From: an uncultured Prevotella sp.
GTDB lineage: Bacteria; Bacteroidota; Bacteroidia; Bacteroidales; Bacteroidaceae
DNA: 64,000 nucleotides
Reading direction: 5' to 3'
NCBI GenBank assembly: GCA_944320355.1
Contig: CALUHC010000009.1
Span: 1-64,000, forward strand
The notes below the pieces were generated by a model. That model did no database searches and was not told where the DNA came from. It was given only the letters and a program-made list of their open reading frames with translations. Numbering within the stretch: position 1 is the stretch's first letter; every line of letters begins with the position of its first letter. Shown here in pieces: positions 1 to 64,000 of this stretch. The position numbers and the translations under genes are program-made.

Positions 1-1
1 C

Positions 2-1159
2 TCCGACGTGCCTTACAACCCCGTGTTCGTGTCGTTCCTGCTGTTTGAGGGGCAGAGCACAACGCTCTTCACAGACCTTGACTATCTGCCGGACGACGTG
101 GCCGACTATCTCGACTCCATCGGCGTGAACATTGCTTTCTATGACGACGTGGCCGACGCACTGCGCTCTTACTCCGAGTACAACATACTGATGGACCCCA
201 ACGCCACCTGCCATACATTATATAAAGCGGTGGGCAGGGCAGAGGTGGTGGCGCAGCCGTCGCCCGTGGCGGCCATGAAGGCGGTTAAGAACGAGACCGA
301 GCAGGAGGGATTTCGCCGCGCCATGCTCCGCGACGGCGTGGCCATGGTGCGATTCCTGCGCTGGCTCAAGCCCGCCGTCGAGGCCGGAGGGCAGACGGAG
401 CTGAGCGTAAGCGACAAGCTGACGAGCCTCCGCGCCGGGCAGCCGCTGTATCGCGGACTGTCGTTCGCCACCATTTCGGCCTACCAGGCCCACGGTGCCA
501 TAGTCCACTACGAGCCTACGCGCGCCACCGACGCGCCCCTGCGCCCCGAGGGCCTGCTGCTCCTTGACAGCGGCGCGCAGTATCTCGACGGCACGACAGA
601 CATCACCCGCACCATAGCCCTCGGCCCCGTCAGCGACGAGCAGCGGCGTGTTTACACCCTTGTGCTCAAGGCTCACATCGCCCTGAGCCGCGCCGTGTTC
701 CCCAGCGGTGCGTCGGGCACGCAGATAGACGCGCTGGCCCGCGAGCCGCTGTGGCGCGAGGGGCTCAACTACCTGCACGGCACGGGCCACGGTGTGGGCT
801 GCTATCTCAACGTGCACGAAGGCCCTCACCAGATCCGCATGGAGTGGAAGCCCGCCCCGCTGCTCCCCGGAATGACCGTCACCGACGAGCCGGGAATATA
901 CATCGAGGGCAGCTTCGGCGTGCGCACGGAGAACACCTTGCTCATAGTTCCCCACAGCGAGACCGCCTTTGGCCGCTTCCTTGCCTTCGAGCCTCTAACG
1001 CTCTGCCCCATAGACACGGTCCCGCTGATGGTCGGGATGCTCACCGGCGAGGAGCGCGACTGGCTCAACGACTATCACCGCACGGTGTTCTCGCGCCTCG
1101 CCCCGCTGCTCGGCGACGACGACCGCCGCTGGCTCGCCGAGGCGTGCGCCGAGGTGTGA
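2..1159 (+). CDS. Xaa-Pro aminopeptidase (M24 family), 5' truncated by window edge
   Basis: Cytoplasmic metallopeptidase that removes N-terminal residues preceding proline. The frame is open to the window edge, so the true start lies upstream and the visible 385 or so residues are the C-terminal part of what is usually a ~590-residue Bacteroidetes protein. The pita-bread M24 metal ligands are visible: Asp in LLLLDSG (codon 566-568), Asp in GTTDITRT (599-601), His in GTGHGVG (788-790), Glu in TDEPGIY (887-889) and Glu in VRTENT (929-931). The last ~60 residues match the short C-terminal domain found in this subfamily. No downstream partner gene is present; a repeat-rich gap follows. Confidence 0.93.
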   Translation, partial: SDVPYNPVFVSFLLFEGQSTTLFTDLDYLPDDVADYLDSIGVNIAFYDDVADALRSYSEYNILMDPNATCHTLYKAVGRAEVVAQPSPVAAMKAVKNETEQEGFRRAMLRDGVAMVRFLRWLKPAVEAGGQTELSVSDKLTSLRAGQPLYRGLSFATISAYQAHGAIVHYEPTRATDAPLRPEGLLLLDSGAQYLDGTTDITRTIALGPVSDEQRRVYTLVLKAHIALSRAVFPSGASGTQIDALAREPLWREGLNYLHGTGHGVGCYLNVHEGPHQIRMEWKPAPLLPGMTVTDEPGIYIEGSFGVRTENTLLIVPHSETAFGRFLAFEPLTLCPIDTVPLMVGMLTGEERDWLNDYHRTVFSRLAPLLGDDDRRWLAEACAEV

Positions 1160-1349
1160 CGTGCGTTTTTTCATGGAGTTGGCGGGAGTCGGGAGCTTCG
1201 CTCCGAAGTCATCGGAAGTTGACGGGCAAATGTTTTGCCACTGATTGTCATGCGGCTTCTCGCCGCGCTCGGCAAAATATGTCCGTCAACTTCCGGCGGC
1301 CTGCCTGCAGCCTTGCTTCGGTTTGCCCCTTTCCCTGATGGCCTGTTTG

Positions 1350-1745
1350 GCCAAAGTCGGTCATTGGGCCGCCGGATGCTTGTTTCTTGGTTTGTGTTCG
1401 GCTTTCCATCAGCTTTCATTCTCCTGTGGGCATCTTGTCATCCGCTTTGTCGAACCCCAATCGGTCATTGGGCCGCCGGATGCTCATTCTTTGCCTGTGC
1501 TCGGCTTCCCAAACGCTTCCTTCCTCTTGCCGGCACCTTGTCTGCCGCTTCGTCTCGCCGTAGCCCGCTACGCATTCGATAAAGGCGGCCGCCAATCTGC
1601 ACGGCAATAGAAAAGACTCGTTTTGGTTTCTGATGACCGATTGGGGTTGAAATCGCAGCCCGCCACGCCTTCAATGAAGGCGGCGGCAAGTCTGCGCGGC
1701 AATAGGGAGAAACCGTTTCGGCTTCTAATGGCTGTTTGGGGCTTG
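1350..1745 (-). repeat. MITE-1 pile-up: one full-length diverged copy (1453-1649) flanked by two half copies
   Basis: The block 1453-1649 runs from AACCCCAATCGGTCATTG to TGATGACCGATTGGGGTT and aligns over its whole length, in inverse orientation, with the 201-bp elements at 12924-13124 and 43154-43354. They share the internal CTTGTCTGCCGCTT, TAGCCCGCTACGC and CCAATCTGCACG segments. A partial left half precedes it (1350-1452) and a partial right half follows (1650-1745, ending TCTAATGGCTGTTTGGGG). Confidence 0.75.
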
Positions 1746-1978
1746 AGTCATGCGCAGGCGGCGCATCCCAAATGCATGGGTGGTCGGCTCGTTTCCTGGC
1801 TTTTTCGTCCGTGTCTTGTGCGTGCCGGTGTGGCGTTTCGCTGTGCGGCAGGGTGGGGGGTGTGGCACGTTGTGGAGGCTCTGGCCTATGTTGCTGCTTA
1901 CAGTTTTCGTATATGAAAAACCACCTTTCAGTGCGGTTTGTTTTGCCTTGGATAACATATTGGCAGTCAATGTGTTGC

Positions 1979-2066
1979 GAAACGTGCCGTTTTGGGCTGC
2001 GAAACGTGCCGTTTCATCGTGCAAAATGTGCCGTTTCACAACCCAAAACGGCACGTTTCGCAACAC
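1979..2066 (+). repeat. 22-bp phased palindrome array 1 (4 units)
   Basis: Four consecutive units start at 1979, 2001, 2023 and 2045, exactly 22 bp apart. Units 1 and 2 begin GAAACGTGCCGTTT, unit 3 AAAATGTGCCGTTT, and unit 4 is the complementary form AAAACGGCACGTTT. The array is preceded by a conserved flank (TTGGCAGTCAATGTGTTGC). Confidence 0.9.
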
Positions 2067-2157
2067 GGGTTTATACGGTATGTCATTTTTGAGGGTTCAA
2101 ATTGATGCTTTTCCGGGTTGGAAGTGTTAAACAGAAGAGTGTTTAACAAAAATTAAC

Positions 2158-2198
2158 GGGGGGGGGGTTAAAATTGTTATATTTATTTTCTACATTTG
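2158..2198 (+). promoter_or_regulatory. Promoter of the tandem SusCD operon, next to a G10 tract
   Basis: A Bacteroidetes-type -7 element TACATTTG lies at 2191-2198. No well-spaced TTG is found at -33. That position instead abuts a run of ten G (2158-2167), flanked by TTAAC and TTAA. Length change in the tract would alter the upstream promoter region; that is inference. Confidence 0.55.
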
Positions 2199-2686
2199 CG
2201 ACAGATTTGTAACAATGCGGCACAGACGGAAGCCAAGGCTGTGCCGCATGATGTAAACCGGGAGCAAGCGAAAATACCGGCAAGACTAAACAAAACATAA
2301 TTTCATAATCTTTGAGACAGCTGGCGGCTGTTCCTTATGGTGGAGGCAGGCTGGCGCAAATGCAACGGGGCCGGAGGGAATGGCCCTGCCACGCAAGCGG
2401 AAGGACGCGCGGAAGCAAGGCGCAAGACCCGGGGCGAGACCAATGACGACCAATAAGCAATATCAATAACTATAAACTGACGAGACTTTATGGGCATTAA
2501 GACAGACAATGGTGGCGCAGCCGCGCTGTGCTTGCGCATGGCGATAGGGCGGTGTCCGCCTGTAGCGGCTTTCCGTGGCGGGTCTGGGCGCGCGCGCGGG
2601 ATGCGCCGTCACCGCAACCCGGCGCCACGGCGGAAGTGAGACACATTATATTTAGAAACATTCTTATTCTTAAATTTACTACTAAT
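2199..2686 (+). promoter_or_regulatory. Long structured 5' leader of the SusCD operon
   Basis: About 480 nt separate the putative -7 element from the first SusC ATG. Near its start a perfect 10-bp stem, TGCGGCACAG (2216-2225) with CTGTGCCGCA (2239-2248), closes a 13-nt loop. The rest is GC-rich and purine-rich. An open frame running in from 2528 is the SusC frame read upstream of its real start. No known riboswitch class is recognised. Confidence 0.45.
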
Positions 2687-5600
2687 ATGGCTGACAATAA
2701 GTTACTGAAAAGATGGTGGCTACTGCCTGTCGCCTTGTTGTGCGGATTCCATCCGTCGGGCCTCTCGCCGGCTTTTGCCCAGGCGCAGAGCGTTCAGCGG
2801 CAGGGCATGATAAGCGGGACAGTGGTCGACCAGAATGGCGAGACCGTTATCGGCGCCAGTGTCATCGTCGAGGGTGCCAAGACCACCCAAGGCACAGTTA
2901 CGGACTTCGACGGAAAGTTCTCCCTGAAGGTGGCTCCCGGCACGAAGCTCCGCATCACGTTTGTGGGCTACAAGCCGATGGTGGTCGAGGCCAAGAACGG
3001 CATGAGAGTCACGCTCAATGAGGACTCGAACGTGCTGCAGGGTGTCGAGGTGGTGGCCTACGGCACGCAGAAGAAGGTGACCGTGACCGGCGCCCTGTCC
3101 AGCATCAAGGGCGAGGAGCTGGTGCGCACGCCCGTAAGCTCGGTCAACAACGTGCTGGCCGGACAGCTCTCGGGTGTCACCACGGTGCAATACTCGGGCG
3201 AGCCGGGCTCAGACGCGGCCACAGTGTTCGTGCGCGGGCAGGCCACGTGGGAAGACTCGGCCCCGCTCATCCAGGTGGACGGAGTGGAGCGCTCCATGAG
3301 CGACATAGACCCCAACGAGATTGAGAGCATCACCATTCTGAAAGACGCATCGGCCACGGCTGTGTTCGGTGTGCGCGGAGCCAACGGCGTGGTGCTCATC
3401 ACCACCAAGCGAGGCAAGGAGGGCAAGGCCCGCATAAGCGGCACGACCTCGTTCAGCCTCCTCATGCCCACCAAGATGGTGGAGCAGGCTTCGAGCTACG
3501 AGTACGCCCTCTTCCACAACCAGATGCGCGAGAACGACGGGCAGACCCCGCAGTTCACTGACGAGGTGCTGCTCGAGAAGTTCCGCACAGGCTCGGACCC
3601 CATCCGATTCCCGAGCACTGAGTGGGCCGACTACATAATGAAAGACGCCACGCTGCAGACGCAGCACAACGTCAACATAAGCGGAGGCAGCGAGAAGGTG
3701 CGCTACTTCATCTCCGCAGGCGTGTTCACCCAGGGCGGACTCTTCCAGCAGTTCGCGCAGGATTACAACAACAGCTACTCCTACAACCGCTTCAACTACC
3801 GCGCCAACCTCGACATGGACGTGACAAAGACCACGACCATATCGCTCAACATAGCCGGAAACGCGAGCAACGCCAACAAGCCCTACACCGGCCAGGGGGC
3901 CTCGGGCATGATCATGGCGGCCTATCAGGCCACCCCGTTCTCAAGCCCCGGCATCGTGGACGGCAGGCTCATCAGCACCACAACCGACTACACCGACGTG
4001 CAGCTGCCGTTCGTCGGCGGCTCGGGCATGACCTACTACGGCGCCGGGTTCATGAAGACGCAGATCAACAAGCTGCAGATGGACCTGCAGCTGGAGCAGA
4101 AGCTCGACATGATAACCAAGGGTCTGTCGTTCAAGATCAAAGGCTCGTACAACAGCCAGTACAACGTGAGCAAGAACGGCTCGGCCGCCGTGGCCACATA
4201 CAACCCCGTATTGCAGGACGACGGCACGCTGGCCTACAGGAAGATAGGCAGCGACGAGCCTGTGAGCTACAGCACCGACACCGGCAAGGCACGCGACTGG
4301 TATGCCGAGGCCTCGCTCAACTACAGCCGCTCCTTCGGCCTGCACACCGTGGGCGCGCTGCTGCTCTACAACCAGAGCAAGCAGTTCTACTACTCCTCAA
4401 CGGAATATCCCGACCTGGCCCGAGGCTACGTGGGCCTGGTGGGCCGCGTCACATACGACTGGAACAACCGCTACCTGGCCGAGTTCAACATCGGTTACAA
4501 CGGCTCTGAGAACTTTGCGCCCGAGAACCGCTTCGGCACTTTCCCCGCCGGATCTATCGGTTGGGTGATGAGCGAGGAGAAGTTCTTCAAGCCGCTCAGC
4601 AAGGTGGTGAGCTTCTTCAAGCTGCGTGCGTCGTGGGGTCTCGTGGGCAACGACAAGATAGGAGGCTCCCGCTTCATGTACCTCGACGACCCGTACACCG
4701 TCAACAACGAGGCCATCTGGGCGCGCGGAGGCCGCGGCTATTCCTTCGGCATAGAGAACAGCACCATCTATCCCGGCGCGTTCGAGGCCTCGCGCAACAA
4801 CCCCGAGGTGACCTGGGAGAAGGCCTTCAAGCAGGACTACGGCTTCGACCTCAACCTGTTTGACAACCGCCTGCGCACCGTCTTCGACTACTACAAGGAG
4901 CACCGCACCAACATCCTGCTGCGCGATGGCACGGCCCCGGGCATCATCGGCTTCAATGTGCCTTATACCAATATGGGCGAAGTGGACAGCTGGGGATGGG
5001 AAGTGTCGCTGAAGTGGCAAGACGAGATAGGCAAGAACTTCCGCTACTGGGTCGGCCTGAACCTCTCTTACAACCAGAACGAGATAAAGGAAATGAAGGA
5101 AGCGCCGCTCAACAACGAGTACCAGTATCAGAAAGGCCACCGCATAGGCTCGCGCAGCCAGTACCTCTTCTGGCGCTACTACTATGACGGAGCCGAGGCC
5201 GACTACGAGCGCGAGTTCGGACGGCCGTTCCCGCAGCAGATTATCAACAACGACAACCTGCAGCCCGGCGATGCTATTTACGTTGACCTTGACGGCAACG
5301 GGGTGATAAACGAGAACGATATGAGCCGCGACTACGGCTACACCGACGACCCGGAATACATAGCCGGCCTGAACCTTGGCTTCCAGTGGAAGGACCTCAG
5401 TGTCAATATGCAGTTCACCGGAGCGTGGAATGTGTCGCGCTATCTCTCCGACGTGTTCATGCGCCCATTCCAGGGACGTACCACAACCGACCAGGGCGGA
5501 CTGCTCAAGTATCACCTCGACCACACATGGACTGTCGACAACCCGTCGCAGGATGCCGAATATCCGCGCGCAACGCAGACAAACGGCTCGCAGAACTACG

Positions 5601-5845
5601 CCTCCTCAACACTCTATGAGAAGGACGCGAAGTACTTGCGCCTGAAGACTCTCGAAGTGGCTTACGACTTCCACTTCCCGTTCATGAAGAGCATAGGCCT
5701 CAACCAGCTGCAGTTGGCCTTGAGCGGCTATAACCTCTTCACCATCACGCCTTATATCTGGGGAGACCCCGAGACGAGGGCAAGTGCGTCGCCATCTTAT
5801 CCGCTGCAGCGCACATACACTGTTTCTCTTAAATTGGGATTCTAA
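2687..5845 (+). CDS. SusC-family TonB-linked outer membrane transporter (RagA type), pair 1
   Basis: Imports large nutrients, usually glycans or peptides, through the outer membrane with its SusD lid and TonB energy. The ATG at 2687 is chosen because it gives a clean signal peptide (residues 1-33, ending AFA), while the frame upstream of it reads as non-secretory GC-rich sequence. A carboxypeptidase-D-like regulatory domain spans about 41-112 (ISGTVVDQNGETVIGASV...). It is followed by a TonB-box-like segment (GVEVVAYGTQKK, ~119-130) and the plug (~130-245, with ILKDASATAVFGVRGANGV). The 22-strand barrel runs to the terminal SLKLGF. Length is 1052 residues, normal for the family. It lies 37 nt upstream of its SusD. 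The substrate cannot be read from the sequence and no glycosidase is adjacent. Confidence 0.96.
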   Translation: MADNKLLKRWWLLPVALLCGFHPSGLSPAFAQAQSVQRQGMISGTVVDQNGETVIGASVIVEGAKTTQGTVTDFDGKFSLKVAPGTKLRITFVGYKPMVVEAKNGMRVTLNEDSNVLQGVEVVAYGTQKKVTVTGALSSIKGEELVRTPVSSVNNVLAGQLSGVTTVQYSGEPGSDAATVFVRGQATWEDSAPLIQVDGVERSMSDIDPNEIESITILKDASATAVFGVRGANGVVLITTKRGKEGKARISGTTSFSLLMPTKMVEQASSYEYALFHNQMRENDGQTPQFTDEVLLEKFRTGSDPIRFPSTEWADYIMKDATLQTQHNVNISGGSEKVRYFISAGVFTQGGLFQQFAQDYNNSYSYNRFNYRANLDMDVTKTTTISLNIAGNASNANKPYTGQGASGMIMAAYQATPFSSPGIVDGRLISTTTDYTDVQLPFVGGSGMTYYGAGFMKTQINKLQMDLQLEQKLDMITKGLSFKIKGSYNSQYNVSKNGSAAVATYNPVLQDDGTLAYRKIGSDEPVSYSTDTGKARDWYAEASLNYSRSFGLHTVGALLLYNQSKQFYYSSTEYPDLARGYVGLVGRVTYDWNNRYLAEFNIGYNGSENFAPENRFGTFPAGSIGWVMSEEKFFKPLSKVVSFFKLRASWGLVGNDKIGGSRFMYLDDPYTVNNEAIWARGGRGYSFGIENSTIYPGAFEASRNNPEVTWEKAFKQDYGFDLNLFDNRLRTVFDYYKEHRTNILLRDGTAPGIIGFNVPYTNMGEVDSWGWEVSLKWQDEIGKNFRYWVGLNLSYNQNEIKEMKEAPLNNEYQYQKGHRIGSRSQYLFWRYYYDGAEADYEREFGRPFPQQIINNDNLQPGDAIYVDLDGNGVINENDMSRDYGYTDDPEYIAGLNLGFQWKDLSVNMQFTGAWNVSRYLSDVFMRPFQGRTTTDQGGLLKYHLDHTWTVDNPSQDAEYPRATQTNGSQNYASSTLYEKDAKYLRLKTLEVAYDFHFPFMKSIGLNQLQLALSGYNLFTITPYIWGDPETRASASPSYPLQRTYTVSLKLGF

Positions 5846-5882
5846 TCACAGAAGGACAACTTTATATAAACAGACTACGATT

Positions 5883-7898
5883 ATGAAAATACATAAGTTA
5901 TTACTGGGCGGACTTGTGGTTGCGGCAGCTGTTGCGGGCGTAAGCTCGTGTACAGACGAGATTGCCGTGGGTAGCGAGTTCCTCGACAAGGCTCCGAGCG
6001 GCAGCACTACAAAGGACTCTGTGTTCCACAACGCAGAGTACACGCGCCAGTTCGTGGCCAGCATATATTCGCTGCAATATTACGGCATACCTTACCGCAG
6101 CTCCAACGACGCCCCGCTGTCTGCAAGCTACTGGAAGGGCAAGCTCGACGCGCTCACAGACATCTATCACCTCAACTTCAGCGGCTCGATGATCTATGGC
6201 TCATATTATACAGCTTCGCTTACGTCAAGTACCGGCGGCCCTATCTATGGCCTGACTGACGAGAACTTCTGGCAGCTGATACGCGCGGCATATATGTTGA
6301 TGGAAAACATAGGCACCGTGCCAAACATGGAGCAGAGCGAGAAGGACAGGCTCGTGGCTGAGTGCAAGTGTCTCATAGCCTCCACATATTTTAATATGTT
6401 CAAGTGTTATGGCGGACTGCCTATCGTCACAGGCACATACTCAGGCCTCGATGGTTCCTACAACATTCCCCGTGCCTCGGTTGACCGCACCGTCCGCTTT
6501 ATGACTGGCCTGCTCGACGAGGCTGCCGGCGTGCTGCCCTGGGCCTACACAGGCACTGCCGCTCAGAGCGAGACAGGCCGCTGGACAAGTGCTGCGGCCA
6601 TGGCCCTGAAGTGCAAGATACTCCAGTTTGCCGCCTCTCCGCTGTTCAATAGCGAGCAAGCCTACTATGGCGGCTCCACGCCGGCCGAGCAAGACAGCCT
6701 CGTATGGTATGGCGGCTATCGCCAGGACCTTTGGCAGCAGTGTCGCGAAGCCTGCGACCAGTTCTTCACCGCCCTGCAGGCCAACGGCCATTACGAGATG
6801 GTGATGCCAACGGCCAACACGCCTGAGGCCTATCGCTACGCCTTCCGCTATGGCTACGTGAACCAGGCCAGCCCCGAGGTGCTGTACTCTGTGCGCGTGA
6901 CCAACAGCACCCACGACTCCAAGTATCAGGGATATACGCTCATGTACGGGCGCAATGACCGCTACGCTTATACCCCGACGCAGGAGTATGTCGAGATGTT
7001 TCCGTGGCGAGACGGCACTCCGTTCGACTGGAACCGCGACAGCATAGCCGGCCGTCTTGACACAATGTTTGTGAAAGGCGACAGGGTGGAAGGGCTGCAG
7101 GACCGGCAGAACCGCGTGCTCACGCGCGACCCGCGTCTCTATGAGACGGTTTATGTGAACGGCGTTCCGCAACAGACAAACTGGACAGACGGCAATGCCA
7201 CCGGCGACATCTGTGAGAACTGGGTGGGCGGAACGGACGCCGGACAGCAGCCGCTGACCCAGACGGGCTGCTTCGGCTCAGGATATTTCAATAAGAAGTA
7301 TGTCGTAGGCTCGTGCTATGACCGCCAGTTCCCGCAGTGGGATGTCATCCGTATGTCGGATATGTATCTCACATACGCCGAGGCCTTGCTGCAGGCCGAC
7401 AACGATTTCACTGATGCTCTTTATTATATAGACCTCGTCCGCTCGCGTGTAGGCCTGAGAGGACTTGCGGAGTGCAACCCCGACAAGAACCTGACTTCCG
7501 ACAAGAACGCGCTGATAGAGGAACTGTTGCGCGAACGCGCCTGCGAGCTGGGCTTCGAGAACGAGCGTTACTTCGACCTCATCCGCTACAAGCGGGCCGA
7601 CATCTTCAGCAAGCAGCTGCACGGACTGCGCATCTGGCGTATGCAGACAGACCCCGCAACTGGTGTGCGTGACACCGTGCAGACCATGTGGACCCGGGAT
7701 GATAAGGTGAACACTGCCAACGACCCGACGGCTCCCGGATACTATGAGCCGACGGACTTTGAGTACGAGCGCTTTGCGATAAACGTTCCGGTGAGGGTGT
7801 TCTGGACGCAGGGCTTCGACCCCAAGTGGTATCTTTTCCCATTCCCGCAGACCGAAGTGAACAAGGGCTACGGACTCATCCAGAACCCGGGATGGTGA
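5883..7898 (+). CDS. SusD/RagB-family nutrient-binding lipoprotein, pair 1
   Basis: Surface lipoprotein that binds the ligand and caps the SusC channel. The ATG at 5883 gives a type II signal peptide with lipobox VSSC (Cys23), and the charged TDE after the cysteine fits lipoprotein surface export in this phylum. The 671-residue protein has the N-terminal SusD TPR region (~60-260) and the C-terminal RagB/SusD region, with the family ending FPIPQTE-like (FPFPQTEVNKGYGLIQNPGW). The open frame upstream of 5883 overlaps SusC and is not needed. It forms an operon with the preceding SusC. Confidence 0.95.
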   Translation: MKIHKLLLGGLVVAAAVAGVSSCTDEIAVGSEFLDKAPSGSTTKDSVFHNAEYTRQFVASIYSLQYYGIPYRSSNDAPLSASYWKGKLDALTDIYHLNFSGSMIYGSYYTASLTSSTGGPIYGLTDENFWQLIRAAYMLMENIGTVPNMEQSEKDRLVAECKCLIASTYFNMFKCYGGLPIVTGTYSGLDGSYNIPRASVDRTVRFMTGLLDEAAGVLPWAYTGTAAQSETGRWTSAAAMALKCKILQFAASPLFNSEQAYYGGSTPAEQDSLVWYGGYRQDLWQQCREACDQFFTALQANGHYEMVMPTANTPEAYRYAFRYGYVNQASPEVLYSVRVTNSTHDSKYQGYTLMYGRNDRYAYTPTQEYVEMFPWRDGTPFDWNRDSIAGRLDTMFVKGDRVEGLQDRQNRVLTRDPRLYETVYVNGVPQQTNWTDGNATGDICENWVGGTDAGQQPLTQTGCFGSGYFNKKYVVGSCYDRQFPQWDVIRMSDMYLTYAEALLQADNDFTDALYYIDLVRSRVGLRGLAECNPDKNLTSDKNALIEELLRERACELGFENERYFDLIRYKRADIFSKQLHGLRIWRMQTDPATGVRDTVQTMWTRDDKVNTANDPTAPGYYEPTDFEYERFAINVPVRVFWTQGFDPKWYLFPFPQTEVNKGYGLIQNPGW

Positions 7899-7957
7899 CC
7901 AAGGCTCTGAAGGACTTATGTGACAACTAACGAAGTTCAATCGAAAAATTGCGTATT

Positions 7958-10825
7958 ATGAAACGAAACAAGATATTGGTGCTGTCGTTGCTGGCCTGCG
8001 CAGGCGTGCCGGCGGCAGCTCAGAACGACTCGATAAAAGAGCTGTCGGCGGCAGAGAAGTTCGCCAGTCAGCCCATTGACGTGGGAGCGGACAGGACGTT
8101 CTCGCGCGAGGAGGCCACCGCCGCCGTGTCGGTGATTACCTCCGAGACCACCGACAAGCGCAGCGCACGCAACATTGGCAACTCCATCATAGGCCAGGGC
8201 CTCGGACTTGTGTCGCTGCAGAACGCCGGAGCTTATTCCGCCGCCGACCCCACGTTCTACGTGCGCGGCCTGCAGAGCCTCTCCACGAGCACGCCGCTCA
8301 TCCTCGTCGACGGCATTGAGCGCGACATCGACAACGTGTCGCCGGGCGAGGTGGAGTCGGTGCAGATACTGAAGGATGCCGCCGCAGTGGCCCTCTACGG
8401 ATACAAGGGAGCCAACGGCGTGATACTCGTCACCACCAAACGTGGCAAGTACAACTCCAAGGAGGTGAAGTTCAGTTACGATCATGTGTGGAACTATATG
8501 GTGAAGCGGCCCCGGTTTGTCGATGCCGCCACGTATGCGAGCGCACTCAATGAGGCCCGCGCCAACGACGGGCTTGGCGCTCGATACACTGCCGACGAGG
8601 TGGCTGCCTTCCGCACGGGGGCGTATCCTTATCTCTATCCTAACGTGAATTGGGTCGATGAGACCTTCCGCAACCACGGGATGAGCAACAAGTACAACGT
8701 GGAGTTCACCGGCGGAGGCAAGAACTTCCGCTACTACACGATGGTGAACCTCATCACCGACAAGGGCTTCATCGCCAATCCCGGCATGAACGACGGCTAC
8801 TCCACGCAGGAGAAATACACCAAGGGAAGCATGAGGGTGAACCTCGATGCCGACCTTACGCCCAAAACCAAGATGCGCGTCAACCTGCTCGGTGTGCTGA
8901 GCGAGTCGAGCGCGCCCGGCGTGAACAGCGACGGAGCCAGCGATGCGGGCAATGCCGCCGCCGGGCCGGCCAACATCTGGGACATGGTATATTCGTTGCC
9001 GTCGGCCGCTTTCCCCGTGAGGACAGAAGACGGGATATGGGGCGGCAACGCGACGTGGAACGGAACGGTGAACCCGGTGGCGCAGTCGGTGGGCGCGGCC
9101 TACTCGAAGAACCACACAAGGGGCATCTTCTCCGACCTCACCCTGACGCAAGACCTCTCCGACATACTGAAGGGACTGGGCGGAACGGTGCGCGTGGGCT
9201 ATGACAACACGTCGAACATATTCGAGAACCACAGCCAGGCTTACGACTACGGGAGCAAGACTCCGGGGGCATGGGCCAACGGCGCGCCCACCATTGCGGG
9301 CGACTACCGTGTCACAGCCGAGTCGACAATGGCCACCACTGCCGAGACCAACACCTACGCCGCGCGTTTCCACTTCGACGCAGGCCTTAACTACGGCAAC
9401 ACTTTCGGCGACCACTCCATCTACACGCAGCTGAAGTATGACTACGAGTACCAGGAGTCGACGGGCCTGAACAATACCATCTACCGGCAGAACGTGTCGT
9501 GGTGGAGCCACTACGGCTACAAGAACCGCTACTGGCTCGACCTCGCGCTGGTGGGCTCCGGGTCGAGCCGCCTCGCCCCGGGCACAAAGTGGTCGTTCTC
9601 GCCCACAGTGTCGGCAGCGTGGGTGCTTTCCCGCGAGAACTTCCTCAAGGATGTCAGCTGGGTTGACTTGCTGAAGGTGCGCGCCTCGTTCGGCATCATC
9701 AACGCGGACTACCTGCCCGGCGACAACGTGTGGACGTACTACACGCAGCAGTATGTGACCAGCGGCGGAACCTATCCTTTCCAAGGCTCGTGGACATCGC
9801 AGTTCGGACGCACTTACCTTGACCGCCTGGCCACGGAGAACCCCAGCCACGAGAAGGCCTACAAGTACAACTTCGGCATTGACGCCTCGCTATTCGGCAG
9901 CCTCAACTTCACCTTCGACGCTTACTACCAGCGCCGCACTGACATCTGGGTGGAGGCATCCGGAGCATATACCGAGGTGATTGGCTTCGACGCGCCTTAC
10001 GAGAACGGGGGCATCGTGGAGACGTGGGGATTCGAGTTCGGGGCCGACTACTCCAAGCGCTTCGGTGACTGGACGGTGAACGCCGGAGCCAACTTCGCCC
10101 TCAACCACAACCGCATCGTGGAGCAGCTGGAGGAGCCGCGCCTTTACGGCAACCTTGTGCAGACGGGCAATCCGCTCAGCCAGATATACGGTCTCAAGGC
10201 CATAGGCTTCTTCCGCGACGAGCAGGACATTGCCAACAGCCCCACGCAGACGTTCAGCACTGTGCGTCCCGGCGACGTGAAATATGCCGACGTGAACGAC
10301 GACGGCTTGATTGATGCCAACGACCAGGTGGCCATCGGCTTCAGCGACGCCGCCCCGGAGATTTACTATTCGTTCCATCTCGGCGCAGAGTGGCGCGGCC
10401 TAGGCTTCGACGCGCTGTTCCAGGGAACGGGCCGATACTCGGCCATACTCAACACGAAGAGCATGTACTGGCCGCTCATCAACAACACGACCATATCGCA
10501 GTATGCCTACGACAACCGCTGGACTCCCGACAACCAGAACGCCAAGTACCCGCGCCTCAGCTCGCAGAGCAACGCCAACAACTACCAGACCAGCACCGTG
10601 TGGGTCGAGGACCGCTCGTTCCTGAAGCTGCGCTACGTGGAGCTCTACTACAATTTCCCGCAGAAGCTCATGGACGCCACGGGCTTCCTCGGAGGGGCGC
10701 GCCTCTATGTCCGCGGAACTGACCTGTTCAGCGCAGACCACCTTGAGGCTTCCGACCCCGAGTCTTACGGTGCCACCGCTCCGCTCACAAGGAGCATCGT
10801 GGCAGGAGTGGCATTAACATTCTAA
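7958..10825 (+). CDS. SusC-family TonB-dependent transporter without the N-terminal regulatory domain, pair 2
   Basis: Second TonB-linked outer membrane channel. The ATG at 7958 gives the signal peptide MKRNKILVLSLLACAGVPAAAQ; a TTG nine bases upstream is in frame but less likely. The mature protein goes almost directly into a short segment (RTFSREEATAAVSVI, ~46-60) and the plug (~65-165, YVRGLQSLSTSTPLILVDGIERDID, ILKDAAAVALYGYKGANGV). The ~80-residue carboxypeptidase-D-like domain of the first SusC is absent, and at 955 residues it is shorter by about that amount. The barrel ends SIVAGVALTF. It lies 59 nt after SusD 1 and 22 nt before its own SusD. Confidence 0.95.
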   Translation: MKRNKILVLSLLACAGVPAAAQNDSIKELSAAEKFASQPIDVGADRTFSREEATAAVSVITSETTDKRSARNIGNSIIGQGLGLVSLQNAGAYSAADPTFYVRGLQSLSTSTPLILVDGIERDIDNVSPGEVESVQILKDAAAVALYGYKGANGVILVTTKRGKYNSKEVKFSYDHVWNYMVKRPRFVDAATYASALNEARANDGLGARYTADEVAAFRTGAYPYLYPNVNWVDETFRNHGMSNKYNVEFTGGGKNFRYYTMVNLITDKGFIANPGMNDGYSTQEKYTKGSMRVNLDADLTPKTKMRVNLLGVLSESSAPGVNSDGASDAGNAAAGPANIWDMVYSLPSAAFPVRTEDGIWGGNATWNGTVNPVAQSVGAAYSKNHTRGIFSDLTLTQDLSDILKGLGGTVRVGYDNTSNIFENHSQAYDYGSKTPGAWANGAPTIAGDYRVTAESTMATTAETNTYAARFHFDAGLNYGNTFGDHSIYTQLKYDYEYQESTGLNNTIYRQNVSWWSHYGYKNRYWLDLALVGSGSSRLAPGTKWSFSPTVSAAWVLSRENFLKDVSWVDLLKVRASFGIINADYLPGDNVWTYYTQQYVTSGGTYPFQGSWTSQFGRTYLDRLATENPSHEKAYKYNFGIDASLFGSLNFTFDAYYQRRTDIWVEASGAYTEVIGFDAPYENGGIVETWGFEFGADYSKRFGDWTVNAGANFALNHNRIVEQLEEPRLYGNLVQTGNPLSQIYGLKAIGFFRDEQDIANSPTQTFSTVRPGDVKYADVNDDGLIDANDQVAIGFSDAAPEIYYSFHLGAEWRGLGFDALFQGTGRYSAILNTKSMYWPLINNTTISQYAYDNRWTPDNQNAKYPRLSSQSNANNYQTSTVWVEDRSFLKLRYVELYYNFPQKLMDATGFLGGARLYVRGTDLFSADHLEASDPESYGATAPLTRSIVAGVALTF

Positions 10826-10847
10826 CCATTCATTAAACGACAGAATC

Positions 10848-12596
10848 ATGAAAAAGAGCAAGATATTTGTTGGCTGCATGGCCGGGGTGATGGCCCTCAC
10901 TGCCTGCTCCGACCGCATGGACTACAACGAGTACGTGGTCAGGGACAGGGAGCAGATCATCCAGACGTTCGAGCGGGTGGGAGGCTTCATGACCGACATA
11001 TACAACCACATTGACTACGACTTCGGGCAGTATTACAGCGGCGCGCTGCTCGGTTCGGCCAGCGACGAGTCGCAGTATGCCATAATGGGCAACGAGATAG
11101 AGGACTTCTACAACGGGGCATGGAGCCCGACGAACGCCAAGAGCACTGTCTGGAACGACATGTACGAGGGCATAGCCGTGTGCAACGTGCTGCTCGACGA
11201 GTTCCAGGACCTCACCTTCAGCGACCTTGTGCTGAACAGCGACTACCGCCAGCAGCTCTACCGCTACGAGAACTACCAGTGGGAGGCGCGCTTTGCCCGC
11301 GCCTACTTCTACTTCGTGCTGGCGCGGCAGTATGGAGGGGTGCCTCTTGTCACTCACAACCAGAGCTACGACATCACCAATGCGCTGCCGCGCGAGTCGA
11401 GTGACAGCATCTTCCGCTTCGTCATCGACGAGTGCAACTTCATAGAGGACTCCATCATTGCCGACTATACCGACATGGGTGCCATGGACATGGGCGCCAA
11501 CGAGACCGGCCGCGCCGACCGCCTGGCTGTCATTGCCCTCAAGGCACGCGCCGCCCTCTACTGGGCCAGCCCGCTGTTCAACCCCGGCAACGACCGCGAG
11601 CGCTACCGCCTTGCCGCGCAGTATTCCAAGCAGCTCATCGACGAGGCCACGGCGCGCGGCAAGCACCTGGCCACCGACTACGAGTCGCTCTGGGCAACGG
11701 ACAACTTCAACAACCCGGACATCATGTGCGAGATTGTCTTCGGACGCCGTGTCTATGGCTCAGAGACGGGCGGCACGTCGAACACCTTCGAGTCTTACAA
11801 CTATCCCGTGGGCATAGAGGGAGGCGTTGGCGGCAACTGCCCGACGCAGAACCTTGTCGACGCCTACGAGTTTGCCAGCGGCGACAGCGCAGGCCTGCGC
11901 CCAGCCCAGCTGGCCGACTACGACCCCAACAAGCCTTACTACGAGGGCCGCGACCCGCGCTTCTACGTCACCATAGCCAAGAACGGCGACGAGAGCTGGC
12001 CCAGCTACAACACCACCCCGCTGCAGACCTACTACGGCGGACTGAACGCTGAGCCGCTCACTGGTGGCACGCCCACGGGCTACTACGTGAAGAAGTACTG
12101 CCACTCGGCCATCAACCTGTCGTCCAACAGTACTTACCGCGCCGACCGCCACACGTGGCTCACCTTCCGCCTGGGTGAGTTCTATCTCAACTACGCCGAG
12201 GCCATGTTCCGCTACACCGGCGACGCCTACGCCACGTCTGGCGACTTGAGCATGAGCGCCGCCGAGGCCATGAACTACACGCGTCGCCGCGTGGGTATGC
12301 CCGATGTGCCCGCAGGGCTCAGCCCCGACGAGTTCTGGGAGAAGTACAAGAACGAGCGCATGGTGGAGCTTGCCTTCGAGGGACACCGCTTCTGGGATGT
12401 GCGCCGCTGGCGCGAGGCCGACAGGTACTTCGCTTCCATCGACGAGATGAAGCTGACGCTCAATGCCGACAACACCATCACGTATCGCCGCGAGACCGTC
12501 AGCCGCCGGTGGGAGAACCGTATGTACCTCTTCCCCATACCGCAGACGGAGCGCATGAAGAACCCCAACCTGTCGCAGAACGAGGGTTGGAACTGA
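10848..12596 (+). CDS. SusD/RagB-family nutrient-binding lipoprotein, pair 2
   Basis: Partner lid and binding protein of the second SusC. The ATG at 10848 is followed by a lipobox LTAC (Cys20), then SDRMD. The 582-residue protein has the SusD N-terminal TPR-like region and the C-terminal family signature FEGHRFWDVRRWREA near residue 500, ending LFPIPQTERMKNPNLSQNEGW. It is the last gene of the apparent four-gene operon; a strong hairpin terminator follows about 50 nt downstream. Confidence 0.96.
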   Translation: MKKSKIFVGCMAGVMALTACSDRMDYNEYVVRDREQIIQTFERVGGFMTDIYNHIDYDFGQYYSGALLGSASDESQYAIMGNEIEDFYNGAWSPTNAKSTVWNDMYEGIAVCNVLLDEFQDLTFSDLVLNSDYRQQLYRYENYQWEARFARAYFYFVLARQYGGVPLVTHNQSYDITNALPRESSDSIFRFVIDECNFIEDSIIADYTDMGAMDMGANETGRADRLAVIALKARAALYWASPLFNPGNDRERYRLAAQYSKQLIDEATARGKHLATDYESLWATDNFNNPDIMCEIVFGRRVYGSETGGTSNTFESYNYPVGIEGGVGGNCPTQNLVDAYEFASGDSAGLRPAQLADYDPNKPYYEGRDPRFYVTIAKNGDESWPSYNTTPLQTYYGGLNAEPLTGGTPTGYYVKKYCHSAINLSSNSTYRADRHTWLTFRLGEFYLNYAEAMFRYTGDAYATSGDLSMSAAEAMNYTRRRVGMPDVPAGLSPDEFWEKYKNERMVELAFEGHRFWDVRRWREADRYFASIDEMKLTLNADNTITYRRETVSRRWENRMYLFPIPQTERMKNPNLSQNEGWN

Positions 12597-12647
12597 CAGT
12601 AGGTGAAGACGAGTTTCTTTATCATACCAATCATCAAATGACAGTGT

Positions 12648-12682
12648 GGAGGGGATGCCTGTTGAAGGTGTCCCCTCTTTTT
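12648..12682 (+). terminator. Rho-independent terminator of the SusCD operon
   Basis: The stem GGAGGGGA (12648-12655) pairs with TCCCCTC (12671-12677) and is followed by a T-rich tail (TTTTT). Confidence 0.8.
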
Positions 12683-12689
12683 GCGGACA

Positions 12690-12927
12690 GATGTCGGCTG
12701 TCTGCCCGTGCTTGCAAATATGCAATCAGAGATGGCCCGTAGGGCGCCGTCCTCGCCTATGTGCCGTTTCGCCTTTCAATGCGGCGCGTTTTGCGCCGCG
12801 AAACGTGCCGTTCCGTCGTGCGGAATGCGCCGTTTCGCAGCCTGAAACGGCACATATCGCAAGGCGCTGACAGTCAGCTGCTTGGCCAAGGCAAGCCTTG
12901 TCGCCGCTTTTAACATAAAAATGTTAA
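12690..12927 (-). repeat. 22-bp phased palindrome array 2 (5 units) with both conserved flanks
   Basis: Units start at 12756, 12778, 12800, 12822 and 12844, exactly 22 bp apart (for example GAAACGTGCCGTTC, GGAATGCGCCGTTT, GAAACGGCACATAT). On the left is the conserved distal motif TTGCAAATATGCAA (12712-12725). On the right is the leader-like flank ending in TTAACATAAAAATGTTAA (12910-12927), whose last TTAA is also the first base group of the adjoining MITE-1 copy. Confidence 0.85.
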
Positions 12928-13124
12928 CCCGAATCGGTCGTTGGAGGCCAAAGCGATTCCTTGCTGTTGTCGTGCAGATTGTCTGTCGCCTTTGTCGAAG
13001 GCGTAGCGGGCTGCGTCGGGACAAAGCGGCAGACAAGATGCCGCTGGCAGGGCGAAAGCGCTTGGAAAGCCTGAAAAGTAACAAAAATATATTCCTGGCG
13101 GTCTAATGACCGATTTGGGATAAA
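12924..13124 (+). mobile_element. MITE-1 copy, 201 bp, non-autonomous element with inverted ends
   Basis: It starts TTAACCCGAATCGGTCGTTGGA and ends GTCTAATGACCGATTTGGGA, which are inverted relative to each other. The interior is nearly identical to 43154-43354 (GGCGTAGCGGGCTGCGTCGG, CAGACAAGATGCCGCTGGCA, AACAAAAATATATTCCTGGC). It encodes no transposase. It is one of two copies here that show an intact TATATTTTT site (reverse strand), the site occupied in the copy at 59470-59868. Confidence 0.85.
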
Positions 13125-13380
13125 GCAAGCATCCGGCGGTCTGGCTCGATTTGGGTTGACTGCGCGTTGTTGCGTGGCGTTCCTCGCGAGTCCCTGTCGT
13201 GCGGGCCGCCATTCGCAACATTTTGGAATGCGTGGAGAAAATCCGGCGGACAAGCGGTAATGTGCGGCTTTTTCCATATCTTTGTAAGGCGCAAGCTGTG
13301 TCCTGGAAAGTGGGGGCGGGCTTCCGCTTCCGCTCGCTTGCATGGCTCTTTAAAGCTCACATCTTAAGGATAGGAAATTT
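13125..13380. other. Gap upstream of the coiled-coil protein; partial MITE-1 end
   Basis: A further partial MITE-1 end (CGGCGGTCTGGCTCGATTTG, about 13133-13152) follows the full copy. Just before the ATG at 13381 lies AAGGATAGGAAATTT, a plausible ribosome binding region. No gene is seen between. Confidence 0.45.
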
Positions 13381-13888
13381 ATGGCAAGGAGAAAGAAAAG
13401 AAAGTTCAAGATGCCCTCCACGGAGTTTTTTCTTGAAGTTGGCGGGCAGCGCGGCCCTGCTTTTGGGGTTTTACTGGTTGCTTGACGACTATTATGAGGA
13501 GGAGGCCGAGATGCGGCGTGTTGAAAGAGAGCAAGACCGGGCTCGTGAGGAGGCGCAGCGGCGTGCCGACTCGCTCGCTGACGAGCGGCGCAGGGTCGAG
13601 GATTCGCTCCGGGCGCACCACGTCTATAGCATCACGCTGAAGGACGTGCAGGACATGATACGCAGCCAGGGTGAGCGCAACGCGGCTGCTCCGGCCCTTA
13701 TGGAGAAGTTGCGCCAGGGCGGGGAGCTTACGCCCGACGAGGAAAACATCGTTTACGACTATTACAGGGATGAGTATTATGAGGACCCCGAGGACGAGAA
13801 CCGCTATCCGACGGAAATATTCGATGCCCGCGAAGACTACGACGAAGGGCACGTCATGGACAATCCCGCCACGGCGGGCGAAGACTGA
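13381..13888 (+). CDS. Small membrane-anchored acidic coiled-coil protein, apparent frameshift at T6 (13426-13431)
   Basis: No family recognised. The likely start is ATG 13381, preceded by AAGGATAGG, giving MARRKKRKFKMPSTEFF. In that frame translation stops after 34 codons. Moving to the +1 frame at the T run 13426-13431 continues as LKLAGSAALLLGFYWLLDDYYEEEAE, a transmembrane segment with the expected basic cytoplasmic N-terminus. Then come a charged helix (MRRVEREQDRAREEAQRRADSLADERRRVEDSLRA) and an acidic tail to 13888. Reading five T instead of six would make one ~168-residue protein. It could be a sequencing error, a decayed gene or a slippage-dependent gene. If the ATG is wrong, TTG codons near 13433 are the alternative starts. 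Confidence 0.6.
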
Positions 13889-14224
13889 CACGAGCCTGTC
13901 TGCGCCCTCTGCCGGAAGCCGTCCTCGCTTTATTGGCACTGCGCCTGGCCGGAAGTCCTTGCTGCGCTCCGGCTGCGCAAACGGGCGAATATGACCGGAA
14001 GGGCAACAACCCCGGCGGAGACAAAAAACAATCTTGATAAAATCAAAACTGCTTCTATATGCTGCGAATTAAAAATAAAATCGCTATATTTGCATGATGA
14101 ACGATGCTTCCGCCATACGCCGCAATGTCGCTCGGTGCCGTGAGCAGCGGGCTTCCGGCGGCGCGCTCGGTGCCTGTCGGGGCGTTGCGATGGTGGCGCG
14201 GGGCTTCAGAGTGAATGGTTGCAG
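13889..14224. promoter_or_regulatory. Intergenic gap with a -7 promoter element (14085-14092)
   Basis: TATATTTG at 14085-14092 matches the Bacteroidetes -7 element and would transcribe the methyltransferase-like gene. No clear TTG is present at the right distance upstream. Nothing else is recognised in the gap. Confidence 0.5.
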
Positions 14225-14833
14225 ATGGAGGTGATGAGCGACATAAGGCGTATTGCGGTGTGGGCGGCGCGGTGCAGGCACAGCCGTGGCTTCGGCGTGC
14301 AGTCGCCGTGGGCATACGCTTTCGACCGCTACGTGGTCAACGAGCACTGGCCTTACTACGCCTACGGGGAACTGGCCGCAGCCCATCCGGGCCTCCCGGC
14401 CGCGGAGCGGCGTGTGCTGGAGTTTTACTTCCGGCTGGCCAACCACCTGCAGCCGGATGTGGTGGCCGACTTCGGCCGGGGCGATGCCGCCTTTGCCGAT
14501 TACGTCCGCGCCGGTTGCCGCCGCGCCGCCGTGCTATCGCCCTGCGGCGGGGAGGGCGAGCCCGGCAGGGCCATCGACTCGCTGCCGCGCGTGGACATGG
14601 CCCGCTTCGTGCCCTCGCCAGCCGTGGCGGAGCTGTGGGAGCTGGCCGTGGGACGGACCGGAGAGCGGTCGGCGTTCGTCATTGAGGGCATACACAGCGA
14701 CGCCCGGTGCCGCAAGCTGTGGCGCGGCGTGCTCGCCGACGGGCGCACGGGCGTGACGTTCGACCTCTACTACTGCGGCATAGTGTTCTTCGACAGGAAG
14801 CGTTACAAACAGAATTATATCATAAACTTTTAA
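14225..14833 (+). CDS. Bacteroidetes SAM-dependent methyltransferase-like protein
   Basis: The 202-residue product matches a conserved Bacteroidetes family annotated as class I SAM-dependent methyltransferase. The family's N-terminal signature (here RGFGVQSPWAYAFDRYVVNEHWPYYAY) and C-terminal signature (VTFDLYYCGIVFFDRKRYKQNYIINF) are both present. The cofactor loop is weak (VVADFGRGDAAF, ~75-90) and much of the middle is diverged. ATG 14225 is taken over the upstream TTG 14219; ATG 14234 (MSDIRR) is also possible. It lies 13 nt upstream of the adenosyltransferase, so the two are probably cotranscribed. Substrate unknown. Confidence 0.7.
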   Translation: MEVMSDIRRIAVWAARCRHSRGFGVQSPWAYAFDRYVVNEHWPYYAYGELAAAHPGLPAAERRVLEFYFRLANHLQPDVVADFGRGDAAFADYVRAGCRRAAVLSPCGGEGEPGRAIDSLPRVDMARFVPSPAVAELWELAVGRTGERSAFVIEGIHSDARCRKLWRGVLADGRTGVTFDLYYCGIVFFDRKRYKQNYIINF

Positions 14834-14846
14834 AAACCCTACGACC

Positions 14847-15410
14847 ATGGCAATCAACAAAGTCTATACCAAGACGGGCGACGACGGCACCACCAGCCTG
14901 ATAGGCGGACTGAGAGTGAAGAAGACGAACTCGCGCATCGAAGCCTATGGCACCGTTGATGAGCTCAGCGCTCAGCTCGGGCTGCTCGTGTCGTTCATGA
15001 AGGACGGCGACGACAAGAACCTCGTGGTGCGCTCGCAGCGCAACCTCTTCACGGTGAGCGCATACCTTGCCACCGACACCAGCAAGACACCCCTCGCGCC
15101 TTCCTACACGCTCGACCCATCGGAGACCGAGCGTCTGGAGCAGGCCATCGACAAGATCAACGCCAGCATACCGCAGCAGAAGAACTTCATCCTGCCCGGA
15201 GGCAGCCACGAGGCCGCCGTGGCGCACGTCTGCCGCACGGTGTGCCGCCGCGCCGAGCGGCGCATATTCTTCCTCGCCGAGAGTACAAAGGTGGCTCCGG
15301 AGGTGCTACAGTACATGAACCGCCTGTCCGACTACCTCTTTGTGCTGGCACGCAAATTAAACTTTGTTGACGGCGTGAGAGAAAAAATATGGGATAACTC
15401 TTGCAGATAA
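14847..15410 (+). CDS. Cob(I)yrinic acid a,c-diamide adenosyltransferase, PduO type
   Basis: Transfers the 5'-deoxyadenosyl group of ATP to reduced corrinoid to make adenosylcobalamin. The 187-residue protein has the PduO/MMAB N-terminal ATP-binding signature (KVYTKTGDDGTTSLIGGLRVKKTNSRIEAYGTVDEL, residues 5-40), the helical core, and the conserved LPGGSHEAAVAHVCRTVCRRAERR segment with the ATP- and corrin-binding arginines. ATG 14847 has no competing start. It is followed by DUF2795 from a promoter embedded in its 3' end, a common neighbour arrangement in Bacteroidales. Confidence 0.94.
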   Translation: MAINKVYTKTGDDGTTSLIGGLRVKKTNSRIEAYGTVDELSAQLGLLVSFMKDGDDKNLVVRSQRNLFTVSAYLATDTSKTPLAPSYTLDPSETERLEQAIDKINASIPQQKNFILPGGSHEAAVAHVCRTVCRRAERRIFFLAESTKVAPEVLQYMNRLSDYLFVLARKLNFVDGVREKIWDNSCR

Positions 15411-15430
15411 GAATAAAATTACTACTTTTG
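15401..15430 (+). promoter_or_regulatory. Bacteroidetes promoter for the DUF2795 gene
   Basis: TTG at 15401-15403, a 19-bp spacer and TACTTTTG at 15423-15430. The -33 part overlaps the stop codon of the adenosyltransferase gene. Confidence 0.8.
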
Positions 15431-15462
15431 CGGCTGATTCATAACTGATAAATTTTACGACT

Positions 15463-15684
15463 ATGTATTGGACACTTGAATTGGCTTCAAAACTTGAAGA
15501 CGCCCCATGGCCGGCTACCAAGGATGAGCTTATCGACTACGCCATCCGCTCTGGAGCACCCCTTGAGGTGTTGGAGAACCTGCAGGAGATAGAGGACGAG
15601 GGCGATGTCTACGAGAGCATCGAGGACATCTGGCCTGATTATCCCACAAAAGAGGACTTTCTCTTCAACGAGGACGAGTATTGA
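15463..15684 (+). CDS. DUF2795 domain small acidic protein
   Basis: A 73-residue protein of unknown function that matches the DUF2795 family over its first ~55 residues (WTLELASKLEDAPWPATKDELIDYAIRSGAPLEVLENLQEIEDEG), with an acidic tail. No signal peptide or membrane segment. It has its own promoter and a terminator directly downstream, so it can be expressed alone and probably strongly. Confidence 0.9.
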   Translation: MYWTLELASKLEDAPWPATKDELIDYAIRSGAPLEVLENLQEIEDEGDVYESIEDIWPDYPTKEDFLFNEDEY

Positions 15685-15728
15685 CGGGAGGCCTCAGCAA
15701 AACTAATCGCGGCTAAGTGAAATCCATG

Positions 15729-15769
15729 GGGAGACGGGAACGGAACAGACCTGTCTCCCTTGTTTTTTT
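15729..15769 (+). terminator. Rho-independent terminator after the DUF2795 gene
   Basis: The stem GGGAGAC (15729-15735) pairs with GTCTCCC (15753-15759) and is followed by TTGTTTTTTT. Confidence 0.85.
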
Positions 15770-15900
15770 GCTCTCCACACCGGGGCGTGGCGGCGGCTGT
15801 CGCTTGCCTTTGTCGCGGCCTGCACATGGGGCGCCGGCGCGGCCAACCGTCAGTAGACGTTGGGTCAATGCCGGCAGCAGCCTGTGCGTACTGTGCCTGC

Positions 15901-15966
15901 CGGAGCGCACGTTTCGCAACGCGATGCGCGCCGTGTTGTGATGTGGAATGGCATATATACGCAAGC
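15901..15966. repeat. Degenerate 22-bp phased array (3 units)
   Basis: Units begin at 15902 (GGAGCGCACGTTTCGC), 15923 (GATGCGCGCCGTGTTG) and 15945 (GGAATGGCATATATACGC), with spacing 21 and 22 bp. The distal flank ATTGCATATTGGCGTATA lies downstream, as at the arrays at 44 kb and 12.7 kb. The remainder of the 15770-16081 gap shows no gene. Confidence 0.6.
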
Positions 15967-16081
15967 AACGCAGGCGGGCTCCTTCTTCATTGCATATTGG
16001 CGTATAGGGGCAAATTGCCGCAATCTGTTAATTTTATGCAGCCGTTTACAATAAAACCGCCCGGCTGTCGTTATATGATAT

Positions 16082-17020
16082 GTGTTGAAGCGTTTTTGTG
16101 CAATCCTTGCGTTGCTTGCCGTTGCCGCACAGGCGGTGCGGGCGCAATACGATGCCTCCTTCTCCCATTACTGGGCGTTGGAGCCTGTTTTCAATCCCGC
16201 TGCCGTGGGCAAGGAGCAGAAACTGAACATTGCCGCCGCGTATGCCAAGTCGATGGCGGGCTTCGAGAACAGCCCCGCCACCATGTATGCCGGGGCGGAC
16301 ATACCGCTATATTTTCTCAGGACGTACCACGGAGTGGGCCTCCAGTTCATGAACGACGAGATTGGCCTTTTCTCCCACAAGCGTTTCGCGTTGCAGTATG
16401 CCCTGAAGTTCAAGCTCTTCGGCGGCATGATAAGCGCTGGCGTTAACGTGGGACTGCTCAGTGAGGGATTCGACGGCGGCTCGGTGGACACCGAGACCCC
16501 CGACGACCCTGCCTTTCCCTCGTCGGACGCCACGGGCACGGGCGTAGACATCGGCGTTGGCCTCTACTATAGTCACCGCAATTGGTACGTGGGCCTGTCG
16601 GCGCTCCACCTCAACTCGCCTTCCATGGACATTGGCGATGCGCAGACTTTCAATGTGGACGCCACGTATTATTTGACCGGAGGATACAATATTAAGCTCA
16701 GAAATCCGTTCTTATCAATACACCCGAGTGCGCTCGTGCGCTATGACGGCACGGCCTATCGCGGCGACGTGACGGCGCGCCTCAAGTACACCAACGACAA
16801 GAAAGTGATGTACGCCGGCCTCGCCTACAGCCCCACCAACTCCGTGACAGTCATGGTAGGAGGCAACTTCCACGGCGTGAGCCTCGGCTACAGCTACGAG
16901 GTCTATACCTCGGCCATAAGCATAGGCAACGGCAGCCACGAGATTTTCATCGGCTACCAGATGGACATGAACCTCGGGAAGAAAGGACGCAACAAACATA
17001 AAAGTGTGAGATTACTCTAA
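16082..17020 (+). CDS. porP: PorP/SprF-family type IX secretion outer membrane protein
   Basis: Outer-membrane beta-barrel that associates with the GldK/GldN ring of the type IX secretion system and, in some species, anchors secreted substrates. The 312-residue protein has a signal peptide (GTG start, MLKRFCAILALLAVAAQAVRA) and the PorP/SprF signature just after cleavage (QYDASFSHYWALEPVFNPAAVG). The rest is beta-rich, ending ISIGNGSHEIFIGYQMDMNLG. GTG 16082 overlaps an out-of-frame ATG at 16080; TTG 16085 is an alternative. It lies 6 nt upstream of gldK and opens the secretion operon in the arrangement standard for Bacteroidetes. Confidence 0.92.
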   Translation: MLKRFCAILALLAVAAQAVRAQYDASFSHYWALEPVFNPAAVGKEQKLNIAAAYAKSMAGFENSPATMYAGADIPLYFLRTYHGVGLQFMNDEIGLFSHKRFALQYALKFKLFGGMISAGVNVGLLSEGFDGGSVDTETPDDPAFPSSDATGTGVDIGVGLYYSHRNWYVGLSALHLNSPSMDIGDAQTFNVDATYYLTGGYNIKLRNPFLSIHPSALVRYDGTAYRGDVTARLKYTNDKKVMYAGLAYSPTNSVTVMVGGNFHGVSLGYSYEVYTSAISIGNGSHEIFIGYQMDMNLGKKGRNKHKSVRLL

Positions 17021-17026
17021 GTAAAT

Positions 17027-18475
17027 ATGAACAAGAAGATACTAAGCATGGCGTTGTGCTGCATGGCCGTGGCCGCGCTTTCCGGCTGTTTCGGCGGCAA
17101 GAGCACCACGGCATCGGGAGGCGAGGTCACAGGCACGAGGGGCAAAGGCTTCTCGGAGCCTACACCATACGGCATGGTGATGATACCGCGCGGCCACCTG
17201 CGCATGGGAACGGAGAAGCAGGACAGCCTCTGGGGAAAGCAGACTCCGGTGAAGGACATATCGGTGGAGGGATTCTGGATGGACGAGAAGGAAATAACCA
17301 ACTCGCAGTACCGCCAGTTTGTCTACTATGTGCGCGACTCCATAATACGCGAGCGCCTGGCCGACCCGGCCTACGGGGGCGACGAGACATACAAGATTGA
17401 AGAGGACAAGAACGGTGACCCCGTCAAGCCATACCTCAACTGGAAGAAAGCCATACCCCGCAAGCCCAACGAAGACGAGCTGAGGGCAATAGAGAGCGTG
17501 TACACCACAAATCCAGTGACGGGCGAGAAGACACTCGATGCCAGCCAAATGAACTACCGTTACGAGATATACGACTACGCCGAGGCCGCGCTGCGCAAGT
17601 ACCGCATGGACCCGGCGGAGCGCAACCTGAACACCGACCTGCAGGTGAATCCCGACGAGGAGGTGTGGATCTCAAAGGACACTGCCTACATTGACGACGA
17701 GGGGCGCATAGTCCGCCAGACCATCAACCGCCCCCGCAGCGGCCCGTGGGACTTCCTCAACACGTACATCATTAATATATACCCTGACACCACTTGCTGG
17801 GTCAACGACTTCCCGAACGCGGACAACGAGTCGTATATGCGCCTGTACTTCAGTAATCCTACATACAACGACTACCCGGTGGTGGGCGTCACGTGGGAGC
17901 AGGCCAACGCCTTCTGCGCGTGGCGCACCGAGTTCCTGCTCAAGGGGCTGGGCGACGCCGCCAGGTTCGTGCAGCGTTATCGCCTGCCCACAGAGGCCGA
18001 GTGGGAGTATGCCGCGCGCGGCAAGAACCAGGACGAGTTCCCGTGGACCAACGAGGACATGGCATCGGGCGACGGTTGCTTCTTTGCCAACTTCAAGCCC
18101 GACAACGGCAACTACACCAAGGACGGCAACCTGATAACCAGCCGCACAGGCATCTACACCGCGAACAGCAACGGGCTTTATGACATGGCGGGCAACGTGG
18201 CCGAGTGGACAAGCACCATCTACACCGAGGCCGGCGTTGAGACGATGAACGACATAAACCCGCAGCTAGAATACAACGCCGCCCTTGAAGACCCATACAG
18301 GCTGAAGCGCAAGAGCGTGCGCGGCGGATCATGGAAAGACCCTGAGTCTTACATACGCTCGGCGTGGCGTTCATACGAATACCAGAACCAGCCGCGGTCG
18401 TACATAGGCTTCCGTTGCGTGCGCAGCCTGGCCAACACCTCAAGTGAGAAAATCAAAAAATCAAAGAAGAAATGA
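17027..18475 (+). CDS. gldK: Type IX secretion ring lipoprotein GldK/PorK
   Basis: Forms, with GldN, the large periplasmic ring on the inner face of the outer membrane. ATG 17027 gives a lipoprotein signal with lipobox LSGC (Cys21). The body is a formylglycine-generating-enzyme/sulfatase-modifying fold: MVMIPRGHLRMGTE and EKEITNSQYRQFV near residues 48-105, and RLPTEAEWEYAARG, GNVAEWTSTIY, VRGGSWKD and IGFRCVR in the second half. Between them is the ~120-residue insertion typical of GldK. The gene overlaps gldL by 4 bp (ATGA), indicating translational coupling. 482 residues, normal for the family. Confidence 0.96.
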   Translation: MNKKILSMALCCMAVAALSGCFGGKSTTASGGEVTGTRGKGFSEPTPYGMVMIPRGHLRMGTEKQDSLWGKQTPVKDISVEGFWMDEKEITNSQYRQFVYYVRDSIIRERLADPAYGGDETYKIEEDKNGDPVKPYLNWKKAIPRKPNEDELRAIESVYTTNPVTGEKTLDASQMNYRYEIYDYAEAALRKYRMDPAERNLNTDLQVNPDEEVWISKDTAYIDDEGRIVRQTINRPRSGPWDFLNTYIINIYPDTTCWVNDFPNADNESYMRLYFSNPTYNDYPVVGVTWEQANAFCAWRTEFLLKGLGDAARFVQRYRLPTEAEWEYAARGKNQDEFPWTNEDMASGDGCFFANFKPDNGNYTKDGNLITSRTGIYTANSNGLYDMAGNVAEWTSTIYTEAGVETMNDINPQLEYNAALEDPYRLKRKSVRGGSWKDPESYIRSAWRSYEYQNQPRSYIGFRCVRSLANTSSEKIKKSKKK

Positions 18476-19353
18476 CAGTCTACAGCAAGTTCAACATAGT
18501 GTACCGTCTGCAGAAATGGCTCGACAGCGTTCCCGGGCAGACATTCCTTAATTATGCCTACAGCTGGGGCGCTTCGGTCGTCATCCTAGGCACACTGTTC
18601 AAGCTCACCCACTTGCCGGGCGCGAACATCATGCTCTATCTTGGCATGGGCACGGAGGTGATAGTGTTCTTCATATCTGCATTCGACCGCCCGTTCGACA
18701 AAACCGCCGACGGAAAGGACCTTCCCACCCACGCTTTCCCCGAAGATGAGGATACAGAGGGCGCAGGCGTGGCTCCGGCCGCAGACGAGGCTGCGGCCAT
18801 GGGCGGCGCGGCTGTCGTGGCCGGTGTGGGCACTGGCGTTCCGGGTGGTGGCACTATAATCTTCGGCGGGGGTGGCGGTGCGCCCGTAGCCGCAGGTGAA
18901 GGCGATGCCGCAGCCGCGGTGCAGCCCGTTGGCGGAGGCGGCGGTGCCGTTGCGCAAGGCCCTGGCGTAGTGGGCGGTGGCGTGTGGATGCAGCCCCAGC
19001 CGCAGGTCTCGCCAGAGATGGAGGAGGCCGCCAAGGACATGGAAGAGGCCACCACAAACTACGTGGACGAGCTGCGCAAGCTCACCGAGATGCTTGCCAA
19101 GGTGTCGGAACAGAGCCAGCGGCTCACCCGCGACTCCGAGGAGATGGAGAACCTGAACCGCACGCTCACCGGCATCTGCAAGGTTTACGAGATGCAACTC
19201 AAGGGAGCCAGCGCCCAGATAGGCACCATCGACCAGATAAACGAGCAGTCACGCCGCATGGCGGAGCAGATAGCGGAGCTCAACGGCATATATGCACGCA
19301 TGATAGAGGCCATGACCGTCAACATGAAATCGGCTGCGCCGCTCAAGGACTAA
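18472..19353 (+). CDS. gldL: Type IX secretion motor protein GldL/PorL with Gly/Ala-rich linker
   Basis: Inner-membrane stator of the proton-driven GldLM motor that energises secretion. Two transmembrane helices are visible (about 30-50 and 55-75: SWGASVVILGTLFKLTHLPG and IMLYLGMGTEVIVFFISAFDRPF). A long Gly/Ala/Val-rich stretch (about residues 95-180) precedes a C-terminal coiled coil (MEEAAKDMEEATTNYVDELRKLTEMLAKVSEQSQRLTRDSEEMENLN...). 293 residues. The glycine-rich linker has several GGGG runs. The start overlaps the gldK stop. Confidence 0.94.
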   Translation: MTVYSKFNIVYRLQKWLDSVPGQTFLNYAYSWGASVVILGTLFKLTHLPGANIMLYLGMGTEVIVFFISAFDRPFDKTADGKDLPTHAFPEDEDTEGAGVAPAADEAAAMGGAAVVAGVGTGVPGGGTIIFGGGGGAPVAAGEGDAAAAVQPVGGGGGAVAQGPGVVGGGVWMQPQPQVSPEMEEAAKDMEEATTNYVDELRKLTEMLAKVSEQSQRLTRDSEEMENLNRTLTGICKVYEMQLKGASAQIGTIDQINEQSRRMAEQIAELNGIYARMIEAMTVNMKSAAPLKD

Positions 19354-19444
19354 AGGCCGCGCGGCGCGTCCGCCGCGGCTGTTTAACCAATCAGGACGGC
19401 GCCGGCTGCGCCACAGCAGCCGCCCGTTTGGAAAATATAACGAT
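19354..19444 (+). promoter_or_regulatory. GC-rich hairpin between gldL and gldM
   Basis: GCCGCG and CGCGGC arms form a compact stem immediately after the gldL stop, followed by TGTTT. It could tune read-through into gldM/gldN or protect the upstream mRNA. The T tail is too short to call a terminator. Confidence 0.3.
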
Positions 19445-21010
19445 ATGGCAATAAAGAAAAGACCGGTCTCCCCGCGCCAGAAGATGATTAACCTCATGTA
19501 CGTCGTCCTCATGGCCATGCTCGCGCTGAACGTCTCTACGGAGGTGCTCAACGGCTTCTCCCTCGTGGAGGAGAGCATCAGCCGCACCACGGCCAACTCG
19601 GCTAAGGAGAACCAGGTGATATATGACGACTTTGCGGCGCAGCTGAAAGCCAACCCGGCCAAGGTGAAAGCGTGGTTTGACAAGGCGCAGGAAGTGAAGC
19701 GCATGAGCGACTCGCTCTATGCCTTCGCCGGCGAGTTGAAGGTGGCCATAGTGAAGGAGGCCGACGGCAGTGACGGCGATGTGAAGAACATCGTGGGCAA
19801 GGAAGACCTTGAGGCGGCCAGCCAGGTGATGCTGGCGCCGCGCCGCGGACGCGGCCAGCAGCTTTACGATGCCATCAACTCGTTCCGCGAGCGCATACTG
19901 GCCATGGTCACCGACTCCGCGCAGCGCGCCATAATACGCAGCAACCTGTCTACCGACGTGCCGCGCAACATACAGACCATGGGCAAGAACTGGCAGGAGT
20001 ATATGTTCGAGAATATGCCGGTGGCCGCCGCCGTGACGCTTCTCTCCAAGCTGCAGAGCGATGTCCGCTATGCCGAGGGGGAGGTGTTGCACACACTCGT
20101 GTCCAACATCGACCTTAAGGACATACGTGTCAACTCGCTCAACGCCTTCGTGATACCCAACTCGCAGACCATAGTGAGGGGCGACAAGTTCTCTGCCCAC
20201 ATAGTGATGGCGGCGGTAGACACCACGCAGGTGCCCGAGATATACATCGGCGAGCGCAGGGTCGACCTGCCCGGGGGGCTGTACGAGACGGTGTGCTCGC
20301 GCACCGGCGACTTCACCCTGGCCGGGCGCATAGAGATGCTCAACGGCAACGGCGAGCGCATCAGCCGCGACTTCAGCCAGAAATATACCGTGGTTGACCC
20401 CAGCGCCACAGTGTCGGCCGACCTGATGAACATGCTCTACGCCGGATACAGCAACCCGATAAGTGTCAGTGTGCCGGGGGTGCCGCTCAACAAGATAACT
20501 GCCACCATGACCGGTGGCACGCTGCAGCCCGTGGGCCCGGGGCGTTACATTGCCCGTCCGGCCGCCGTTGGCAAGGATGTCACCATCACCGTGTCGTCTA
20601 CCAACACGGGGCGGGTGCAGCAGATGGGGCAGTTCACGTTCCGTGTGCGCAAGCTTCCTGACCCGACGCCATACATAGCCATGGCCGACGAGCACGGCAA
20701 CCCCACGCGCTACAAGGGCGGGGGGCTGCCCAAGGCCAGCCTCATGGCCGCCGACGGCATAGGAGCCGCTATTGACGACGGCATTCTCGACATCGGCTTC
20801 CGTGTGCTCGGGTTCGAGACAGTGTTCTTCGACAACATGGGAAACGCCGTGCCGATGGTCAGCGAGGGCGACAAGTTCTCCGCACGCCAGAAGGCCACGT
20901 TCCGTCGCTTGGCGCGCAACCGCCGCTTCTACATATCCCGCGTGAGGGCCATAGGCCCCGACGGCATAGAGCGCAGCCTGCCTTCGTCTATGGAGGTGAT
21001 AGTGAAATAA
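19445..21010 (+). CDS. gldM: Type IX secretion motor protein GldM/PorM
   Basis: Partner of GldL: a single N-terminal inner-membrane helix and a long periplasmic shaft of four domains that reaches the GldK/GldN ring. The family N-terminus is explicit (KKRPVSPRQKMINLMYVVLMAMLALNVSTEVLNGF, residues 4-38, including the membrane helix with its conserved glutamate). The remaining ~480 residues are the helical D1 followed by beta-rich D2-D4 (YAGYSNPISVSVPGVPLNKITATMTGG near 330-360). 521 residues, typical. It is 91 nt downstream of gldL and 26 nt upstream of gldN. Confidence 0.96.
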   Translation: MAIKKRPVSPRQKMINLMYVVLMAMLALNVSTEVLNGFSLVEESISRTTANSAKENQVIYDDFAAQLKANPAKVKAWFDKAQEVKRMSDSLYAFAGELKVAIVKEADGSDGDVKNIVGKEDLEAASQVMLAPRRGRGQQLYDAINSFRERILAMVTDSAQRAIIRSNLSTDVPRNIQTMGKNWQEYMFENMPVAAAVTLLSKLQSDVRYAEGEVLHTLVSNIDLKDIRVNSLNAFVIPNSQTIVRGDKFSAHIVMAAVDTTQVPEIYIGERRVDLPGGLYETVCSRTGDFTLAGRIEMLNGNGERISRDFSQKYTVVDPSATVSADLMNMLYAGYSNPISVSVPGVPLNKITATMTGGTLQPVGPGRYIARPAAVGKDVTITVSSTNTGRVQQMGQFTFRVRKLPDPTPYIAMADEHGNPTRYKGGGLPKASLMAADGIGAAIDDGILDIGFRVLGFETVFFDNMGNAVPMVSEGDKFSARQKATFRRLARNRRFYISRVRAIGPDGIERSLPSSMEVIVK

Positions 21011-21036
21011 CTTACAGACATAAAGCAAACCGAAAT

Positions 21037-22065
21037 ATGAAAAGACTGTTGTCAGTGTTAATGATAGCCCTCGTGGCCACGGCGGCCACCGCGCAGCCCA
21101 AGGTGAGGCGCAGCCAGGCGGCCGCCAAGAAGGAGCAGAACGCATCGGGGCAGATGTCGCGGCGCGCGCAGCTGATGTATCCCACGACCATAGAGATGCC
21201 TGCTGACGTGGTGTGGCGGCGCGACATATACCGCGAGTTGGACCTCACCGAGGATGCCAACGCGGGGCTATACTATCCCGTAGAGCCTGTAGACCGGCAG
21301 CTCAACCTGTTCACATACATATTCAAGCTGGCGCAGAACGGCTACATACCCATCTATGAGTACCGCCTGGACGGCAACGAGGTGTTCACAGACTCAAGCC
21401 GCGTGAAGATGAAGACCCTGCTCGACAACTACCACATATTCTACGAAGAGCAGAACGGAAGGCTGCGCGTGGACAACAGCGACATACCGTCGGCCGAGGT
21501 GACGCGCTACTACCTGAAGGAGAGCGCGTACTACGACCAGGCCAACTCCTCGTTCCACCGCAAGGTGATAGCCCTCTGCCCGGTGATGATGAGGGAGGAC
21601 GACTTCGGCGGCGAGCCGTCAAAGTATCCGCTCTTCTGGGTCAAGTACAGCGACCTGGAGCCGTTCCTCAGCCGCCAGGAGGTGATGACCAGCAACCTGA
21701 ACAACGCCGCCACGATGAGTCTCAGCGACTATTTCACGCTCAACAAGTACAAGGGGACGATATACAAGACCAACAATATGCTTGGCCGCACTCTGGCGCA
21801 ATACTGCACCACGGATTCGGCCATGACCAAGGAGCAGAAGCGCATAGAGGGCGAGCTGGCCATGTTCGAGAAGCGCATCTTCGGCGACCCGGAGCGTAAG
21901 GACTCGCTCGACAGCATAGCCAAGAACGACCCCAAGGCCTTGAAGGCAGCCCGCAAGGCGGCCAAGAAGCGCAGCCGCCGCTCGCGCAGCTCGTCGGTGA
22001 AGACGCAGACCGTCTCGTCGGGCTCGTCGGCAGCGCGTGTGTCTGTGCGCCGCCAGCGCCATTGA
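21037..22065 (+). CDS. gldN: Type IX secretion ring protein GldN/PorN
   Basis: Periplasmic ring partner of GldK. The 342-residue protein starts with a signal peptide (MKRLLSVLMIALVATAATAQ) and carries GldN family features: PTTIEMPADVVWRRDIYRELDLTEDANAGLYYPVEP at ~48-83 and LFTYIFKLAQNGYIPIYEYRLDG soon after. The C-terminus ends in an unusually basic Ser/Arg tail (KAAKKRSRRSRSSSVKTQ...RVSVRRQRH). Last gene of the secretion operon; a terminator-like hairpin follows. Confidence 0.95.
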   Translation: MKRLLSVLMIALVATAATAQPKVRRSQAAAKKEQNASGQMSRRAQLMYPTTIEMPADVVWRRDIYRELDLTEDANAGLYYPVEPVDRQLNLFTYIFKLAQNGYIPIYEYRLDGNEVFTDSSRVKMKTLLDNYHIFYEEQNGRLRVDNSDIPSAEVTRYYLKESAYYDQANSSFHRKVIALCPVMMREDDFGGEPSKYPLFWVKYSDLEPFLSRQEVMTSNLNNAATMSLSDYFTLNKYKGTIYKTNNMLGRTLAQYCTTDSAMTKEQKRIEGELAMFEKRIFGDPERKDSLDSIAKNDPKALKAARKAAKKRSRRSRSSSVKTQTVSSGSSAARVSVRRQRH

Positions 22066-22091
22066 CCTCTTTCGGTCGGTGGACGGCATAA

Positions 22092-22139
22092 AGCCAATTG
22101 GCCCGGCTTGGCTGGTCTGGCCAATTGACTTGTTTTTGT
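22092..22139 (+). terminator. Terminator of the porP-gldKLMN operon
   Basis: CCAATTGGCC (22094-22103) pairs with GGCCAATTG (22119-22127), followed by ACTTGTTTTTGTTT. Confidence 0.7.
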
Positions 22140-22184
22140 TTCCGGAGGCAATTCACATTAATAACTCACTAAATAACACTGTTT

Positions 22185-22802
22185 ATGAAGAGAATTCTTA
22201 CCGCAATCCTTTTTGTTGTGGCCCTGATGACGGCTGGCGTGGCTGACGCGCAGATAAAGTTCGGACTCAAGGGAGGCCTCAACGTGACTAACATGAGCTT
22301 CAGCAGGGACGTGATAGACAAGTCCAACCAAACCGGATTCTTTGTCGGTCCTACCGTCAAAATCGGCATTCCCCTCGCAGGGCTTGGAGTTGACGCTGCT
22401 GTGATGTATGACCAGCGCGAGGCAAAGGGAGGCATTGATGGCGACGAGATCAGCGTGAAGCAGCGCAGCATCAACATCCCTATCAACCTGCGTTACAACA
22501 TAGGCTTCAGCAGCCTGGTGGGCGCTTACATAGCTGCCGGCCCGCAGTTTGGCTTTGCTGTAGGCGACAAGAGCTTTAAATGGGATGAGGAAACGAGCTA
22601 CGACATCAGCAACTCCAACTTCAGCATCAATGTGGGCGCGGGCATAACGCTCGTGAGCCACCTCGAAATAGGCTTCACCTACAACATCGCCTGCGGCAAG
22701 ACCGGTGAGGTGAACGTATTGAGTGCTGCTGGCGACACATGGGAGCAGGTGACCAAGGGCCGCGCCAACGCATGGCAGGTGTCGGCGGCATATTACTTCT
22801 AA
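22185..22802 (+). CDS. Small outer membrane beta-barrel protein (porin/PorT-like family)
   Basis: A 205-residue exported protein with signal peptide MKRILTAILFVVALMTAGVADAQ and the outer-membrane-barrel signature directly after it (IKFGLKGGLNVTNMSF). Alternating hydrophobic strands follow (GFFVGPTVKIGIPLAGLGVDAAVMYDQ, SINIPINLRYNIGFSSLVGAYIAAGPQFGF), and it ends in an aromatic residue (WQVSAAYYF), as most BAM substrates do. This matches the outer membrane beta-barrel families annotated as porin family in Bacteroidetes. It follows the type IX operon but has a terminator between, so a role in secretion is not implied. No specific ligand can be deduced. Confidence 0.85.
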   Translation: MKRILTAILFVVALMTAGVADAQIKFGLKGGLNVTNMSFSRDVIDKSNQTGFFVGPTVKIGIPLAGLGVDAAVMYDQREAKGGIDGDEISVKQRSINIPINLRYNIGFSSLVGAYIAAGPQFGFAVGDKSFKWDEETSYDISNSNFSINVGAGITLVSHLEIGFTYNIACGKTGEVNVLSAAGDTWEQVTKGRANAWQVSAAYYF

Positions 22803-22911
22803 TGCGCGGCCGGCTGGTGTGAAGGCCGGTGTGGCAGGCCACGGGCTATGTGCTCGTGAATGCTTGGTGGGCGCACAACGTGCATCCGCCGTGCGTCGGC
22901 AAAGGCATATT

Positions 22912-22969
22912 ACGGTGGCAACCATCGTGGCGGCAGCACGCTGCCCCACGGCGGTTGCCACCGTTTTTT
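22912..22969 (+). terminator. Long hairpin terminator after the beta-barrel gene
   Basis: ACGGTGGCAACC (22912-22923) pairs perfectly with GGTTGCCACCGT (22953-22964). An inner stem GGCAG/CTGCC lies inside, and six T follow. Confidence 0.85.
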
Positions 22970-23040
22970 GTCAAGATTTTTACCGCTTGAGACACCGCTC
23001 GCGCCCTTGCCGCTAACTCGTTGGTAATCAGTGGGGTTGC

Positions 23041-23128
23041 GAAACGTGCCGTTTTGGCTTGCGAAACGGCACGTTTTATGGGCTGGAATAGGCCGTTTTG
23101 CATGGTGAAACGGCACGTCTTGCAGAGC
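23041..23128 (+). repeat. 22-bp phased palindrome array 3 (4 units)
   Basis: Units start at 23041, 23063, 23086 and 23107 (spacing 22, 23, 21; total 88 = 4 x 22). Forms alternate: GAAACGTGCCGTTT, GAAACGGCACGTTT, GAATAGGCCGTTTT, GAAACGGCACGTCT. The preceding flank TTGGTAATCAGTGGGGTTGC resembles those of arrays 1 and 5. Confidence 0.85.
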
Positions 23129-23267
23129 CGGGCGGCAAGGGCTCTTTTTCAAAGGGCGTTTTGTCAATGTTTTTTACCGCTTCCGCCGGTCTGCTCAGTG
23201 GGGCCGGGCGAGGGCAAAAAGCCAGTCTGCGGCAAAATAAAGCCGCCGCAGGCGCGTTATAAATACA

Positions 23268-24299
23268 ATGAGAGTGACGACCATTATCATCTGCTTGCTT
23301 GCCTGCCGGGCAGCAAATGCCGCCGCGCAGCGGGCCGACAGCACCGGCGTGGCTGGTGGCAGCGTGAGCAAGGTGGAGCAGGTGCGCCGTGCCATAGACA
23401 GTGTGCTCGACTTGCGCGACAGCCGCCGCAAGGTGCGCGTGGACACAGCCTACCTGCGCCGCGCGCCCGAACGGCTGCGCCTGAAGCTGCGGCTCAACTG
23501 CTCTGGCTCCGACATCACCACCAAGGGCACGCAGGGTGGCTCGCCGTTTGAGTCGGCCTTGGAGACCGACCTCAGGACAACGCTGAGCATAGGCGCGTCG
23601 TATCGCGGGCTGTCGGTGGGCGTTGCGCTCAACCCGGCCAAGCTGTCGGGCAAGGACAATGACTATGAGCTGAACCTCACGGCGTATGGCAACCGCCTCG
23701 GAGGCGAGGTGGTATTCCTGTCGTCGAAGACCTACAAGGGCACGGTTTCCGCCGGGGCGGTCGAGACGGAGGTCGCCGCCGGGGCCGTGAGCCAGCAGAT
23801 GCTCACGCTTAACGCCTACTATGCCTTCAGCGGCAGGCGCTTTTCGTTCCCCGCCGCGTTCACCCAGTCGTGGCTGCAACGGCGCAGCCACGGCAGCTTC
23901 ATGCTCGGGCTGACGTTCATGGGCGGCCGCCTGAGATATGATTATGGCAACGAGAGCCTGCCCGGCGAGACGACGCTCGGCATCATCTGCGCCGGGGGCG
24001 GTGCTGGCTATGGCTATAACTGGGTGACAAAAAGAGGGTGGTTGCTGCATCTTTCAACGCTGCCCGAGCTCGTGGTGTTCAGCCGCTGCCGGCTGACAGC
24101 GGCAGGCGGGCGCGAGAAGATGCCTTACAGGTTTCCCAATATAATGGCTGTGGGGCGCATGGCCGTGGTGCGCCATTTCGACAAATACTTCGCGGGGTTC
24201 ACCGCCGTGGTCAACACCTCATACATAGGCGACAGCGACCGGCTGTCGGTGGGCACCACCAAGTGGCGCGCAAGGATGTTCGTGGGCATCAAGCTATGA
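23268..24299 (+). CDS. DUF4421 family protein
   Basis: A 343-residue exported protein of the Bacteroidetes DUF4421 family, function unknown, probably outer-membrane beta-barrel. Signal peptide MRVTTIIICLLACRAANAAAQ. Family traits include the segment DTAYLRRAPERLRLKLRLNCSGSD and the conserved AFSGRRFSFPAAFTQSWLQRRSHGSFMLGLTF around residues 185-215. The C-terminus ends in a strand with amphipathic alternation (WRARMFVGIKL). The stop overlaps by 6 bp the stop of the convergent metallophosphoesterase gene, and there is no room for a terminator between them. Confidence 0.8.
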   Translation: MRVTTIIICLLACRAANAAAQRADSTGVAGGSVSKVEQVRRAIDSVLDLRDSRRKVRVDTAYLRRAPERLRLKLRLNCSGSDITTKGTQGGSPFESALETDLRTTLSIGASYRGLSVGVALNPAKLSGKDNDYELNLTAYGNRLGGEVVFLSSKTYKGTVSAGAVETEVAAGAVSQQMLTLNAYYAFSGRRFSFPAAFTQSWLQRRSHGSFMLGLTFMGGRLRYDYGNESLPGETTLGIICAGGGAGYGYNWVTKRGWLLHLSTLPELVVFSRCRLTAAGGREKMPYRFPNIMAVGRMAVVRHFDKYFAGFTAVVNTSYIGDSDRLSVGTTKWRARMFVGIKL

Positions 24300-25379
24300 C
24301 TGCCTGAGCGTGGCCACTATGTATTCCGAGCTGGTGCCTATGCGGAACTTGCCTCCCCAGATGCCCATGCCCGAGCTTACGTAGTAGCGCGTTTGGCCGC
24401 GCTGCCACGGCCCGGCGGCGCACTCGTAGATAGACTCCGTTATCCATGATATGGGCCACAACTGGCCGTGGTGGGTGTGGCCGCTCAGCTGGAAGTCGGC
24501 CCCGGCGCGCTCGGTGCGCTCCAGGTGGTATGGCTGGTGGTCCATCACTATGGTGTATTTGCCCCTGTCGGCCCTGCCCATCAGCTCGGCCACGCTGCGG
24601 CGTCGGGGGTTCGAGCGGTCGTCGCGGCCTACGATGCACAGCCCGCCCACCGTGGCCACGCTGTCGCGCAGCAGCGTTATGCCCGCGTCGGCGAAGAAGT
24701 CCTCGGCCTGCTTGGCGCCGCTATAGTACTCGTGGTTGCCAAAGCAGGCATATACTGGGGCGTTGAGGCGGCGCAGCTCGGCGGCCATGTCCTCGTCAGT
24801 CAGCGGTCTGAGGCTCATGTCTATAACGTCGCCGGCCATCAGAATGACGTCGGCGCGCTCGGCGTTCACCATGTCCACCCAGCGGGCAAGCTCCTTGCGG
24901 CGGTTGTGGTAGCCAAGGTGGAGGTCGCTCATCATCACTATCTTCATGTCGCGGCCAATGTCTTTGTCTGTGGTCAGCTCCACCGTGCGGCGCACCTTGT
25001 GGCGGTAGTTGGCATAGCCGTAGGCGAAGAGGCCGGCCATGGCGGCTATGAAGGCCACCGAGACGATGCCGTTGGAGTGGAGCCACGAGCGCGGCACCAC
25101 GTGTAGAAGCCGTCCCGCGTCGAGCAGCAGGAAGGCCATGACGGCGTAGAGGAGTATGAATATGGTGGAGTTGCCCACCTCGTAGCACGCCGATGCCAGT
25201 CCCATAGGCATCCCGTCTATGGAGCGCGAGAAGTTGAGTATCGACGTCAGGAAGGCCGCTATGCCCACCCCGACAACGCAACCGCGCCACACCGGGGCGA
25301 GCGGCAGCAGGCACCAGAGGTGCCACAGTGTGTAAGCCAGCCCGGCAACGGGCAGCAATAGGAACAATATCATCCACAT
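24294..25379 (-). CDS. Membrane-anchored metallophosphoesterase
   Basis: Calcineurin-like phosphoesterase with an N-terminal membrane part, related to the YkuE/YaeI type that acts on membrane lipids or undecaprenyl carriers; the true substrate is unknown. From ATG 25379 (MWMILFLLL) the product is 361 residues; an in-frame start at 25442 would add 21 non-hydrophobic residues. About four transmembrane helices occupy residues 1-125. The catalytic domain shows all metal motifs in order: DLHLGYH (Asp152, His154), GDVID, GNHEYY and GHTHHGQ. It reads convergently into the DUF4421 gene. Confidence 0.88.
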   Translation of the reverse strand: MWMILFLLLPVAGLAYTLWHLWCLLPLAPVWRGCVVGVGIAAFLTSILNFSRSIDGMPMGLASACYEVGNSTIFILLYAVMAFLLLDAGRLLHVVPRSWLHSNGIVSVAFIAAMAGLFAYGYANYRHKVRRTVELTTDKDIGRDMKIVMMSDLHLGYHNRRKELARWVDMVNAERADVILMAGDVIDMSLRPLTDEDMAAELRRLNAPVYACFGNHEYYSGAKQAEDFFADAGITLLRDSVATVGGLCIVGRDDRSNPRRRSVAELMGRADRGKYTIVMDHQPYHLERTERAGADFQLSGHTHHGQLWPISWITESIYECAAGPWQRGQTRYYVSSGMGIWGGKFRIGTSSEYIVATLRQS

Positions 25380-25501
25380 ATCTCTTGTCTGTTTAGTCTT
25401 TGTCGGTGGTTGCAGGAGGAATGCCTGTATGTATTTTGGCACTAACTGTATTCATCAAACTCCCGTTGGCAAAATCGAAACTCCGGTTGGCTCCGTCCCG
25501 T

Positions 25502-26434
25502 TCAGCCAATCCGTCTAACCTCGTCAATGCCCATTTTCAGTGCGGCGGCAATCTCCTTGTCGCCCATTCCGTAGTTCCTTAGGTTGCGCACTGTGCTGGC
25601 AATGGCCTTGTCCTCGCCTTCTCTTATGCCCTGCTCCAATCCCTCTCTTATGCCCTGCTCGCGGCCTTTCTCCAGCCCTTCGGCCAGTCCCTCGGCGCGG
25701 CTGTCCTTGCGTGCCGTCCTGATGGCGTTCAGAATGTCGCGGTAGGCGTTGGCGCTGTCCTCGTAGAGCTTCAGGTCTTTGGGTGAGAACTTGGCTATCT
25801 CGGCCTGCTCGAAGAGCCTTGTGAACACGCGTTCCTGCAGCGCGGCAGGGCGGTCGAGCAGCTTCGATAGGTTCTTCAGCACGTACATCCACTTGTCAAA
25901 CATGGTCTCAAGCTCCGATTCCTGCTTGTTGAACTTGGGAATCTCCACGTAGATGAACGTCAGCTTGTCGTAGAACACTGTCTTGCGGTCAACGTCCATC
26001 AGCTTCACCTCGTGGTGGAAGCAGTCCGGGCAGTCCTTGTCCTCGTCGAAAACGAAGTTGAGCAGTCCTATGGTATATACCGCGTTGAGGTGGAAATCCC
26101 AGTCGTCGCCCCTCACGGCCTGCTCCCTTATCGGGAAGGTAGAGTAGTAAACGGTGCGGTCCTTGAAGAATTCCTGATAGACGTTCTGCATCTCCACGAT
26201 GAACCTGTCGCCCTTGTCGTTGAGACAATGCACGTCGAAGATGGCTCGGCGGGAGCTTATGCGCTCGCCGAGCTGCTCGGAGTTGAGGTACGACACATCC
26301 CTGACCACCTGCTCCCCTGCCAGCAGCGCGTTGAGGAAGCTGATGAGCAGCTCCTTGTTCAGCTCCGTTCCGAACAGCCTCTTGAATCCGAAGTCGGTCT
26401 GTGGGTTGATGTATCTCTCGGTGAATTTCTCCAT
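25502..26434 (-). CDS. Rpn-family PD-(D/E)XK nuclease / putative transposase
   Basis: Member of the Rpn/PDDEXK_2 family, found in many variable copies in Bacteroidetes; characterised relatives are DNA nucleases that promote recombination. The 310-residue protein opens with the signature YINPQTDFGFKRLFG. The nuclease core RRAIFDVHCLNDKGDRFIVEMQ has Asp and Glu-x-Gln in the PD-(D/E)XK position, around residues 62-83. The C-terminal third is charged and ends in an imperfect repeat (EGLAEGLEKGREQGIREGLEQGIREGEDKA), the low-complexity tail usual in this family. Intact; flanked by repeats. Confidence 0.88.
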   Translation of the reverse strand: MEKFTERYINPQTDFGFKRLFGTELNKELLISFLNALLAGEQVVRDVSYLNSEQLGERISSRRAIFDVHCLNDKGDRFIVEMQNVYQEFFKDRTVYYSTFPIREQAVRGDDWDFHLNAVYTIGLLNFVFDEDKDCPDCFHHEVKLMDVDRKTVFYDKLTFIYVEIPKFNKQESELETMFDKWMYVLKNLSKLLDRPAALQERVFTRLFEQAEIAKFSPKDLKLYEDSANAYRDILNAIRTARKDSRAEGLAEGLEKGREQGIREGLEQGIREGEDKAIASTVRNLRNYGMGDKEIAAALKMGIDEVRRIG

Positions 26435-26740
26435 ATTGTGGCAACATTAACGTTTTCCGACCGCTAAGTTAGCTCTTTTTTGGCGAACAGGCAAGCGTTG
26501 GGGAAAATAAAATGGGGAAAGCTTTTCACCGTAGTTAACGGGAGTTTGGTGCTTCGCACCGTAGTTATCCGAAGTTAACGGACAATGGCACAGTGCCGGA
26601 TACACAAGGAGTTGACAGTAGTTAGCTCCCTTATGGGAGCGGGAGTTAACGGACAACAGCTTAGCCTCTGCCACATTACTATTGTCCGTTAACTCCTGCT
26701 AACCCAGACGTGAGGCGCCAAACTCCCGTTAACTCCTGCC
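26435..26740. repeat. Gap with inverted GTTAACGGACAA repeats
   Basis: The motif occurs as GTTAACGGACAA at about 26574 and 26645, and inverted as TTGTCCGTTAAC at about 26682. Related pieces GTAGTTAACGGGAGTT (26532) and AACTCCCGTTAACTCC (26721) frame the block. The same words fill the interior of the 59512-59700 element and the partial copy at 63940-64000. No gene is seen. Confidence 0.65.
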
Positions 26741-27958
26741 TTATAAATCTATGTCTGCCAGTATCTTTTCTGTTGCTCCGGTGCAGCTTGCCACATAGTC
26801 GGCGGCACTGTGGCCGGCGTCGGCCAGTCTCTTGGCGTCTGAGCTGAAGCTGCCCATGAGGGTGGTGAAGTCGTCTTCGGTGTTGATTTCGAAGCCTCCG
26901 CCAGCCGCCATCAGCCCTTGCGCCTCCTGGAAGTGCTTGTTGTTGGGGCCGAAGATGACGGGGATGCCCCACACGGCGGCTTCAAGCACGTTGTGTATGC
27001 CCACTCCGAAGCCTCCGCCGACGTATGCCACGCGCCCATAGCGGTAGGCGCTGGACAGCAGCCCGAAGCAGTCTATGATGAGACACTCGGCCTCGGCGGC
27101 CTCCTCGGGCGTTGTCTGTGTGTACCGCACTGTCTTTTTCTCCAGCCGCTGCTCTATCTGCCTCAAGTGGCTCTCGCCTATCTCGTGGGGGGCGATGAGC
27201 AGTTTCCACTCCTTGTGGCTGTTGAAGTAGGGCAGGAATCGGTCGCCGTCGGGCGGCCAGCTGCTGCCGGCCACGAAAACGCTGTGCCCCTTTGCGAATG
27301 CCTCTACTATGGGCAGGCTGCGCGCCTGTGCCTTTATCTGCAGCACGCGGTCAAAGCGCGTGTCGCCCGTCACGCTCACGTTGGTGATGCCTATCGTGGC
27401 GAGCAGCTCGCGGCTCACCTCGTTCTGCACGTAGAAGTGGGTGAAGCAGCGCAGCACCCTGGCGTAAGTGCGGGCGTACCAGCGGAAGAACACTTGCCCC
27501 GGGCGGAATATGCTGGCCACGCTGTAAACGGGTATGCCGCGGTGCTTGAGTATGTGCAGGTAGTTGTACCAGAACTCGTACTTGATGAAGAAGGCCATCT
27601 CGGGCTTGACGAGGCGCAGGAAGCGCAGGGCGTTGCGCCGCGTGTCGAGCGGCAGGTAGCACACTATGTCGGCCACGGCGTAGTCTTTGCGCACCTCGTA
27701 GCCCGACGGCGAGAAGAACGTGAGCAGTATCTTCAGCTCGGGATGCTCGGCGTGCAGCCGCTCCATGAGCGGCCGCCCCTGCTCGAACTCGCCGAGCGAG
27801 GCGGCGTGGAACCACACGTAGCGCGCCTTGGGGTCCACTTTGCGGCGCAGCGTGTCGAAGGCCTCGCGCTCGCCGCGCCACATCTTCTTGACCTTGCTGT
27901 CGAACAGGCTGATTATCGCCACGCCCAGCATGTAGATGTAAATAGCTATGTCGTACAT
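26741..27958 (-). CDS. kdtA: 3-deoxy-D-manno-octulosonic acid (Kdo) transferase
   Basis: Transfers Kdo from CMP-Kdo to lipid A precursor at the inner membrane during lipopolysaccharide synthesis. The 405-residue protein has an N-terminal membrane anchor (MYDIAIYIYMLGVAIISLF) and the glycosyltransferase N-terminal domain signature ARYVWFHAASLGEFEQGRPL, with the catalytic Glu in GEFEQ. The C-terminal Rossmann half contains AGSSWPPDG, IAPHEI and the conserved AYVGGGFGVGIHNVLEAAVWGIPVIFGPN. It starts 7 nt after the gltX stop, so the two are cotranscribed. Confidence 0.95.
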   Translation of the reverse strand: MYDIAIYIYMLGVAIISLFDSKVKKMWRGEREAFDTLRRKVDPKARYVWFHAASLGEFEQGRPLMERLHAEHPELKILLTFFSPSGYEVRKDYAVADIVCYLPLDTRRNALRFLRLVKPEMAFFIKYEFWYNYLHILKHRGIPVYSVASIFRPGQVFFRWYARTYARVLRCFTHFYVQNEVSRELLATIGITNVSVTGDTRFDRVLQIKAQARSLPIVEAFAKGHSVFVAGSSWPPDGDRFLPYFNSHKEWKLLIAPHEIGESHLRQIEQRLEKKTVRYTQTTPEEAAEAECLIIDCFGLLSSAYRYGRVAYVGGGFGVGIHNVLEAAVWGIPVIFGPNNKHFQEAQGLMAAGGGFEINTEDDFTTLMGSFSSDAKRLADAGHSAADYVASCTGATEKILADIDL

Positions 27959-27965
27959 CGCCGCG

Positions 27966-29483
27966 TCAGCCCAATGTCTCTATTGCACGTTTCATGCGGG
28001 CCAGGGTCTCGTCCTTGCCGAGGAAGGCGGATATGTCGAACATACCCGGCCCCTTGCCCTCGCCGACGAGCGCGAGCCGCCAGGCGTTCATCACGTCGCC
28101 CAGCTTGTAGCCCTTGTCCTGTATCCATTGTTCAACGACTGGCTCCTGCCCGCTGATGGAGAAGTCGCCTATCGAGGCGAGAACGTCGGCCAGCTCGCCC
28201 ATGACGCGGGCCGAATCCTCCTTCCAACGCTTGCGGCGCGTCTTCTCGTCATAGTCGGTCGGGGCAACGAAGAAGAACGAGCAGAGCGGCCACAGCTCGC
28301 TCACGAAGTTCACGCGGTCCTTCATCATGGCCACGACGGCCTCTATCTGCGCGTCGGTGGCCTCCGGAACGTGGCTGCGCACTATCGGGGCGAAGAGCGC
28401 GGCCACCTCCTCGTTGCTCTTCATGAGCATGTACTCGTGGTTGAACCAGATGCACTTCTTGTAGTCGAACTTGGCTCCCGCCTTGCTGCACTTGGTGAGG
28501 TCGAACAGGCCGCACAGCTCGTCGAGGCTGTAGAGCTCGCGCTCCGTGCCGGGATTCCAGCCCAGCAGGGCGAGGAAATTGATTACCGCCTCGGGGAAAT
28601 AGCCGCTCTCGCGGAATCCCGCCGACACCTCGCCGCTCTTCGGGTCGTGCCATTCGAGGGGGAATACGGGGAATCCCAGCCTGTCGCCGTCGCGCTTGCT
28701 CAGCTTGCCTTTGCCCTCGGGCTTGAGCAACAGCGGCAGGTGGGCGAAGCGGGGCATGGTGTCGGCCCAGCCGAACGCCTCGTAGAGCAGCACGTGCAGC
28801 GGCGCGCTGGGCAGCCACTCCTCGCCGCGGATGACGTGGGTTATCTCCATCAGGTGGTCGTCCACGATGTTGGCCAGGTGGTATGTGGGCAGTTCGTCGG
28901 CGCTCTTGTAGAGCACCTTGTCGTCTATGATGTCGCTCTTGATGCGCACCTCGCCGCGTATGATGTCGTCGACGAGCACCTCGCGGCCCGGCTCCACGCG
29001 GAAGCGCACCACGTACTGCGCCCCATCGGCCACGAGCCGCTCCACTTCCTCCTCTGGCAGCGTGAGCGAGTTGCGCATCTGCAGGCGCGTGTGGGCGTCA
29101 TACTGGAAGTTCTGCACCTCCTGGCGCTTGGCTTCCAGCTCCTCGGGTGTGTCGAAGGCTATGTAGGCTTTGCCCGTGTCGAGCAGCTGCCTCACGTACT
29201 TCTTGTATATGTCGCGGCGCTCGCTCTGGCGGTAGGGGCCGTGGTCGCCGCCGAATGACACTCCCTCGTCGAACTTGATGCCGAGCCAGCGGAACGACTC
29301 TATGATGTATTCCTCGGCTCCGGGCACAAAGCGGCTGGAGTCGGTGTCCTCGATGCGGAACACCAGTTCGCCGCCCCTCTGGCGGGCGAACATATAGTTG
29401 TACAGGGCGGTGCGCACTCCGCCGATGTGCAGTGCCCCGGTGGGGCTGGGCGCGAAGCGCACCCTTGTCTTTCTGTTTTCCAT
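27966..29483 (-). CDS. gltX: Glutamyl-tRNA synthetase
   Basis: Charges tRNA(Glu) in the cytoplasm. ATG 29483 ([22 protein letters not shown]) places the class I HIGH motif (HIGG, residues 19-22) as usual; the extra 22 codons in the open frame upstream are unlikely. The KMSKS loop is KLSKRDG near residue 260. The protein is 505 residues, including the C-terminal anticodon-binding helical domain. It leads the gltX-kdtA operon. A -7 element on this strand (TAATTTTG, 29584-29591) lies upstream. Confidence 0.97.
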
Positions 29484-29583
29484 CCTAACGCAATCGGTGT
29501 TTTGATGTCTTTTTGTGGGGAATGGCCGACACCACCAAGGCCGGGGCATTGCCCCGCGCCGCCGTGCCGACCATAATTTTGGG

Positions 29584-29591
29584 CAAAATTA
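29584..29591 (-). promoter_or_regulatory. -7 promoter element for gltX-kdtA
   Basis: TAATTTTG on the minus strand, about 100 nt upstream of the gltX ATG. No clear TTG at -33, so confidence is limited. Confidence 0.45.
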
Positions 29592-29935
29592 CTATTTTTT
29601 TTTCACTTTTAATGTTTTTGCGTGATAATTATAGGGCCGTGCCTGCATTTTGCCTTGCCTCCGCCGTTGTGCCGCCTGCCTGCGCACTGAGGCGGGCGAG
29701 CCTTTGGCCGGGTGGTCGCAGGCATCCCGTCAATGTTACAGGATGTTAATAAGTGCAAACAGGATGCGGCTTCCCGTCGCCCGTGCCTTTCCGAAATCGT
29801 GACAAGCGGAAGTCGTGAAATAGAGCGGCGAGCCGCTTCCTGCCGTCTGTCGGAGCTGCGTTTTCTGCCTTGCCGACCGCGTTTTCTGCCACGAAACGGA
29901 CTTGGAAGCCACTTTTTGACCCTTTTCGGGCCTCC

Positions 29936-30023
29936 GGAACGGGGCATATCGCATGGCGAAACGGCACATATCGCGCTGCGAAACGACCCGTTTGGCGTGG
30001 CGAAACGGGCCGTTTCGCAGCGC
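29936..30023. repeat. 22-bp phased palindrome array 4 (4 units)
   Basis: Units begin at 29936 (GGAACGGGGCATAT), 29958 (GAAACGGCACATAT), 29980 (GAAACGACCCGTTT) and 30002 (GAAACGGGCCGTTT), exactly 22 bp apart. Confidence 0.85.
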
Positions 30024-30281
30024 GGCTGGGCGAGTTTTGTTGCACAGTCTGCGCCTTGCTACGTCCAATCGGTTGACGTTCAGCAGGTTGTGTTTGCACG
30101 TCCGTTTTGGCCGTATTTGCCGCCGGGGCGCCCTCTCGCCGTGAAAACGCCGAAAATGAAGCCGTTTCCTGCCTTTGCGGCCTTGCCGGCCGGTAAGGAT
30201 TTTTGTATTTGTTAACATTGTGCCGATGGCGCCGCCGGCGCGAAAAAACGTCCGTTAACTTCATATTAACGCCCCGGGGCA

Positions 30282-30311
30282 TTGTCATGTCGTTTTTTTT
30301 TCGTATTTTCG
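30282..30311 (+). promoter_or_regulatory. Bacteroidetes promoter for the 7TM-HD gene
   Basis: TTG at 30282-30284, a 19-bp spacer and TATTTTCG at 30304-30311 (one mismatch to TAnnTTTG). About 35 nt before the ATG. Confidence 0.65.
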
Positions 30312-30346
30312 CGTTCATAAACGCAACGCACAAACAAGCATAGAGA

Positions 30347-32410
30347 ATGAGCACCATCAGCATCAAGAGCGCCATGACGTGGCGCGACATACTCATAAGG
30401 GTGGCCATCATCGTTGGCACCGTGGCCGTGACGGTGTGGGTGATGCCCGGCGACAGCCGCAATTATTTCAGGGTGGAGCAGGGCAAGCCGTGGAAGTACG
30501 GCGACCTCACCGCGCCGTTCGACTTCCCCGTCTACAAGTCGGAGGAGGCCATACGCCGCCAGCGCGACAGCGTGATGCGCGAGTATGAGCCTTACTACAA
30601 TTACAACGCCGAGGTGGAGGGCGACCAGGTGCGCAAGTTCGTGTCGGACTTCAGCAACGGAATCCCCGGCCTCAGCGACGACTACATCAGCATAATAGCC
30701 AACCGCCTGCGCTCTCTCTACCGCCAGGGCATCATCAGCGCGGCCGACTACAAGCAGCTGGCCACAGACACGGCGCGCACCGTGAGGCTCGTCAGCGGCA
30801 AGAAAGCCGTCAGCGTGCGCCTCAACTCGCTCTACACGACCAAGACCGCCTACGAGCGGCTCTTCGTGGACGAGACGCTCGAACAGCACCGCCAGATCCT
30901 CCAGAAGTGCGACCTCAACGACTACATAGCGCCCAACATCATCTACGACCGCGACAAAAGCACGTCGGCACTCAACGACATCATGAACAGCATCCCGCTC
31001 GCAGAGGGAGTGGTGCAGAAGGGGCAGAAAATCATTGACCGCGGAAGCATCGTGGACGAGAAGGCGTACCGCATACTCGAATCGTTCAAGAAAGAGAACG
31101 AGAAGCGCGGGCGCGACACGCGGCAGATACGCATGACCATGGCCGGCGAGGCACTATACGTGCTCATTGTGGTGATAGCCTTCACCGTCTACCTGTCGCT
31201 CTTCCGCCGCGACTACTTCGACAAGCCCCGCAGCATAGCCATGCTCTACTGCCTCATCATACTTTTCGCCGCCTTCACCTCCGTGCTCGTGCGCAACACC
31301 GCGTTCCATGTCTACCTCCTGCCATACGCCATGGTGCCCATATTCATACGCGTGTTCATGGACTCGCGCACCGCCTTCATAACCCACTTCGCCATGCTGC
31401 TCATCTGCGCCTGTATGTTGCAGAGCCCCTACGAGTTCATCGTGGTGGAGGGAATCGCCGGCATGATGGCCGTCTACAGCCTGCGCGAGCTGCAATACCG
31501 CTCGCAGTTGTTCAAGACGGCCATAGTGGTCACGCTGTCGGGAATGGCGGTCAACTTCGCCTTCGACCTCATCCACACCGCCGCCGTGGCCGAGCTTGAC
31601 ATGAGCAACTACAACTACCTCATAGTGAACGGCGTGCTGCTGCTCTTCGCCTACCCGCTGCTCTACCTCATGGAGAAGGCCTTCGGCTTCACGTCCGACA
31701 TCACCCTGATAGAGCTTTCAAACACCAACAACGAGTTGTTGCGCCGGCTCAGCGAAGTGGCCCCGGGCACATTCCAGCACTCCATACAAGTGGGCAACCT
31801 CGCGGCGGCCATAGCCAACAAGATAGGGGCAAAGAGCCAGCTCGTGCGCACGGGCGCGCTCTATCACGACATAGGCAAGATGAACAACTCGATATACTTC
31901 ACCGAGAACCAGGCGGGCGTGAACCCGCACGACAGCCTGTCGCCCATCGAGAGCGCGCAGATAATAATCAGCCACGTCACCGACGGGCTGAGAATGGCAG
32001 ACAAGTACAACCTGCCCGCCGTCATACGCGATTTCATAAGCACGCACCACGGACAGGGCAAGGCGAAATACTTCTACGTGAAGTACAAGAACGAGCATCC
32101 CGACACCGATGTCGACGAGTTGCTCTTCACATATCCCGGACCAAACCCATTCACACGCGAGCAGGCCATACTCATGATGGCCGACTCTGTGGAGGCGTCG
32201 TCGCGTTCGCTCAGCGAATACACCGACCACTCCATCCGCGAACTGGTCAACAAGATCATCGACGGGCAGCTGGCCGACGGCTATTTCCGCGAGTGCCCTA
32301 TAACGTTCCGCGACATAGCCTACGCCAAGACCGTGCTCATAGACAAGCTGAAGACCATGTATCACACACGCGTCAGCTATCCCGAGCTGTCCAAGAAAGA
32401 CAGCGAGTGA
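30347..32410 (+). CDS. 7TM-HD (PgpH-like) cyclic dinucleotide phosphodiesterase
   Basis: Membrane HD-domain phosphodiesterase; the characterised homologue PgpH degrades cyclic di-AMP. The 687-residue protein has one N-terminal helix (about 14-34) and an extracytoplasmic 7TM-receptor-HDED domain (about 40-265). A block of seven hydrophobic helices (about 268-460) leads to a cytoplasmic HD domain with the HDIGKM motif at residue ~507 and further conserved residues (STHHGQG, MMADSVEASSRSL). It is monocistronic between its own promoter and a bidirectional terminator. That cyclic di-AMP is the substrate here is inferred from the family. Confidence 0.9.
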   Translation: MSTISIKSAMTWRDILIRVAIIVGTVAVTVWVMPGDSRNYFRVEQGKPWKYGDLTAPFDFPVYKSEEAIRRQRDSVMREYEPYYNYNAEVEGDQVRKFVSDFSNGIPGLSDDYISIIANRLRSLYRQGIISAADYKQLATDTARTVRLVSGKKAVSVRLNSLYTTKTAYERLFVDETLEQHRQILQKCDLNDYIAPNIIYDRDKSTSALNDIMNSIPLAEGVVQKGQKIIDRGSIVDEKAYRILESFKKENEKRGRDTRQIRMTMAGEALYVLIVVIAFTVYLSLFRRDYFDKPRSIAMLYCLIILFAAFTSVLVRNTAFHVYLLPYAMVPIFIRVFMDSRTAFITHFAMLLICACMLQSPYEFIVVEGIAGMMAVYSLRELQYRSQLFKTAIVVTLSGMAVNFAFDLIHTAAVAELDMSNYNYLIVNGVLLLFAYPLLYLMEKAFGFTSDITLIELSNTNNELLRRLSEVAPGTFQHSIQVGNLAAAIANKIGAKSQLVRTGALYHDIGKMNNSIYFTENQAGVNPHDSLSPIESAQIIISHVTDGLRMADKYNLPAVIRDFISTHHGQGKAKYFYVKYKNEHPDTDVDELLFTYPGPNPFTREQAILMMADSVEASSRSLSEYTDHSIRELVNKIIDGQLADGYFRECPITFRDIAYAKTVLIDKLKTMYHTRVSYPELSKKDSE

Positions 32411-32520
32411 GAGCCGGGCAGGCTCGTCTCCCGGCTCGTTTTGCCGGCTGATATGCGGATGCCCATGCAATTCCAAATCGGATGTTGGGTCGCCGAATGT
32501 TCGGTTTGGGGTAAAACAAA

Positions 32521-32568
32521 GGCGGGAAGGATGCCGTTTGGCTGTCCTTCCCGCCTGTTTTCTTTTCT
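32521..32568. terminator. Bidirectional terminator between the 7TM-HD gene and rpsO
   Basis: GGCGGGAAGGA (32521-32531) pairs with TCCTTCCCGCC (32545-32555), with T-rich tails on both strands. It serves the two convergent genes. Confidence 0.9.
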
Positions 32569-32586
32569 TGCATTGGCCGGTGTGCC

Positions 32587-32856
32587 TTACTTGCGCAGGC
32601 CGAGAGCCTTGACGATTGTGCGGTAGCGGTCCACGTCGATTCTGTAGAGATAGTTCAAGAGGGCGCGGCGCTTGCCCACGAGCTTGGTCAGCGACCTTTC
32701 AGTGACGAAGTCCTTGTGGTTCTGCTTCAGGTGCTCGGTGAGGTGGGCGATGCGGTATGTGAACAGGGCTATCTGGCTTTCTGCCGAGCCTGTGTCTGTT
32801 GTTGACGCACCGTACTTCTCGAAAATCTCTTTCTTTTTAGCTTGATCCAAATACAT
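32587..32856 (-). CDS. rpsO: 30S ribosomal protein S15
   Basis: Primary 16S rRNA-binding protein of the small subunit. The 89 residues match the full family: AESQIALFTYRIAHLTEHLKQNHKDFVTERSLTKLVGKRRALLNYLYRID, with the conserved H-D and GKRR/LL contacts. It is preceded by a strong promoter and a ~100-nt leader that could carry S15 autoregulation, although no defined structure is recognised. Confidence 0.98.
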   Translation of the reverse strand: MYLDQAKKKEIFEKYGASTTDTGSAESQIALFTYRIAHLTEHLKQNHKDFVTERSLTKLVGKRRALLNYLYRIDVDRYRTIVKALGLRK

Positions 32857-32964
32857 TTTGTTGTGGTTGATTAATTGTTCTTGCCATTACATCCTTCCGG
32901 CGGACGCCGCCTTAATCACAACGAAGCCGTCGTCGAATGCATCGGATTTTCCGAATGGCGGGTG

Positions 32965-32996
32965 CAAAGGTAGTTATTTAAATTCATAATTCGCAA
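32965..32996 (-). promoter_or_regulatory. rpsO promoter
   Basis: On the minus strand TTG (32994-32996), a 21-bp spacer and TACCTTTG (32965-32972). Confidence 0.75.
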
Positions 32997-33117
32997 CACT
33001 GGGTTCACAATTGGCTGCTTGTTAACTTATTTTTAGGGTTCGCCTGGCGCCTTTTTGGGGTAGGAGTTGCTTTTTGGCCGATGCCGCATGGAGTCTGTTG
33101 CGGCGCCTGTCGGCTTT

Positions 33118-33492
33118 CTACCACTCCGCGATGTTGCGCACCACCCACCATAACATGACTGTGGCGAACATGGTCCATGTGACCCGCGGGCTGTTCACGG
33201 CAGAGTAGAGGCGCGGCTTTCGGGTGCGCGTCAGCTCGCAGTAGACCAGCATTGCTACGGCCGGAAGGGCTATGACCAGCAGCGCGTTGTATCCGAAAGC
33301 GGCAGCGATGTCAAGGTGTAGCAGGCTGTGTATGGCGCGTTGGGAGCCGCATCCGGGGCACTTCAGCCCCGTGAGCACGAGGAAAGGGCAGCGTGGGAAC
33401 ACGCCTGCAGTGGCTGGATTGAGCGCAAAGTAGACCCCGCCGAGCAGCAATAGGCCGCAGGCGGCGAGCAGGTATGTGGCTTTCGTTTTCAT
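33118..33492 (-). CDS. DUF2752 membrane protein
   Basis: Small inner-membrane protein of unknown function. From ATG 33492 (MKTKATYLLAACGLLLLGGVYFAL) it is 124 residues; an in-frame ATG at 33519 would add nine. The family motif CPGCGSQRAIHSLLHLD follows the first helix, then two more predicted helices (NALLVIALPAVAMLVYCEL and TMFATVMLWWVVRNI). DUF2752 genes often sit beside CD225 proteins in Bacteroidetes, as here. A perfect hairpin separates it from the CD225 gene, so it may have its own promoter. Confidence 0.88.
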   Translation of the reverse strand: MKTKATYLLAACGLLLLGGVYFALNPATAGVFPRCPFLVLTGLKCPGCGSQRAIHSLLHLDIAAAFGYNALLVIALPAVAMLVYCELTRTRKPRLYSAVNSPRVTWTMFATVMLWWVVRNIAEW

Positions 33493-33560
33493 TGCGGTGG
33501 TGGATTGTCGTTGCGCCATTGGCGGCCGTGGTGTGCGCGGCCTTGCCCGTTATATCGTTG

Positions 33561-33593
33561 AAGCCACCGAAACGCGGTGCGTTTCGGTGGCTT
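33561..33593 (-). terminator. Perfect 15-bp hairpin between the CD225 and DUF2752 genes
   Basis: AAGCCACCGAAACGC (33561-33575) and GCGTTTCGGTGGCTT (33579-33593) pair fully around a 3-nt loop. The T tail is poor on both strands, so it may be a processing or attenuation structure rather than a full terminator. Confidence 0.6.
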
Positions 33594-33620
33594 TCCCGGG
33601 CAGTTTCCCTCCGGTGTGGT

Positions 33621-33878
33621 CTACATCATCGACATGACTGTGGGGACATAGAATATTGCGTAGATGATGATTACGACGATGCCGACGATGAATCCTATCT
33701 TTGTCCACTTGCCGGCCGTGGCGCTTGCCCGTTCGGCGGCCTCTTGCTGGCCTGCCGCCCACAGCGAGTTCACCTTTGCGGCGTTGACTATTCCCACGAT
33801 GCCGAACGGCAGGCAGCAGAACAGTGTCACGAGAATCGACTCCACGAGCCATGTCTTTGGTTGTACGTTTCCTTCCAT
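33621..33878 (-). CDS. CD225/dispanin family small membrane protein
   Basis: An 85-residue protein with the CD225 layout: a short N-terminus, a first amphipathic/hydrophobic helix containing the cysteine-rich turn (TWLVESILVTLFCCLPFGIVGIVNAAKVNSLWAAGQ), a polar loop (EAAERASATAGKW) and a second transmembrane helix (IGFIVGIVVIIIYAIFYV). Bacterial members are of unknown function. It follows the GYF-CD225 paralogue by 75 nt and shares its CCLP turn and general sequence, indicating local duplication. Confidence 0.88.
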   Translation of the reverse strand: MEGNVQPKTWLVESILVTLFCCLPFGIVGIVNAAKVNSLWAAGQQEAAERASATAGKWTKIGFIVGIVVIIIYAIFYVPTVMSMM

Positions 33879-33953
33879 AATAATTGGTTTTTAGTTGTTA
33901 GGTGTAATTCTGTTGTTGGCTGTTGCGGCTTCCTGCCATTCCCTTCTGTCCGC

Positions 33954-34424
33954 TCAGAGCGAGCCGAGTATGGCAGAGAAGGCTATGAAGCCGATGTAGA
34001 TTATGAGCAAGGCAGCTCCCACGCCCACGCCCCACAGCAGCATATTGCGTGCCTGGTTCGACTTGTATTGCGCCATGTCGTAGTCGCCGGTGATATAGTT
34101 GCTCTCCACTTGCGTTGAGTATATGATGGCGATTATGCCCAAGGGCAGGCAGCACAGTAGCGTTACTATTATCGATTCCGCCAGCCATGTTTTGGGCATC
34201 GGCGGACGTTCGGGCTGCGTTTCTTCCTTTTTCTCTTCCCAGTCTATGGGTGGCGGCACCACAGGAATGGCAAACTCGGCCAGTTCCGGCACGTTTCCTG
34301 CGTCGGTCCATGTGTCGAGTCCCTCGCGCCATACCTTCGTGTCGGCCGATATTCCGCTTTCTTTCAGACGCTCGATGGAGAACGGTCCCTGTCTCTTGTT
34401 GTCTTTGATTATGTAGTAGTCCAT
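33954..34424 (-). CDS. GYF_2-like domain plus CD225 membrane protein
   Basis: The 156-residue product from ATG 34424 begins with a GYF_2-type domain (MDYYIIKDNKRQGPFSIERLKESGISADTKVWREGLDTWTDAGNVPEL, residues 1-48), usually a peptide-binding module. A proline/acidic linker (VVPPPIDWEEKKEETQPERPPMP) and a CD225 membrane part with two helices (TWLAESIIVTLLCCLPLGIIAIIYSTQV and LLWGVGVGAALLIIYIGFIAF) follow. The 42 extra codons upstream in the same frame are low-quality and lie within the leader. It is the first gene from the promoter at 34562-34591. Confidence 0.88.
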   Translation of the reverse strand: MDYYIIKDNKRQGPFSIERLKESGISADTKVWREGLDTWTDAGNVPELAEFAIPVVPPPIDWEEKKEETQPERPPMPKTWLAESIIVTLLCCLPLGIIAIIYSTQVESNYITGDYDMAQYKSNQARNMLLWGVGVGAALLIIYIGFIAFSAILGSL

Positions 34425-34561
34425 GCCGTAATTAATTGCTAAGGTAATCTGTTGCGGTCTTTGCGGCTTCGTGTGCCTCTGCCGGCCTGTGCCTTTGTCG
34501 GTGCTGCAATTGGCGTCAAGCGGGCTTGCTTGCGGTTTTTCGCGATGCAACTTGTCTTATG

Positions 34562-34591
34562 CAAAGATAGCGATAAAAACGTAAACGGCAA
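34562..34591 (-). promoter_or_regulatory. Promoter of the GYF-CD225/CD225 operon
   Basis: Minus strand: TTG (34589-34591), a 19-bp spacer and TATCTTTG (34562-34569). The leader to ATG 34424 is about 130 nt. Confidence 0.8.
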
Positions 34592-34603
34592 TGAAATAAG
34601 TGT

Positions 34604-34651
34604 AAAAAAAACTGCGCAACCGCTGTTTTGCCGTTATGGCTGCGGTTGCGC
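34604..34651 (-). terminator. Terminator of the GH2 gene
   Basis: GCGCAACCG (34614-34622) pairs with CGGTTGCGC (34643-34651). On the minus strand the stem is followed by eight T (34604-34611). Confidence 0.85.
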
Positions 34652-34694
34652 GGCTGATGTTGTAAGGCCGCAGGATGTGCGTTTGCGCCCCTGC

Positions 34695-37679
34695 TTACAG
34701 TTCTTTCAGGAACTCAGCCTCGATGATTTTCAGCGAGCGGCTGCCCCGTTCCTTCTTCTCGTCGTTGCGGCTGTCGAGTTCCATGACGCCAGCAAAGGCA
34801 TCCTTTGCCTCCGATACGCCCGTGAGGCGGATGGTGTATGTCTGTGCCGGCGGGCAGTTGCGCAGCGGAATGTGCACATAGCCCAGCCCCTTGGGCGTCA
34901 TGCCGCGCCATACCAGCGAGTCGCCGGCATAGACTGCGATGGGGTAGGAGGTGGTGCGGAAGCCCTGCGTCTTCATGCACAGCTCGCTGATGGCGGTCTT
35001 CTCCACGAGCTTGTAGCTTATCCACGCCGAGTCGAGCCGCGCCTTGCTGCTCCAGCCGGTGGCCTCGTTGCGGTCGAAGCTGCGCAGTGCGTCGGCGGCG
35101 TTGCTGCCTGCCGTCGCGCCCATCACGGCCACCTCGCGCAGCCTCGGGGTGAACGACGGCGAGGCCGGTGTCTCGCCCCGCGTGAGCACGGGCTTCAGTC
35201 CGTCGGCCGGCATCTGCTCCGACAGCCCGCCGACCACGCTCACCGCCTCTGTCTCAAGCGCTATCTCGGCCTCGGGCAGGCCCTCGGCGCGCGCCGTGAG
35301 CACCACCTTGCCGCTCTCGGGTAGCGAGCGCAGCATGACGCGGTTTACGCCGCACTCCACCGGCAGCGTGTCGGCCAGCACGTGGTTCAGGCCAGCGAGC
35401 GACTTGTCGCCCCACGCTTTGCTGCCCACTTGGTCATCTATTGTCTTCGTGTTCAGCGCGAGCTCGTTGGTCACGGTGCCGAAGGGCTTGTTCATGGCTA
35501 TGCCTCCGCGCCACTCGGCGGGGCCTTTCACGCTGAACCTCACTGTGCGGTTGTCGAGCGGACAGCGGCGGCCTGCCTCATCGACCACCTCAAACTGCAC
35601 CAGGGCTACGTCGGCACCGTCGGCCTTCCAGCCCGTGGGGTTGAGTATGGGGGTCAGCTTCAGCCGTGCCGCCGCTCCCGCCTTTGCGAGTGAGTGGCGC
35701 GACACCTCACGCCCGTCGGCATCATAGCCTATGGCCGTCAGCGTGTCGGCGGTGTGCCTTACGCCCTTGAAGGTGAAGAGGAAGCGGCTCTCGGGAGCGT
35801 CGGTTGACGCAATGACCCTGCCGCCCTGCACCAGGTCCACGCGCACGGCGTTGGATACCACATAGACGGTGGGTATCTCCTGCCCGCTGTCATAGTTCCA
35901 GTGGCCCACTATGTGGGTGTGCGGCTTGAGGTCGTCCACCCAGCAGTCCCACATCACCTGGTGCGCGTAGAACGCGTCTTTGGGTATGCGCATGGCGTCG
36001 ACCACGCCGCTCACGCGATAGTTGTCGGCCGAGCGGCCGTGCGTCTGCGTGTCGCTGAACACTATCTTCACGCCTCCGGCGTTCGACTTAGTGCCCTGCC
36101 CGGGCCGCTCGCGCCAGTAGTCGTACCAGCGGCGCACCATCTCGGCGGCAAACTCGTCGGCGTTCCGGTTGTACTCCTTGGCCGGATGGCCGCGGTGCAG
36201 CGGCCCCGCGCCCTCCTCGTGGTAGGGATATGACCACGAGTTCCAGTACAGGCGGTGACCCTCGTCGCGGCAGTATTCCATAGACCACATAGGCTTTGTG
36301 TCGCTGCGGTTCACGTAGAGCATCTCGCCGCCATACTCGGCCTCGGCGCAGTCTAACATCTCGCGGCTGCCTATGGCGCGGCCTCCGTGGGGGTCGTACT
36401 CGTTGCGCAGCGACTTCATCAGTGCCACCTGTTCGGTGGTTATGCGCCTGTTGCCGCACTCGTAGAACATCACGCTGGGGCTGTTGCGGTTGTATATTAT
36501 GGCATCGCGCATCAGTTCCATGCGCTGTTCCCACCACCTTCCGCTTGGCGTTTTCTCCGCGTCGCCCGCCGGCAGGGCCTGCGGCAGTCCCACGCGGTCG
36601 CACGACTCCACGTCCTGCCGCCACGGCGTGACGTGCATCCAGCGCACCATGTTGCCGCCGCTCTCCACGAGCAGGGCGTTGGAATAGTCGCTGAGCCACG
36701 CCGGAACGGCCGAACCCACGCCCGGCCACTCGTTCGTGGAGCGCTGCGCGTAGCCGTGAACCTGCATCACGCGGTCGTTGAGCCGTATCATGCCTTGGCT
36801 GAAGTCGGTCTTGCGGAAGCCCGTGGTCGTGGTCACGGTGTCGCCGCCCACGATGGTCTTAACGCGGTAGAGGTAGCCGTAGCCCCAGCTCCAGAAGTGC
36901 AGGCCCGACAGCCGCCGCGAGGCCGTGAGGGTGGTGGTGGAGTGCGGCGCGAGCGTGTGGCGGCCCCCGCTGAAGCGTGCCAGCTCGCTGCCGTCCATCT
37001 CCTCTACTATCACTGTGTAGTCGACCGTGGCGGGAGAGCCGCCCTCGTTGCGCACCTCGGTCTCGGCGTTTACGGTCGCCTCGCGCCCAGGTATGTCGTA
37101 TTGCGTGCCGTATATGTACGTGCCGGTGGTGCCGAGGCTGCTGTAGAGGGGCAGCGTCTGGTAGACATCGCCAACGATGTGCAGGCGGACGTTGCGCGGC
37201 AGGCCGCCGTAGTTGGCGTTGAACGACTTGGCGTTCCACTGGAAGGTGCTGCCCGAAGACTGCTCGCGGTAGCTCCAGCTGTTGTCTGTGCGCACCTCGA
37301 TGAGGTTCTTCCCTTTCTTGATGTAGGGCGTGAGGTCGAATCCGAAGGCCATCACGCCGTTCTCGCAGATGCCCACCCTGTGGCCGTTGAGCCACACCTC
37401 GGCGGCCTGCCTGGCTCCCTCAAACTCTATGAGCACGCGCTTGCCCTCCGCCCCGGCGGGCAGGCGGAACTCTTTGCGATACCAAATCACGGAGTCGCTC
37501 ATCTGGTATATTGACACGCGGAAGGCCTCGTCCTCGTTCCATGCGCGCGGCAGCGTGACGCTCTCTTTGTGCCGGTCTATCCTCCAGTCGGCGTTGAAGT
37601 TGTACGTGTCGCGCGCCGCCGCGTTGGCGGCCGCGGCCACTGTCGCGCCTATCAGCAGGCTTCTGATGTATGTTCTCAT
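34695..37679 (-). CDS. Exported glycoside hydrolase family 2-like protein with C-terminal discoidin-like module
   Basis: Probable periplasmic or surface beta-glycosidase of 994 residues. A signal peptide (1-22) precedes a GH2 sugar-binding domain (about 30-170, EFEGARQAAEVWLNGHRVG, NAKSFNANYGGLPRNVRLHI), an immunoglobulin-like domain (~200-290) and a TIM barrel (~295-620). Beta-rich domains and an F5/8-like module (about 870-960, ALRSFDRNEATGWSSKARLDSAWISYKL) follow. The presumed nucleophile is Glu468 in SMEYC. The acid/base position reads YECGNR (406-411) instead of the usual GNE, so the catalytic Glu may be Glu407 or may be lost. The gene lies 27 nt after the VOC gene in one operon. Substrate unknown. 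Confidence 0.85.
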   Translation of the reverse strand: MRTYIRSLLIGATVAAAANAAARDTYNFNADWRIDRHKESVTLPRAWNEDEAFRVSIYQMSDSVIWYRKEFRLPAGAEGKRVLIEFEGARQAAEVWLNGHRVGICENGVMAFGFDLTPYIKKGKNLIEVRTDNSWSYREQSSGSTFQWNAKSFNANYGGLPRNVRLHIVGDVYQTLPLYSSLGTTGTYIYGTQYDIPGREATVNAETEVRNEGGSPATVDYTVIVEEMDGSELARFSGGRHTLAPHSTTTLTASRRLSGLHFWSWGYGYLYRVKTIVGGDTVTTTTGFRKTDFSQGMIRLNDRVMQVHGYAQRSTNEWPGVGSAVPAWLSDYSNALLVESGGNMVRWMHVTPWRQDVESCDRVGLPQALPAGDAEKTPSGRWWEQRMELMRDAIIYNRNSPSVMFYECGNRRITTEQVALMKSLRNEYDPHGGRAIGSREMLDCAEAEYGGEMLYVNRSDTKPMWSMEYCRDEGHRLYWNSWSYPYHEEGAGPLHRGHPAKEYNRNADEFAAEMVRRWYDYWRERPGQGTKSNAGGVKIVFSDTQTHGRSADNYRVSGVVDAMRIPKDAFYAHQVMWDCWVDDLKPHTHIVGHWNYDSGQEIPTVYVVSNAVRVDLVQGGRVIASTDAPESRFLFTFKGVRHTADTLTAIGYDADGREVSRHSLAKAGAAARLKLTPILNPTGWKADGADVALVQFEVVDEAGRRCPLDNRTVRFSVKGPAEWRGGIAMNKPFGTVTNELALNTKTIDDQVGSKAWGDKSLAGLNHVLADTLPVECGVNRVMLRSLPESGKVVLTARAEGLPEAEIALETEAVSVVGGLSEQMPADGLKPVLTRGETPASPSFTPRLREVAVMGATAGSNAADALRSFDRNEATGWSSKARLDSAWISYKLVEKTAISELCMKTQGFRTTSYPIAVYAGDSLVWRGMTPKGLGYVHIPLRNCPPAQTYTIRLTGVSEAKDAFAGVMELDSRNDEKKERGSRSLKIIEAEFLKEL

Positions 37680-37706
37680 TCGTTTTGTTGTTTTATTTTG
37701 TTGTTT

Positions 37707-38090
37707 TCATTCGGCAATCTCTATCAGGCATCCTTCCGGGCCGGCCACGCAGCTCTCGTAATATCCGTCGCCGGTGGTGCGCGGACCGCTCACCACGGCA
37801 TATCCGTCGCGGCGCAGCGTCTCTGTGAGCGTGTCGACACGCTTTTTGCTTCCTGTGCTGAAGGATATGTGGGCATAGCCCAGGCCGAGGCCGCGGTGGG
37901 CGCTGTCCGTAGTGTCGGGGCGCGACATGATTTCCAGCCGCGCGTCGCCGTCGAACGAGAGGAAATAGGTGCGTAGCCCTGTGCGCGGGTTGTGGTACAG
38001 GGTGTTGGCTGTCGCGCCGAAGTATTTCACAAAGAAGTCCCTCGTGCCTTCAAGGTCTTTGGTGTAGAGAGCGGCGTGTTCGAGTTTCAT
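37707..38090 (-). CDS. VOC (glyoxalase/bleomycin-resistance) family protein
   Basis: A 127-residue single-domain vicinal oxygen chelate protein with paired beta-alpha-beta-beta-beta modules. MKLEHAALYTKDLEGTRDFFVKYFGA carries the first metal-ligand histidine (His5), and GLGYAHISFS and GPEGCLIEIAE carry the second His and the terminal Glu. Family members include glyoxalase I, dioxygenases and resistance proteins; the substrate here cannot be assigned. It is the first gene of the operon with the GH2-like gene. A -7 element TACCTTTG lies at 38190-38197 on this strand. Confidence 0.9.
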   Translation of the reverse strand: MKLEHAALYTKDLEGTRDFFVKYFGATANTLYHNPRTGLRTYFLSFDGDARLEIMSRPDTTDSAHRGLGLGYAHISFSTGSKKRVDTLTETLRRDGYAVVSGPRTTGDGYYESCVAGPEGCLIEIAE

Positions 38091-38555
38091 TGCTGTGCGT
38101 TGTAGGTTTTTGTTTGGGTTGGGGCTGCCTGTCGTGTGAGGCCTTCGGACATACCGGCTTGCTGCTTCCCCGATGCGGCTTGCCCTCTACAAAGGTAGTG
38201 CTTTTCTGCCATACAGGCGTGCGTATGGCCGTCATAATTGATGCAAACGATTGCAGGCCGGGCTTGCGGTTTGCGTCATGTGGCGAGTGGAAGGCGGCTT
38301 CTGCCAAGGCGTTGTGCGGCCCTTGTGTAACCGTCTGGCTGTCAATGCGTTGCGGAACGTGCCGTTTTGCGTTGCGAAACGGCACGTTTCATCGTGCGAA
38401 ACGGGCCGTTTTGTAAGCCAAAACGACCCGTTTCGCACGATGGCATGATGTGTGCCGCTTTGCGGCGGCGTTTATGGCCCGGCGTGAGTGGTGTGCCGGT
38501 GCCGTTCGGCCGCGCCTGTCCTGCTCCGCTTTGTTGCCGCTTCAGTGTCTGCGTG
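38091..38555. other. Intergenic gap: promoter and 22-bp array, no gene
   Basis: Holds the -7 element for the VOC gene (TACCTTTG on the minus strand, 38190-38197; -33 is poor) and array 5 (38354-38441). No protein-like frame. Confidence 0.6.
38354..38441 (+). repeat. 22-bp phased palindrome array 5 (4 units)
   Basis: Units at 38354 (GGAACGTGCCGTTT), 38376 (GAAACGGCACGTTT), 38398 (GAAACGGGCCGTTT) and 38420 (AAAACGACCCGTTT), exactly 22 bp apart. The preceding flank CTGGCTGTCAATGCGTTGC is shared with array 1. Confidence 0.9.
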
Positions 38556-41282
38556 TCAGCTGCGGCTCACCTGCAGTCCCGTGCGGCTGAGCGACATTTC
38601 CACAAAGCGGGCGTTGGCGTTGGGGCGGTTGGCGCATAGCGTCTGCCTGATGCGGGCCGCCGCCTCGGGGTCCTTGGCCACCATGTACAGGTAGCCCCCG
38701 CCGCCCGCGCCCGGCAGCTTGTAGCCCAGGCACAGGTCGTCGACAAGGTCGGTCAGGGCCTTTACTGCATCGGGATTTGTGCCGCTGTCGAGCATTTGGT
38801 TCTGCCTCCACGTCTCGCGGACAAGGAGTCCGGCCCGGCGGAAGTCGCGCCGCTGTATGGCTTCGTGCATATCGTCGGTGTGCGCCTTCATTTCGCGCAG
38901 CAAGGCCAGCTGGCTGTTGCTGTTGAGGAACATCCGCCTCACTATCTCGGCCAGTATGCTCTTGGCCGTGCGTGTCATTCCCGTATAATATAATAGGTGG
39001 CACTGCGCCCACTCCGGCTGCGTGTATATGTCGTCGGGGAGCCATCTTGCCAGCGGGCTTTGGTCGAATCCGCGTCCTGTCTGGAGCAGTTTCACGCCTC
39101 CGAGCACCCCTCCGTACTGGTCTTGCCATCCTCCGCCGGTGGTGAGCAGCTGTTCTAGCGCCAGCGTTCGGCGGCCAATCTCGTTCTTGTCCCATGCCAG
39201 CGAGCAGAAATCGCTCACTGCCCCGAGCACCGTGGCGGCCAGGATGCTGCTCGTTCCCAGTCCGCTGCCCGCCGGGATGGCCGACAGCAGCGTCAGTTCC
39301 ATGCCGCAGCCGAAGGCCGTGAGCTGCTCGCGGAGCGACGCGAAACGCTCCGCGCAGAAGCCGGGCAGGAATCCCGCCAGTGCGAGGGCGGCCTTGGGTA
39401 TGGAGAACGGACTGCCCACGTGGGTGAAGTCGGCCAGCTGTTCGTATGTCTCCACCACCTCTGCGGCCCCCAGGTCTATGCTGCGCAGCACGATGTGTGG
39501 CTCGCGGCAGGGGCGTATGTAGGTCTGCAGGGGCGGCTGCCCGTTCAGTTCGATGGCAAGGTTTATCACGCTTCCGCCCTCCATGAGGCAGAAGGGAGGC
39601 GTGTCTGTCCATCCTCCGGCTATGTCGATGCGCACGGGACTGCGCCCCCACACTATCTGGTCGGCCTGCACCGACATTCGCGGTGACTGCCGTTCGGCCA
39701 GTACCGTGGCCGTGAGTCCTTCGCGCAGCAAGGCAAAGGCCCGCTGTCCGTCGGCTGTTCCGTCGCCCCCGCCGAGCCGCTTCAGTTCCGAGCGGAACAT
39801 GGCGTCGTGGATGCGGGTCATCAGCGGAGCGTCGTCAGTCAGCGGCGCAGGCTCCGCCACGCCCTGGCAGACGAACTCTTGCGCCGCGTCGGCGAGGTCG
39901 AGCTGGTAGAAGACGCTGTGTCCGTGGTTGGCGGCGAGGGCGGCCCAGTTGGCCTTTCGGAAGTCGCGCCGCTGTGCCACGAGCCTCGGCAGGTTGGCCT
40001 CGGTGGATATTTCCTCCGCGCTCATCAGCCTGCAGCCGGCAGGGGCGGCCTCTCCGGCCAGCATTGCGGCCAGCGCCCGTCCCGCTTCGCATACGTTGCC
40101 TGCCACCGGGAACTGCCTGCGCTGCTGCTCGTCGCCCGCGAACTTGTCGTCGATGCGGTAAGGGCGCACGGCATAGCCGGCCTCTCCAACAGGCACTATG
40201 TCGACGCATTGGCCCGGGGCGAGGGCTATGTGCCAGTCGTTGCGCGGCACTCCGGTTATGATGTTGTCGTGGGTCAGTGTCCAGCCGCGGGCCACGTGGC
40301 TGTTCTCTATCCACAGGTTCACGTTGCCGGCGGTGAGGGTAGCGTCCGTTACGGCGTTCTGAACGAACATGGAGGGGTGGGGCTTGTGCCCGCGGTGCAT
40401 TATCTCGCGCTGGTCGTTGACAATGTTCTGTATGGCCAGCATCGACGAGATCATCTCGCGGCTCGTGCCGAAGTGGTAGAACTCGCCGCCCGGCAGAGGC
40501 ACCACGGCCACGCTGAGCGAGCGCAGTTCGGGGTCGTCGATGGCGGGATCGGTGCCGAGCGAGCAGCCGAACTCGCCGTAGAGGTCGTAGCACACAGTGT
40601 CGTCGCCCCGCTTGGAGCGGCGGCGCAGCATCTCCACGGCGCGGTCGCTGAGCATCCATACGCCTATGTCGGTGAGGTAGAACCCCGTCTGCAGCACGTC
40701 GCCGAGCGTTTCCACCGACGGCTTTTGCAGCATCCGCCTCAGCACGGAGGGCGTGCGGCGGTCGCTCACGAACACGCCGTGGTCTTTGGCTATCGATGCG
40801 TCGAGCCACAGGCCGTAGCAAACCACGTCGGCATCGGGCACGGGCGGCAGTTGGCCCGCGGCGCGGATGTACACGTCGCCCGACACAATCATGGTGTGGA
40901 TGGAGTCGGGCGCGAGCCTCATCAGCCGTTCGTAGAGCGGCAGCTGCAGGTCGAGCAACGTCTGCGACAGCCGCTGTCCGCGCTCCCAACGGAACACGGG
41001 GATGGGCGTAAGTATCTTGCCCGACGGGGCGTATGCCGGCAACCGCCGGCTCTGCCCGCCCGCATGGAGCAGTATGCGGCGGTCGGACGCGAGCCATTCT
41101 GCGAACGGTCGGCCTGCGCCCCACGCCTCGTGGCACCGTTCGAGCAGCCACGTTGTGCCGCCTCCGCTGCCGAGCTTGCGCCCCACAGGGTCGTTGGCGC
41201 AAAAGTATTCGTGCGGGTCGAGTCCAGTTATCTCGTGAAAGCAGCCCACAAGGTTGGGCGGAAGGGAAAGCAGTTTCTTCAT
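38556..41282 (-). CDS. fkp: Bifunctional L-fucokinase / L-fucose-1-phosphate guanylyltransferase
   Basis: Salvages free L-fucose to GDP-L-fucose in two steps, supplying fucose for surface polysaccharides and glycoproteins; this role is established for the Bacteroides fragilis homologue. ATG 41282 (MKKLLSLPPN) is chosen over a start 14 codons upstream. The 908-residue protein has an N-terminal pyrophosphorylase domain (about 1-430, LHAGGQSRRLPAYAPSGK at 72-89) and a C-terminal GHMP kinase (about 570-908). The kinase carries the ATP loop PAGSGLGTSS near 670 and LPGAGGGGYLYMVAKDPEAA near the end. No fucose permease is adjacent. Confidence 0.95.
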   Translation of the reverse strand: MKKLLSLPPNLVGCFHEITGLDPHEYFCANDPVGRKLGSGGGTTWLLERCHEAWGAGRPFAEWLASDRRILLHAGGQSRRLPAYAPSGKILTPIPVFRWERGQRLSQTLLDLQLPLYERLMRLAPDSIHTMIVSGDVYIRAAGQLPPVPDADVVCYGLWLDASIAKDHGVFVSDRRTPSVLRRMLQKPSVETLGDVLQTGFYLTDIGVWMLSDRAVEMLRRRSKRGDDTVCYDLYGEFGCSLGTDPAIDDPELRSLSVAVVPLPGGEFYHFGTSREMISSMLAIQNIVNDQREIMHRGHKPHPSMFVQNAVTDATLTAGNVNLWIENSHVARGWTLTHDNIITGVPRNDWHIALAPGQCVDIVPVGEAGYAVRPYRIDDKFAGDEQQRRQFPVAGNVCEAGRALAAMLAGEAAPAGCRLMSAEEISTEANLPRLVAQRRDFRKANWAALAANHGHSVFYQLDLADAAQEFVCQGVAEPAPLTDDAPLMTRIHDAMFRSELKRLGGGDGTADGQRAFALLREGLTATVLAERQSPRMSVQADQIVWGRSPVRIDIAGGWTDTPPFCLMEGGSVINLAIELNGQPPLQTYIRPCREPHIVLRSIDLGAAEVVETYEQLADFTHVGSPFSIPKAALALAGFLPGFCAERFASLREQLTAFGCGMELTLLSAIPAGSGLGTSSILAATVLGAVSDFCSLAWDKNEIGRRTLALEQLLTTGGGWQDQYGGVLGGVKLLQTGRGFDQSPLARWLPDDIYTQPEWAQCHLLYYTGMTRTAKSILAEIVRRMFLNSNSQLALLREMKAHTDDMHEAIQRRDFRRAGLLVRETWRQNQMLDSGTNPDAVKALTDLVDDLCLGYKLPGAGGGGYLYMVAKDPEAAARIRQTLCANRPNANARFVEMSLSRTGLQVSRS

Positions 41283-41392
41283 AAACAGATTTTTGTTTTG
41301 CCCGCCACGCCACGCGGCGGGCATTAGGTTTCATTCGGTGGCAGCCTGTCGGTCTGTTGACTTGTGCGGCATTGCCACTATAATGCGGCAAT

Positions 41393-41803
41393 TTACTGCA
41401 CAGAAAGGCCCGTGGCGGCAGCTGCCGTTTCGGGCGCAGCGCCCATGCGTTTCAGGTTGCGCGCGGTTTCTTCCACGCCTTCCATGCGGCCTTCGGCAAT
41501 GCCTTCTTCGCGGCCTTCGGCCAGTCCTTTGCGGTGTCCTTCGGCCAGTCCCGCCTCGCGTCCTCGCCGCTCTGCGCTGCCAACGAGCGTATTCTCCACG
41601 CTGATCATGTCCAAGAACTTCTCGTATCCTTGCAGCTGTGCGTCCGTGAAGGCCGACTCCTCAAGCTGGCCCACGGCCTTGCGTATGGCAGGCTCGGCCA
41701 GGAGATCCTGCGACACGGTCTGAGTCTTGTCGCCAATCTCCGTGAGGTAGCGCAGCCACAGTGTCGTCATGCGCTTGTCGGCCTTCGGGTCAAGGTATCT
41801 CAT
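41393..41803 (-). pseudogene. Internally deleted relic of an Rpn/PDDEXK-type gene
   Basis: The 136-codon frame begins with the family's N-terminal signature (MRYLDPKADK) but passes at once into the region normally found some 200 residues further on (MTTLWLRYLTEIGDKTQTVSQDLLAEPAIRKAVGQLEESAFTDAQLQGYEKFLDMISVENTL). It ends with the usual low-complexity tail (GLAEGHRKGLAEGREEGIAEGRMEGVEETARNL). The nuclease core with the PD-(D/E)XK residues is missing. The frame is still open, so a short protein could be made, but nuclease activity is not expected. Confidence 0.75.
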
Positions 41804-41911
41804 CGGTTCTTGCCTGTTTGTATTGTTATCTGCTTGCAAACTTACTCAAAATATATGAGATAAAAGCATGGTACGGGCATAATTGCATTGCGGAGACTCA
41901 TAAAAAAAAGT

Positions 41912-42092
41912 ATGAATGTCTGCATTTTGCCAACTCGACGCGCACGTCGTCCCTCCTTTTGCAAGGGAGTGGGGGGTGGTTTGTGGAATAATGCCACCAC
42001 CAATGGCCAAACGCATTGTGTTGACTTGTTTTGATACACCTCCAACAAATGGAACGCCTTTCAAACGAATTTGGCAACTTGTGGACATTCAT
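41912..42092. mobile_element. MITE-2 copy (~181 bp) with inverted ends in an A-rich target
   Basis: The left end ATGAATGTCTGCATTTTGCC and the right end GGCAACTTGTGGACATTCAT form an imperfect inverted pair. It is flanked by TAAAAAAAAG (41901-41910) and TAAAAAAAG (42093-42101), a likely target duplication differing by one A. The interior is unlike the copy at 59512-59700. Confidence 0.7.
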
Positions 42093-42205
42093 TAAAAAAA
42101 GAAGCGGAATGGGGCTTGCGCCACAAAGGAAGGCCGATTTGGGCTAAAATAGACGTTGCTCCTGATTTTGCGCTTTAGGGCAAACTGAATGTCGGCTCAA
42201 ATGTC

Positions 42206-42213
42206 TATCTTTG
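42206..42213 (+). promoter_or_regulatory. -7 promoter element of the AraC-family gene
   Basis: TATCTTTG, 19 nt before the ATG. CTG at about the right distance upstream is a weak -33. Confidence 0.55.
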
Positions 42214-42232
42214 CCCCTAAAACGGCTTTATT

Positions 42233-43066
42233 ATGGAAAAAGACAGCTTGAAAGGAATCAATACGTTGCGATACTCGGATGTTTTTCTGGCCATGTATTT
42301 CGACAACGGGAGCAGTTGCCTGCACCGCAACCATTCGCACGTACTGGTATATATGTATTCCGGGGAACTGGAGATAACGGAGCGGGAGACGGTCACCCGG
42401 CTGCACAAGGGTGATTGTGCCTTCATACGCAAGGATTTTGGTGTGCAGCTCACCAAGCAGGCCTGCCATGGGGAACAGTTCAAGGCCATATTCCTGATGT
42501 TCACCGACAAATTCCTTCGTAATTTCTACAGCCGACTTGACAAGGGAAGCCTGCCGGAGAACGCGCGTCGGGGTAAGGTCAGCCTGTACAGGTTGCCGTC
42601 CAATCGCCCCGACATCGTGAGCCTGTTTGAGTCAATGACTCCTTATTTCAATTCAGGAATACAGCCTGCTGACGAATTGCTGGAGCTGAAGATGACGGAA
42701 GGTATGTATGTCCTGCTGAACACAGACAGGAATCTGTATGCCTCGCTTTTCGATTTTGCCGACCCGTGGAAGATCGATATCATGGGCTTTATGGAGCAGA
42801 ACTACACCAGCGACCTCTCATTGGAGGAGATGGCAAACTACACCGGGCGGAGCCTTGCCACCTTCAAACGCGACTTCCGAAAAGTGAGCGACCTGTCACC
42901 ACGTAAGTGGGTGATACGCCGCAGGCTTGAAGCGGCACACGCGCTCATATTGTCCGGCACACAGAAAGTGACCGACATCTGCTATCATGTGGGCTTCAAG
43001 AACCTGTCTCACTTCTCCAAGGCATATAAGGAACTGTACGGATGTTCGCCCGCCCACAGCTTCTGA
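42233..43066 (+). CDS. AraC-family transcriptional regulator
   Basis: The 277-residue protein has an N-terminal cupin-like sensing domain (about 15-110, HRNHSHVLVYMYSGELEI, LHKGDCAFIRKDFGVQL) and a C-terminal double helix-turn-helix (about 175-277). The latter contains LSLEEMANYTGRSLATFKRDFRKVSDLSPRKWVIRRRLEAA and VTDICYHVGFKNLSHFSKAYKELYGCSP. The layout resembles the ExsA-like AraC group common in Bacteroidetes. Base composition is visibly less GC-rich than its neighbours, and the gene is flanked by MITE-2 upstream and MITE-1 downstream, which suggests an acquired segment. The downstream acetyltransferase is the nearest possible target; that is inference. ATG 42233 has no competitor. Confidence 0.93.
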   Translation: MEKDSLKGINTLRYSDVFLAMYFDNGSSCLHRNHSHVLVYMYSGELEITERETVTRLHKGDCAFIRKDFGVQLTKQACHGEQFKAIFLMFTDKFLRNFYSRLDKGSLPENARRGKVSLYRLPSNRPDIVSLFESMTPYFNSGIQPADELLELKMTEGMYVLLNTDRNLYASLFDFADPWKIDIMGFMEQNYTSDLSLEEMANYTGRSLATFKRDFRKVSDLSPRKWVIRRRLEAAHALILSGTQKVTDICYHVGFKNLSHFSKAYKELYGCSPAHSF

Positions 43067-43135
43067 CAACCCATTTTGAGCTGTGCGGCAAAGTTATTTG
43101 AGCCAACGGGCAAAGTACTTTCCGGTAATACCCAC

Positions 43136-43143
43136 TACCTTTG
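43136..43143 (+). promoter_or_regulatory. -7 promoter element separated from the acetyltransferase by MITE-1
   Basis: TACCTTTG at 43136-43143. A 201-bp MITE-1 copy begins 11 bp downstream and ends just before the start codon. Confidence 0.5.
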
Positions 43144-43153
43144 CACCGGAATC

Positions 43154-43354
43154 TTAAACCCAAATCGGTCATTAGAGTCCAAAGTGATTTCGTCTTGCCG
43201 GCGTGCAGATTGGCAGTCGCCTTTGTCAAAGGCGTAGCGGGCTACGTCGAGACAAAGCGGCAGACAAGATGCCGCTGGCAGGGCGAAAGCACTTGGAAAG
43301 CCTGAAAAGTAACAAAAATATATTCCTGGCGGTCTAATGACCGATTGGGGTTAA
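43154..43354 (+). mobile_element. MITE-1 copy, 201 bp, in the 5' leader of the acetyltransferase gene
   Basis: Ends TTAAACCCAAATCGGTCATT and TCTAATGACCGATTGGGGTT are inverted. The interior is closely similar to 12924-13124. Its right end lies 8 bp before the ATG at 43363. It keeps the intact AAAAATATA site occupied in the 59470-59868 copy. Confidence 0.88.
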
Positions 43355-43362
43355 ATAAAGAT

Positions 43363-43962
43363 ATGATGTATAAAAAAACGATGGAAGATATTTTCGAGAA
43401 AGACCTGTCGGGAGCTATGGTGTCGCCCGATGAACCCGGTTACGACAAACTGATAAGCGCCATCTTCGACACGATGAAAACAGCCGCGGAAATGAACGCT
43501 AAAGGATGGCTGTCGCCGGAAGAGGTGCACGGCTACCTGCGCCGTATCACAGGCAGGGAGATAGACCCCAGCACCACGCTGTTGCCTCCGTTTTATGTGG
43601 ATTACGGCAAGAACATCCGCATTGGTAGAGGATGCTGGATTCAGCAAGGCTGCACATTCTTCGACCGTGGTGGCATAACCATAGGCGATGGGGTGTTCAT
43701 CGCCCCCAAGGTGAGCCTTATCACCATCAACCACGACCCTGATCCGGATAACCGCAGCGCGACATACGGGCGCCCGATAGTCATCGAGGACAAGGTGTGG
43801 ATAGGCATCAACGCCACCGTTCTGCCTGGTGTGAGGATTGGCTACGGTGCCATTGTGGGAGCCAACAGTGTGGTGACGCACGATGTTCCACCTATGACTG
43901 TGGTGGGCGGCAATCCGGCAAGGGTCATCAAGGCTATTGAGGCAAAAGGCGATAAGCTATAG
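43363..43962 (+). CDS. Sugar O-acetyltransferase (Maa/NodL/LacA left-handed beta-helix family)
   Basis: Transfers acetyl from acetyl-CoA to a sugar hydroxyl. The 199-residue protein begins with the helical maltose-acetyltransferase N-domain (residues 8-65), followed by hexapeptide repeats ([64 protein letters not shown]). The catalytic His is His124 in TINHDP. The C-terminal [15 protein letters not shown] signature is intact. ATG 43363 (MMYKK) is preferred; a second ATG follows at once. The start codon is 8 bp from the end of a MITE-1 element, so its ribosome binding region is element-derived. Confidence 0.92.
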
Positions 43963-44593
43963 TATGGTTAACCGCAAACCATTAGACAGCCGGGGATGTG
44001 CCTTGGTTGCTTTTCCCCGGCGGTCATGTGGTCTCTAAGTTTGGCTTACAGCTTTGGCCCGATGCGTCCCGACCAATTTGGGCCTAAGCCACAGATTCCG
44101 TTAAGTCTATTTTGATGCACCTGCTTGTTTTCATGGATATCCGCCAACTTCCCGTTCACGCAGCTGCCGCCAGCAGCCATTTGTTTCCGTTGACATTTTT
44201 ATGTTAAGGGTAGCGATATTGTGTGTGTTGGCTAAACGTCTGATGGTCAGTAGATTGCAAAACGTATCGTACCGCTTTGCGAAACGGCACGTTTCGGGCG
44301 ATGAAACAGCACATCTTGCCTCGCGAAACGTGCTTTGTTGGAATACAGAACGGCGCATACGCGAATCCAAGCCTTTCTTAATTGCATATTTGTATTTATT
44401 GGAAAAATGCCGGTATGCTTTCTCGTCTGTTCGAGTTTGCATACACAAAGAAACACCGTGGCATACATACAGATACAATATTGAGCGTCGAAGTAATTGT
44501 GTGCTGACTGCCTGGCGCGCGACCCGGCGATATTAGCTGATTGCGTAAAATGGTCGATTGCAAGCGTTTAAATGAAAAAAAATGCCTAAAAAG
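43963..44593. other. Intergenic gap with array 6 and degenerate repeat ends, no gene
   Basis: Contains a MITE-2-like end (ATGGATATCCGCCAACTT, about 44133), the TGACATTTTTATGTTAA motif (44191-44207) and the array at 44259-44346. Nothing protein-like is present. Confidence 0.6.
44190..44395 (+). repeat. 22-bp phased palindrome array 6 (4 units) with both conserved flanks
   Basis: Units at 44259 (AAAACGTATCGTAC), 44281 (GAAACGGCACGTTT), 44303 (GAAACAGCACATCT) and 44325 (GAAACGTGCTTTGT), exactly 22 bp apart. Left flank TGACATTTTTATGTTAA (44191-44207) and right flank TTGCATATTTG (44382-44392) match, in inverse orientation, those of array 2. Confidence 0.85.
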
Positions 44594-44624
44594 TTGGTAC
44601 ATTGGTAAATAAAGAGTAATTTTG
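44594..44624 (+). promoter_or_regulatory. rpsU promoter
   Basis: TTG (44594-44596), a 20-bp spacer and TAATTTTG (44617-44624), about 70 nt before the ATG. Confidence 0.75.
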
Positions 44625-44695
44625 CAGCCGCTAATCGTGGATTCCGTGTCCACATAATTAATATGTGTAATTAAAAATTTAAAACCAAAAAGCAA

Positions 44696-44887
44696 ATGAT
44701 CATTGTACCGGTAAAGGAAGGCGAGAACATCGAGAAAGCCCTCAAGAAGTTTAAGAGAAAGTTTGAGAAGACAGGCGTAGTGAAGGAACTCCGCGCACGC
44801 CAGCAGTACAACAAGCCGTCTGTTGTCAAGAGGCTGAAGATGGAACACGCCATTTACGTACAGAAGCTTAGAGCAGCCGAGGAGTAA
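44696..44887 (+). CDS. rpsU: 30S ribosomal protein S21
   Basis: A 63-residue small-subunit protein with the complete bS21 sequence type: MIIVPVKEGENIEKALKKFKRKFEKTGVVKELRARQQYNKPSVVKRLKMEHAIY. In Bacteroidetes S21 is implicated in the unusual mode of initiation that does not depend on Shine-Dalgarno pairing. It is followed by the XerC-like gene after 76 nt containing a separate promoter. Confidence 0.97.
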   Translation: MIIVPVKEGENIEKALKKFKRKFEKTGVVKELRARQQYNKPSVVKRLKMEHAIYVQKLRAAEE

Positions 44888-44902
44888 AAAATCCCCGGAA
44901 AA

Positions 44903-44934
44903 TTTGGTAGTTTGAATTAATTTCCGTAAATTCG
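44903..44934 (+). promoter_or_regulatory. Promoter of the XerC-like gene
   Basis: TTG (44904-44906), a 20-bp spacer and TAAATTCG (44927-44934), one mismatch to the -7 consensus. Confidence 0.5.
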
Positions 44935-44963
44935 TTGCCGAAACCGTTAGGTGCAACGTTTTT

Positions 44964-45854
44964 ATGATGATAAGACAATTTCTGGACTACTTGCACGTGG
45001 AGCGCGGATATTCCGAGCTGACCGTGCGGAGCTACGGCAAGGACCTCATGGCGTTCGAGTCGTACATCGGAAATTTGGATAGTCATCTCTCATTGGGGTC
45101 TGCCGACTCTGACGTGGTCCGTGGCTGGATGGAGAGCATGATGGATAAAGGAAACACCGCGACTACAATCCACAGGAGGTTGAGCGCGCTGCGTTCCTTT
45201 TATCGTTTTGCTGTGTCGCACGGGCTTGTCGCAGCCGACCCGACGCGGAGACTGAGAGGCCCAAGGATGGAAAAGCCTCTGCCGAAGTTCATCAGGGAGG
45301 ACTGTATGGATCGTCTGCTTGATGGCGAAGGTATGTGGGGCGAGGGCTTCAAGGATGTCCGCGCGCGCACTGTGCTGGATGTGTTCTATGAGACGGGCAT
45401 CCGCCTCTCGGAGCTGACCGGGCTTGATGACGGCGATGTGGATTTCGCCGCGCGGCAGATACGGGTTACAGGAAAGCGCAATAAGGAGCGCATCGTTCCG
45501 TTCGGCAGCGGCCTTGAGTCGTCGGTTCGCCATTATATGGATGTTCGCGACAAGAGTGTGCCGCGCATGACGCCGGCTCTTTTCGTCACTGTCAAGGGAG
45601 CTCGGATGAACGCAGACCAGGTGCGATATGAGGTAAAGAAAAACCTTGCGCGGGTGTCGGCGCAGAAAAAGCGCTCGCCGCACGTGCTGAGGCATACGTT
45701 CGCCACCGCCATGCTGAACCATGGCGCAGGTATAGAAAGCGTAAGGAAGCTGCTGGGGCATGAGAGCCTGGACACGACCCAGGTGTACACCCACACAACT
45801 TTTGAGCAGCTCAAGCGAGTGTATAATCAAGCCCTCAAGGGGCGCAACCTTTAA
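44964..45854 (+). CDS. XerC-like tyrosine recombinase
   Basis: A 296-residue site-specific recombinase of the XerC/XerD size and layout: an N-terminal SAM-like core-binding domain (1-95) and a catalytic domain (~105-296). All active-site residues are present: Arg147 (GIRLSE), Lys171 (TGKRNKER), His240 and Arg243 (HVLRHTFAT), His266 (LLGHESLDTT) and the nucleophile Tyr275 (TQVYTHTT). Position between rpsU and hpf is a conserved Bacteroidales context, pointing to chromosome dimer resolution rather than a mobile-element integrase. Two consecutive ATG codons occur at the start. Confidence 0.92.
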   Translation: MMIRQFLDYLHVERGYSELTVRSYGKDLMAFESYIGNLDSHLSLGSADSDVVRGWMESMMDKGNTATTIHRRLSALRSFYRFAVSHGLVAADPTRRLRGPRMEKPLPKFIREDCMDRLLDGEGMWGEGFKDVRARTVLDVFYETGIRLSELTGLDDGDVDFAARQIRVTGKRNKERIVPFGSGLESSVRHYMDVRDKSVPRMTPALFVTVKGARMNADQVRYEVKKNLARVSAQKKRSPHVLRHTFATAMLNHGAGIESVRKLLGHESLDTTQVYTHTTFEQLKRVYNQALKGRNL

Positions 45855-45879
45855 CCTAATAATAAAATAGGAGGTATTT

Positions 45880-46179
45880 ATGGAAGTTAAGATTCAGTCA
45901 ATTCACTTTGACGCTACCGAGAAATTGCAGGCGTTCATTGAGAAGAAGGTCGCCAAGTTGGAAAAAACTTACGAAGATATACAGAAAGTAGAGGTGCAAC
46001 TGAAAGTGGTTAAACCCGCCACGGCCCAGAACAAAGAGGCCAGCCTCACGGTGACGGTGCCCGGAGGCACCCTGTTCGTGGAAAAAGTGAGCGATACTTT
46101 CGAGGAGTCAATTGACCTCGGAGTGGACTCGATGCGGGTTCAATTACAGAAATTCAAGGAAAAATTGAGGAAATACTAA
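45880..46179 (+). CDS. hpf: Ribosome hibernation promoting factor (short form)
   Basis: Binds the 30S decoding region in stationary phase to idle ribosomes. The 99 residues cover the single S30AE domain (VKIQSIHFDATEKLQAFIEKKVAKLEKTYEDIQKVEVQLKVVKP...LTVTVPGGTLFVEKVSDTFEESIDLGVDSMRVQLQKFKEKL). There is no C-terminal dimerisation domain. GGAGG at 45870-45874 precedes the ATG, a rare clear Shine-Dalgarno in this window. It is cotranscribed with the upstream recombinase (25-nt gap). Confidence 0.95.
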   Translation: MEVKIQSIHFDATEKLQAFIEKKVAKLEKTYEDIQKVEVQLKVVKPATAQNKEASLTVTVPGGTLFVEKVSDTFEESIDLGVDSMRVQLQKFKEKLRKY

Positions 46180-46198
46180 AAAAAACTTGGAAAAAGTT

Positions 46199-46228
46199 TT
46201 GGTGATTAGAAAATAATGCGTACCTTTG
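46199..46228 (+). promoter_or_regulatory. Promoter of the tRNA-tuf transcription unit
   Basis: TTG (46199-46201), a 19-bp spacer and TACCTTTG (46221-46228), about 50 nt before the first tRNA. Confidence 0.85.
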
Positions 46229-46280
46229 CAGTCGCTTTCGAGCAGGTACGGAATCGCAACGAGGACGACTGCAAAGGAAC

Positions 46281-46354
46281 GCCTCTTTAGCTCAGTTGGC
46301 CAGAGCACGTGATTTGTAATCTCGGGGTCGTTGGTTCGAATCCGACAAGAGGCT
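46281..46354 (+). tRNA. tRNA-Thr (TGT)
   Basis: Cloverleaf with acceptor GCCTCTT/AAGAGGC, D arm AGCTCAGTTGG, anticodon TGT (GATTTGTAATC) and T arm GGTTCGAATCC. CCA is not encoded. Confidence 0.95.
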
Positions 46355-46406
46355 CGGCCGAAGGGTATGGCAGCAAGAGTGCTGCGCCAGGCAAAAGAAA
46401 TTTCAA

Positions 46407-46489
46407 GGGTGGTTACCAGAGTGGCCAAATGGGGCAGACTGTAAATCTGCTGTCTTTCGACTTCGGTGGTTCGAATCCATCACCACCCA
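46407..46489 (+). tRNA. tRNA-Tyr (GTA)
   Basis: 83-nt class II tRNA with acceptor GGGTGGT/ACCACCC, anticodon GTA (GACTGTAAATC), a long variable arm and T loop GGTTCGAATCC. Confidence 0.95.
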
Positions 46490-46505
46490 CTCCCATGAAA
46501 GTTTT

Positions 46506-46578
46506 GCGGAAATAGCTCAGTTGATAGAGCACTAGCCTTCCAAGCTGGGGGTCGCGGGTTTGAGCCCCGTTTTCCGCT
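46506..46578 (+). tRNA. tRNA-Gly (TCC)
   Basis: Acceptor GCGGAAA/TTTCCGC, anticodon TCC (GCCTTCCAAGC), T arm CGGGTTTGAGCCCCG. Confidence 0.94.
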
Positions 46579-46585
46579 CTTTCTT

Positions 46586-46657
<72 letters not shown>

Positions 46658-46714
46658 CAAACAAAACATTCATTAATCAGAATTATTTGTAAAACAAAAT
46701 AAAGAAGAAAAGCT

Positions 46715-47902
46715 ATGGCTAAAGAGACATTCGTTCGTACCAAACCGCATGTAAACATTGGTACTATTGGTCACGTAGACCATGGTAAGACTACTCTTAC
46801 CGCTGCCATCACCACTGTTCTGGCAAAGAAGGGTCTTTCTGAGGTTAAGTCTTTCGACCAGATTGACAATGCCCCGGAGGAGAAGGAGCGTGGTATCACT
46901 ATCAACACCGCTCACGTTGAGTATGAGACCGCTACCCGTCACTACGCTCACGTGGACTGCCCGGGACACGCTGACTATGTGAAGAACATGGTTACTGGTG
47001 CTGCTCAGATGGATGGTGCCATTATCGTGGTCGCTGCTACCGATGGTCCTATGCCCCAGACTCGTGAGCACGTTCTGCTCGCCCGTCAGGTGAACGTTCC
47101 CCGCTTGGTGGTGTTCCTGAACAAGTGCGATATGGTAGAGGACGAGGAAATGCTCGAACTCGTTGAGATGGAAATGCGCGAGCTCCTCGATCAGTACGAG
47201 TATGACGGCGATAACACTCCTATCATCCGTGGTTCTGCACTCGGTGCGCTGAACGGCGTAGAGAAGTGGGAGGAGAAGGTCATGGAGCTGATGGACGCTG
47301 TGGACAACTGGATACCTCTGCCTCCGCGTGATCTTGACAAGCCTTTCCTGATGCCTGTTGAGGACGTGTTCTCAATCACTGGCCGTGGAACTGTGGCTAC
47401 TGGCCGTATCGAGACTGGCCGCGTGAAGGTTGGCGACGAAGTAGAGCTGCTCGGCCTTGGCGAAGACAAGAAGTCTGTGGTTACCGGCGTTGAGATGTTC
47501 CGCAAGATTCTTGACGAGGGTGAAGCTGGCGACAACGTAGGTCTGCTGCTCCGCGGTATTGACAAGAAGGAGATCAAGCGTGGTATGGTGCTCTGCCATC
47601 CGGGACAGATCAAGCCTTACAAGAAGTTCAAGGCTCAGATCTATGTTCTGAAGAAAGAGGAAGGTGGACGCCACACTCCGTTCGGAAACAAGTATCGTCC
47701 TCAGTTCTATCTCCGCACCATGGACTGCACGGGTGAAATCACTCTGCCCGAAGGCGTTGAGATGGTGATGCCGGGTGACAACGTGACCATCACCGTAGAG
47801 CTCATCTACGCTGTGGCTCTGAACGTAGGTCTGCGCTTCGCCATCCGCGAGGGAGGCCGCACGGTAGGTGCCGGTCAGATCACTGAGATCATCGAGGACT
47901 AA
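46715..47902 (+). CDS. tuf: Translation elongation factor Tu
   Basis: GTPase that delivers aminoacyl-tRNA to the ribosome. 395 residues with G1 GHVDHGKT (18-25), G2 [13 protein letters not shown]3 DCPGHADY, G4 NKCDM and G5 SAL, then domains II and III ending [11 protein letters not shown]. Codon use is strongly biased to GGT/GCT/ATC relative to the surrounding GC-rich genes, as expected for very high expression. Cotranscribed downstream of four tRNA genes; a hairpin follows. Confidence 0.99.
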
Positions 47903-47929
47903 TTGCAATAGTCATACATAAGCACAAAA

Positions 47930-47963
47930 GGTTCCCGCTGGGTCACTGACGGGAACCTATTTT
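47930..47963 (+). terminator. Hairpin between tuf and tRNA-Trp
   Basis: GGTTCCCG (47930-47937) pairs with CGGGAACC (47950-47957), followed by TATTTTA. A partial terminator or processing site. Confidence 0.6.
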
Positions 47964-48039
47964 ACGGGATTAGCTCAGTTGGTAGAGCACCGGTCTCCAA
48001 AACCGGGTGTCGGGAGTTCGAGTCTCTCATCCCGTGCCA
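47964..48039 (+). tRNA. tRNA-Trp (CCA)
   Basis: Acceptor ACGGGAT/ATCCCGT, anticodon CCA (TCTCCAAAA), T arm GGAGTTCGAGTCTC. The 3' CCA is encoded (48037-48039), unlike the other four tRNAs here. Position before secE is conserved in Bacteroidetes. Confidence 0.95.
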
Positions 48040-48054
48040 AAAAGAAAGAACGTC

Positions 48055-48246
48055 ATGTTTAAGAGATTTATAAACTATTGCAAAGCATGCTACGACGAAC
48101 TTGCGCATAAGACTACTTGGCCAAGCCGTTCCGAACTCACACACAGCGCAGTGGTTGTTTTATCTGCTTCCCTTGTCATTGCGCTTATGGTGTGGGTGAT
48201 GGATTTGGTTTTTAAGTTTGTCATGAGTTCGATTTATCCAAGTTGA
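48055..48246 (+). CDS. secE: Preprotein translocase subunit SecE
   Basis: Essential single-span subunit of the SecYEG channel. 63 residues from ATG 48055 (MFKRFINYCKACYDELAHKTTWPSRSELTHSAVVVLSASLVIALMVWVMDLVFKFVM). It has the conserved amphipathic helix with the TWPSR motif, then one transmembrane helix. The ATG is 15 nt past the tRNA-Trp CCA end. Confidence 0.96.
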   Translation: MFKRFINYCKACYDELAHKTTWPSRSELTHSAVVVLSASLVIALMVWVMDLVFKFVMSSIYPS

Positions 48247-48275
48247 TAAGTTTTTGTATTATCTGATTATCCGAG

Positions 48276-48821
48276 ATGTCTGAAACAGGAATGAAGTGGT
48301 ACGTTCTTCGTGCCGTCAGTGGGAAGGAGGCAAAGGTTAAGGAGTATCTTGATGCCGCGATAAAGCGTGACGAGACGTTGTCGTCTCATGTCGGTCAGGT
48401 TCTGCTGCCGACAGAGAAGTATGCGATGCTTCGTAACGGCAAGCGTGTTGTCAAGGAGAAACTTTTCTTGCCGGGCTATGTACTCGTGGAGGCGAACCTC
48501 CAGGGCGAGGTAGCTCATACACTGCGTTTCATGCCTAATGTGCTGGGCTTTCTTGGAGGCTTGGACAATCCTACTCCCTTACGGCAGGCTGACGTGAACC
48601 GGATACTGGGAACCGCCGAGGAGACGGCTATCGAGAACGTTGAGCTGAATGTTCCTTATAGCGTTGACGAGACGGTCAAGGTGACGGACGGGCCGTTCAG
48701 CGGCTTCAGCGGTGTCATCGAGGAGGTGAACGCCGAGAAGCGCAAGCTGAAAGTCATGGTCAAGATTTTCGGGCGGAAGACCCCGCTTGAGCTTGCCTTT
48801 ACGCAGGTGGAGAAAGAATGA
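48276..48821 (+). CDS. nusG: Transcription termination/antitermination factor NusG
   Basis: Binds RNA polymerase and couples it to Rho or ribosomes. 181 residues with the NGN domain ([23 protein letters not shown]...[33 protein letters not shown]) and the C-terminal KOW domain ([48 protein letters not shown]). Follows secE by 29 nt, the universal order. Confidence 0.98.
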
Positions 48822-48919
48822 GGCGCAATATGTTACGGTTGCCCGAGTTCTTATAGCGGGCAGTGCGGAATACTCTGCAGTGCTCTTTAAAATTCAATTA
48901 TCTTTTATTAATTAGTGAA

Positions 48920-49360
48920 ATGGCTAAAGAAGTTGCTGGATTAATCAAATTGCAGATTAAGGGTGGCGCTGCGAATCCCTCTCCCCCAGTAGGACCGGCT
49001 CTCGGTTCCAAGGGTATCAACATCATGGGATTCTGCAAGGAGTTCAACGCCAGAACCCAGGATAAGGCAGGCAAGATACTTCCTGTCGTTATCACTTACT
49101 ATGCAGACAAGTCATTCAGCTTCGTCATCAAGACTCCTCCCGCAGCGGTACAGCTGAAGGAGGCTGCCAAGGTGAAGTCGGGTTCTGCCCAGCCAAACCG
49201 CAAGAAAGTTGCAAGCGTGACATGGGAGCAGGTGAGGGCGATAGCCGAAGACAAGATGAACGATTTGAACTGCTTTACGGTTGAGGCAGCCATGAAGCTC
49301 GTCGCAGGTACTGCGCGGAGCATGGGCATCACCGTTGAGGGAGACTTCCCCGGTAAATAA
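48920..49360 (+). CDS. rplK: 50S ribosomal protein L11
   Basis: 146 residues from ATG 48920 ([47 protein letters not shown]). Binds the 23S GTPase-associated region; the flexible N-domain proline motif [10 protein letters not shown] and the C-terminal rRNA-binding domain are complete. The open frame upstream of 48920 is not translated protein. Confidence 0.98.
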
Positions 49361-49381
49361 CTTATAACTTCAATTAGAACA

Positions 49382-50074
49382 ATGAGTAAACTGACAAAAA
49401 ATCAAAAGTTGGTGGCTGATAAGGTTGAAGCAGGGAAGTCATATTCTTTGAGAGAGGCCTCTGGGCTTGTGAAAGAGGTGACAACGACCAAGTTCGATGC
49501 TTCTGTCGATATGGACATCCGCTTGGGCGTTGACCCGCGCAAGGCCAACCAGATGGTGCGTGGTGTCGTTACTCTTCCCAATGGTACGGGTAAGACGGTG
49601 CGCGTTCTGTGCCTCTGCACTCCCGATGCCGAAGCTGCTGCCAAGGAGGCTGGCGCTGACTATGTTGGTCTTGACGAGTATATCGAGAAGATCAAGGGTG
49701 GCTGGACTGATATTGATGTCATCATCACCATGCCGTCGTGCATGGGCAAAATCGGCCCTCTGGGTCGTGTGCTCGGTCCGCGCGGCTTGATGCCGAACCC
49801 CAAGAGCGGCACTGTGACCATGGATGTGGCCAAGGCTGTGAAGGAGGTGAAGGCCGGCAAGATAGACTTCAAGGTCGATAAGTCCGGTATTGTGCATGCC
49901 TCTATAGGCAAGGTGTCTTTTGACGCTGAGAAGATTTATGAGAACGCCAAGGAGTTCGTCCAGACGATAATCAAGCTCAAGCCTGCTGCTGCCAAGGGTA
50001 CATACATTAAGAGTATCTTTATTTCAAGCACTATGAGTAAGGGTATCAAGGTTGATCCTAAATCAGTTGAATAA
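49382..50074 (+). CDS. rplA: 50S ribosomal protein L1
   Basis: 230-residue L1 stalk protein. [63 protein letters not shown] and the L1 signature [35 protein letters not shown] are present. L1 proteins autoregulate the rplK-rplA mRNA in studied bacteria; no L1-like site is confirmed here. 21 nt after rplK. Confidence 0.98.
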
Positions 50075-50094
50075 CTCGCTAAAAGTTTAGTAAA

Positions 50095-50613
50095 ATGAAA
50101 AAGGAAGTAAAAGATACTATCATCGTAGGACTTGGAGAGAAGCTTAAGGCTTATCCTCATTTCTATCTGGTTGACACTGCCGGCTTGAACGCAGAGAAGA
50201 CGAGCGAGCTTCGTCGTAAGTGCTTCAAGAACGATATCAAGATGGTCGTTGTGAAGAATACACTTCTGCACAAGGCTTTCGAGAACTCAGATGTTGATTT
50301 TGAGCCGCTTTACGGCTGCCTGAAGGGCTCTACCGCCGTAATGTTCACCAACACGGCCAATGTTCCGGCCAAGATGCTCAAGGAATACACCAAGGAAGGC
50401 ATTCCTGCCCTCAAGGCTGCGTATGCAGAGGAGAGTTTCTTTGTTGGTGCGGACAAGCTTGAGGAGCTGGCTGCTCTCAAGAGCAAGAACGAGCTCATTG
50501 CAGATGTTGTCGCTTTGCTGCAATCTCCTGCAAAGAATGTCGTTTCTGCTCTTCAGTCAGGCGCAAACACCATCCATGGTGTGCTGAAGACTTTAGGCGA
50601 GCGTCCTGAATAA
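50095..50613 (+). CDS. rplJ: 50S ribosomal protein L10
   Basis: 172-residue stalk base protein that binds L7/L12 dimers through its C-terminal helix. [62 protein letters not shown] matches the family. It starts 20 nt after rplA, leaving no space for a separate L10 leader, so control by a long L10 leader is unlikely at this position. Confidence 0.97.
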
Positions 50614-50665
50614 ATCAAAAGTCACAAACAAAACATTAAAAAACAATAAAAACATTAGAATAAAA

Positions 50666-51046
50666 ATGGCAGATATTAAAGCTATTGCTGAAGAGTTGGT
50701 AAATCTCACAGTAAAAGAAGTAAACGAGTTGGCAACGGTCCTGAAGGACGAGTATGGAATTGAGCCCGCCGCTGCAGCTGTTGCTGTTGCTGCTGGTCCT
50801 GCTGCTGCAGGTGCTGCCGAGGCAGCTGAGGAGAAGTCTTCTTTCGACGTTGTTCTGAAGGAAGTGGGCGCTGCTAAGCTGCAGGTTGTTAAGGCTGTCA
50901 AGGAGGCTTGCGGCCTTGGTCTGAAGGAGGCTAAGGATCTCGTAGACGGCGCTCCTTCAACTCTGAAGGAAGGCTTGTCTAAGGACGAGGCTGAGAACCT
51001 GAAGAAGACCATCGAGGCTGCAGGTGCTGTAGTTGAGCTCAAGTAA
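50666..51046 (+). CDS. rplL: 50S ribosomal protein L7/L12
   Basis: 126-residue stalk protein recruiting translational GTPases. N-terminal dimerisation domain ([33 protein letters not shown]), Ala-rich hinge ([22 protein letters not shown]) and C-terminal domain ([67 protein letters not shown]). The hinge is longer and more alanine-rich than in many species. Confidence 0.98.
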
Positions 51047-51069
51047 TAAAGCATACTACAATATTTATT

Positions 51070-51106
51070 GGTTAAGAATCTCTCAGTAGGAGGTTCTTAA
51101 CCTTTT
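51070..51106 (+). terminator. Attenuator between rplL and rpoB
   Basis: GGTTAAGAA (51070-51078) pairs with TTCTTAACC (51094-51102), followed by four T. The usual location for partial termination that lowers rpoBC relative to L7/L12. Confidence 0.75.
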
Positions 51107-51179
51107 GTGTCTTATAAGATACGACATTTCCCGATAGCGGGAACTTGGTAGCTTCCACAATAACGTTCAATCACTTTTT

Positions 51180-54100
51180 ATGGCATCAAAAATCGTAGAT
51201 AACAGAGTAAACTTTGGCAGCGTCAAGAATCCGATGCCGTTACCGGATTTCCTCGACGTGCAATTACAGTCCTTTAAGGATTTCCTGCAGTTGGACACTC
51301 CGCCTGAGGAACGCAAGAACGACGGTTTGTATAAGGTGTTCGCAGAGAACTTCCCCATCACCGACACGAGAAACAATTTCGTCCTTGAGTTCCTGGATTA
51401 CTATATCGACCCGCCCCGCTACACAATTGATGAGTGCTTGGAGCGTGGCCTCACTTATAGCGTACCTTTGAAGGCTAAGCTGAAACTTTACTGCACGGAT
51501 CCCGATCATGAGGACTTCGGCACTGTCATTCAGGATGTGTTCTTGGGGCCGATTCCCTATATGACGGATAACGGTACGTTTGTCATAAACGGTGCCGAGC
51601 GCGTCGTGGTTTCGCAGTTGCACCGCTCGCCGGGTGTTTTCTTCGGCCAGAGCGTGCATGCAAACGGCACGTTGCTCTATTCTGCCCGTATCATTCCGTT
51701 CAAGGGCTCGTGGATAGAGTTCGCCACCGACATAAACAATGTGATGTATGCCTACATCGACCGCAAGAAGAAGTTGCCTGTTACTACGTTGCTTCGTGCC
51801 ATAGGCTTTGAGGCCGACAAGGACATTCTGCGCATATTCGACCTTGCCGAGGAGGTGAAGGTCAACAAGTCGAGCCTGAAGAAGGCTTTGGGGCGCAAGT
51901 TGGCCGCACGTGTGCTGAAGAGCTGGAACGAGGATTTCGTGGACGAGGATACGGGAGAAGTTGTTTCCATCGAGCGCAATGAGGTTATCATGGAGCGCGA
52001 GACAGAGATAACGGAAGACAATCTGTTCGAGATTCTTGAGAGCGGGGCGCAGACCATCCTTGTGCACAAGGACGAGGCTGTGGCGCAGGATTATTCCATA
52101 ATCTTCAACACGCTGCAGAAGGACCCGAGCAACTCTGAGAAGGAGGCTGTGCTCTACATATACCGCCAGCTGCGCAACGCAGACCCGGCTGATGATGCCA
52201 GCGCACGCGAGGTGATACAGAACCTCTTCTTCTCTGACAAGCGTTACGATCTCGGCGATGTCGGCCGGTACCGCATCAACCGCAAGCTGGGCCTCGACAC
52301 GGACATGAGCGTGCGCGTGCTCACCAAGGAAGACATCATCGAGATTATCAAATATCTCATACAGCTCATCAACTCCAAGGCCACTGTCGATGATATAGAC
52401 CACCTGTCCAACCGCCGTGTGCGTACTGTTGGTGAGCAGCTGAGCAACCAGTTCTCCATCGGACTGGCCCGCATGAGCCGCACCATCCGTGAGCGCATGA
52501 ATGTGCGCGACAACGAGGTGTTCACCCCGACAGACCTCATCAACGCCAAGACCATATCGAGCGTCATCAACTCGTTCTTCGGGACAAATCCGCTGTCGCA
52601 GTTCATGGACCAGACGAACCCGTTGGCCGAGGTTACGCACAAGCGCCGCCTCTCGGCTCTCGGCCCCGGCGGTCTGTCGCGTGAGCGCGCAGGATTCGAG
52701 GTTCGCGACGTGCACTATACCCACTACGGCCGCCTCTGTCCTATCGAAAGCCCTGAAGGCCCTAACATCGGACTTATATCCTCGCTCTGTGTTTACGCAA
52801 AGATAAATGAGCTTGGGTTTATTGAGACACCTTACCGAAAGGTGGACAACGGTGTCGTGGACTTGAAGAATGAGGATGTGGTGTATCTCACCGCAGAGGA
52901 GGAGGAAAATCATGTGATAGGCCAGGGCAATGCCCCGCTCAACGATGACGGAACGTTCATCCGCGACGTGGTGAAGTGCCGTCAGGATGCCGATTTCCCC
53001 GTTGTCGCGCCAGAGCAGGTAGACCTCATGGACGTGTCCCCGCAGCAGATAGCCTCTATCGCCGCTTCGCTCATCCCGTTCCTTGAGCATGACGATGCCC
53101 ACCGCGCACTCATGGGATCGAACATGATGCGCCAGGCCGTGCCGTTGCTCCACAACGAGGCGCCTATAGTAGGTACCGGCATAGAGAAGCAGGTCTGCGA
53201 GGACTCGCGCACCATGATTACCGCCGAGGGCGATGGTGTTGTGGAATATGTTGACGCAACAACCATCCGCATTCTCTACGACCGGACAGAAGACGAGGAG
53301 TTCGTCAGCTTTGAGCCGGCATTGAAGGAGTACCGCATACCTAAGTTCCGCCGCACCAACCAGAACATGACCATCGACCTCCGCCCCATCTGTGACAAGG
53401 GGCAGCGCGTGAAGGCCGGCGACATTCTCACCGAAGGTTATGCCACTGAGAACGGTGAGTTGGCTCTGGGGCGCAACCTGCTCGTGGCTTATATGCCGTG
53501 GAAGGGTTACAACTACGAGGACGCCATCGTGCTCAACGAGCGTGTGGTGCGTGAGGACATACTCACCTCCGTGCATGTTGATGAGTATTCGCTTGACGTG
53601 CGTGAGACGAAACGCGGAGTGGAGGAGTTCACCAGCGACATCCCGAACGTAAGCGAGGAGGCCACCAAGGATCTCGACGAGAACGGTATCATCCGTGTCG
53701 GCGCACGTGTGGAACCGGGCGACATCCTTATCGGCAAAATATCGCCGAAGGGCGAGAGCGACCCGTCGCCAGAGGAGAAACTGCTCCGCGCCATCTTCGG
53801 CGACAAGGCTGGTGACGTGAAGGACTCTTCGCTCAAGGCTAACCCGTCGCTCACCGGTGTGGTAATAGACAAGAAGATATTCGCTCGCGCCATAAAGACC
53901 CGCCAGACGAAGCAGATGGACAAGGTGCATCTGGCCAAGATTGACGAGGAGTACGAGGCAAAGGTTGACGAGCTGAAAGACATTCTCGTTGACAAGCTGC
54001 TTGTACTCACCGAGGGCAAGACCTCGCAGGGCATCAAGGACTATACCGGCGCAGAGATAATAACCAGAGGCAGCAAGTTCACCGTCACCAACCTCAAGAA

Positions 54101-54992
54101 CCTTGAATATGGCGACGTGCAGATAAGCAACTGGACCGACGATGAGCACACCAACGACCTCATTTCAAAGCTGGTCATCAACTTCATGAAGAAGTACAAG
54201 CTGCTTGATGCCGAGATGAAGCGCAAGAAGTTTGCCATCACCATCGGCGATGAGCTGCCTTCAGGCATTCTGCAGATGGCCAAGGTGTATGTTGCCAAGA
54301 AGCGCAAGATAAGCGTTGGTGACAAACTCGCCGGCCGACATGGCAATAAGGGTATCGTATCGAAGGTGGTGCGCCAGGAGGATATGCCGTTCCTTGAGGA
54401 CGGCCGTCCTGTAGACTTGGTGCTCAACCCGCTGGGTGTGCCCTCGCGTATGAACCTCGGCCAGATATTCGAGGCCATCCTTGGCGCTGCCGGCAAGAAG
54501 CTCGGCGTCAAGTTTGCCACGCCTATCTTCGACGGTGCCAAGCTCGACGACCTCGCCGAGTGGACCGACAAGGCCGGGTTGCCGCGCCTTTGCTCCACAT
54601 ATCTTTACGATGGGGAGACGGGTGAGCGTTTCGACCAGCCTGCCACAGTCGGCATAACCTACTTCCTCAAGCTCGGCCACATGGTGGAGGACAAGATGCA
54701 CGCCCGTTCCATTGGTCCGTACTCGCTCATCACGCAGCAGCCGCTCGGCGGTAAGGCGCAGTTCGGAGGCCAGCGTTTCGGAGAGATGGAGGTCTGGGCC
54801 CTTGAGGCCTTCGGCGCCAGTCATGTGCTGCAGGAGATACTTACCATCAAGTCTGACGACGTGGTGGGGCGCAGCAAGGCATACGAAGCCATCGTCAAGG
54901 GTGAGCCAATGCCTACGCCGGGCATCCCCGAGTCGCTCAATGTATTGCTGCATGAGCTTAAAGGTCTTGGGCTTAGTGTGACCCTCGATTAA
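51180..54992 (+). CDS. rpoB: DNA-directed RNA polymerase subunit beta
   Basis: 1270-residue catalytic subunit. Recognisable segments include the rifampicin-pocket region [94 protein letters not shown] and the C-terminal [13 protein letters not shown]. In the rifampicin region the residues normally associated with sensitivity look wild type (Q, D, H, S positions conserved). ATG 51180 follows the attenuator; rpoC begins 40 nt after its stop. Confidence 0.99.
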
Positions 54993-55032
54993 TTAAGGAA
55001 CTCTTTACATAACAACATACAACAACGTAAAT

Positions 55033-59412
<4,380 letters not shown>

Positions 59413-59432
59413 GCATTTCATGCAATACAGAC

Positions 59433-59466
59433 AAAAAGCCGCGTGGCCATCGCCACGCGGCTTTTT
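59433..59466 (+). terminator. rpoBC operon terminator
   Basis: AAAAAGCCGCGTGGC and GCCACGCGGCTTTTT pair perfectly around a 4-nt loop, with T5 tail and A5 lead. Confidence 0.95.
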
Positions 59467-59469
59467 GTG

Positions 59470-59868
59470 TTAAACCCAAATCGGTCATTAGACCGCCAGG
59501 AATATATTTTTATGAATATCCGCATTCTGCCAAATGCGAGGAGTTAGCAGGAGTTAACGGGAGTTATTACTCGCTGCGCTCGTTCATGGAGTCAGCGGAC
59601 ATCACCCACTAAAGCTATCGTCCGCTAACTCCGGGCGACCGTAAGGAAGCCTAACTCCCGTTAACTCCATATAACTATTTGGCAACTTGCGGACATTCAT
59701 TATATTTTTGTTACTTTTCAGGCTTTCCAAGTACTTTTGCCCTGCCAGCGGCATCTTGTCTGCCGCTTTGTCTCGACGTAGCCCGCTACGCCTTCTATAA
59801 AGGCGACTGCCAATCTGCACGCCGGCAAGACGAAATCACTTTGGACTCTAATGACCGATTTGGGTTAA
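59470..59868 (-). mobile_element. MITE-1 copy interrupted by MITE-2 (nested insertion)
   Basis: Outer ends TTAAACCCAAATCGGTCATT and ACTCTAATGACCGATTTGGG are inverted. Removing the 189-bp insert and one 9-bp duplicate leaves 201 bp, the same length as the 12924 copy. Orientation is opposite to the copies at 12924 and 43154. Confidence 0.93.
59512..59700. mobile_element. MITE-2 copy (189 bp) with 9-bp target site duplication
   Basis: Inverted ends ATGAATATCCGCATTCTGCC and GGCAACTTGCGGACATTCAT, flanked on both sides by TATATTTTT (59503-59511 and 59701-59709). The interior holds several GTTAAC-type words (CAGGAGTTAACGGGAG, AACTCCCGTTAACTCC). No coding capacity for a transposase. Confidence 0.93.
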
Positions 59869-60491
59869 AGAAAAGTAATTCTTGTCCGATATTCTTGCCG
59901 TTTGTTGAAATTTTAATACATTTATGGAACTTGAAACTTTTAACCTCCCCAACCGGGATAATAAACACAAGGGGTTATATATACGAAGAAAGCGTGGGAG
60001 TTCTTGCCGTCACTCGTCCCACGTTCTGAGGCTCTCGCATTGCCCGGTACAGTTGAACGAGCAACACAGAAGCCCACGCCAGATATGAATGCAATCCAAC
60101 TCTGCCGATGCGGACGAGGCCACACCGACCGAGAGGACATGAACATACACATCCCGTAGGGCATCACTGTTGCCATGTTCCTGACTGTACCTGTAATTTG
60201 CGAGATTTCAGAACGTCAAGCACAAAGCGCAGTAAACGCCTTATCCATATATAGTCTCCCCGCCCGTCTTGCCCACTGCGTGGCTTCTGTTTGGGGATAA
60301 CATCGCAAAGATAGTGATTTATTTCTTAAGTAGATGCAGAAAGTCGTGTTTTTTTCTTTTCTATAGTTCTTTTGCGAGAACTTTGCCGACATGAGTTCAG
60401 CAGGTAGATGCATGGATTTTTTATGGATATCCGCAATCTGCCCATAGTTGCAAATATACAACTAAAAACGGGCGCTATTTCCTTGATTTTC
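59869..60491. other. Intergenic gap after the nested element
   Basis: No recognised gene. It contains a stop-interrupted open frame (59965-60300), a perfect -7 element on the minus strand (TATCTTTG, 60306-60313) without an obvious gene, and a MITE-2-like end (ATGGATATCCGCAATCTGCC, about 60423). Confidence 0.5.
59965..60300 (+). pseudogene. Possible gene remnant, open frame with one internal TAG
   Basis: This frame is open for 64 codons, meets TAG at 60157-60159, then is open for another 46 codons to TAA 60298-60300. It includes a protein-like stretch (AWEFLPSLVPRSEALALPG, then LCRCGRGHTDREDMNIHIP). No start codon or family is recognised; it could be chance. Confidence 0.2.
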
Positions 60492-60601
60492 GGTATGTGC
60501 CGTTTCGCATTCCGAAACGTGCCGTTTTGGCTTGCGAAACGACCCGTTTCAGGCTGCAAAACGTGCCGTTTTGGCTTCCAAAACGGCACGTTTTGCAACT
60601 T
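60492..60601. repeat. 22-bp phased palindrome array 7 (5 units)
   Basis: Units at 60492 (GGTATGTGCCGTTT), 60514 (GAAACGTGCCGTTT), 60536 (GAAACGACCCGTTT), 60558 (AAAACGTGCCGTTT) and 60580 (AAAACGGCACGTTT), exactly 22 bp apart. The distal flank GTTGCAAATATACAA lies about 45 bp to the left. The other side continues CTTGTTGAGTATCAG. Confidence 0.92.
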
Positions 60602-60748
60602 GTTGAGTATCAGTTCTCCCACACACTTCCTTCCTTGCCTCTTCCACGTCGTCTTTACCTTTTTACCCTTTTACCTTTTTACTTTTACCTTAATCGTGGC
60701 CTTTTTGATTTTTTTATCTTTGGCTTTAAATTTATAATGGTCTTGGGC

Positions 60749-60779
60749 TTGTTTGTGTGCTGTTTTATTTGTAAATTTG
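60749..60779 (+). promoter_or_regulatory. Promoter of the MG2-like gene
   Basis: TTG (60749-60751), a 20-bp spacer and TAAATTTG (60772-60779). A second -7 element TATCTTTG lies at 60715-60722. Confidence 0.7.
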
Positions 60780-60858
60780 GGGCATATAAAACCGTGGGCT
60801 GTTGGAGGCCGTTCGGGGTTTGATGGCGTTCGGCAGCCTTCTTAATCTATTAAGTGCT

Positions 60859-63786
60859 ATGTGTAGGTTTTTATTTCTATTGGCAGTGGCGGCTATGGCC
60901 GCCTGTGGCGTTTGGGCCGATGATACAGACTCCGCGTTGCTGGCGCGGCAGGCCGCTTTCGACAGCTTCGCCGCCGAGCACAGGCAGGAGCGCGTCTATC
61001 TCCATTTTGACAACACATCTTATTATAAGGGCGAGCGTATGTGGTACAAGGCATACGTGGTGGACGGCGACGACTTTCGCGCCACGCCGCTCAGCCGCAT
61101 TCTCTATGTGGAGCTGCTCAACCCCATGGGCTATCCCGTGGAGACCCAGAAGCTTGTCATAAAGAACGGGCAGGCCGACGGCGCTTTCCTGCTGGCGGAC
61201 ACCATAAACGCAGGCTTCTATGAGGTGAGGGCATATACGGCCTGGATGCTCAATTTCACCACCGGCGACCATCACGGCTGGCAGCGGCTGACGAGGCGCG
61301 ACGCGCGCCAGCGTTACGGCGAGCGCCTGCAGCGCTATCTGGAGGGCAATGCCGGGGTGTTCAGCCGTGTGTTTCCCGTTTACGAGGCTGTTGACAGTGG
61401 CCGCTATGCCCTTAAGCGTATGCCACGCCTGCCCAAGGCCACGGCCTCGCTGGCAGAGCCGGAGCGCGAGCGGCTCGTGATGGACTTCTATCCCGAGGGC
61501 GGCAACCTCGTTGAGGGTGTGCCTACGCGCATAGCCTTCCAGGCGCGCAGCAGCGAGGGGCGCACGCTCAACGTGGCGGGCGCGCTGATGAGGCGCGGCG
61601 ACTCCATCGGATATTTTAAGACCGAATATGCGGGGCGCGGCGTGTTCGCCGTGACGGCCGACGAGACCCTGGGCGAGGAACTTACCGACAGGCTGAAGCT
61701 GAGGCTGACGTACCGCGGGCGCGACTATACCTTCGACCTGCCCGGGGCGCGCCGCCGCGGCTACGTGCTCAACGTGTTCCAGACGGACAGCGCCGTCAGG
61801 GCCACCGTGGCGCGCAATGACCGCACCGAGGGCATGAGGCTGGGGCTCAGCGTCACGTGCCGCGGGCGCACGGCCTATTCGGGAGTGATAGACCTGCGCG
61901 GCGACCTGTCGGCCACCGTGGCCATTGGCAAGGAGATGCTGCGCACGGGCGTTAACATCGTGACGCTCTATACGGCCGAGGGCAAGGTGGTGGCGCAACG
62001 GATGGTGTTTGTCAACAACCATGACATCGGCGCATACCGCCTGACGGCTTCTGTGGCCGCGGCCGATGGCGACTCGCTGCGCCCCTACGGGCGGGTAGCC
62101 GTAGACTGCCGTGTGACCGACAGCCGTGGAAATGCGGTGGCCGACTCGCTGACGTTTGCCATGGCCGTGACCGACGGCGACACGCGCGACGGCACTTACG
62201 CCGACGGCAACGTGCTCACCTACCTGCTGCTGTCGTCGGAGATAAAAGGCTTCGTGCCGCATCCAGCCTACTACTTTGAGACCGACGACGTCGAGCACCG
62301 CGCCGCCCTCGACGTGCTGCTGATGGTGCAGGGCTGGACGCGCTATGACTTCGAGCGGATGATGAGCGGGCGCGAGTTCCGCCCCATGCCCGAGGCCGAG
62401 CGCACACTCGTGTTCCGCGGCCGCGTGCTCGACGACCGCAACTCCAACGACCGCAGCCTGTGGCGGCCGGCCAAGCGCGAGGCCTGGGTGTACTCCGAGA
62501 TTGGCATCGGGCCCGACAGCATCTTCAGTGGCGAGCAGTGCACCACGGATGGTGTGTTCACCTTCTACGTGCCGCCGTTCTTCGGCAGCGGCCGAATGTC
62601 GATAGTGCTCAACAACAGGCCGGTGACCGATATGGGCGACAGGGGCGACATTGCCGGCCACAATTATTCGTACCGGCGCAACTACCGGCCGTCGTATCTG
62701 CTGGGCCGCCACGTGGAGCCGCTCAACGCCTACTCGCCGCTGCCCAAGAACTACGACTACTACGAGACATCGGCGCTCAGCGAACCGTGGGACGAGAACC
62801 TGTTCAGCCGCGCCTATATGGCCATGCCCGTGCGCAACGGCCGCTTTGTGTATTACGACCCGATAACGGGCAGCTATCTCGTTAACGAGATAACGAAGAA
62901 GGCGCGGCGCAACTGGTCCGACTTCCGCGAGGTGGTGCCGGCCTGCGTCATGGACGTTGACGGGCTGATGACGTGGCTGTCCAACATCTATGGCGATGTC
63001 AGCACTTTCAGGTGGAATCCGCGCCTGTCGTTGGGTTTCGCCTCTTACGTGCCGCAAGACTATCAGGCCGACCGCTTCTTCAACGAGATTGCCACATACG
63101 AGAACACCACGGCAGGCCGCCACGAGGTGATGCACTTCGGCAAATATACATACGGTTCGTATGCCGCCCGCAACGCGTTCGACCTGCCCAACTACACCGG
63201 CCTGCGCGAGCTGCTATACATATTCGGACTCGATGGCATGAACCGCACCTTCGTAAATGCCGACTCCGTGGGCGGCAGCCCCAAGTACAGGGGAGCGATA
63301 GGCCTTTCAGACGCGCTGCCCGCTGGCGTTGACTTCTTCCCCCACGACGAGAACTTCAGGCAGTTGCGCCTCTATGCCGACATAGACAACCGCAAGCTCA
63401 TATACCGGGCGGGGCGCTATCGCGAGCACGTCTATACGTACAACCCCAAGGATGACACCGGCAACGACCATCCGCTGACCTCCATCTTCAATTTCATCAC
63501 CGACAAGCGTTACACCGACGGCAGCACGCTGCCCGAGTTCATGGGCTACCGCATCGACTTCCAGGGCATCAACCGCCCCGTGGAGTTCTACTGCCCTGAC
63601 TACAGTCGTATGCCCCTGCCCGAGCAGACCGACTATCGCCGCACTGTTTACTGGAACCCCAACGTCACCACCGATGCCTCGGGCCATGCCCGTGTAAGTT
63701 TCTGCAACAACGGCTTCAGCCATCGTCTGGCAGTCTCGGCAGAAGGTCTCACGCCTGGGGGCAGGGCAATACTGAGAGCGGATTGA
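60859..63786 (+). CDS. Large exported MG2/macroglobulin-like protein of Bacteroidetes
   Basis: 975 residues from ATG 60859, giving the signal peptide MCRFLFLLAVAAMAACGVWA; the 19 codons open upstream would spoil it. The first domain is the family signature ERVYLHFDNTSYYKGERMWYKAYVV followed by ILYVELLNPMGYPVETQKLVIKNGQADGAFLLADTINAGFYEVRAYTAWMLN, an MG2-like beta-sandwich seen in many Bacteroidetes envelope proteins. The rest is beta-rich (MDFYPEGGNLVEGVPTRIAFQA, then further sandwich modules) and ends VSFCNNGFSHRLAVSAEGLTPGGRAILRAD. Some relatives also carry a TonB plug; I do not see a clear one here. Function unknown. Confidence 0.8.
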   Translation: MCRFLFLLAVAAMAACGVWADDTDSALLARQAAFDSFAAEHRQERVYLHFDNTSYYKGERMWYKAYVVDGDDFRATPLSRILYVELLNPMGYPVETQKLVIKNGQADGAFLLADTINAGFYEVRAYTAWMLNFTTGDHHGWQRLTRRDARQRYGERLQRYLEGNAGVFSRVFPVYEAVDSGRYALKRMPRLPKATASLAEPERERLVMDFYPEGGNLVEGVPTRIAFQARSSEGRTLNVAGALMRRGDSIGYFKTEYAGRGVFAVTADETLGEELTDRLKLRLTYRGRDYTFDLPGARRRGYVLNVFQTDSAVRATVARNDRTEGMRLGLSVTCRGRTAYSGVIDLRGDLSATVAIGKEMLRTGVNIVTLYTAEGKVVAQRMVFVNNHDIGAYRLTASVAAADGDSLRPYGRVAVDCRVTDSRGNAVADSLTFAMAVTDGDTRDGTYADGNVLTYLLLSSEIKGFVPHPAYYFETDDVEHRAALDVLLMVQGWTRYDFERMMSGREFRPMPEAERTLVFRGRVLDDRNSNDRSLWRPAKREAWVYSEIGIGPDSIFSGEQCTTDGVFTFYVPPFFGSGRMSIVLNNRPVTDMGDRGDIAGHNYSYRRNYRPSYLLGRHVEPLNAYSPLPKNYDYYETSALSEPWDENLFSRAYMAMPVRNGRFVYYDPITGSYLVNEITKKARRNWSDFREVVPACVMDVDGLMTWLSNIYGDVSTFRWNPRLSLGFASYVPQDYQADRFFNEIATYENTTAGRHEVMHFGKYTYGSYAARNAFDLPNYTGLRELLYIFGLDGMNRTFVNADSVGGSPKYRGAIGLSDALPAGVDFFPHDENFRQLRLYADIDNRKLIYRAGRYREHVYTYNPKDDTGNDHPLTSIFNFITDKRYTDGSTLPEFMGYRIDFQGINRPVEFYCPDYSRMPLPEQTDYRRTVYWNPNVTTDASGHARVSFCNNGFSHRLAVSAEGLTPGGRAILRAD

Positions 63787-64000
63787 TTGCCGGCAGCAGT
63801 GCGAAAGCGCTTGGACAGCAGGTGGAAGCAGCAAAAACATATCCTCCGGCGGTCTGTTGGCCTTTGGATAAGCAAGCGTCTCCCCCAATATGCGGGAGAA
63901 TGGCAGAAGTTGCAAACATACATTTACCTTATTTTTTTAATGAATATCCACAAGTTGCCAAGTAGTTATATGGAGTTAACAGGAGTTAGGCTCCCTTACG
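63787..64000. mobile_element. Diverged MITE-1 half and the left end of a MITE-2 copy cut by the window edge
   Basis: At 63797-63875 a diverged MITE-1 half reads GCGAAAGCGCTTGGACAGC...CCTCCGGCGGTCTG. At 63940 a MITE-2 left end begins (ATGAATATCCACAAGTTGCC), preceded by ATTTTTTTA, and continues into GGAGTTAACAGGAGTTAGGC to the window end. Confidence 0.7.

What the first reader, a model, noticed from the sequence alone, without database searches (positions are those of the whole stretch)
1979..60601. Eight dispersed intergenic arrays of a 22-bp phased palindromic unit
At 1979-2066, 12756-12865, 15901-15966, 23041-23128, 29936-30023, 38354-38441, 44259-44346 and 60492-60601 there are 3 to 5 consecutive units. 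Each unit opens with an imperfect palindrome of the form GAAACG-NN-CCGTTT (or its relative GAAACGGCACGTTT) and the spacing is almost always exactly 22 bp. Where one unit deviates (23 then 21 bp at 23063-23106) the total is restored to a multiple of 22. Units within an array are not identical, so the period rather than the sequence seems to be under selection. About two helical turns per unit would put every palindrome on the same DNA face, as expected for cooperative protein binding. Alternatively the transcript would form a chain of small hairpins. All eight sit in gaps, never in genes. I know of no described element with this architecture.
Basis: seen in the sequence. Interest (0 to 1): 0.85.

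Follow-up and report, generated by a model that had tools for sequence, protein, structure and literature searches.

The report
Evenly spaced palindrome lattices in Prevotella
The genome (a Prevotella) carries a family of short intergenic DNA elements built from palindromes exactly 22 bases apart and set at remarkably even distances along the chromosome; relatives keep the spacing rule but spell the palindrome differently, which suggests a chromosome-organising site or an unusually self-avoiding mobile element.

Summary
The arrays are real. In 454 kb of this genome 65 arrays were found; 212 of 220 unit steps are exactly 22 bp. The host is a Prevotella. The arrays are cores of elements of about 200 bp: a flank palindrome (M1), four to five units, and end motifs; in P. 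lacticifex M1, U1-U5 and the right end motif share one 22-bp lattice. Relatives keep the lattice with other unit "dialects". Arrays are intergenic (64 of 65 here), unrelated to gene direction, and evenly spaced: median gap 6.4 kb, CV 0.47 against 0.79 for random intergenic sites (0 of 3000); likewise in G004. Between two sister species 6 of 7 arrays keep their place, with no indel in the lattice. Tests for RNA structure are mixed, mostly negative; A-tracts are helically phased. Best reading: a DNA-level architectural element, probably protein-bound and curved, at regular chromosome positions. Close rival: a mobile family with target exclusion. It is not BrickBuilt and lacks two REP/RAYT hallmarks.

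The parts
1961..1978 (+). M1 flank palindrome of element 1
1979..2066 (+). array, 4 units of 22 bp
12712..12725 (.). end palindrome TTGCAAATATGCAA of element 2 (subtype A1)
12756..12865 (-). array, 5 units; oriented on - by M1
12859..12876 (-). M1 of element 2 (overlaps the last spacer)
12910..12927 (.). end palindrome TTAACAT..ATGTTAA of element 2
15901..15966 (.). degenerate array, 3 weak units; not recovered by the trained scan
23022..23040 (+). M1 of element 4
23041..23128 (+). array, 4 units at exact 22-bp steps
29936..30023 (.). array, 4 units, second subtype without a clear M1; by eye the orthologous gap holds an array in G004, G062, G063 and G064 and none in G060, G061, G065 and G066
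38336..38353 (+). M1 of element 6
38354..38441 (+). array, 4 units
44241..44258 (+). M1 of element 7
44259..44368 (+). array, 4 units plus a weaker fifth
60448..60462 (.). end palindrome TTGCAAATATACAAC of element 8
60492..60601 (-). array, 5 units; oriented on - by M1
60595..60612 (-). M1 of element 8

Best explanation
A family of DNA-level architectural sites. Each element is about 200 bp: a specialised palindrome (M1, with some likeness to an IHF-type site), four to five unit palindromes and an end motif on one 22-bp lattice. Shown: the lattice and its exactness, the intergenic position, shared places between two sister species, species-specific unit dialects, helically phased A-tracts in four genomes, and even chromosomal spacing. 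Inferred: a dimeric DNA-binding protein that co-evolves with the unit dialect sits on each palindrome; with HU/IHF-type bending and intrinsic curvature it forms a compact nucleoprotein node; nodes set about 5-20 kb apart act as regular anchors of supercoil loops or topological domains, and the spacing is kept because losing or doubling a node disturbs loop size.
For: Even spacing: G000 CV 0.47 vs null 0.79+-0.09, 0 of 3000, with 3 of 59 gaps under half the median vs 17.9 expected; G004 CV 0.51 vs 0.86+-0.12, 0 of 3000; G062 P=0.02. With all gaps >=30 bp as slots, 0 of 400 simulations reach the observed CV in G000 or G004. P. lacticifex contig 1 counts are under-dispersed, Fano 0.30, p=0.002. 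In G000 a plain exclusion zone does not give the excess of 5-7.5 kb gaps (P 0.000, 0.002, 0.014 at 3.0, 3.5, 4.0 kb). Exact lattice with M1 and the right end motif in register; no lattice indels between orthologues. Place kept at 6 of 7 G062 arrays and 6 of 6 G063 arrays in shared synteny. Not tied to gene direction: of 28 oriented arrays between co-directional genes 11 point with and 17 against them, p 0.34. A-tract phase vector at 10.5 bp per turn 4.2-5.5 vs 1.7-2.0 in shuffles and 1.9-2.3 in other intergenic DNA. HU/IHF-family genes exist in G000.
Against: No protein, binding or contact data. P. lacticifex contig 3 is not significantly regular by CV (0.80 vs 0.90, P=0.35), and short gaps in G062 are not significantly few (4 vs 6.1, P=0.16). 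Gaps as short as 1.8 and 2.4 kb occur in G000. Elements are gained and lost between species. M1 strictly matches the recalled IHF consensus in only 4 of 44, 12 of 50 and 3 of 27 elements and in none of the window. The G065 dialect lacks AAA/TTT arms, so A-tract curvature is not universal. Unit arms do not evolve more slowly than spacers between G062 and G063 (0.146 vs 0.113). The spacing null rests on home-made gene calls.
Confidence: 0.42

Rival explanations
1. A family of non-autonomous mobile elements (MITE- or REPIN-like) that avoid inserting near an existing copy (target exclusion or immunity). Even spacing follows from exclusion, intergenic position from purifying selection, and dialects from coevolution with a transposase.
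For: Presence/absence differences at orthologous gaps; high copy number; several subtypes with different ends; an exclusion zone of about 3-3.5 kb reproduces the CV in G000, and about 3 kb fits G004 fully; some P. lacticifex copies share longer flanking homology.
Against: Places are kept at 6 of 7 arrays between G062 and G063. Most copies in a genome are alike only at the motifs. No terminal inverted repeats were seen: the P. lacticifex ends are direct repeats, and above the threshold used they occur only at arrays in 396 kb. No Y1 transposase in G000 (genome about 80% complete; other transposase types were not searched). Exclusion alone does not give the excess of 5-7.5 kb gaps in G000.
Confidence: 0.33
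2. RNA-level elements: tandem hairpins in transcripts that terminate transcription or protect mRNA 3' ends.
For: Arrays lie closer to gene 3' ends (median 175 bp) than to 5' ends (380 bp) in G000. Native G000 arrays fold more stably than unit-swapped ones (mean MFE -43.6 vs -41.4, z -2.4, 5 of 100). U1:U2 covary in G000 and G004. T-runs follow some arrays.
Against: 12 of 64 G000 arrays with two called neighbours lie between divergent genes. M1 orientation does not follow gene direction. No significant strand difference in fold energy (p 0.15). G-U is not favoured over A-C, and no unit-unit covariation is seen in P. lacticifex. It does not explain the even spacing.
Confidence: 0.12
3. A largely neutral repeat family kept alike by mutation bias (quasi-palindrome template switching, gene conversion, recombination between arrays), with spacing shaped by past recombination.
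For: U1:U2 complementarity without G-U preference is what template-switch correction would leave; some G065/G000 synteny breaks fall at arrays.
Against: No indels in orthologous lattices against many in flanks; arrays diverge less than flanks (0.11-0.15 vs 0.24, the latter an upper estimate); genus-wide retention of 22 bp.
Confidence: 0.08

Closest known systems
REP/BIME elements of enterobacteria and pseudomonads, incl. IHF-interacting BIME-1 and gyrase-binding BIME-2 (PMC2817692, passages seen)
   Same: High-copy extragenic palindromic units, clustered, in both orientations, discussed as protein-binding and chromosome-organising; an IHF-interacting part in some.
   Different: No GTAG-type head, no Y1 transposase found in G000, a strict 22-bp lattice with mostly fixed unit number, species dialects, even spacing.
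BrickBuilt MITE of Porphyromonas gingivalis (PMC4596501, abstract and passages seen)
   Same: Bacteroidales intergenic tandem short repeat with leader and tail.
   Different: 23-nt minisatellite, 19 copies, TIRs like those of IS5-family elements; here 22 bp, degenerate palindromes, hundreds of copies (extrapolated), BrickBuilt TIR absent from the window.
DNA uptake sequences (USS/DUS) of Pasteurellaceae and Neisseriaceae (recalled; only a search listing seen)
   Same: High copy number and species-level dialects; even spacing is recalled, not read.
   Different: Short single sites, not 200-bp phased arrays.
Plasmid iterons and Tn7/Mu transposase end sites (recalled)
   Same: About 22-bp sites repeated in helical register, sometimes with IHF/HU.

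Membership tests
REP/BIME (RAYT-associated) | GTAG-type tetranucleotide at the head of each palindrome | tested here: not met
   Unit weight matrix GAAACGnnnCGTTTCGnnnnGC; REP heads read in PMC2817692 passages
REP/BIME (RAYT-associated) | Cognate RAYT (Y1 transposase) in the genome | tested here: not met
   PF01797: 0 matches in G000; controls ring in 5 of 14; genome about 80% complete
REP/BIME (RAYT-associated) | Extragenic, high copy number | tested here: met
   64 of 65 arrays in intergenic gaps >=220 bp
REP/BIME (RAYT-associated) | Binding of IHF, gyrase or Pol I | not testable with these tools
   M1 only resembles an IHF consensus
BrickBuilt MITE | 23-nt tandem repeat | tested here: not met
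   212 of 220 steps are 22 bp, none 23
BrickBuilt MITE | Terminal inverted repeat GAGACCTTTGCA | tested here: not met
   0 matches at <=1 mismatch in the window
MITE in general | Terminal inverted repeats and target-site duplication | tested here: inconclusive
   P. lacticifex ends are direct repeats; ends of other subtypes not resolved; no strain pair close enough to show an empty site was at hand
CRISPR array | Near-identical repeats separated by unique spacers of similar length to the repeat | tested here: not met
   Units differ and the spacer is 7 bp
Structured RNA family in Rfam | Covariance-model match | tested here: not met
   Only tRNAs in the window at gathering cut-off

The most novel reading that the evidence does not exclude
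Prevotella chromosomes carry an evenly spaced, genome-wide grid of nucleoprotein nodes. Each node is a 22-bp-pitch palindrome lattice read by a rapidly evolving, species-specific DNA-binding protein together with an IHF/HU-type bender, and the grid sets the size of supercoil or loop domains.
Probability: 0.32. Interest if true: 0.95.

Novelty: new variant of a known kind. Interest (0 to 1): 0.8.

Why it matters
What sets loop and domain size in a bacterial chromosome is open, and I know of few chromosome-wide sites with regular spacing (recalled, not searched exhaustively). Here is a dense, regularly spaced set of sites in an abundant rumen and gut genus, with natural experiments built in: species dialects, spacing that differs from about 5.5 to 19 kb between species, and orthologous gaps with and without the element. 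Protein pull-down, contact maps and deletion of single nodes would test the idea directly. If the mobile-element rival is right, it would be a repeat family with strong copy-to-copy exclusion, also unusual.

Tried and rejected
BrickBuilt as identity: rejected on period, copy number and TIR. RAYT/REP: no Y1 transposase found. Rfam: only tRNAs at gathering cut-off. RNA structure: swap control, strand comparison and covariation tests give mixed or negative results. Bacteroidetes-type promoter in the end motifs: considered from a recalled consensus by eye only, not supported. Replichore-oriented placement: hinted at by one listing, but strands are mixed in P. lacticifex. M1 as a strict IHF site: weak. 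Of the 80 listed loci of the two-unit pattern, 66 are titled Prevotella, 1 Prevotellaceae, 2 Marseilla and 11 other taxa; 9 of those 11 show only one or two paired units and were set aside, but a Treponema MAG (L121) has at least six units at 22 bp and a Spirochaetes MAG (L149) an array with steps of 22 and 23 bp, unexplained. The reversed-sequence control is not a valid null for palindromes and is not used; the reversed pattern is not a clean null either. A 7-bp block shuffle stood in for a dinucleotide shuffle. A word-vocabulary effect holds in G000, G060 and G117 but not in G062.

Literature: the searches gave no listed paper whose title or abstract describes these arrays in Prevotella; only open-licence PMC papers are held, so absence is not proof. 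PMC4596501 was seen as outline, abstract and passages; PMC5771137, PMC12306157 and PMC2817692 as passages; none was read whole.
Full report
1. The observation. Reading the eight places shows units of the form GAAACG-NNN-CGTTTC plus a 7-base spacer, at exact 22-bp steps in seven of them; 15901-15966 is a weak, degenerate case. The claimed 23/21 deviation at 23063-23106 does not exist. All eight lie between called genes. In 454 kb of the genome (window plus 20 stretches, 18% of the assembly) an iterated weight matrix finds 89 hits groups, 24 of them single units; the other 65 are arrays of two or more units, 35 of four and 23 of five. Steps are 22 bp in 212 of 220 cases, 32 in six, 29 in one and 33 in one. 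Genome-wide, the unit pattern at <=1 mismatch gives 365 forward and 365 reverse hits against 22 and 22 for the reversed pattern. Scaling 65 arrays in 454 kb gives about 355 per genome (inference).

2. The host. In ten of these genomes the pattern at <=3 mismatches stands above its reversed control in eight (from 512 vs 49 in G060 to 65 vs 16 in G068), little in G065 (58 vs 34) and not in G069 (87 vs 81).

3. Anatomy. A flank palindrome M1 (near TGATNATCANTGNGTTRC) allowed 44 of 65 arrays to be oriented, 43 of the 44 at one distance (within 1 bp) from the array; 21 could not be oriented. Several end types occur in G000, among them TTAACAT..ATGTTAA with TTGCATATTTGCAA, and a T-rich end; a further subtype lacks a clear M1. 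In P. lacticifex 50 hits (43 scoring above 125; a few low-scoring ones are other elements read backwards) share one plan: TGTAAAnATAATTCA, about 33 bp, M1, five units, TGTAAAGATATTTCA. The centres of M1, U1 to U5 and the right end motif lie on one 22-bp lattice; the left end motif is off by about 4 bp (the lattice reading is mine from the printed consensus). U1 and U5 of P. lacticifex are complementary at consensus level. Above thresholds set at the lower quartile of known elements, the end motifs were found only at arrays in 396 kb, while M1-like sites also occur elsewhere (18 sites against 15 at arrays).

4. Dialects. Other Prevotella keep the lattice with different units: AAAGGCnGCCTTT (G004), units such as AATATAGGCCATATT in four arrays of G065, AAAACnATAGGTTTT, AAAACCTACGCTTTT and AAAAGCGGCTGTTTT (G117, 11 arrays), and AAAAGCTATGCTTTT-like units in the few arrays read from G201 and G012. 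A spelling-free lattice pattern (four AAA-7-TTT units at 22 bp, <=3 mismatches) passes 'forward >=20 and at least 3x the reversed count' in 47 of 299 same-genus genomes, the own included (hand count); in 13 of 299 the reversed form passes the mirror rule and many others have both, so the reversed pattern is not a clean null (it also catches a second phase of a lattice and A+T-rich DNA). In 247 genomes of the order, besides G000, one same-family genome (G367, 25 vs 1) passes and none outside the family; one outside (G513) has 0 forward and 109 reversed (hand count). M1 itself has at least one hit in 255 of 299 same-genus genomes with a near-zero control, but mostly only a handful per genome. 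Within a genome unit cores tend to come from a small vocabulary: in G000 the top 7-mer occurs 85 times in 260 units against 49 expected under independent columns, in G060 16 of 52 against 10, in G004 22 of 212 against 19; in G062 there is no such excess (10 of 72 against 13). In G117 four words make 39 of 44 units.

5. Position. Arrays are intergenic: 64 of 65 (G000), 49 of 53 (G004), 18 of 18 (G062) and 13 of 13 (P. lacticifex contig 3) lie in gaps of at least 220 bp. They occur between co-directional, convergent and divergent genes, and M1 orientation does not follow gene direction (11 with, 17 against, p 0.34). In G000 they lie nearer to 3' ends (median 175 bp) than to 5' ends (380 bp), as expected if promoters are avoided.

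6. Even spacing. In G000 59 gaps have median 6.4 kb (range 1.8 to 21.7) and CV 0.47; random choice among intergenic gaps >=220 bp gives 0.79+-0.09 (0 of 3000 as low) and 17.9 gaps under half the median against 3 seen. G004: 51 gaps, median 5.5 kb, CV 0.51 vs 0.86+-0.12 (0 of 3000), 7 short gaps vs 17.3. G062: 17 gaps, CV 0.56 vs 0.85 (P 0.02), short gaps 4 vs 6.1 (P 0.16). P. lacticifex contig 3: 12 gaps, CV 0.80 vs 0.90 (P 0.35), but no gap below 11.2 kb and 0 short gaps vs 3.2 (P 0.01). P. lacticifex contig 1, 20 stretches of 20 kb: 24 arrays, Fano 0.30, p 0.002. With all gaps >=30 bp as slots, none of 400 simulations without exclusion reached the observed CV in G000 or G004; an exclusion of 3-3.5 kb in G000 and about 3 kb in G004 reproduces the CV. 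In G000 the share of gaps at 5-7.5 kb (0.56) exceeds what exclusion of 3.0, 3.5 or 4.0 kb gives (P 0.000, 0.002, 0.014); in G004 it does not (0.35 against 0.33 at 3 kb, P 0.38). So spacing is exclusion-like in two genomes and more regular than that in one. Gene calls are home-made, and most contigs are partial.

7. Evolution. G062 and G063 are sister species (syntenic blocks 84-99% identical). In about 65 kb of shared synteny G062 has seven arrays and G063 six; all six of G063 lie at the place of a G062 array (four listed directly by the script, two read from its block coordinates and aligned). Two of the six pairs are nearly identical and add little. Over the six pairs divergence is 0.146 in arms, 0.125 in centres, 0.113 in spacers, 0.188 within 80 bp and 0.242 beyond; the outer flanks are hard to align, so the last value is an upper estimate. 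No gap opens in 792 lattice columns, against 28 in 3567 flank columns. Among more distant species elements come and go (read by eye): the gap around window 29936 has an array in G000, G004, G062, G063 and G064 and none in G060, G061, G065 and G066; the gap around 23041 has an array in G000, two or three non-consensus units in G062 and G064, and in G061 and G063 no array but another inverted repeat.

8. DNA or RNA? Native arrays of G000 fold better than unit-swapped ones (z -2.4, 5 of 100), with no significant strand preference (p 0.15). Unit-unit covariation: U1:U2 z 3.6 and U3:U4 z 2.1 in G000, U1:U2 z 5.6 in G004, where some of the 27 oriented arrays look misoriented, and no positive signal above z 1.9 in 37 non-redundant P. 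lacticifex arrays. Within-unit pairing is mostly at or below expectation (z as low as -3.0), with exceptions for M1 of P. lacticifex (z 2.9) and U1 of G004 (z 2.5). The rise in Watson-Crick pairs takes G-U and A-C down alike, which speaks against selection on a transcript. Template-switch mutation could also make U1:U2 complementary. A-tracts (AAA/TTT runs) are helically phased: the phase vector at 10.5 bp per turn is 4.77, 4.22, 4.47 and 5.49 in G000, G062, G004 and G060 against 1.7-2.0 in shuffles and 1.9-2.3 in other intergenic DNA, and peaks at 11.0. This follows from the lattice itself and predicts curvature only by a simple tract model; the G065 dialect lacks AAA/TTT arms.

9. Partners. 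G000 has three HU/IHF-family matches over the cut-off and no Y1 transposase. M1 matches a recalled IHF consensus strictly in 4 of 44 (G000), 12 of 50 (P. lacticifex) and 3 of 27 (G004) elements, far above shuffles but in a minority, and M1 was partly chosen by a pattern that overlaps this consensus. In the window no M1 matches strictly. The protein that reads the units is unknown and was not searched for.

10. Conclusion. The strongest facts are the exact lattice, the dialects and the even spacing. The closest known kind is the REP/BIME class of extragenic palindromic elements; it may work like them but fails two of their defining features tested here, so it is not filed as a member.

Noticed in passing
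window 1453-1642, 12924-13119, 43137-43352, 59749-59872; also L031, L032, L036, L039, L040, L042, L050 and G063: A second dispersed family of about 200 bp (containing CCCAAATCGGTCGTTAGAG-like sequence); its G063 copy matches these places at 75-88% identity.
   Followed up: no
L121 117-241 (Treponema MAG), L149 1832-2000 (Spirochaetes MAG): Arrays of GAAACG-type palindromes outside Bacteroidales: at least six units at 22 bp in L121, steps of 22 and 23 bp in L149. Chance, convergence or relation is unknown.
   Followed up: partly
L052 around 2574, 12234 and 12470; L055 18285; L056 4934 (G004): Another tandem repeat with an 11/22-bp step (GACAAGCAGACGAGC-like) in G004, once next to an array.
   Followed up: no
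window 1124-2655, 12598, 22800-23442, 44573: Several breaks of synteny with G065 fall at arrays, as if arrays recombine with each other; other breaks do not.
   Followed up: partly
L076, L077, L125, L160, L161, L169 (P. lacticifex): Some P. lacticifex elements share longer homologous flanks, so a subset may have spread recently as larger modules.
   Followed up: partly
G016 contig 1: All 10 M1-type hits lie on one strand; what follows M1 in the six stretches read there is not an obvious array.
   Followed up: no
window 46281-48039: tRNA cluster Thr, Tyr, Gly, Thr and a separate Trp.
   Followed up: no
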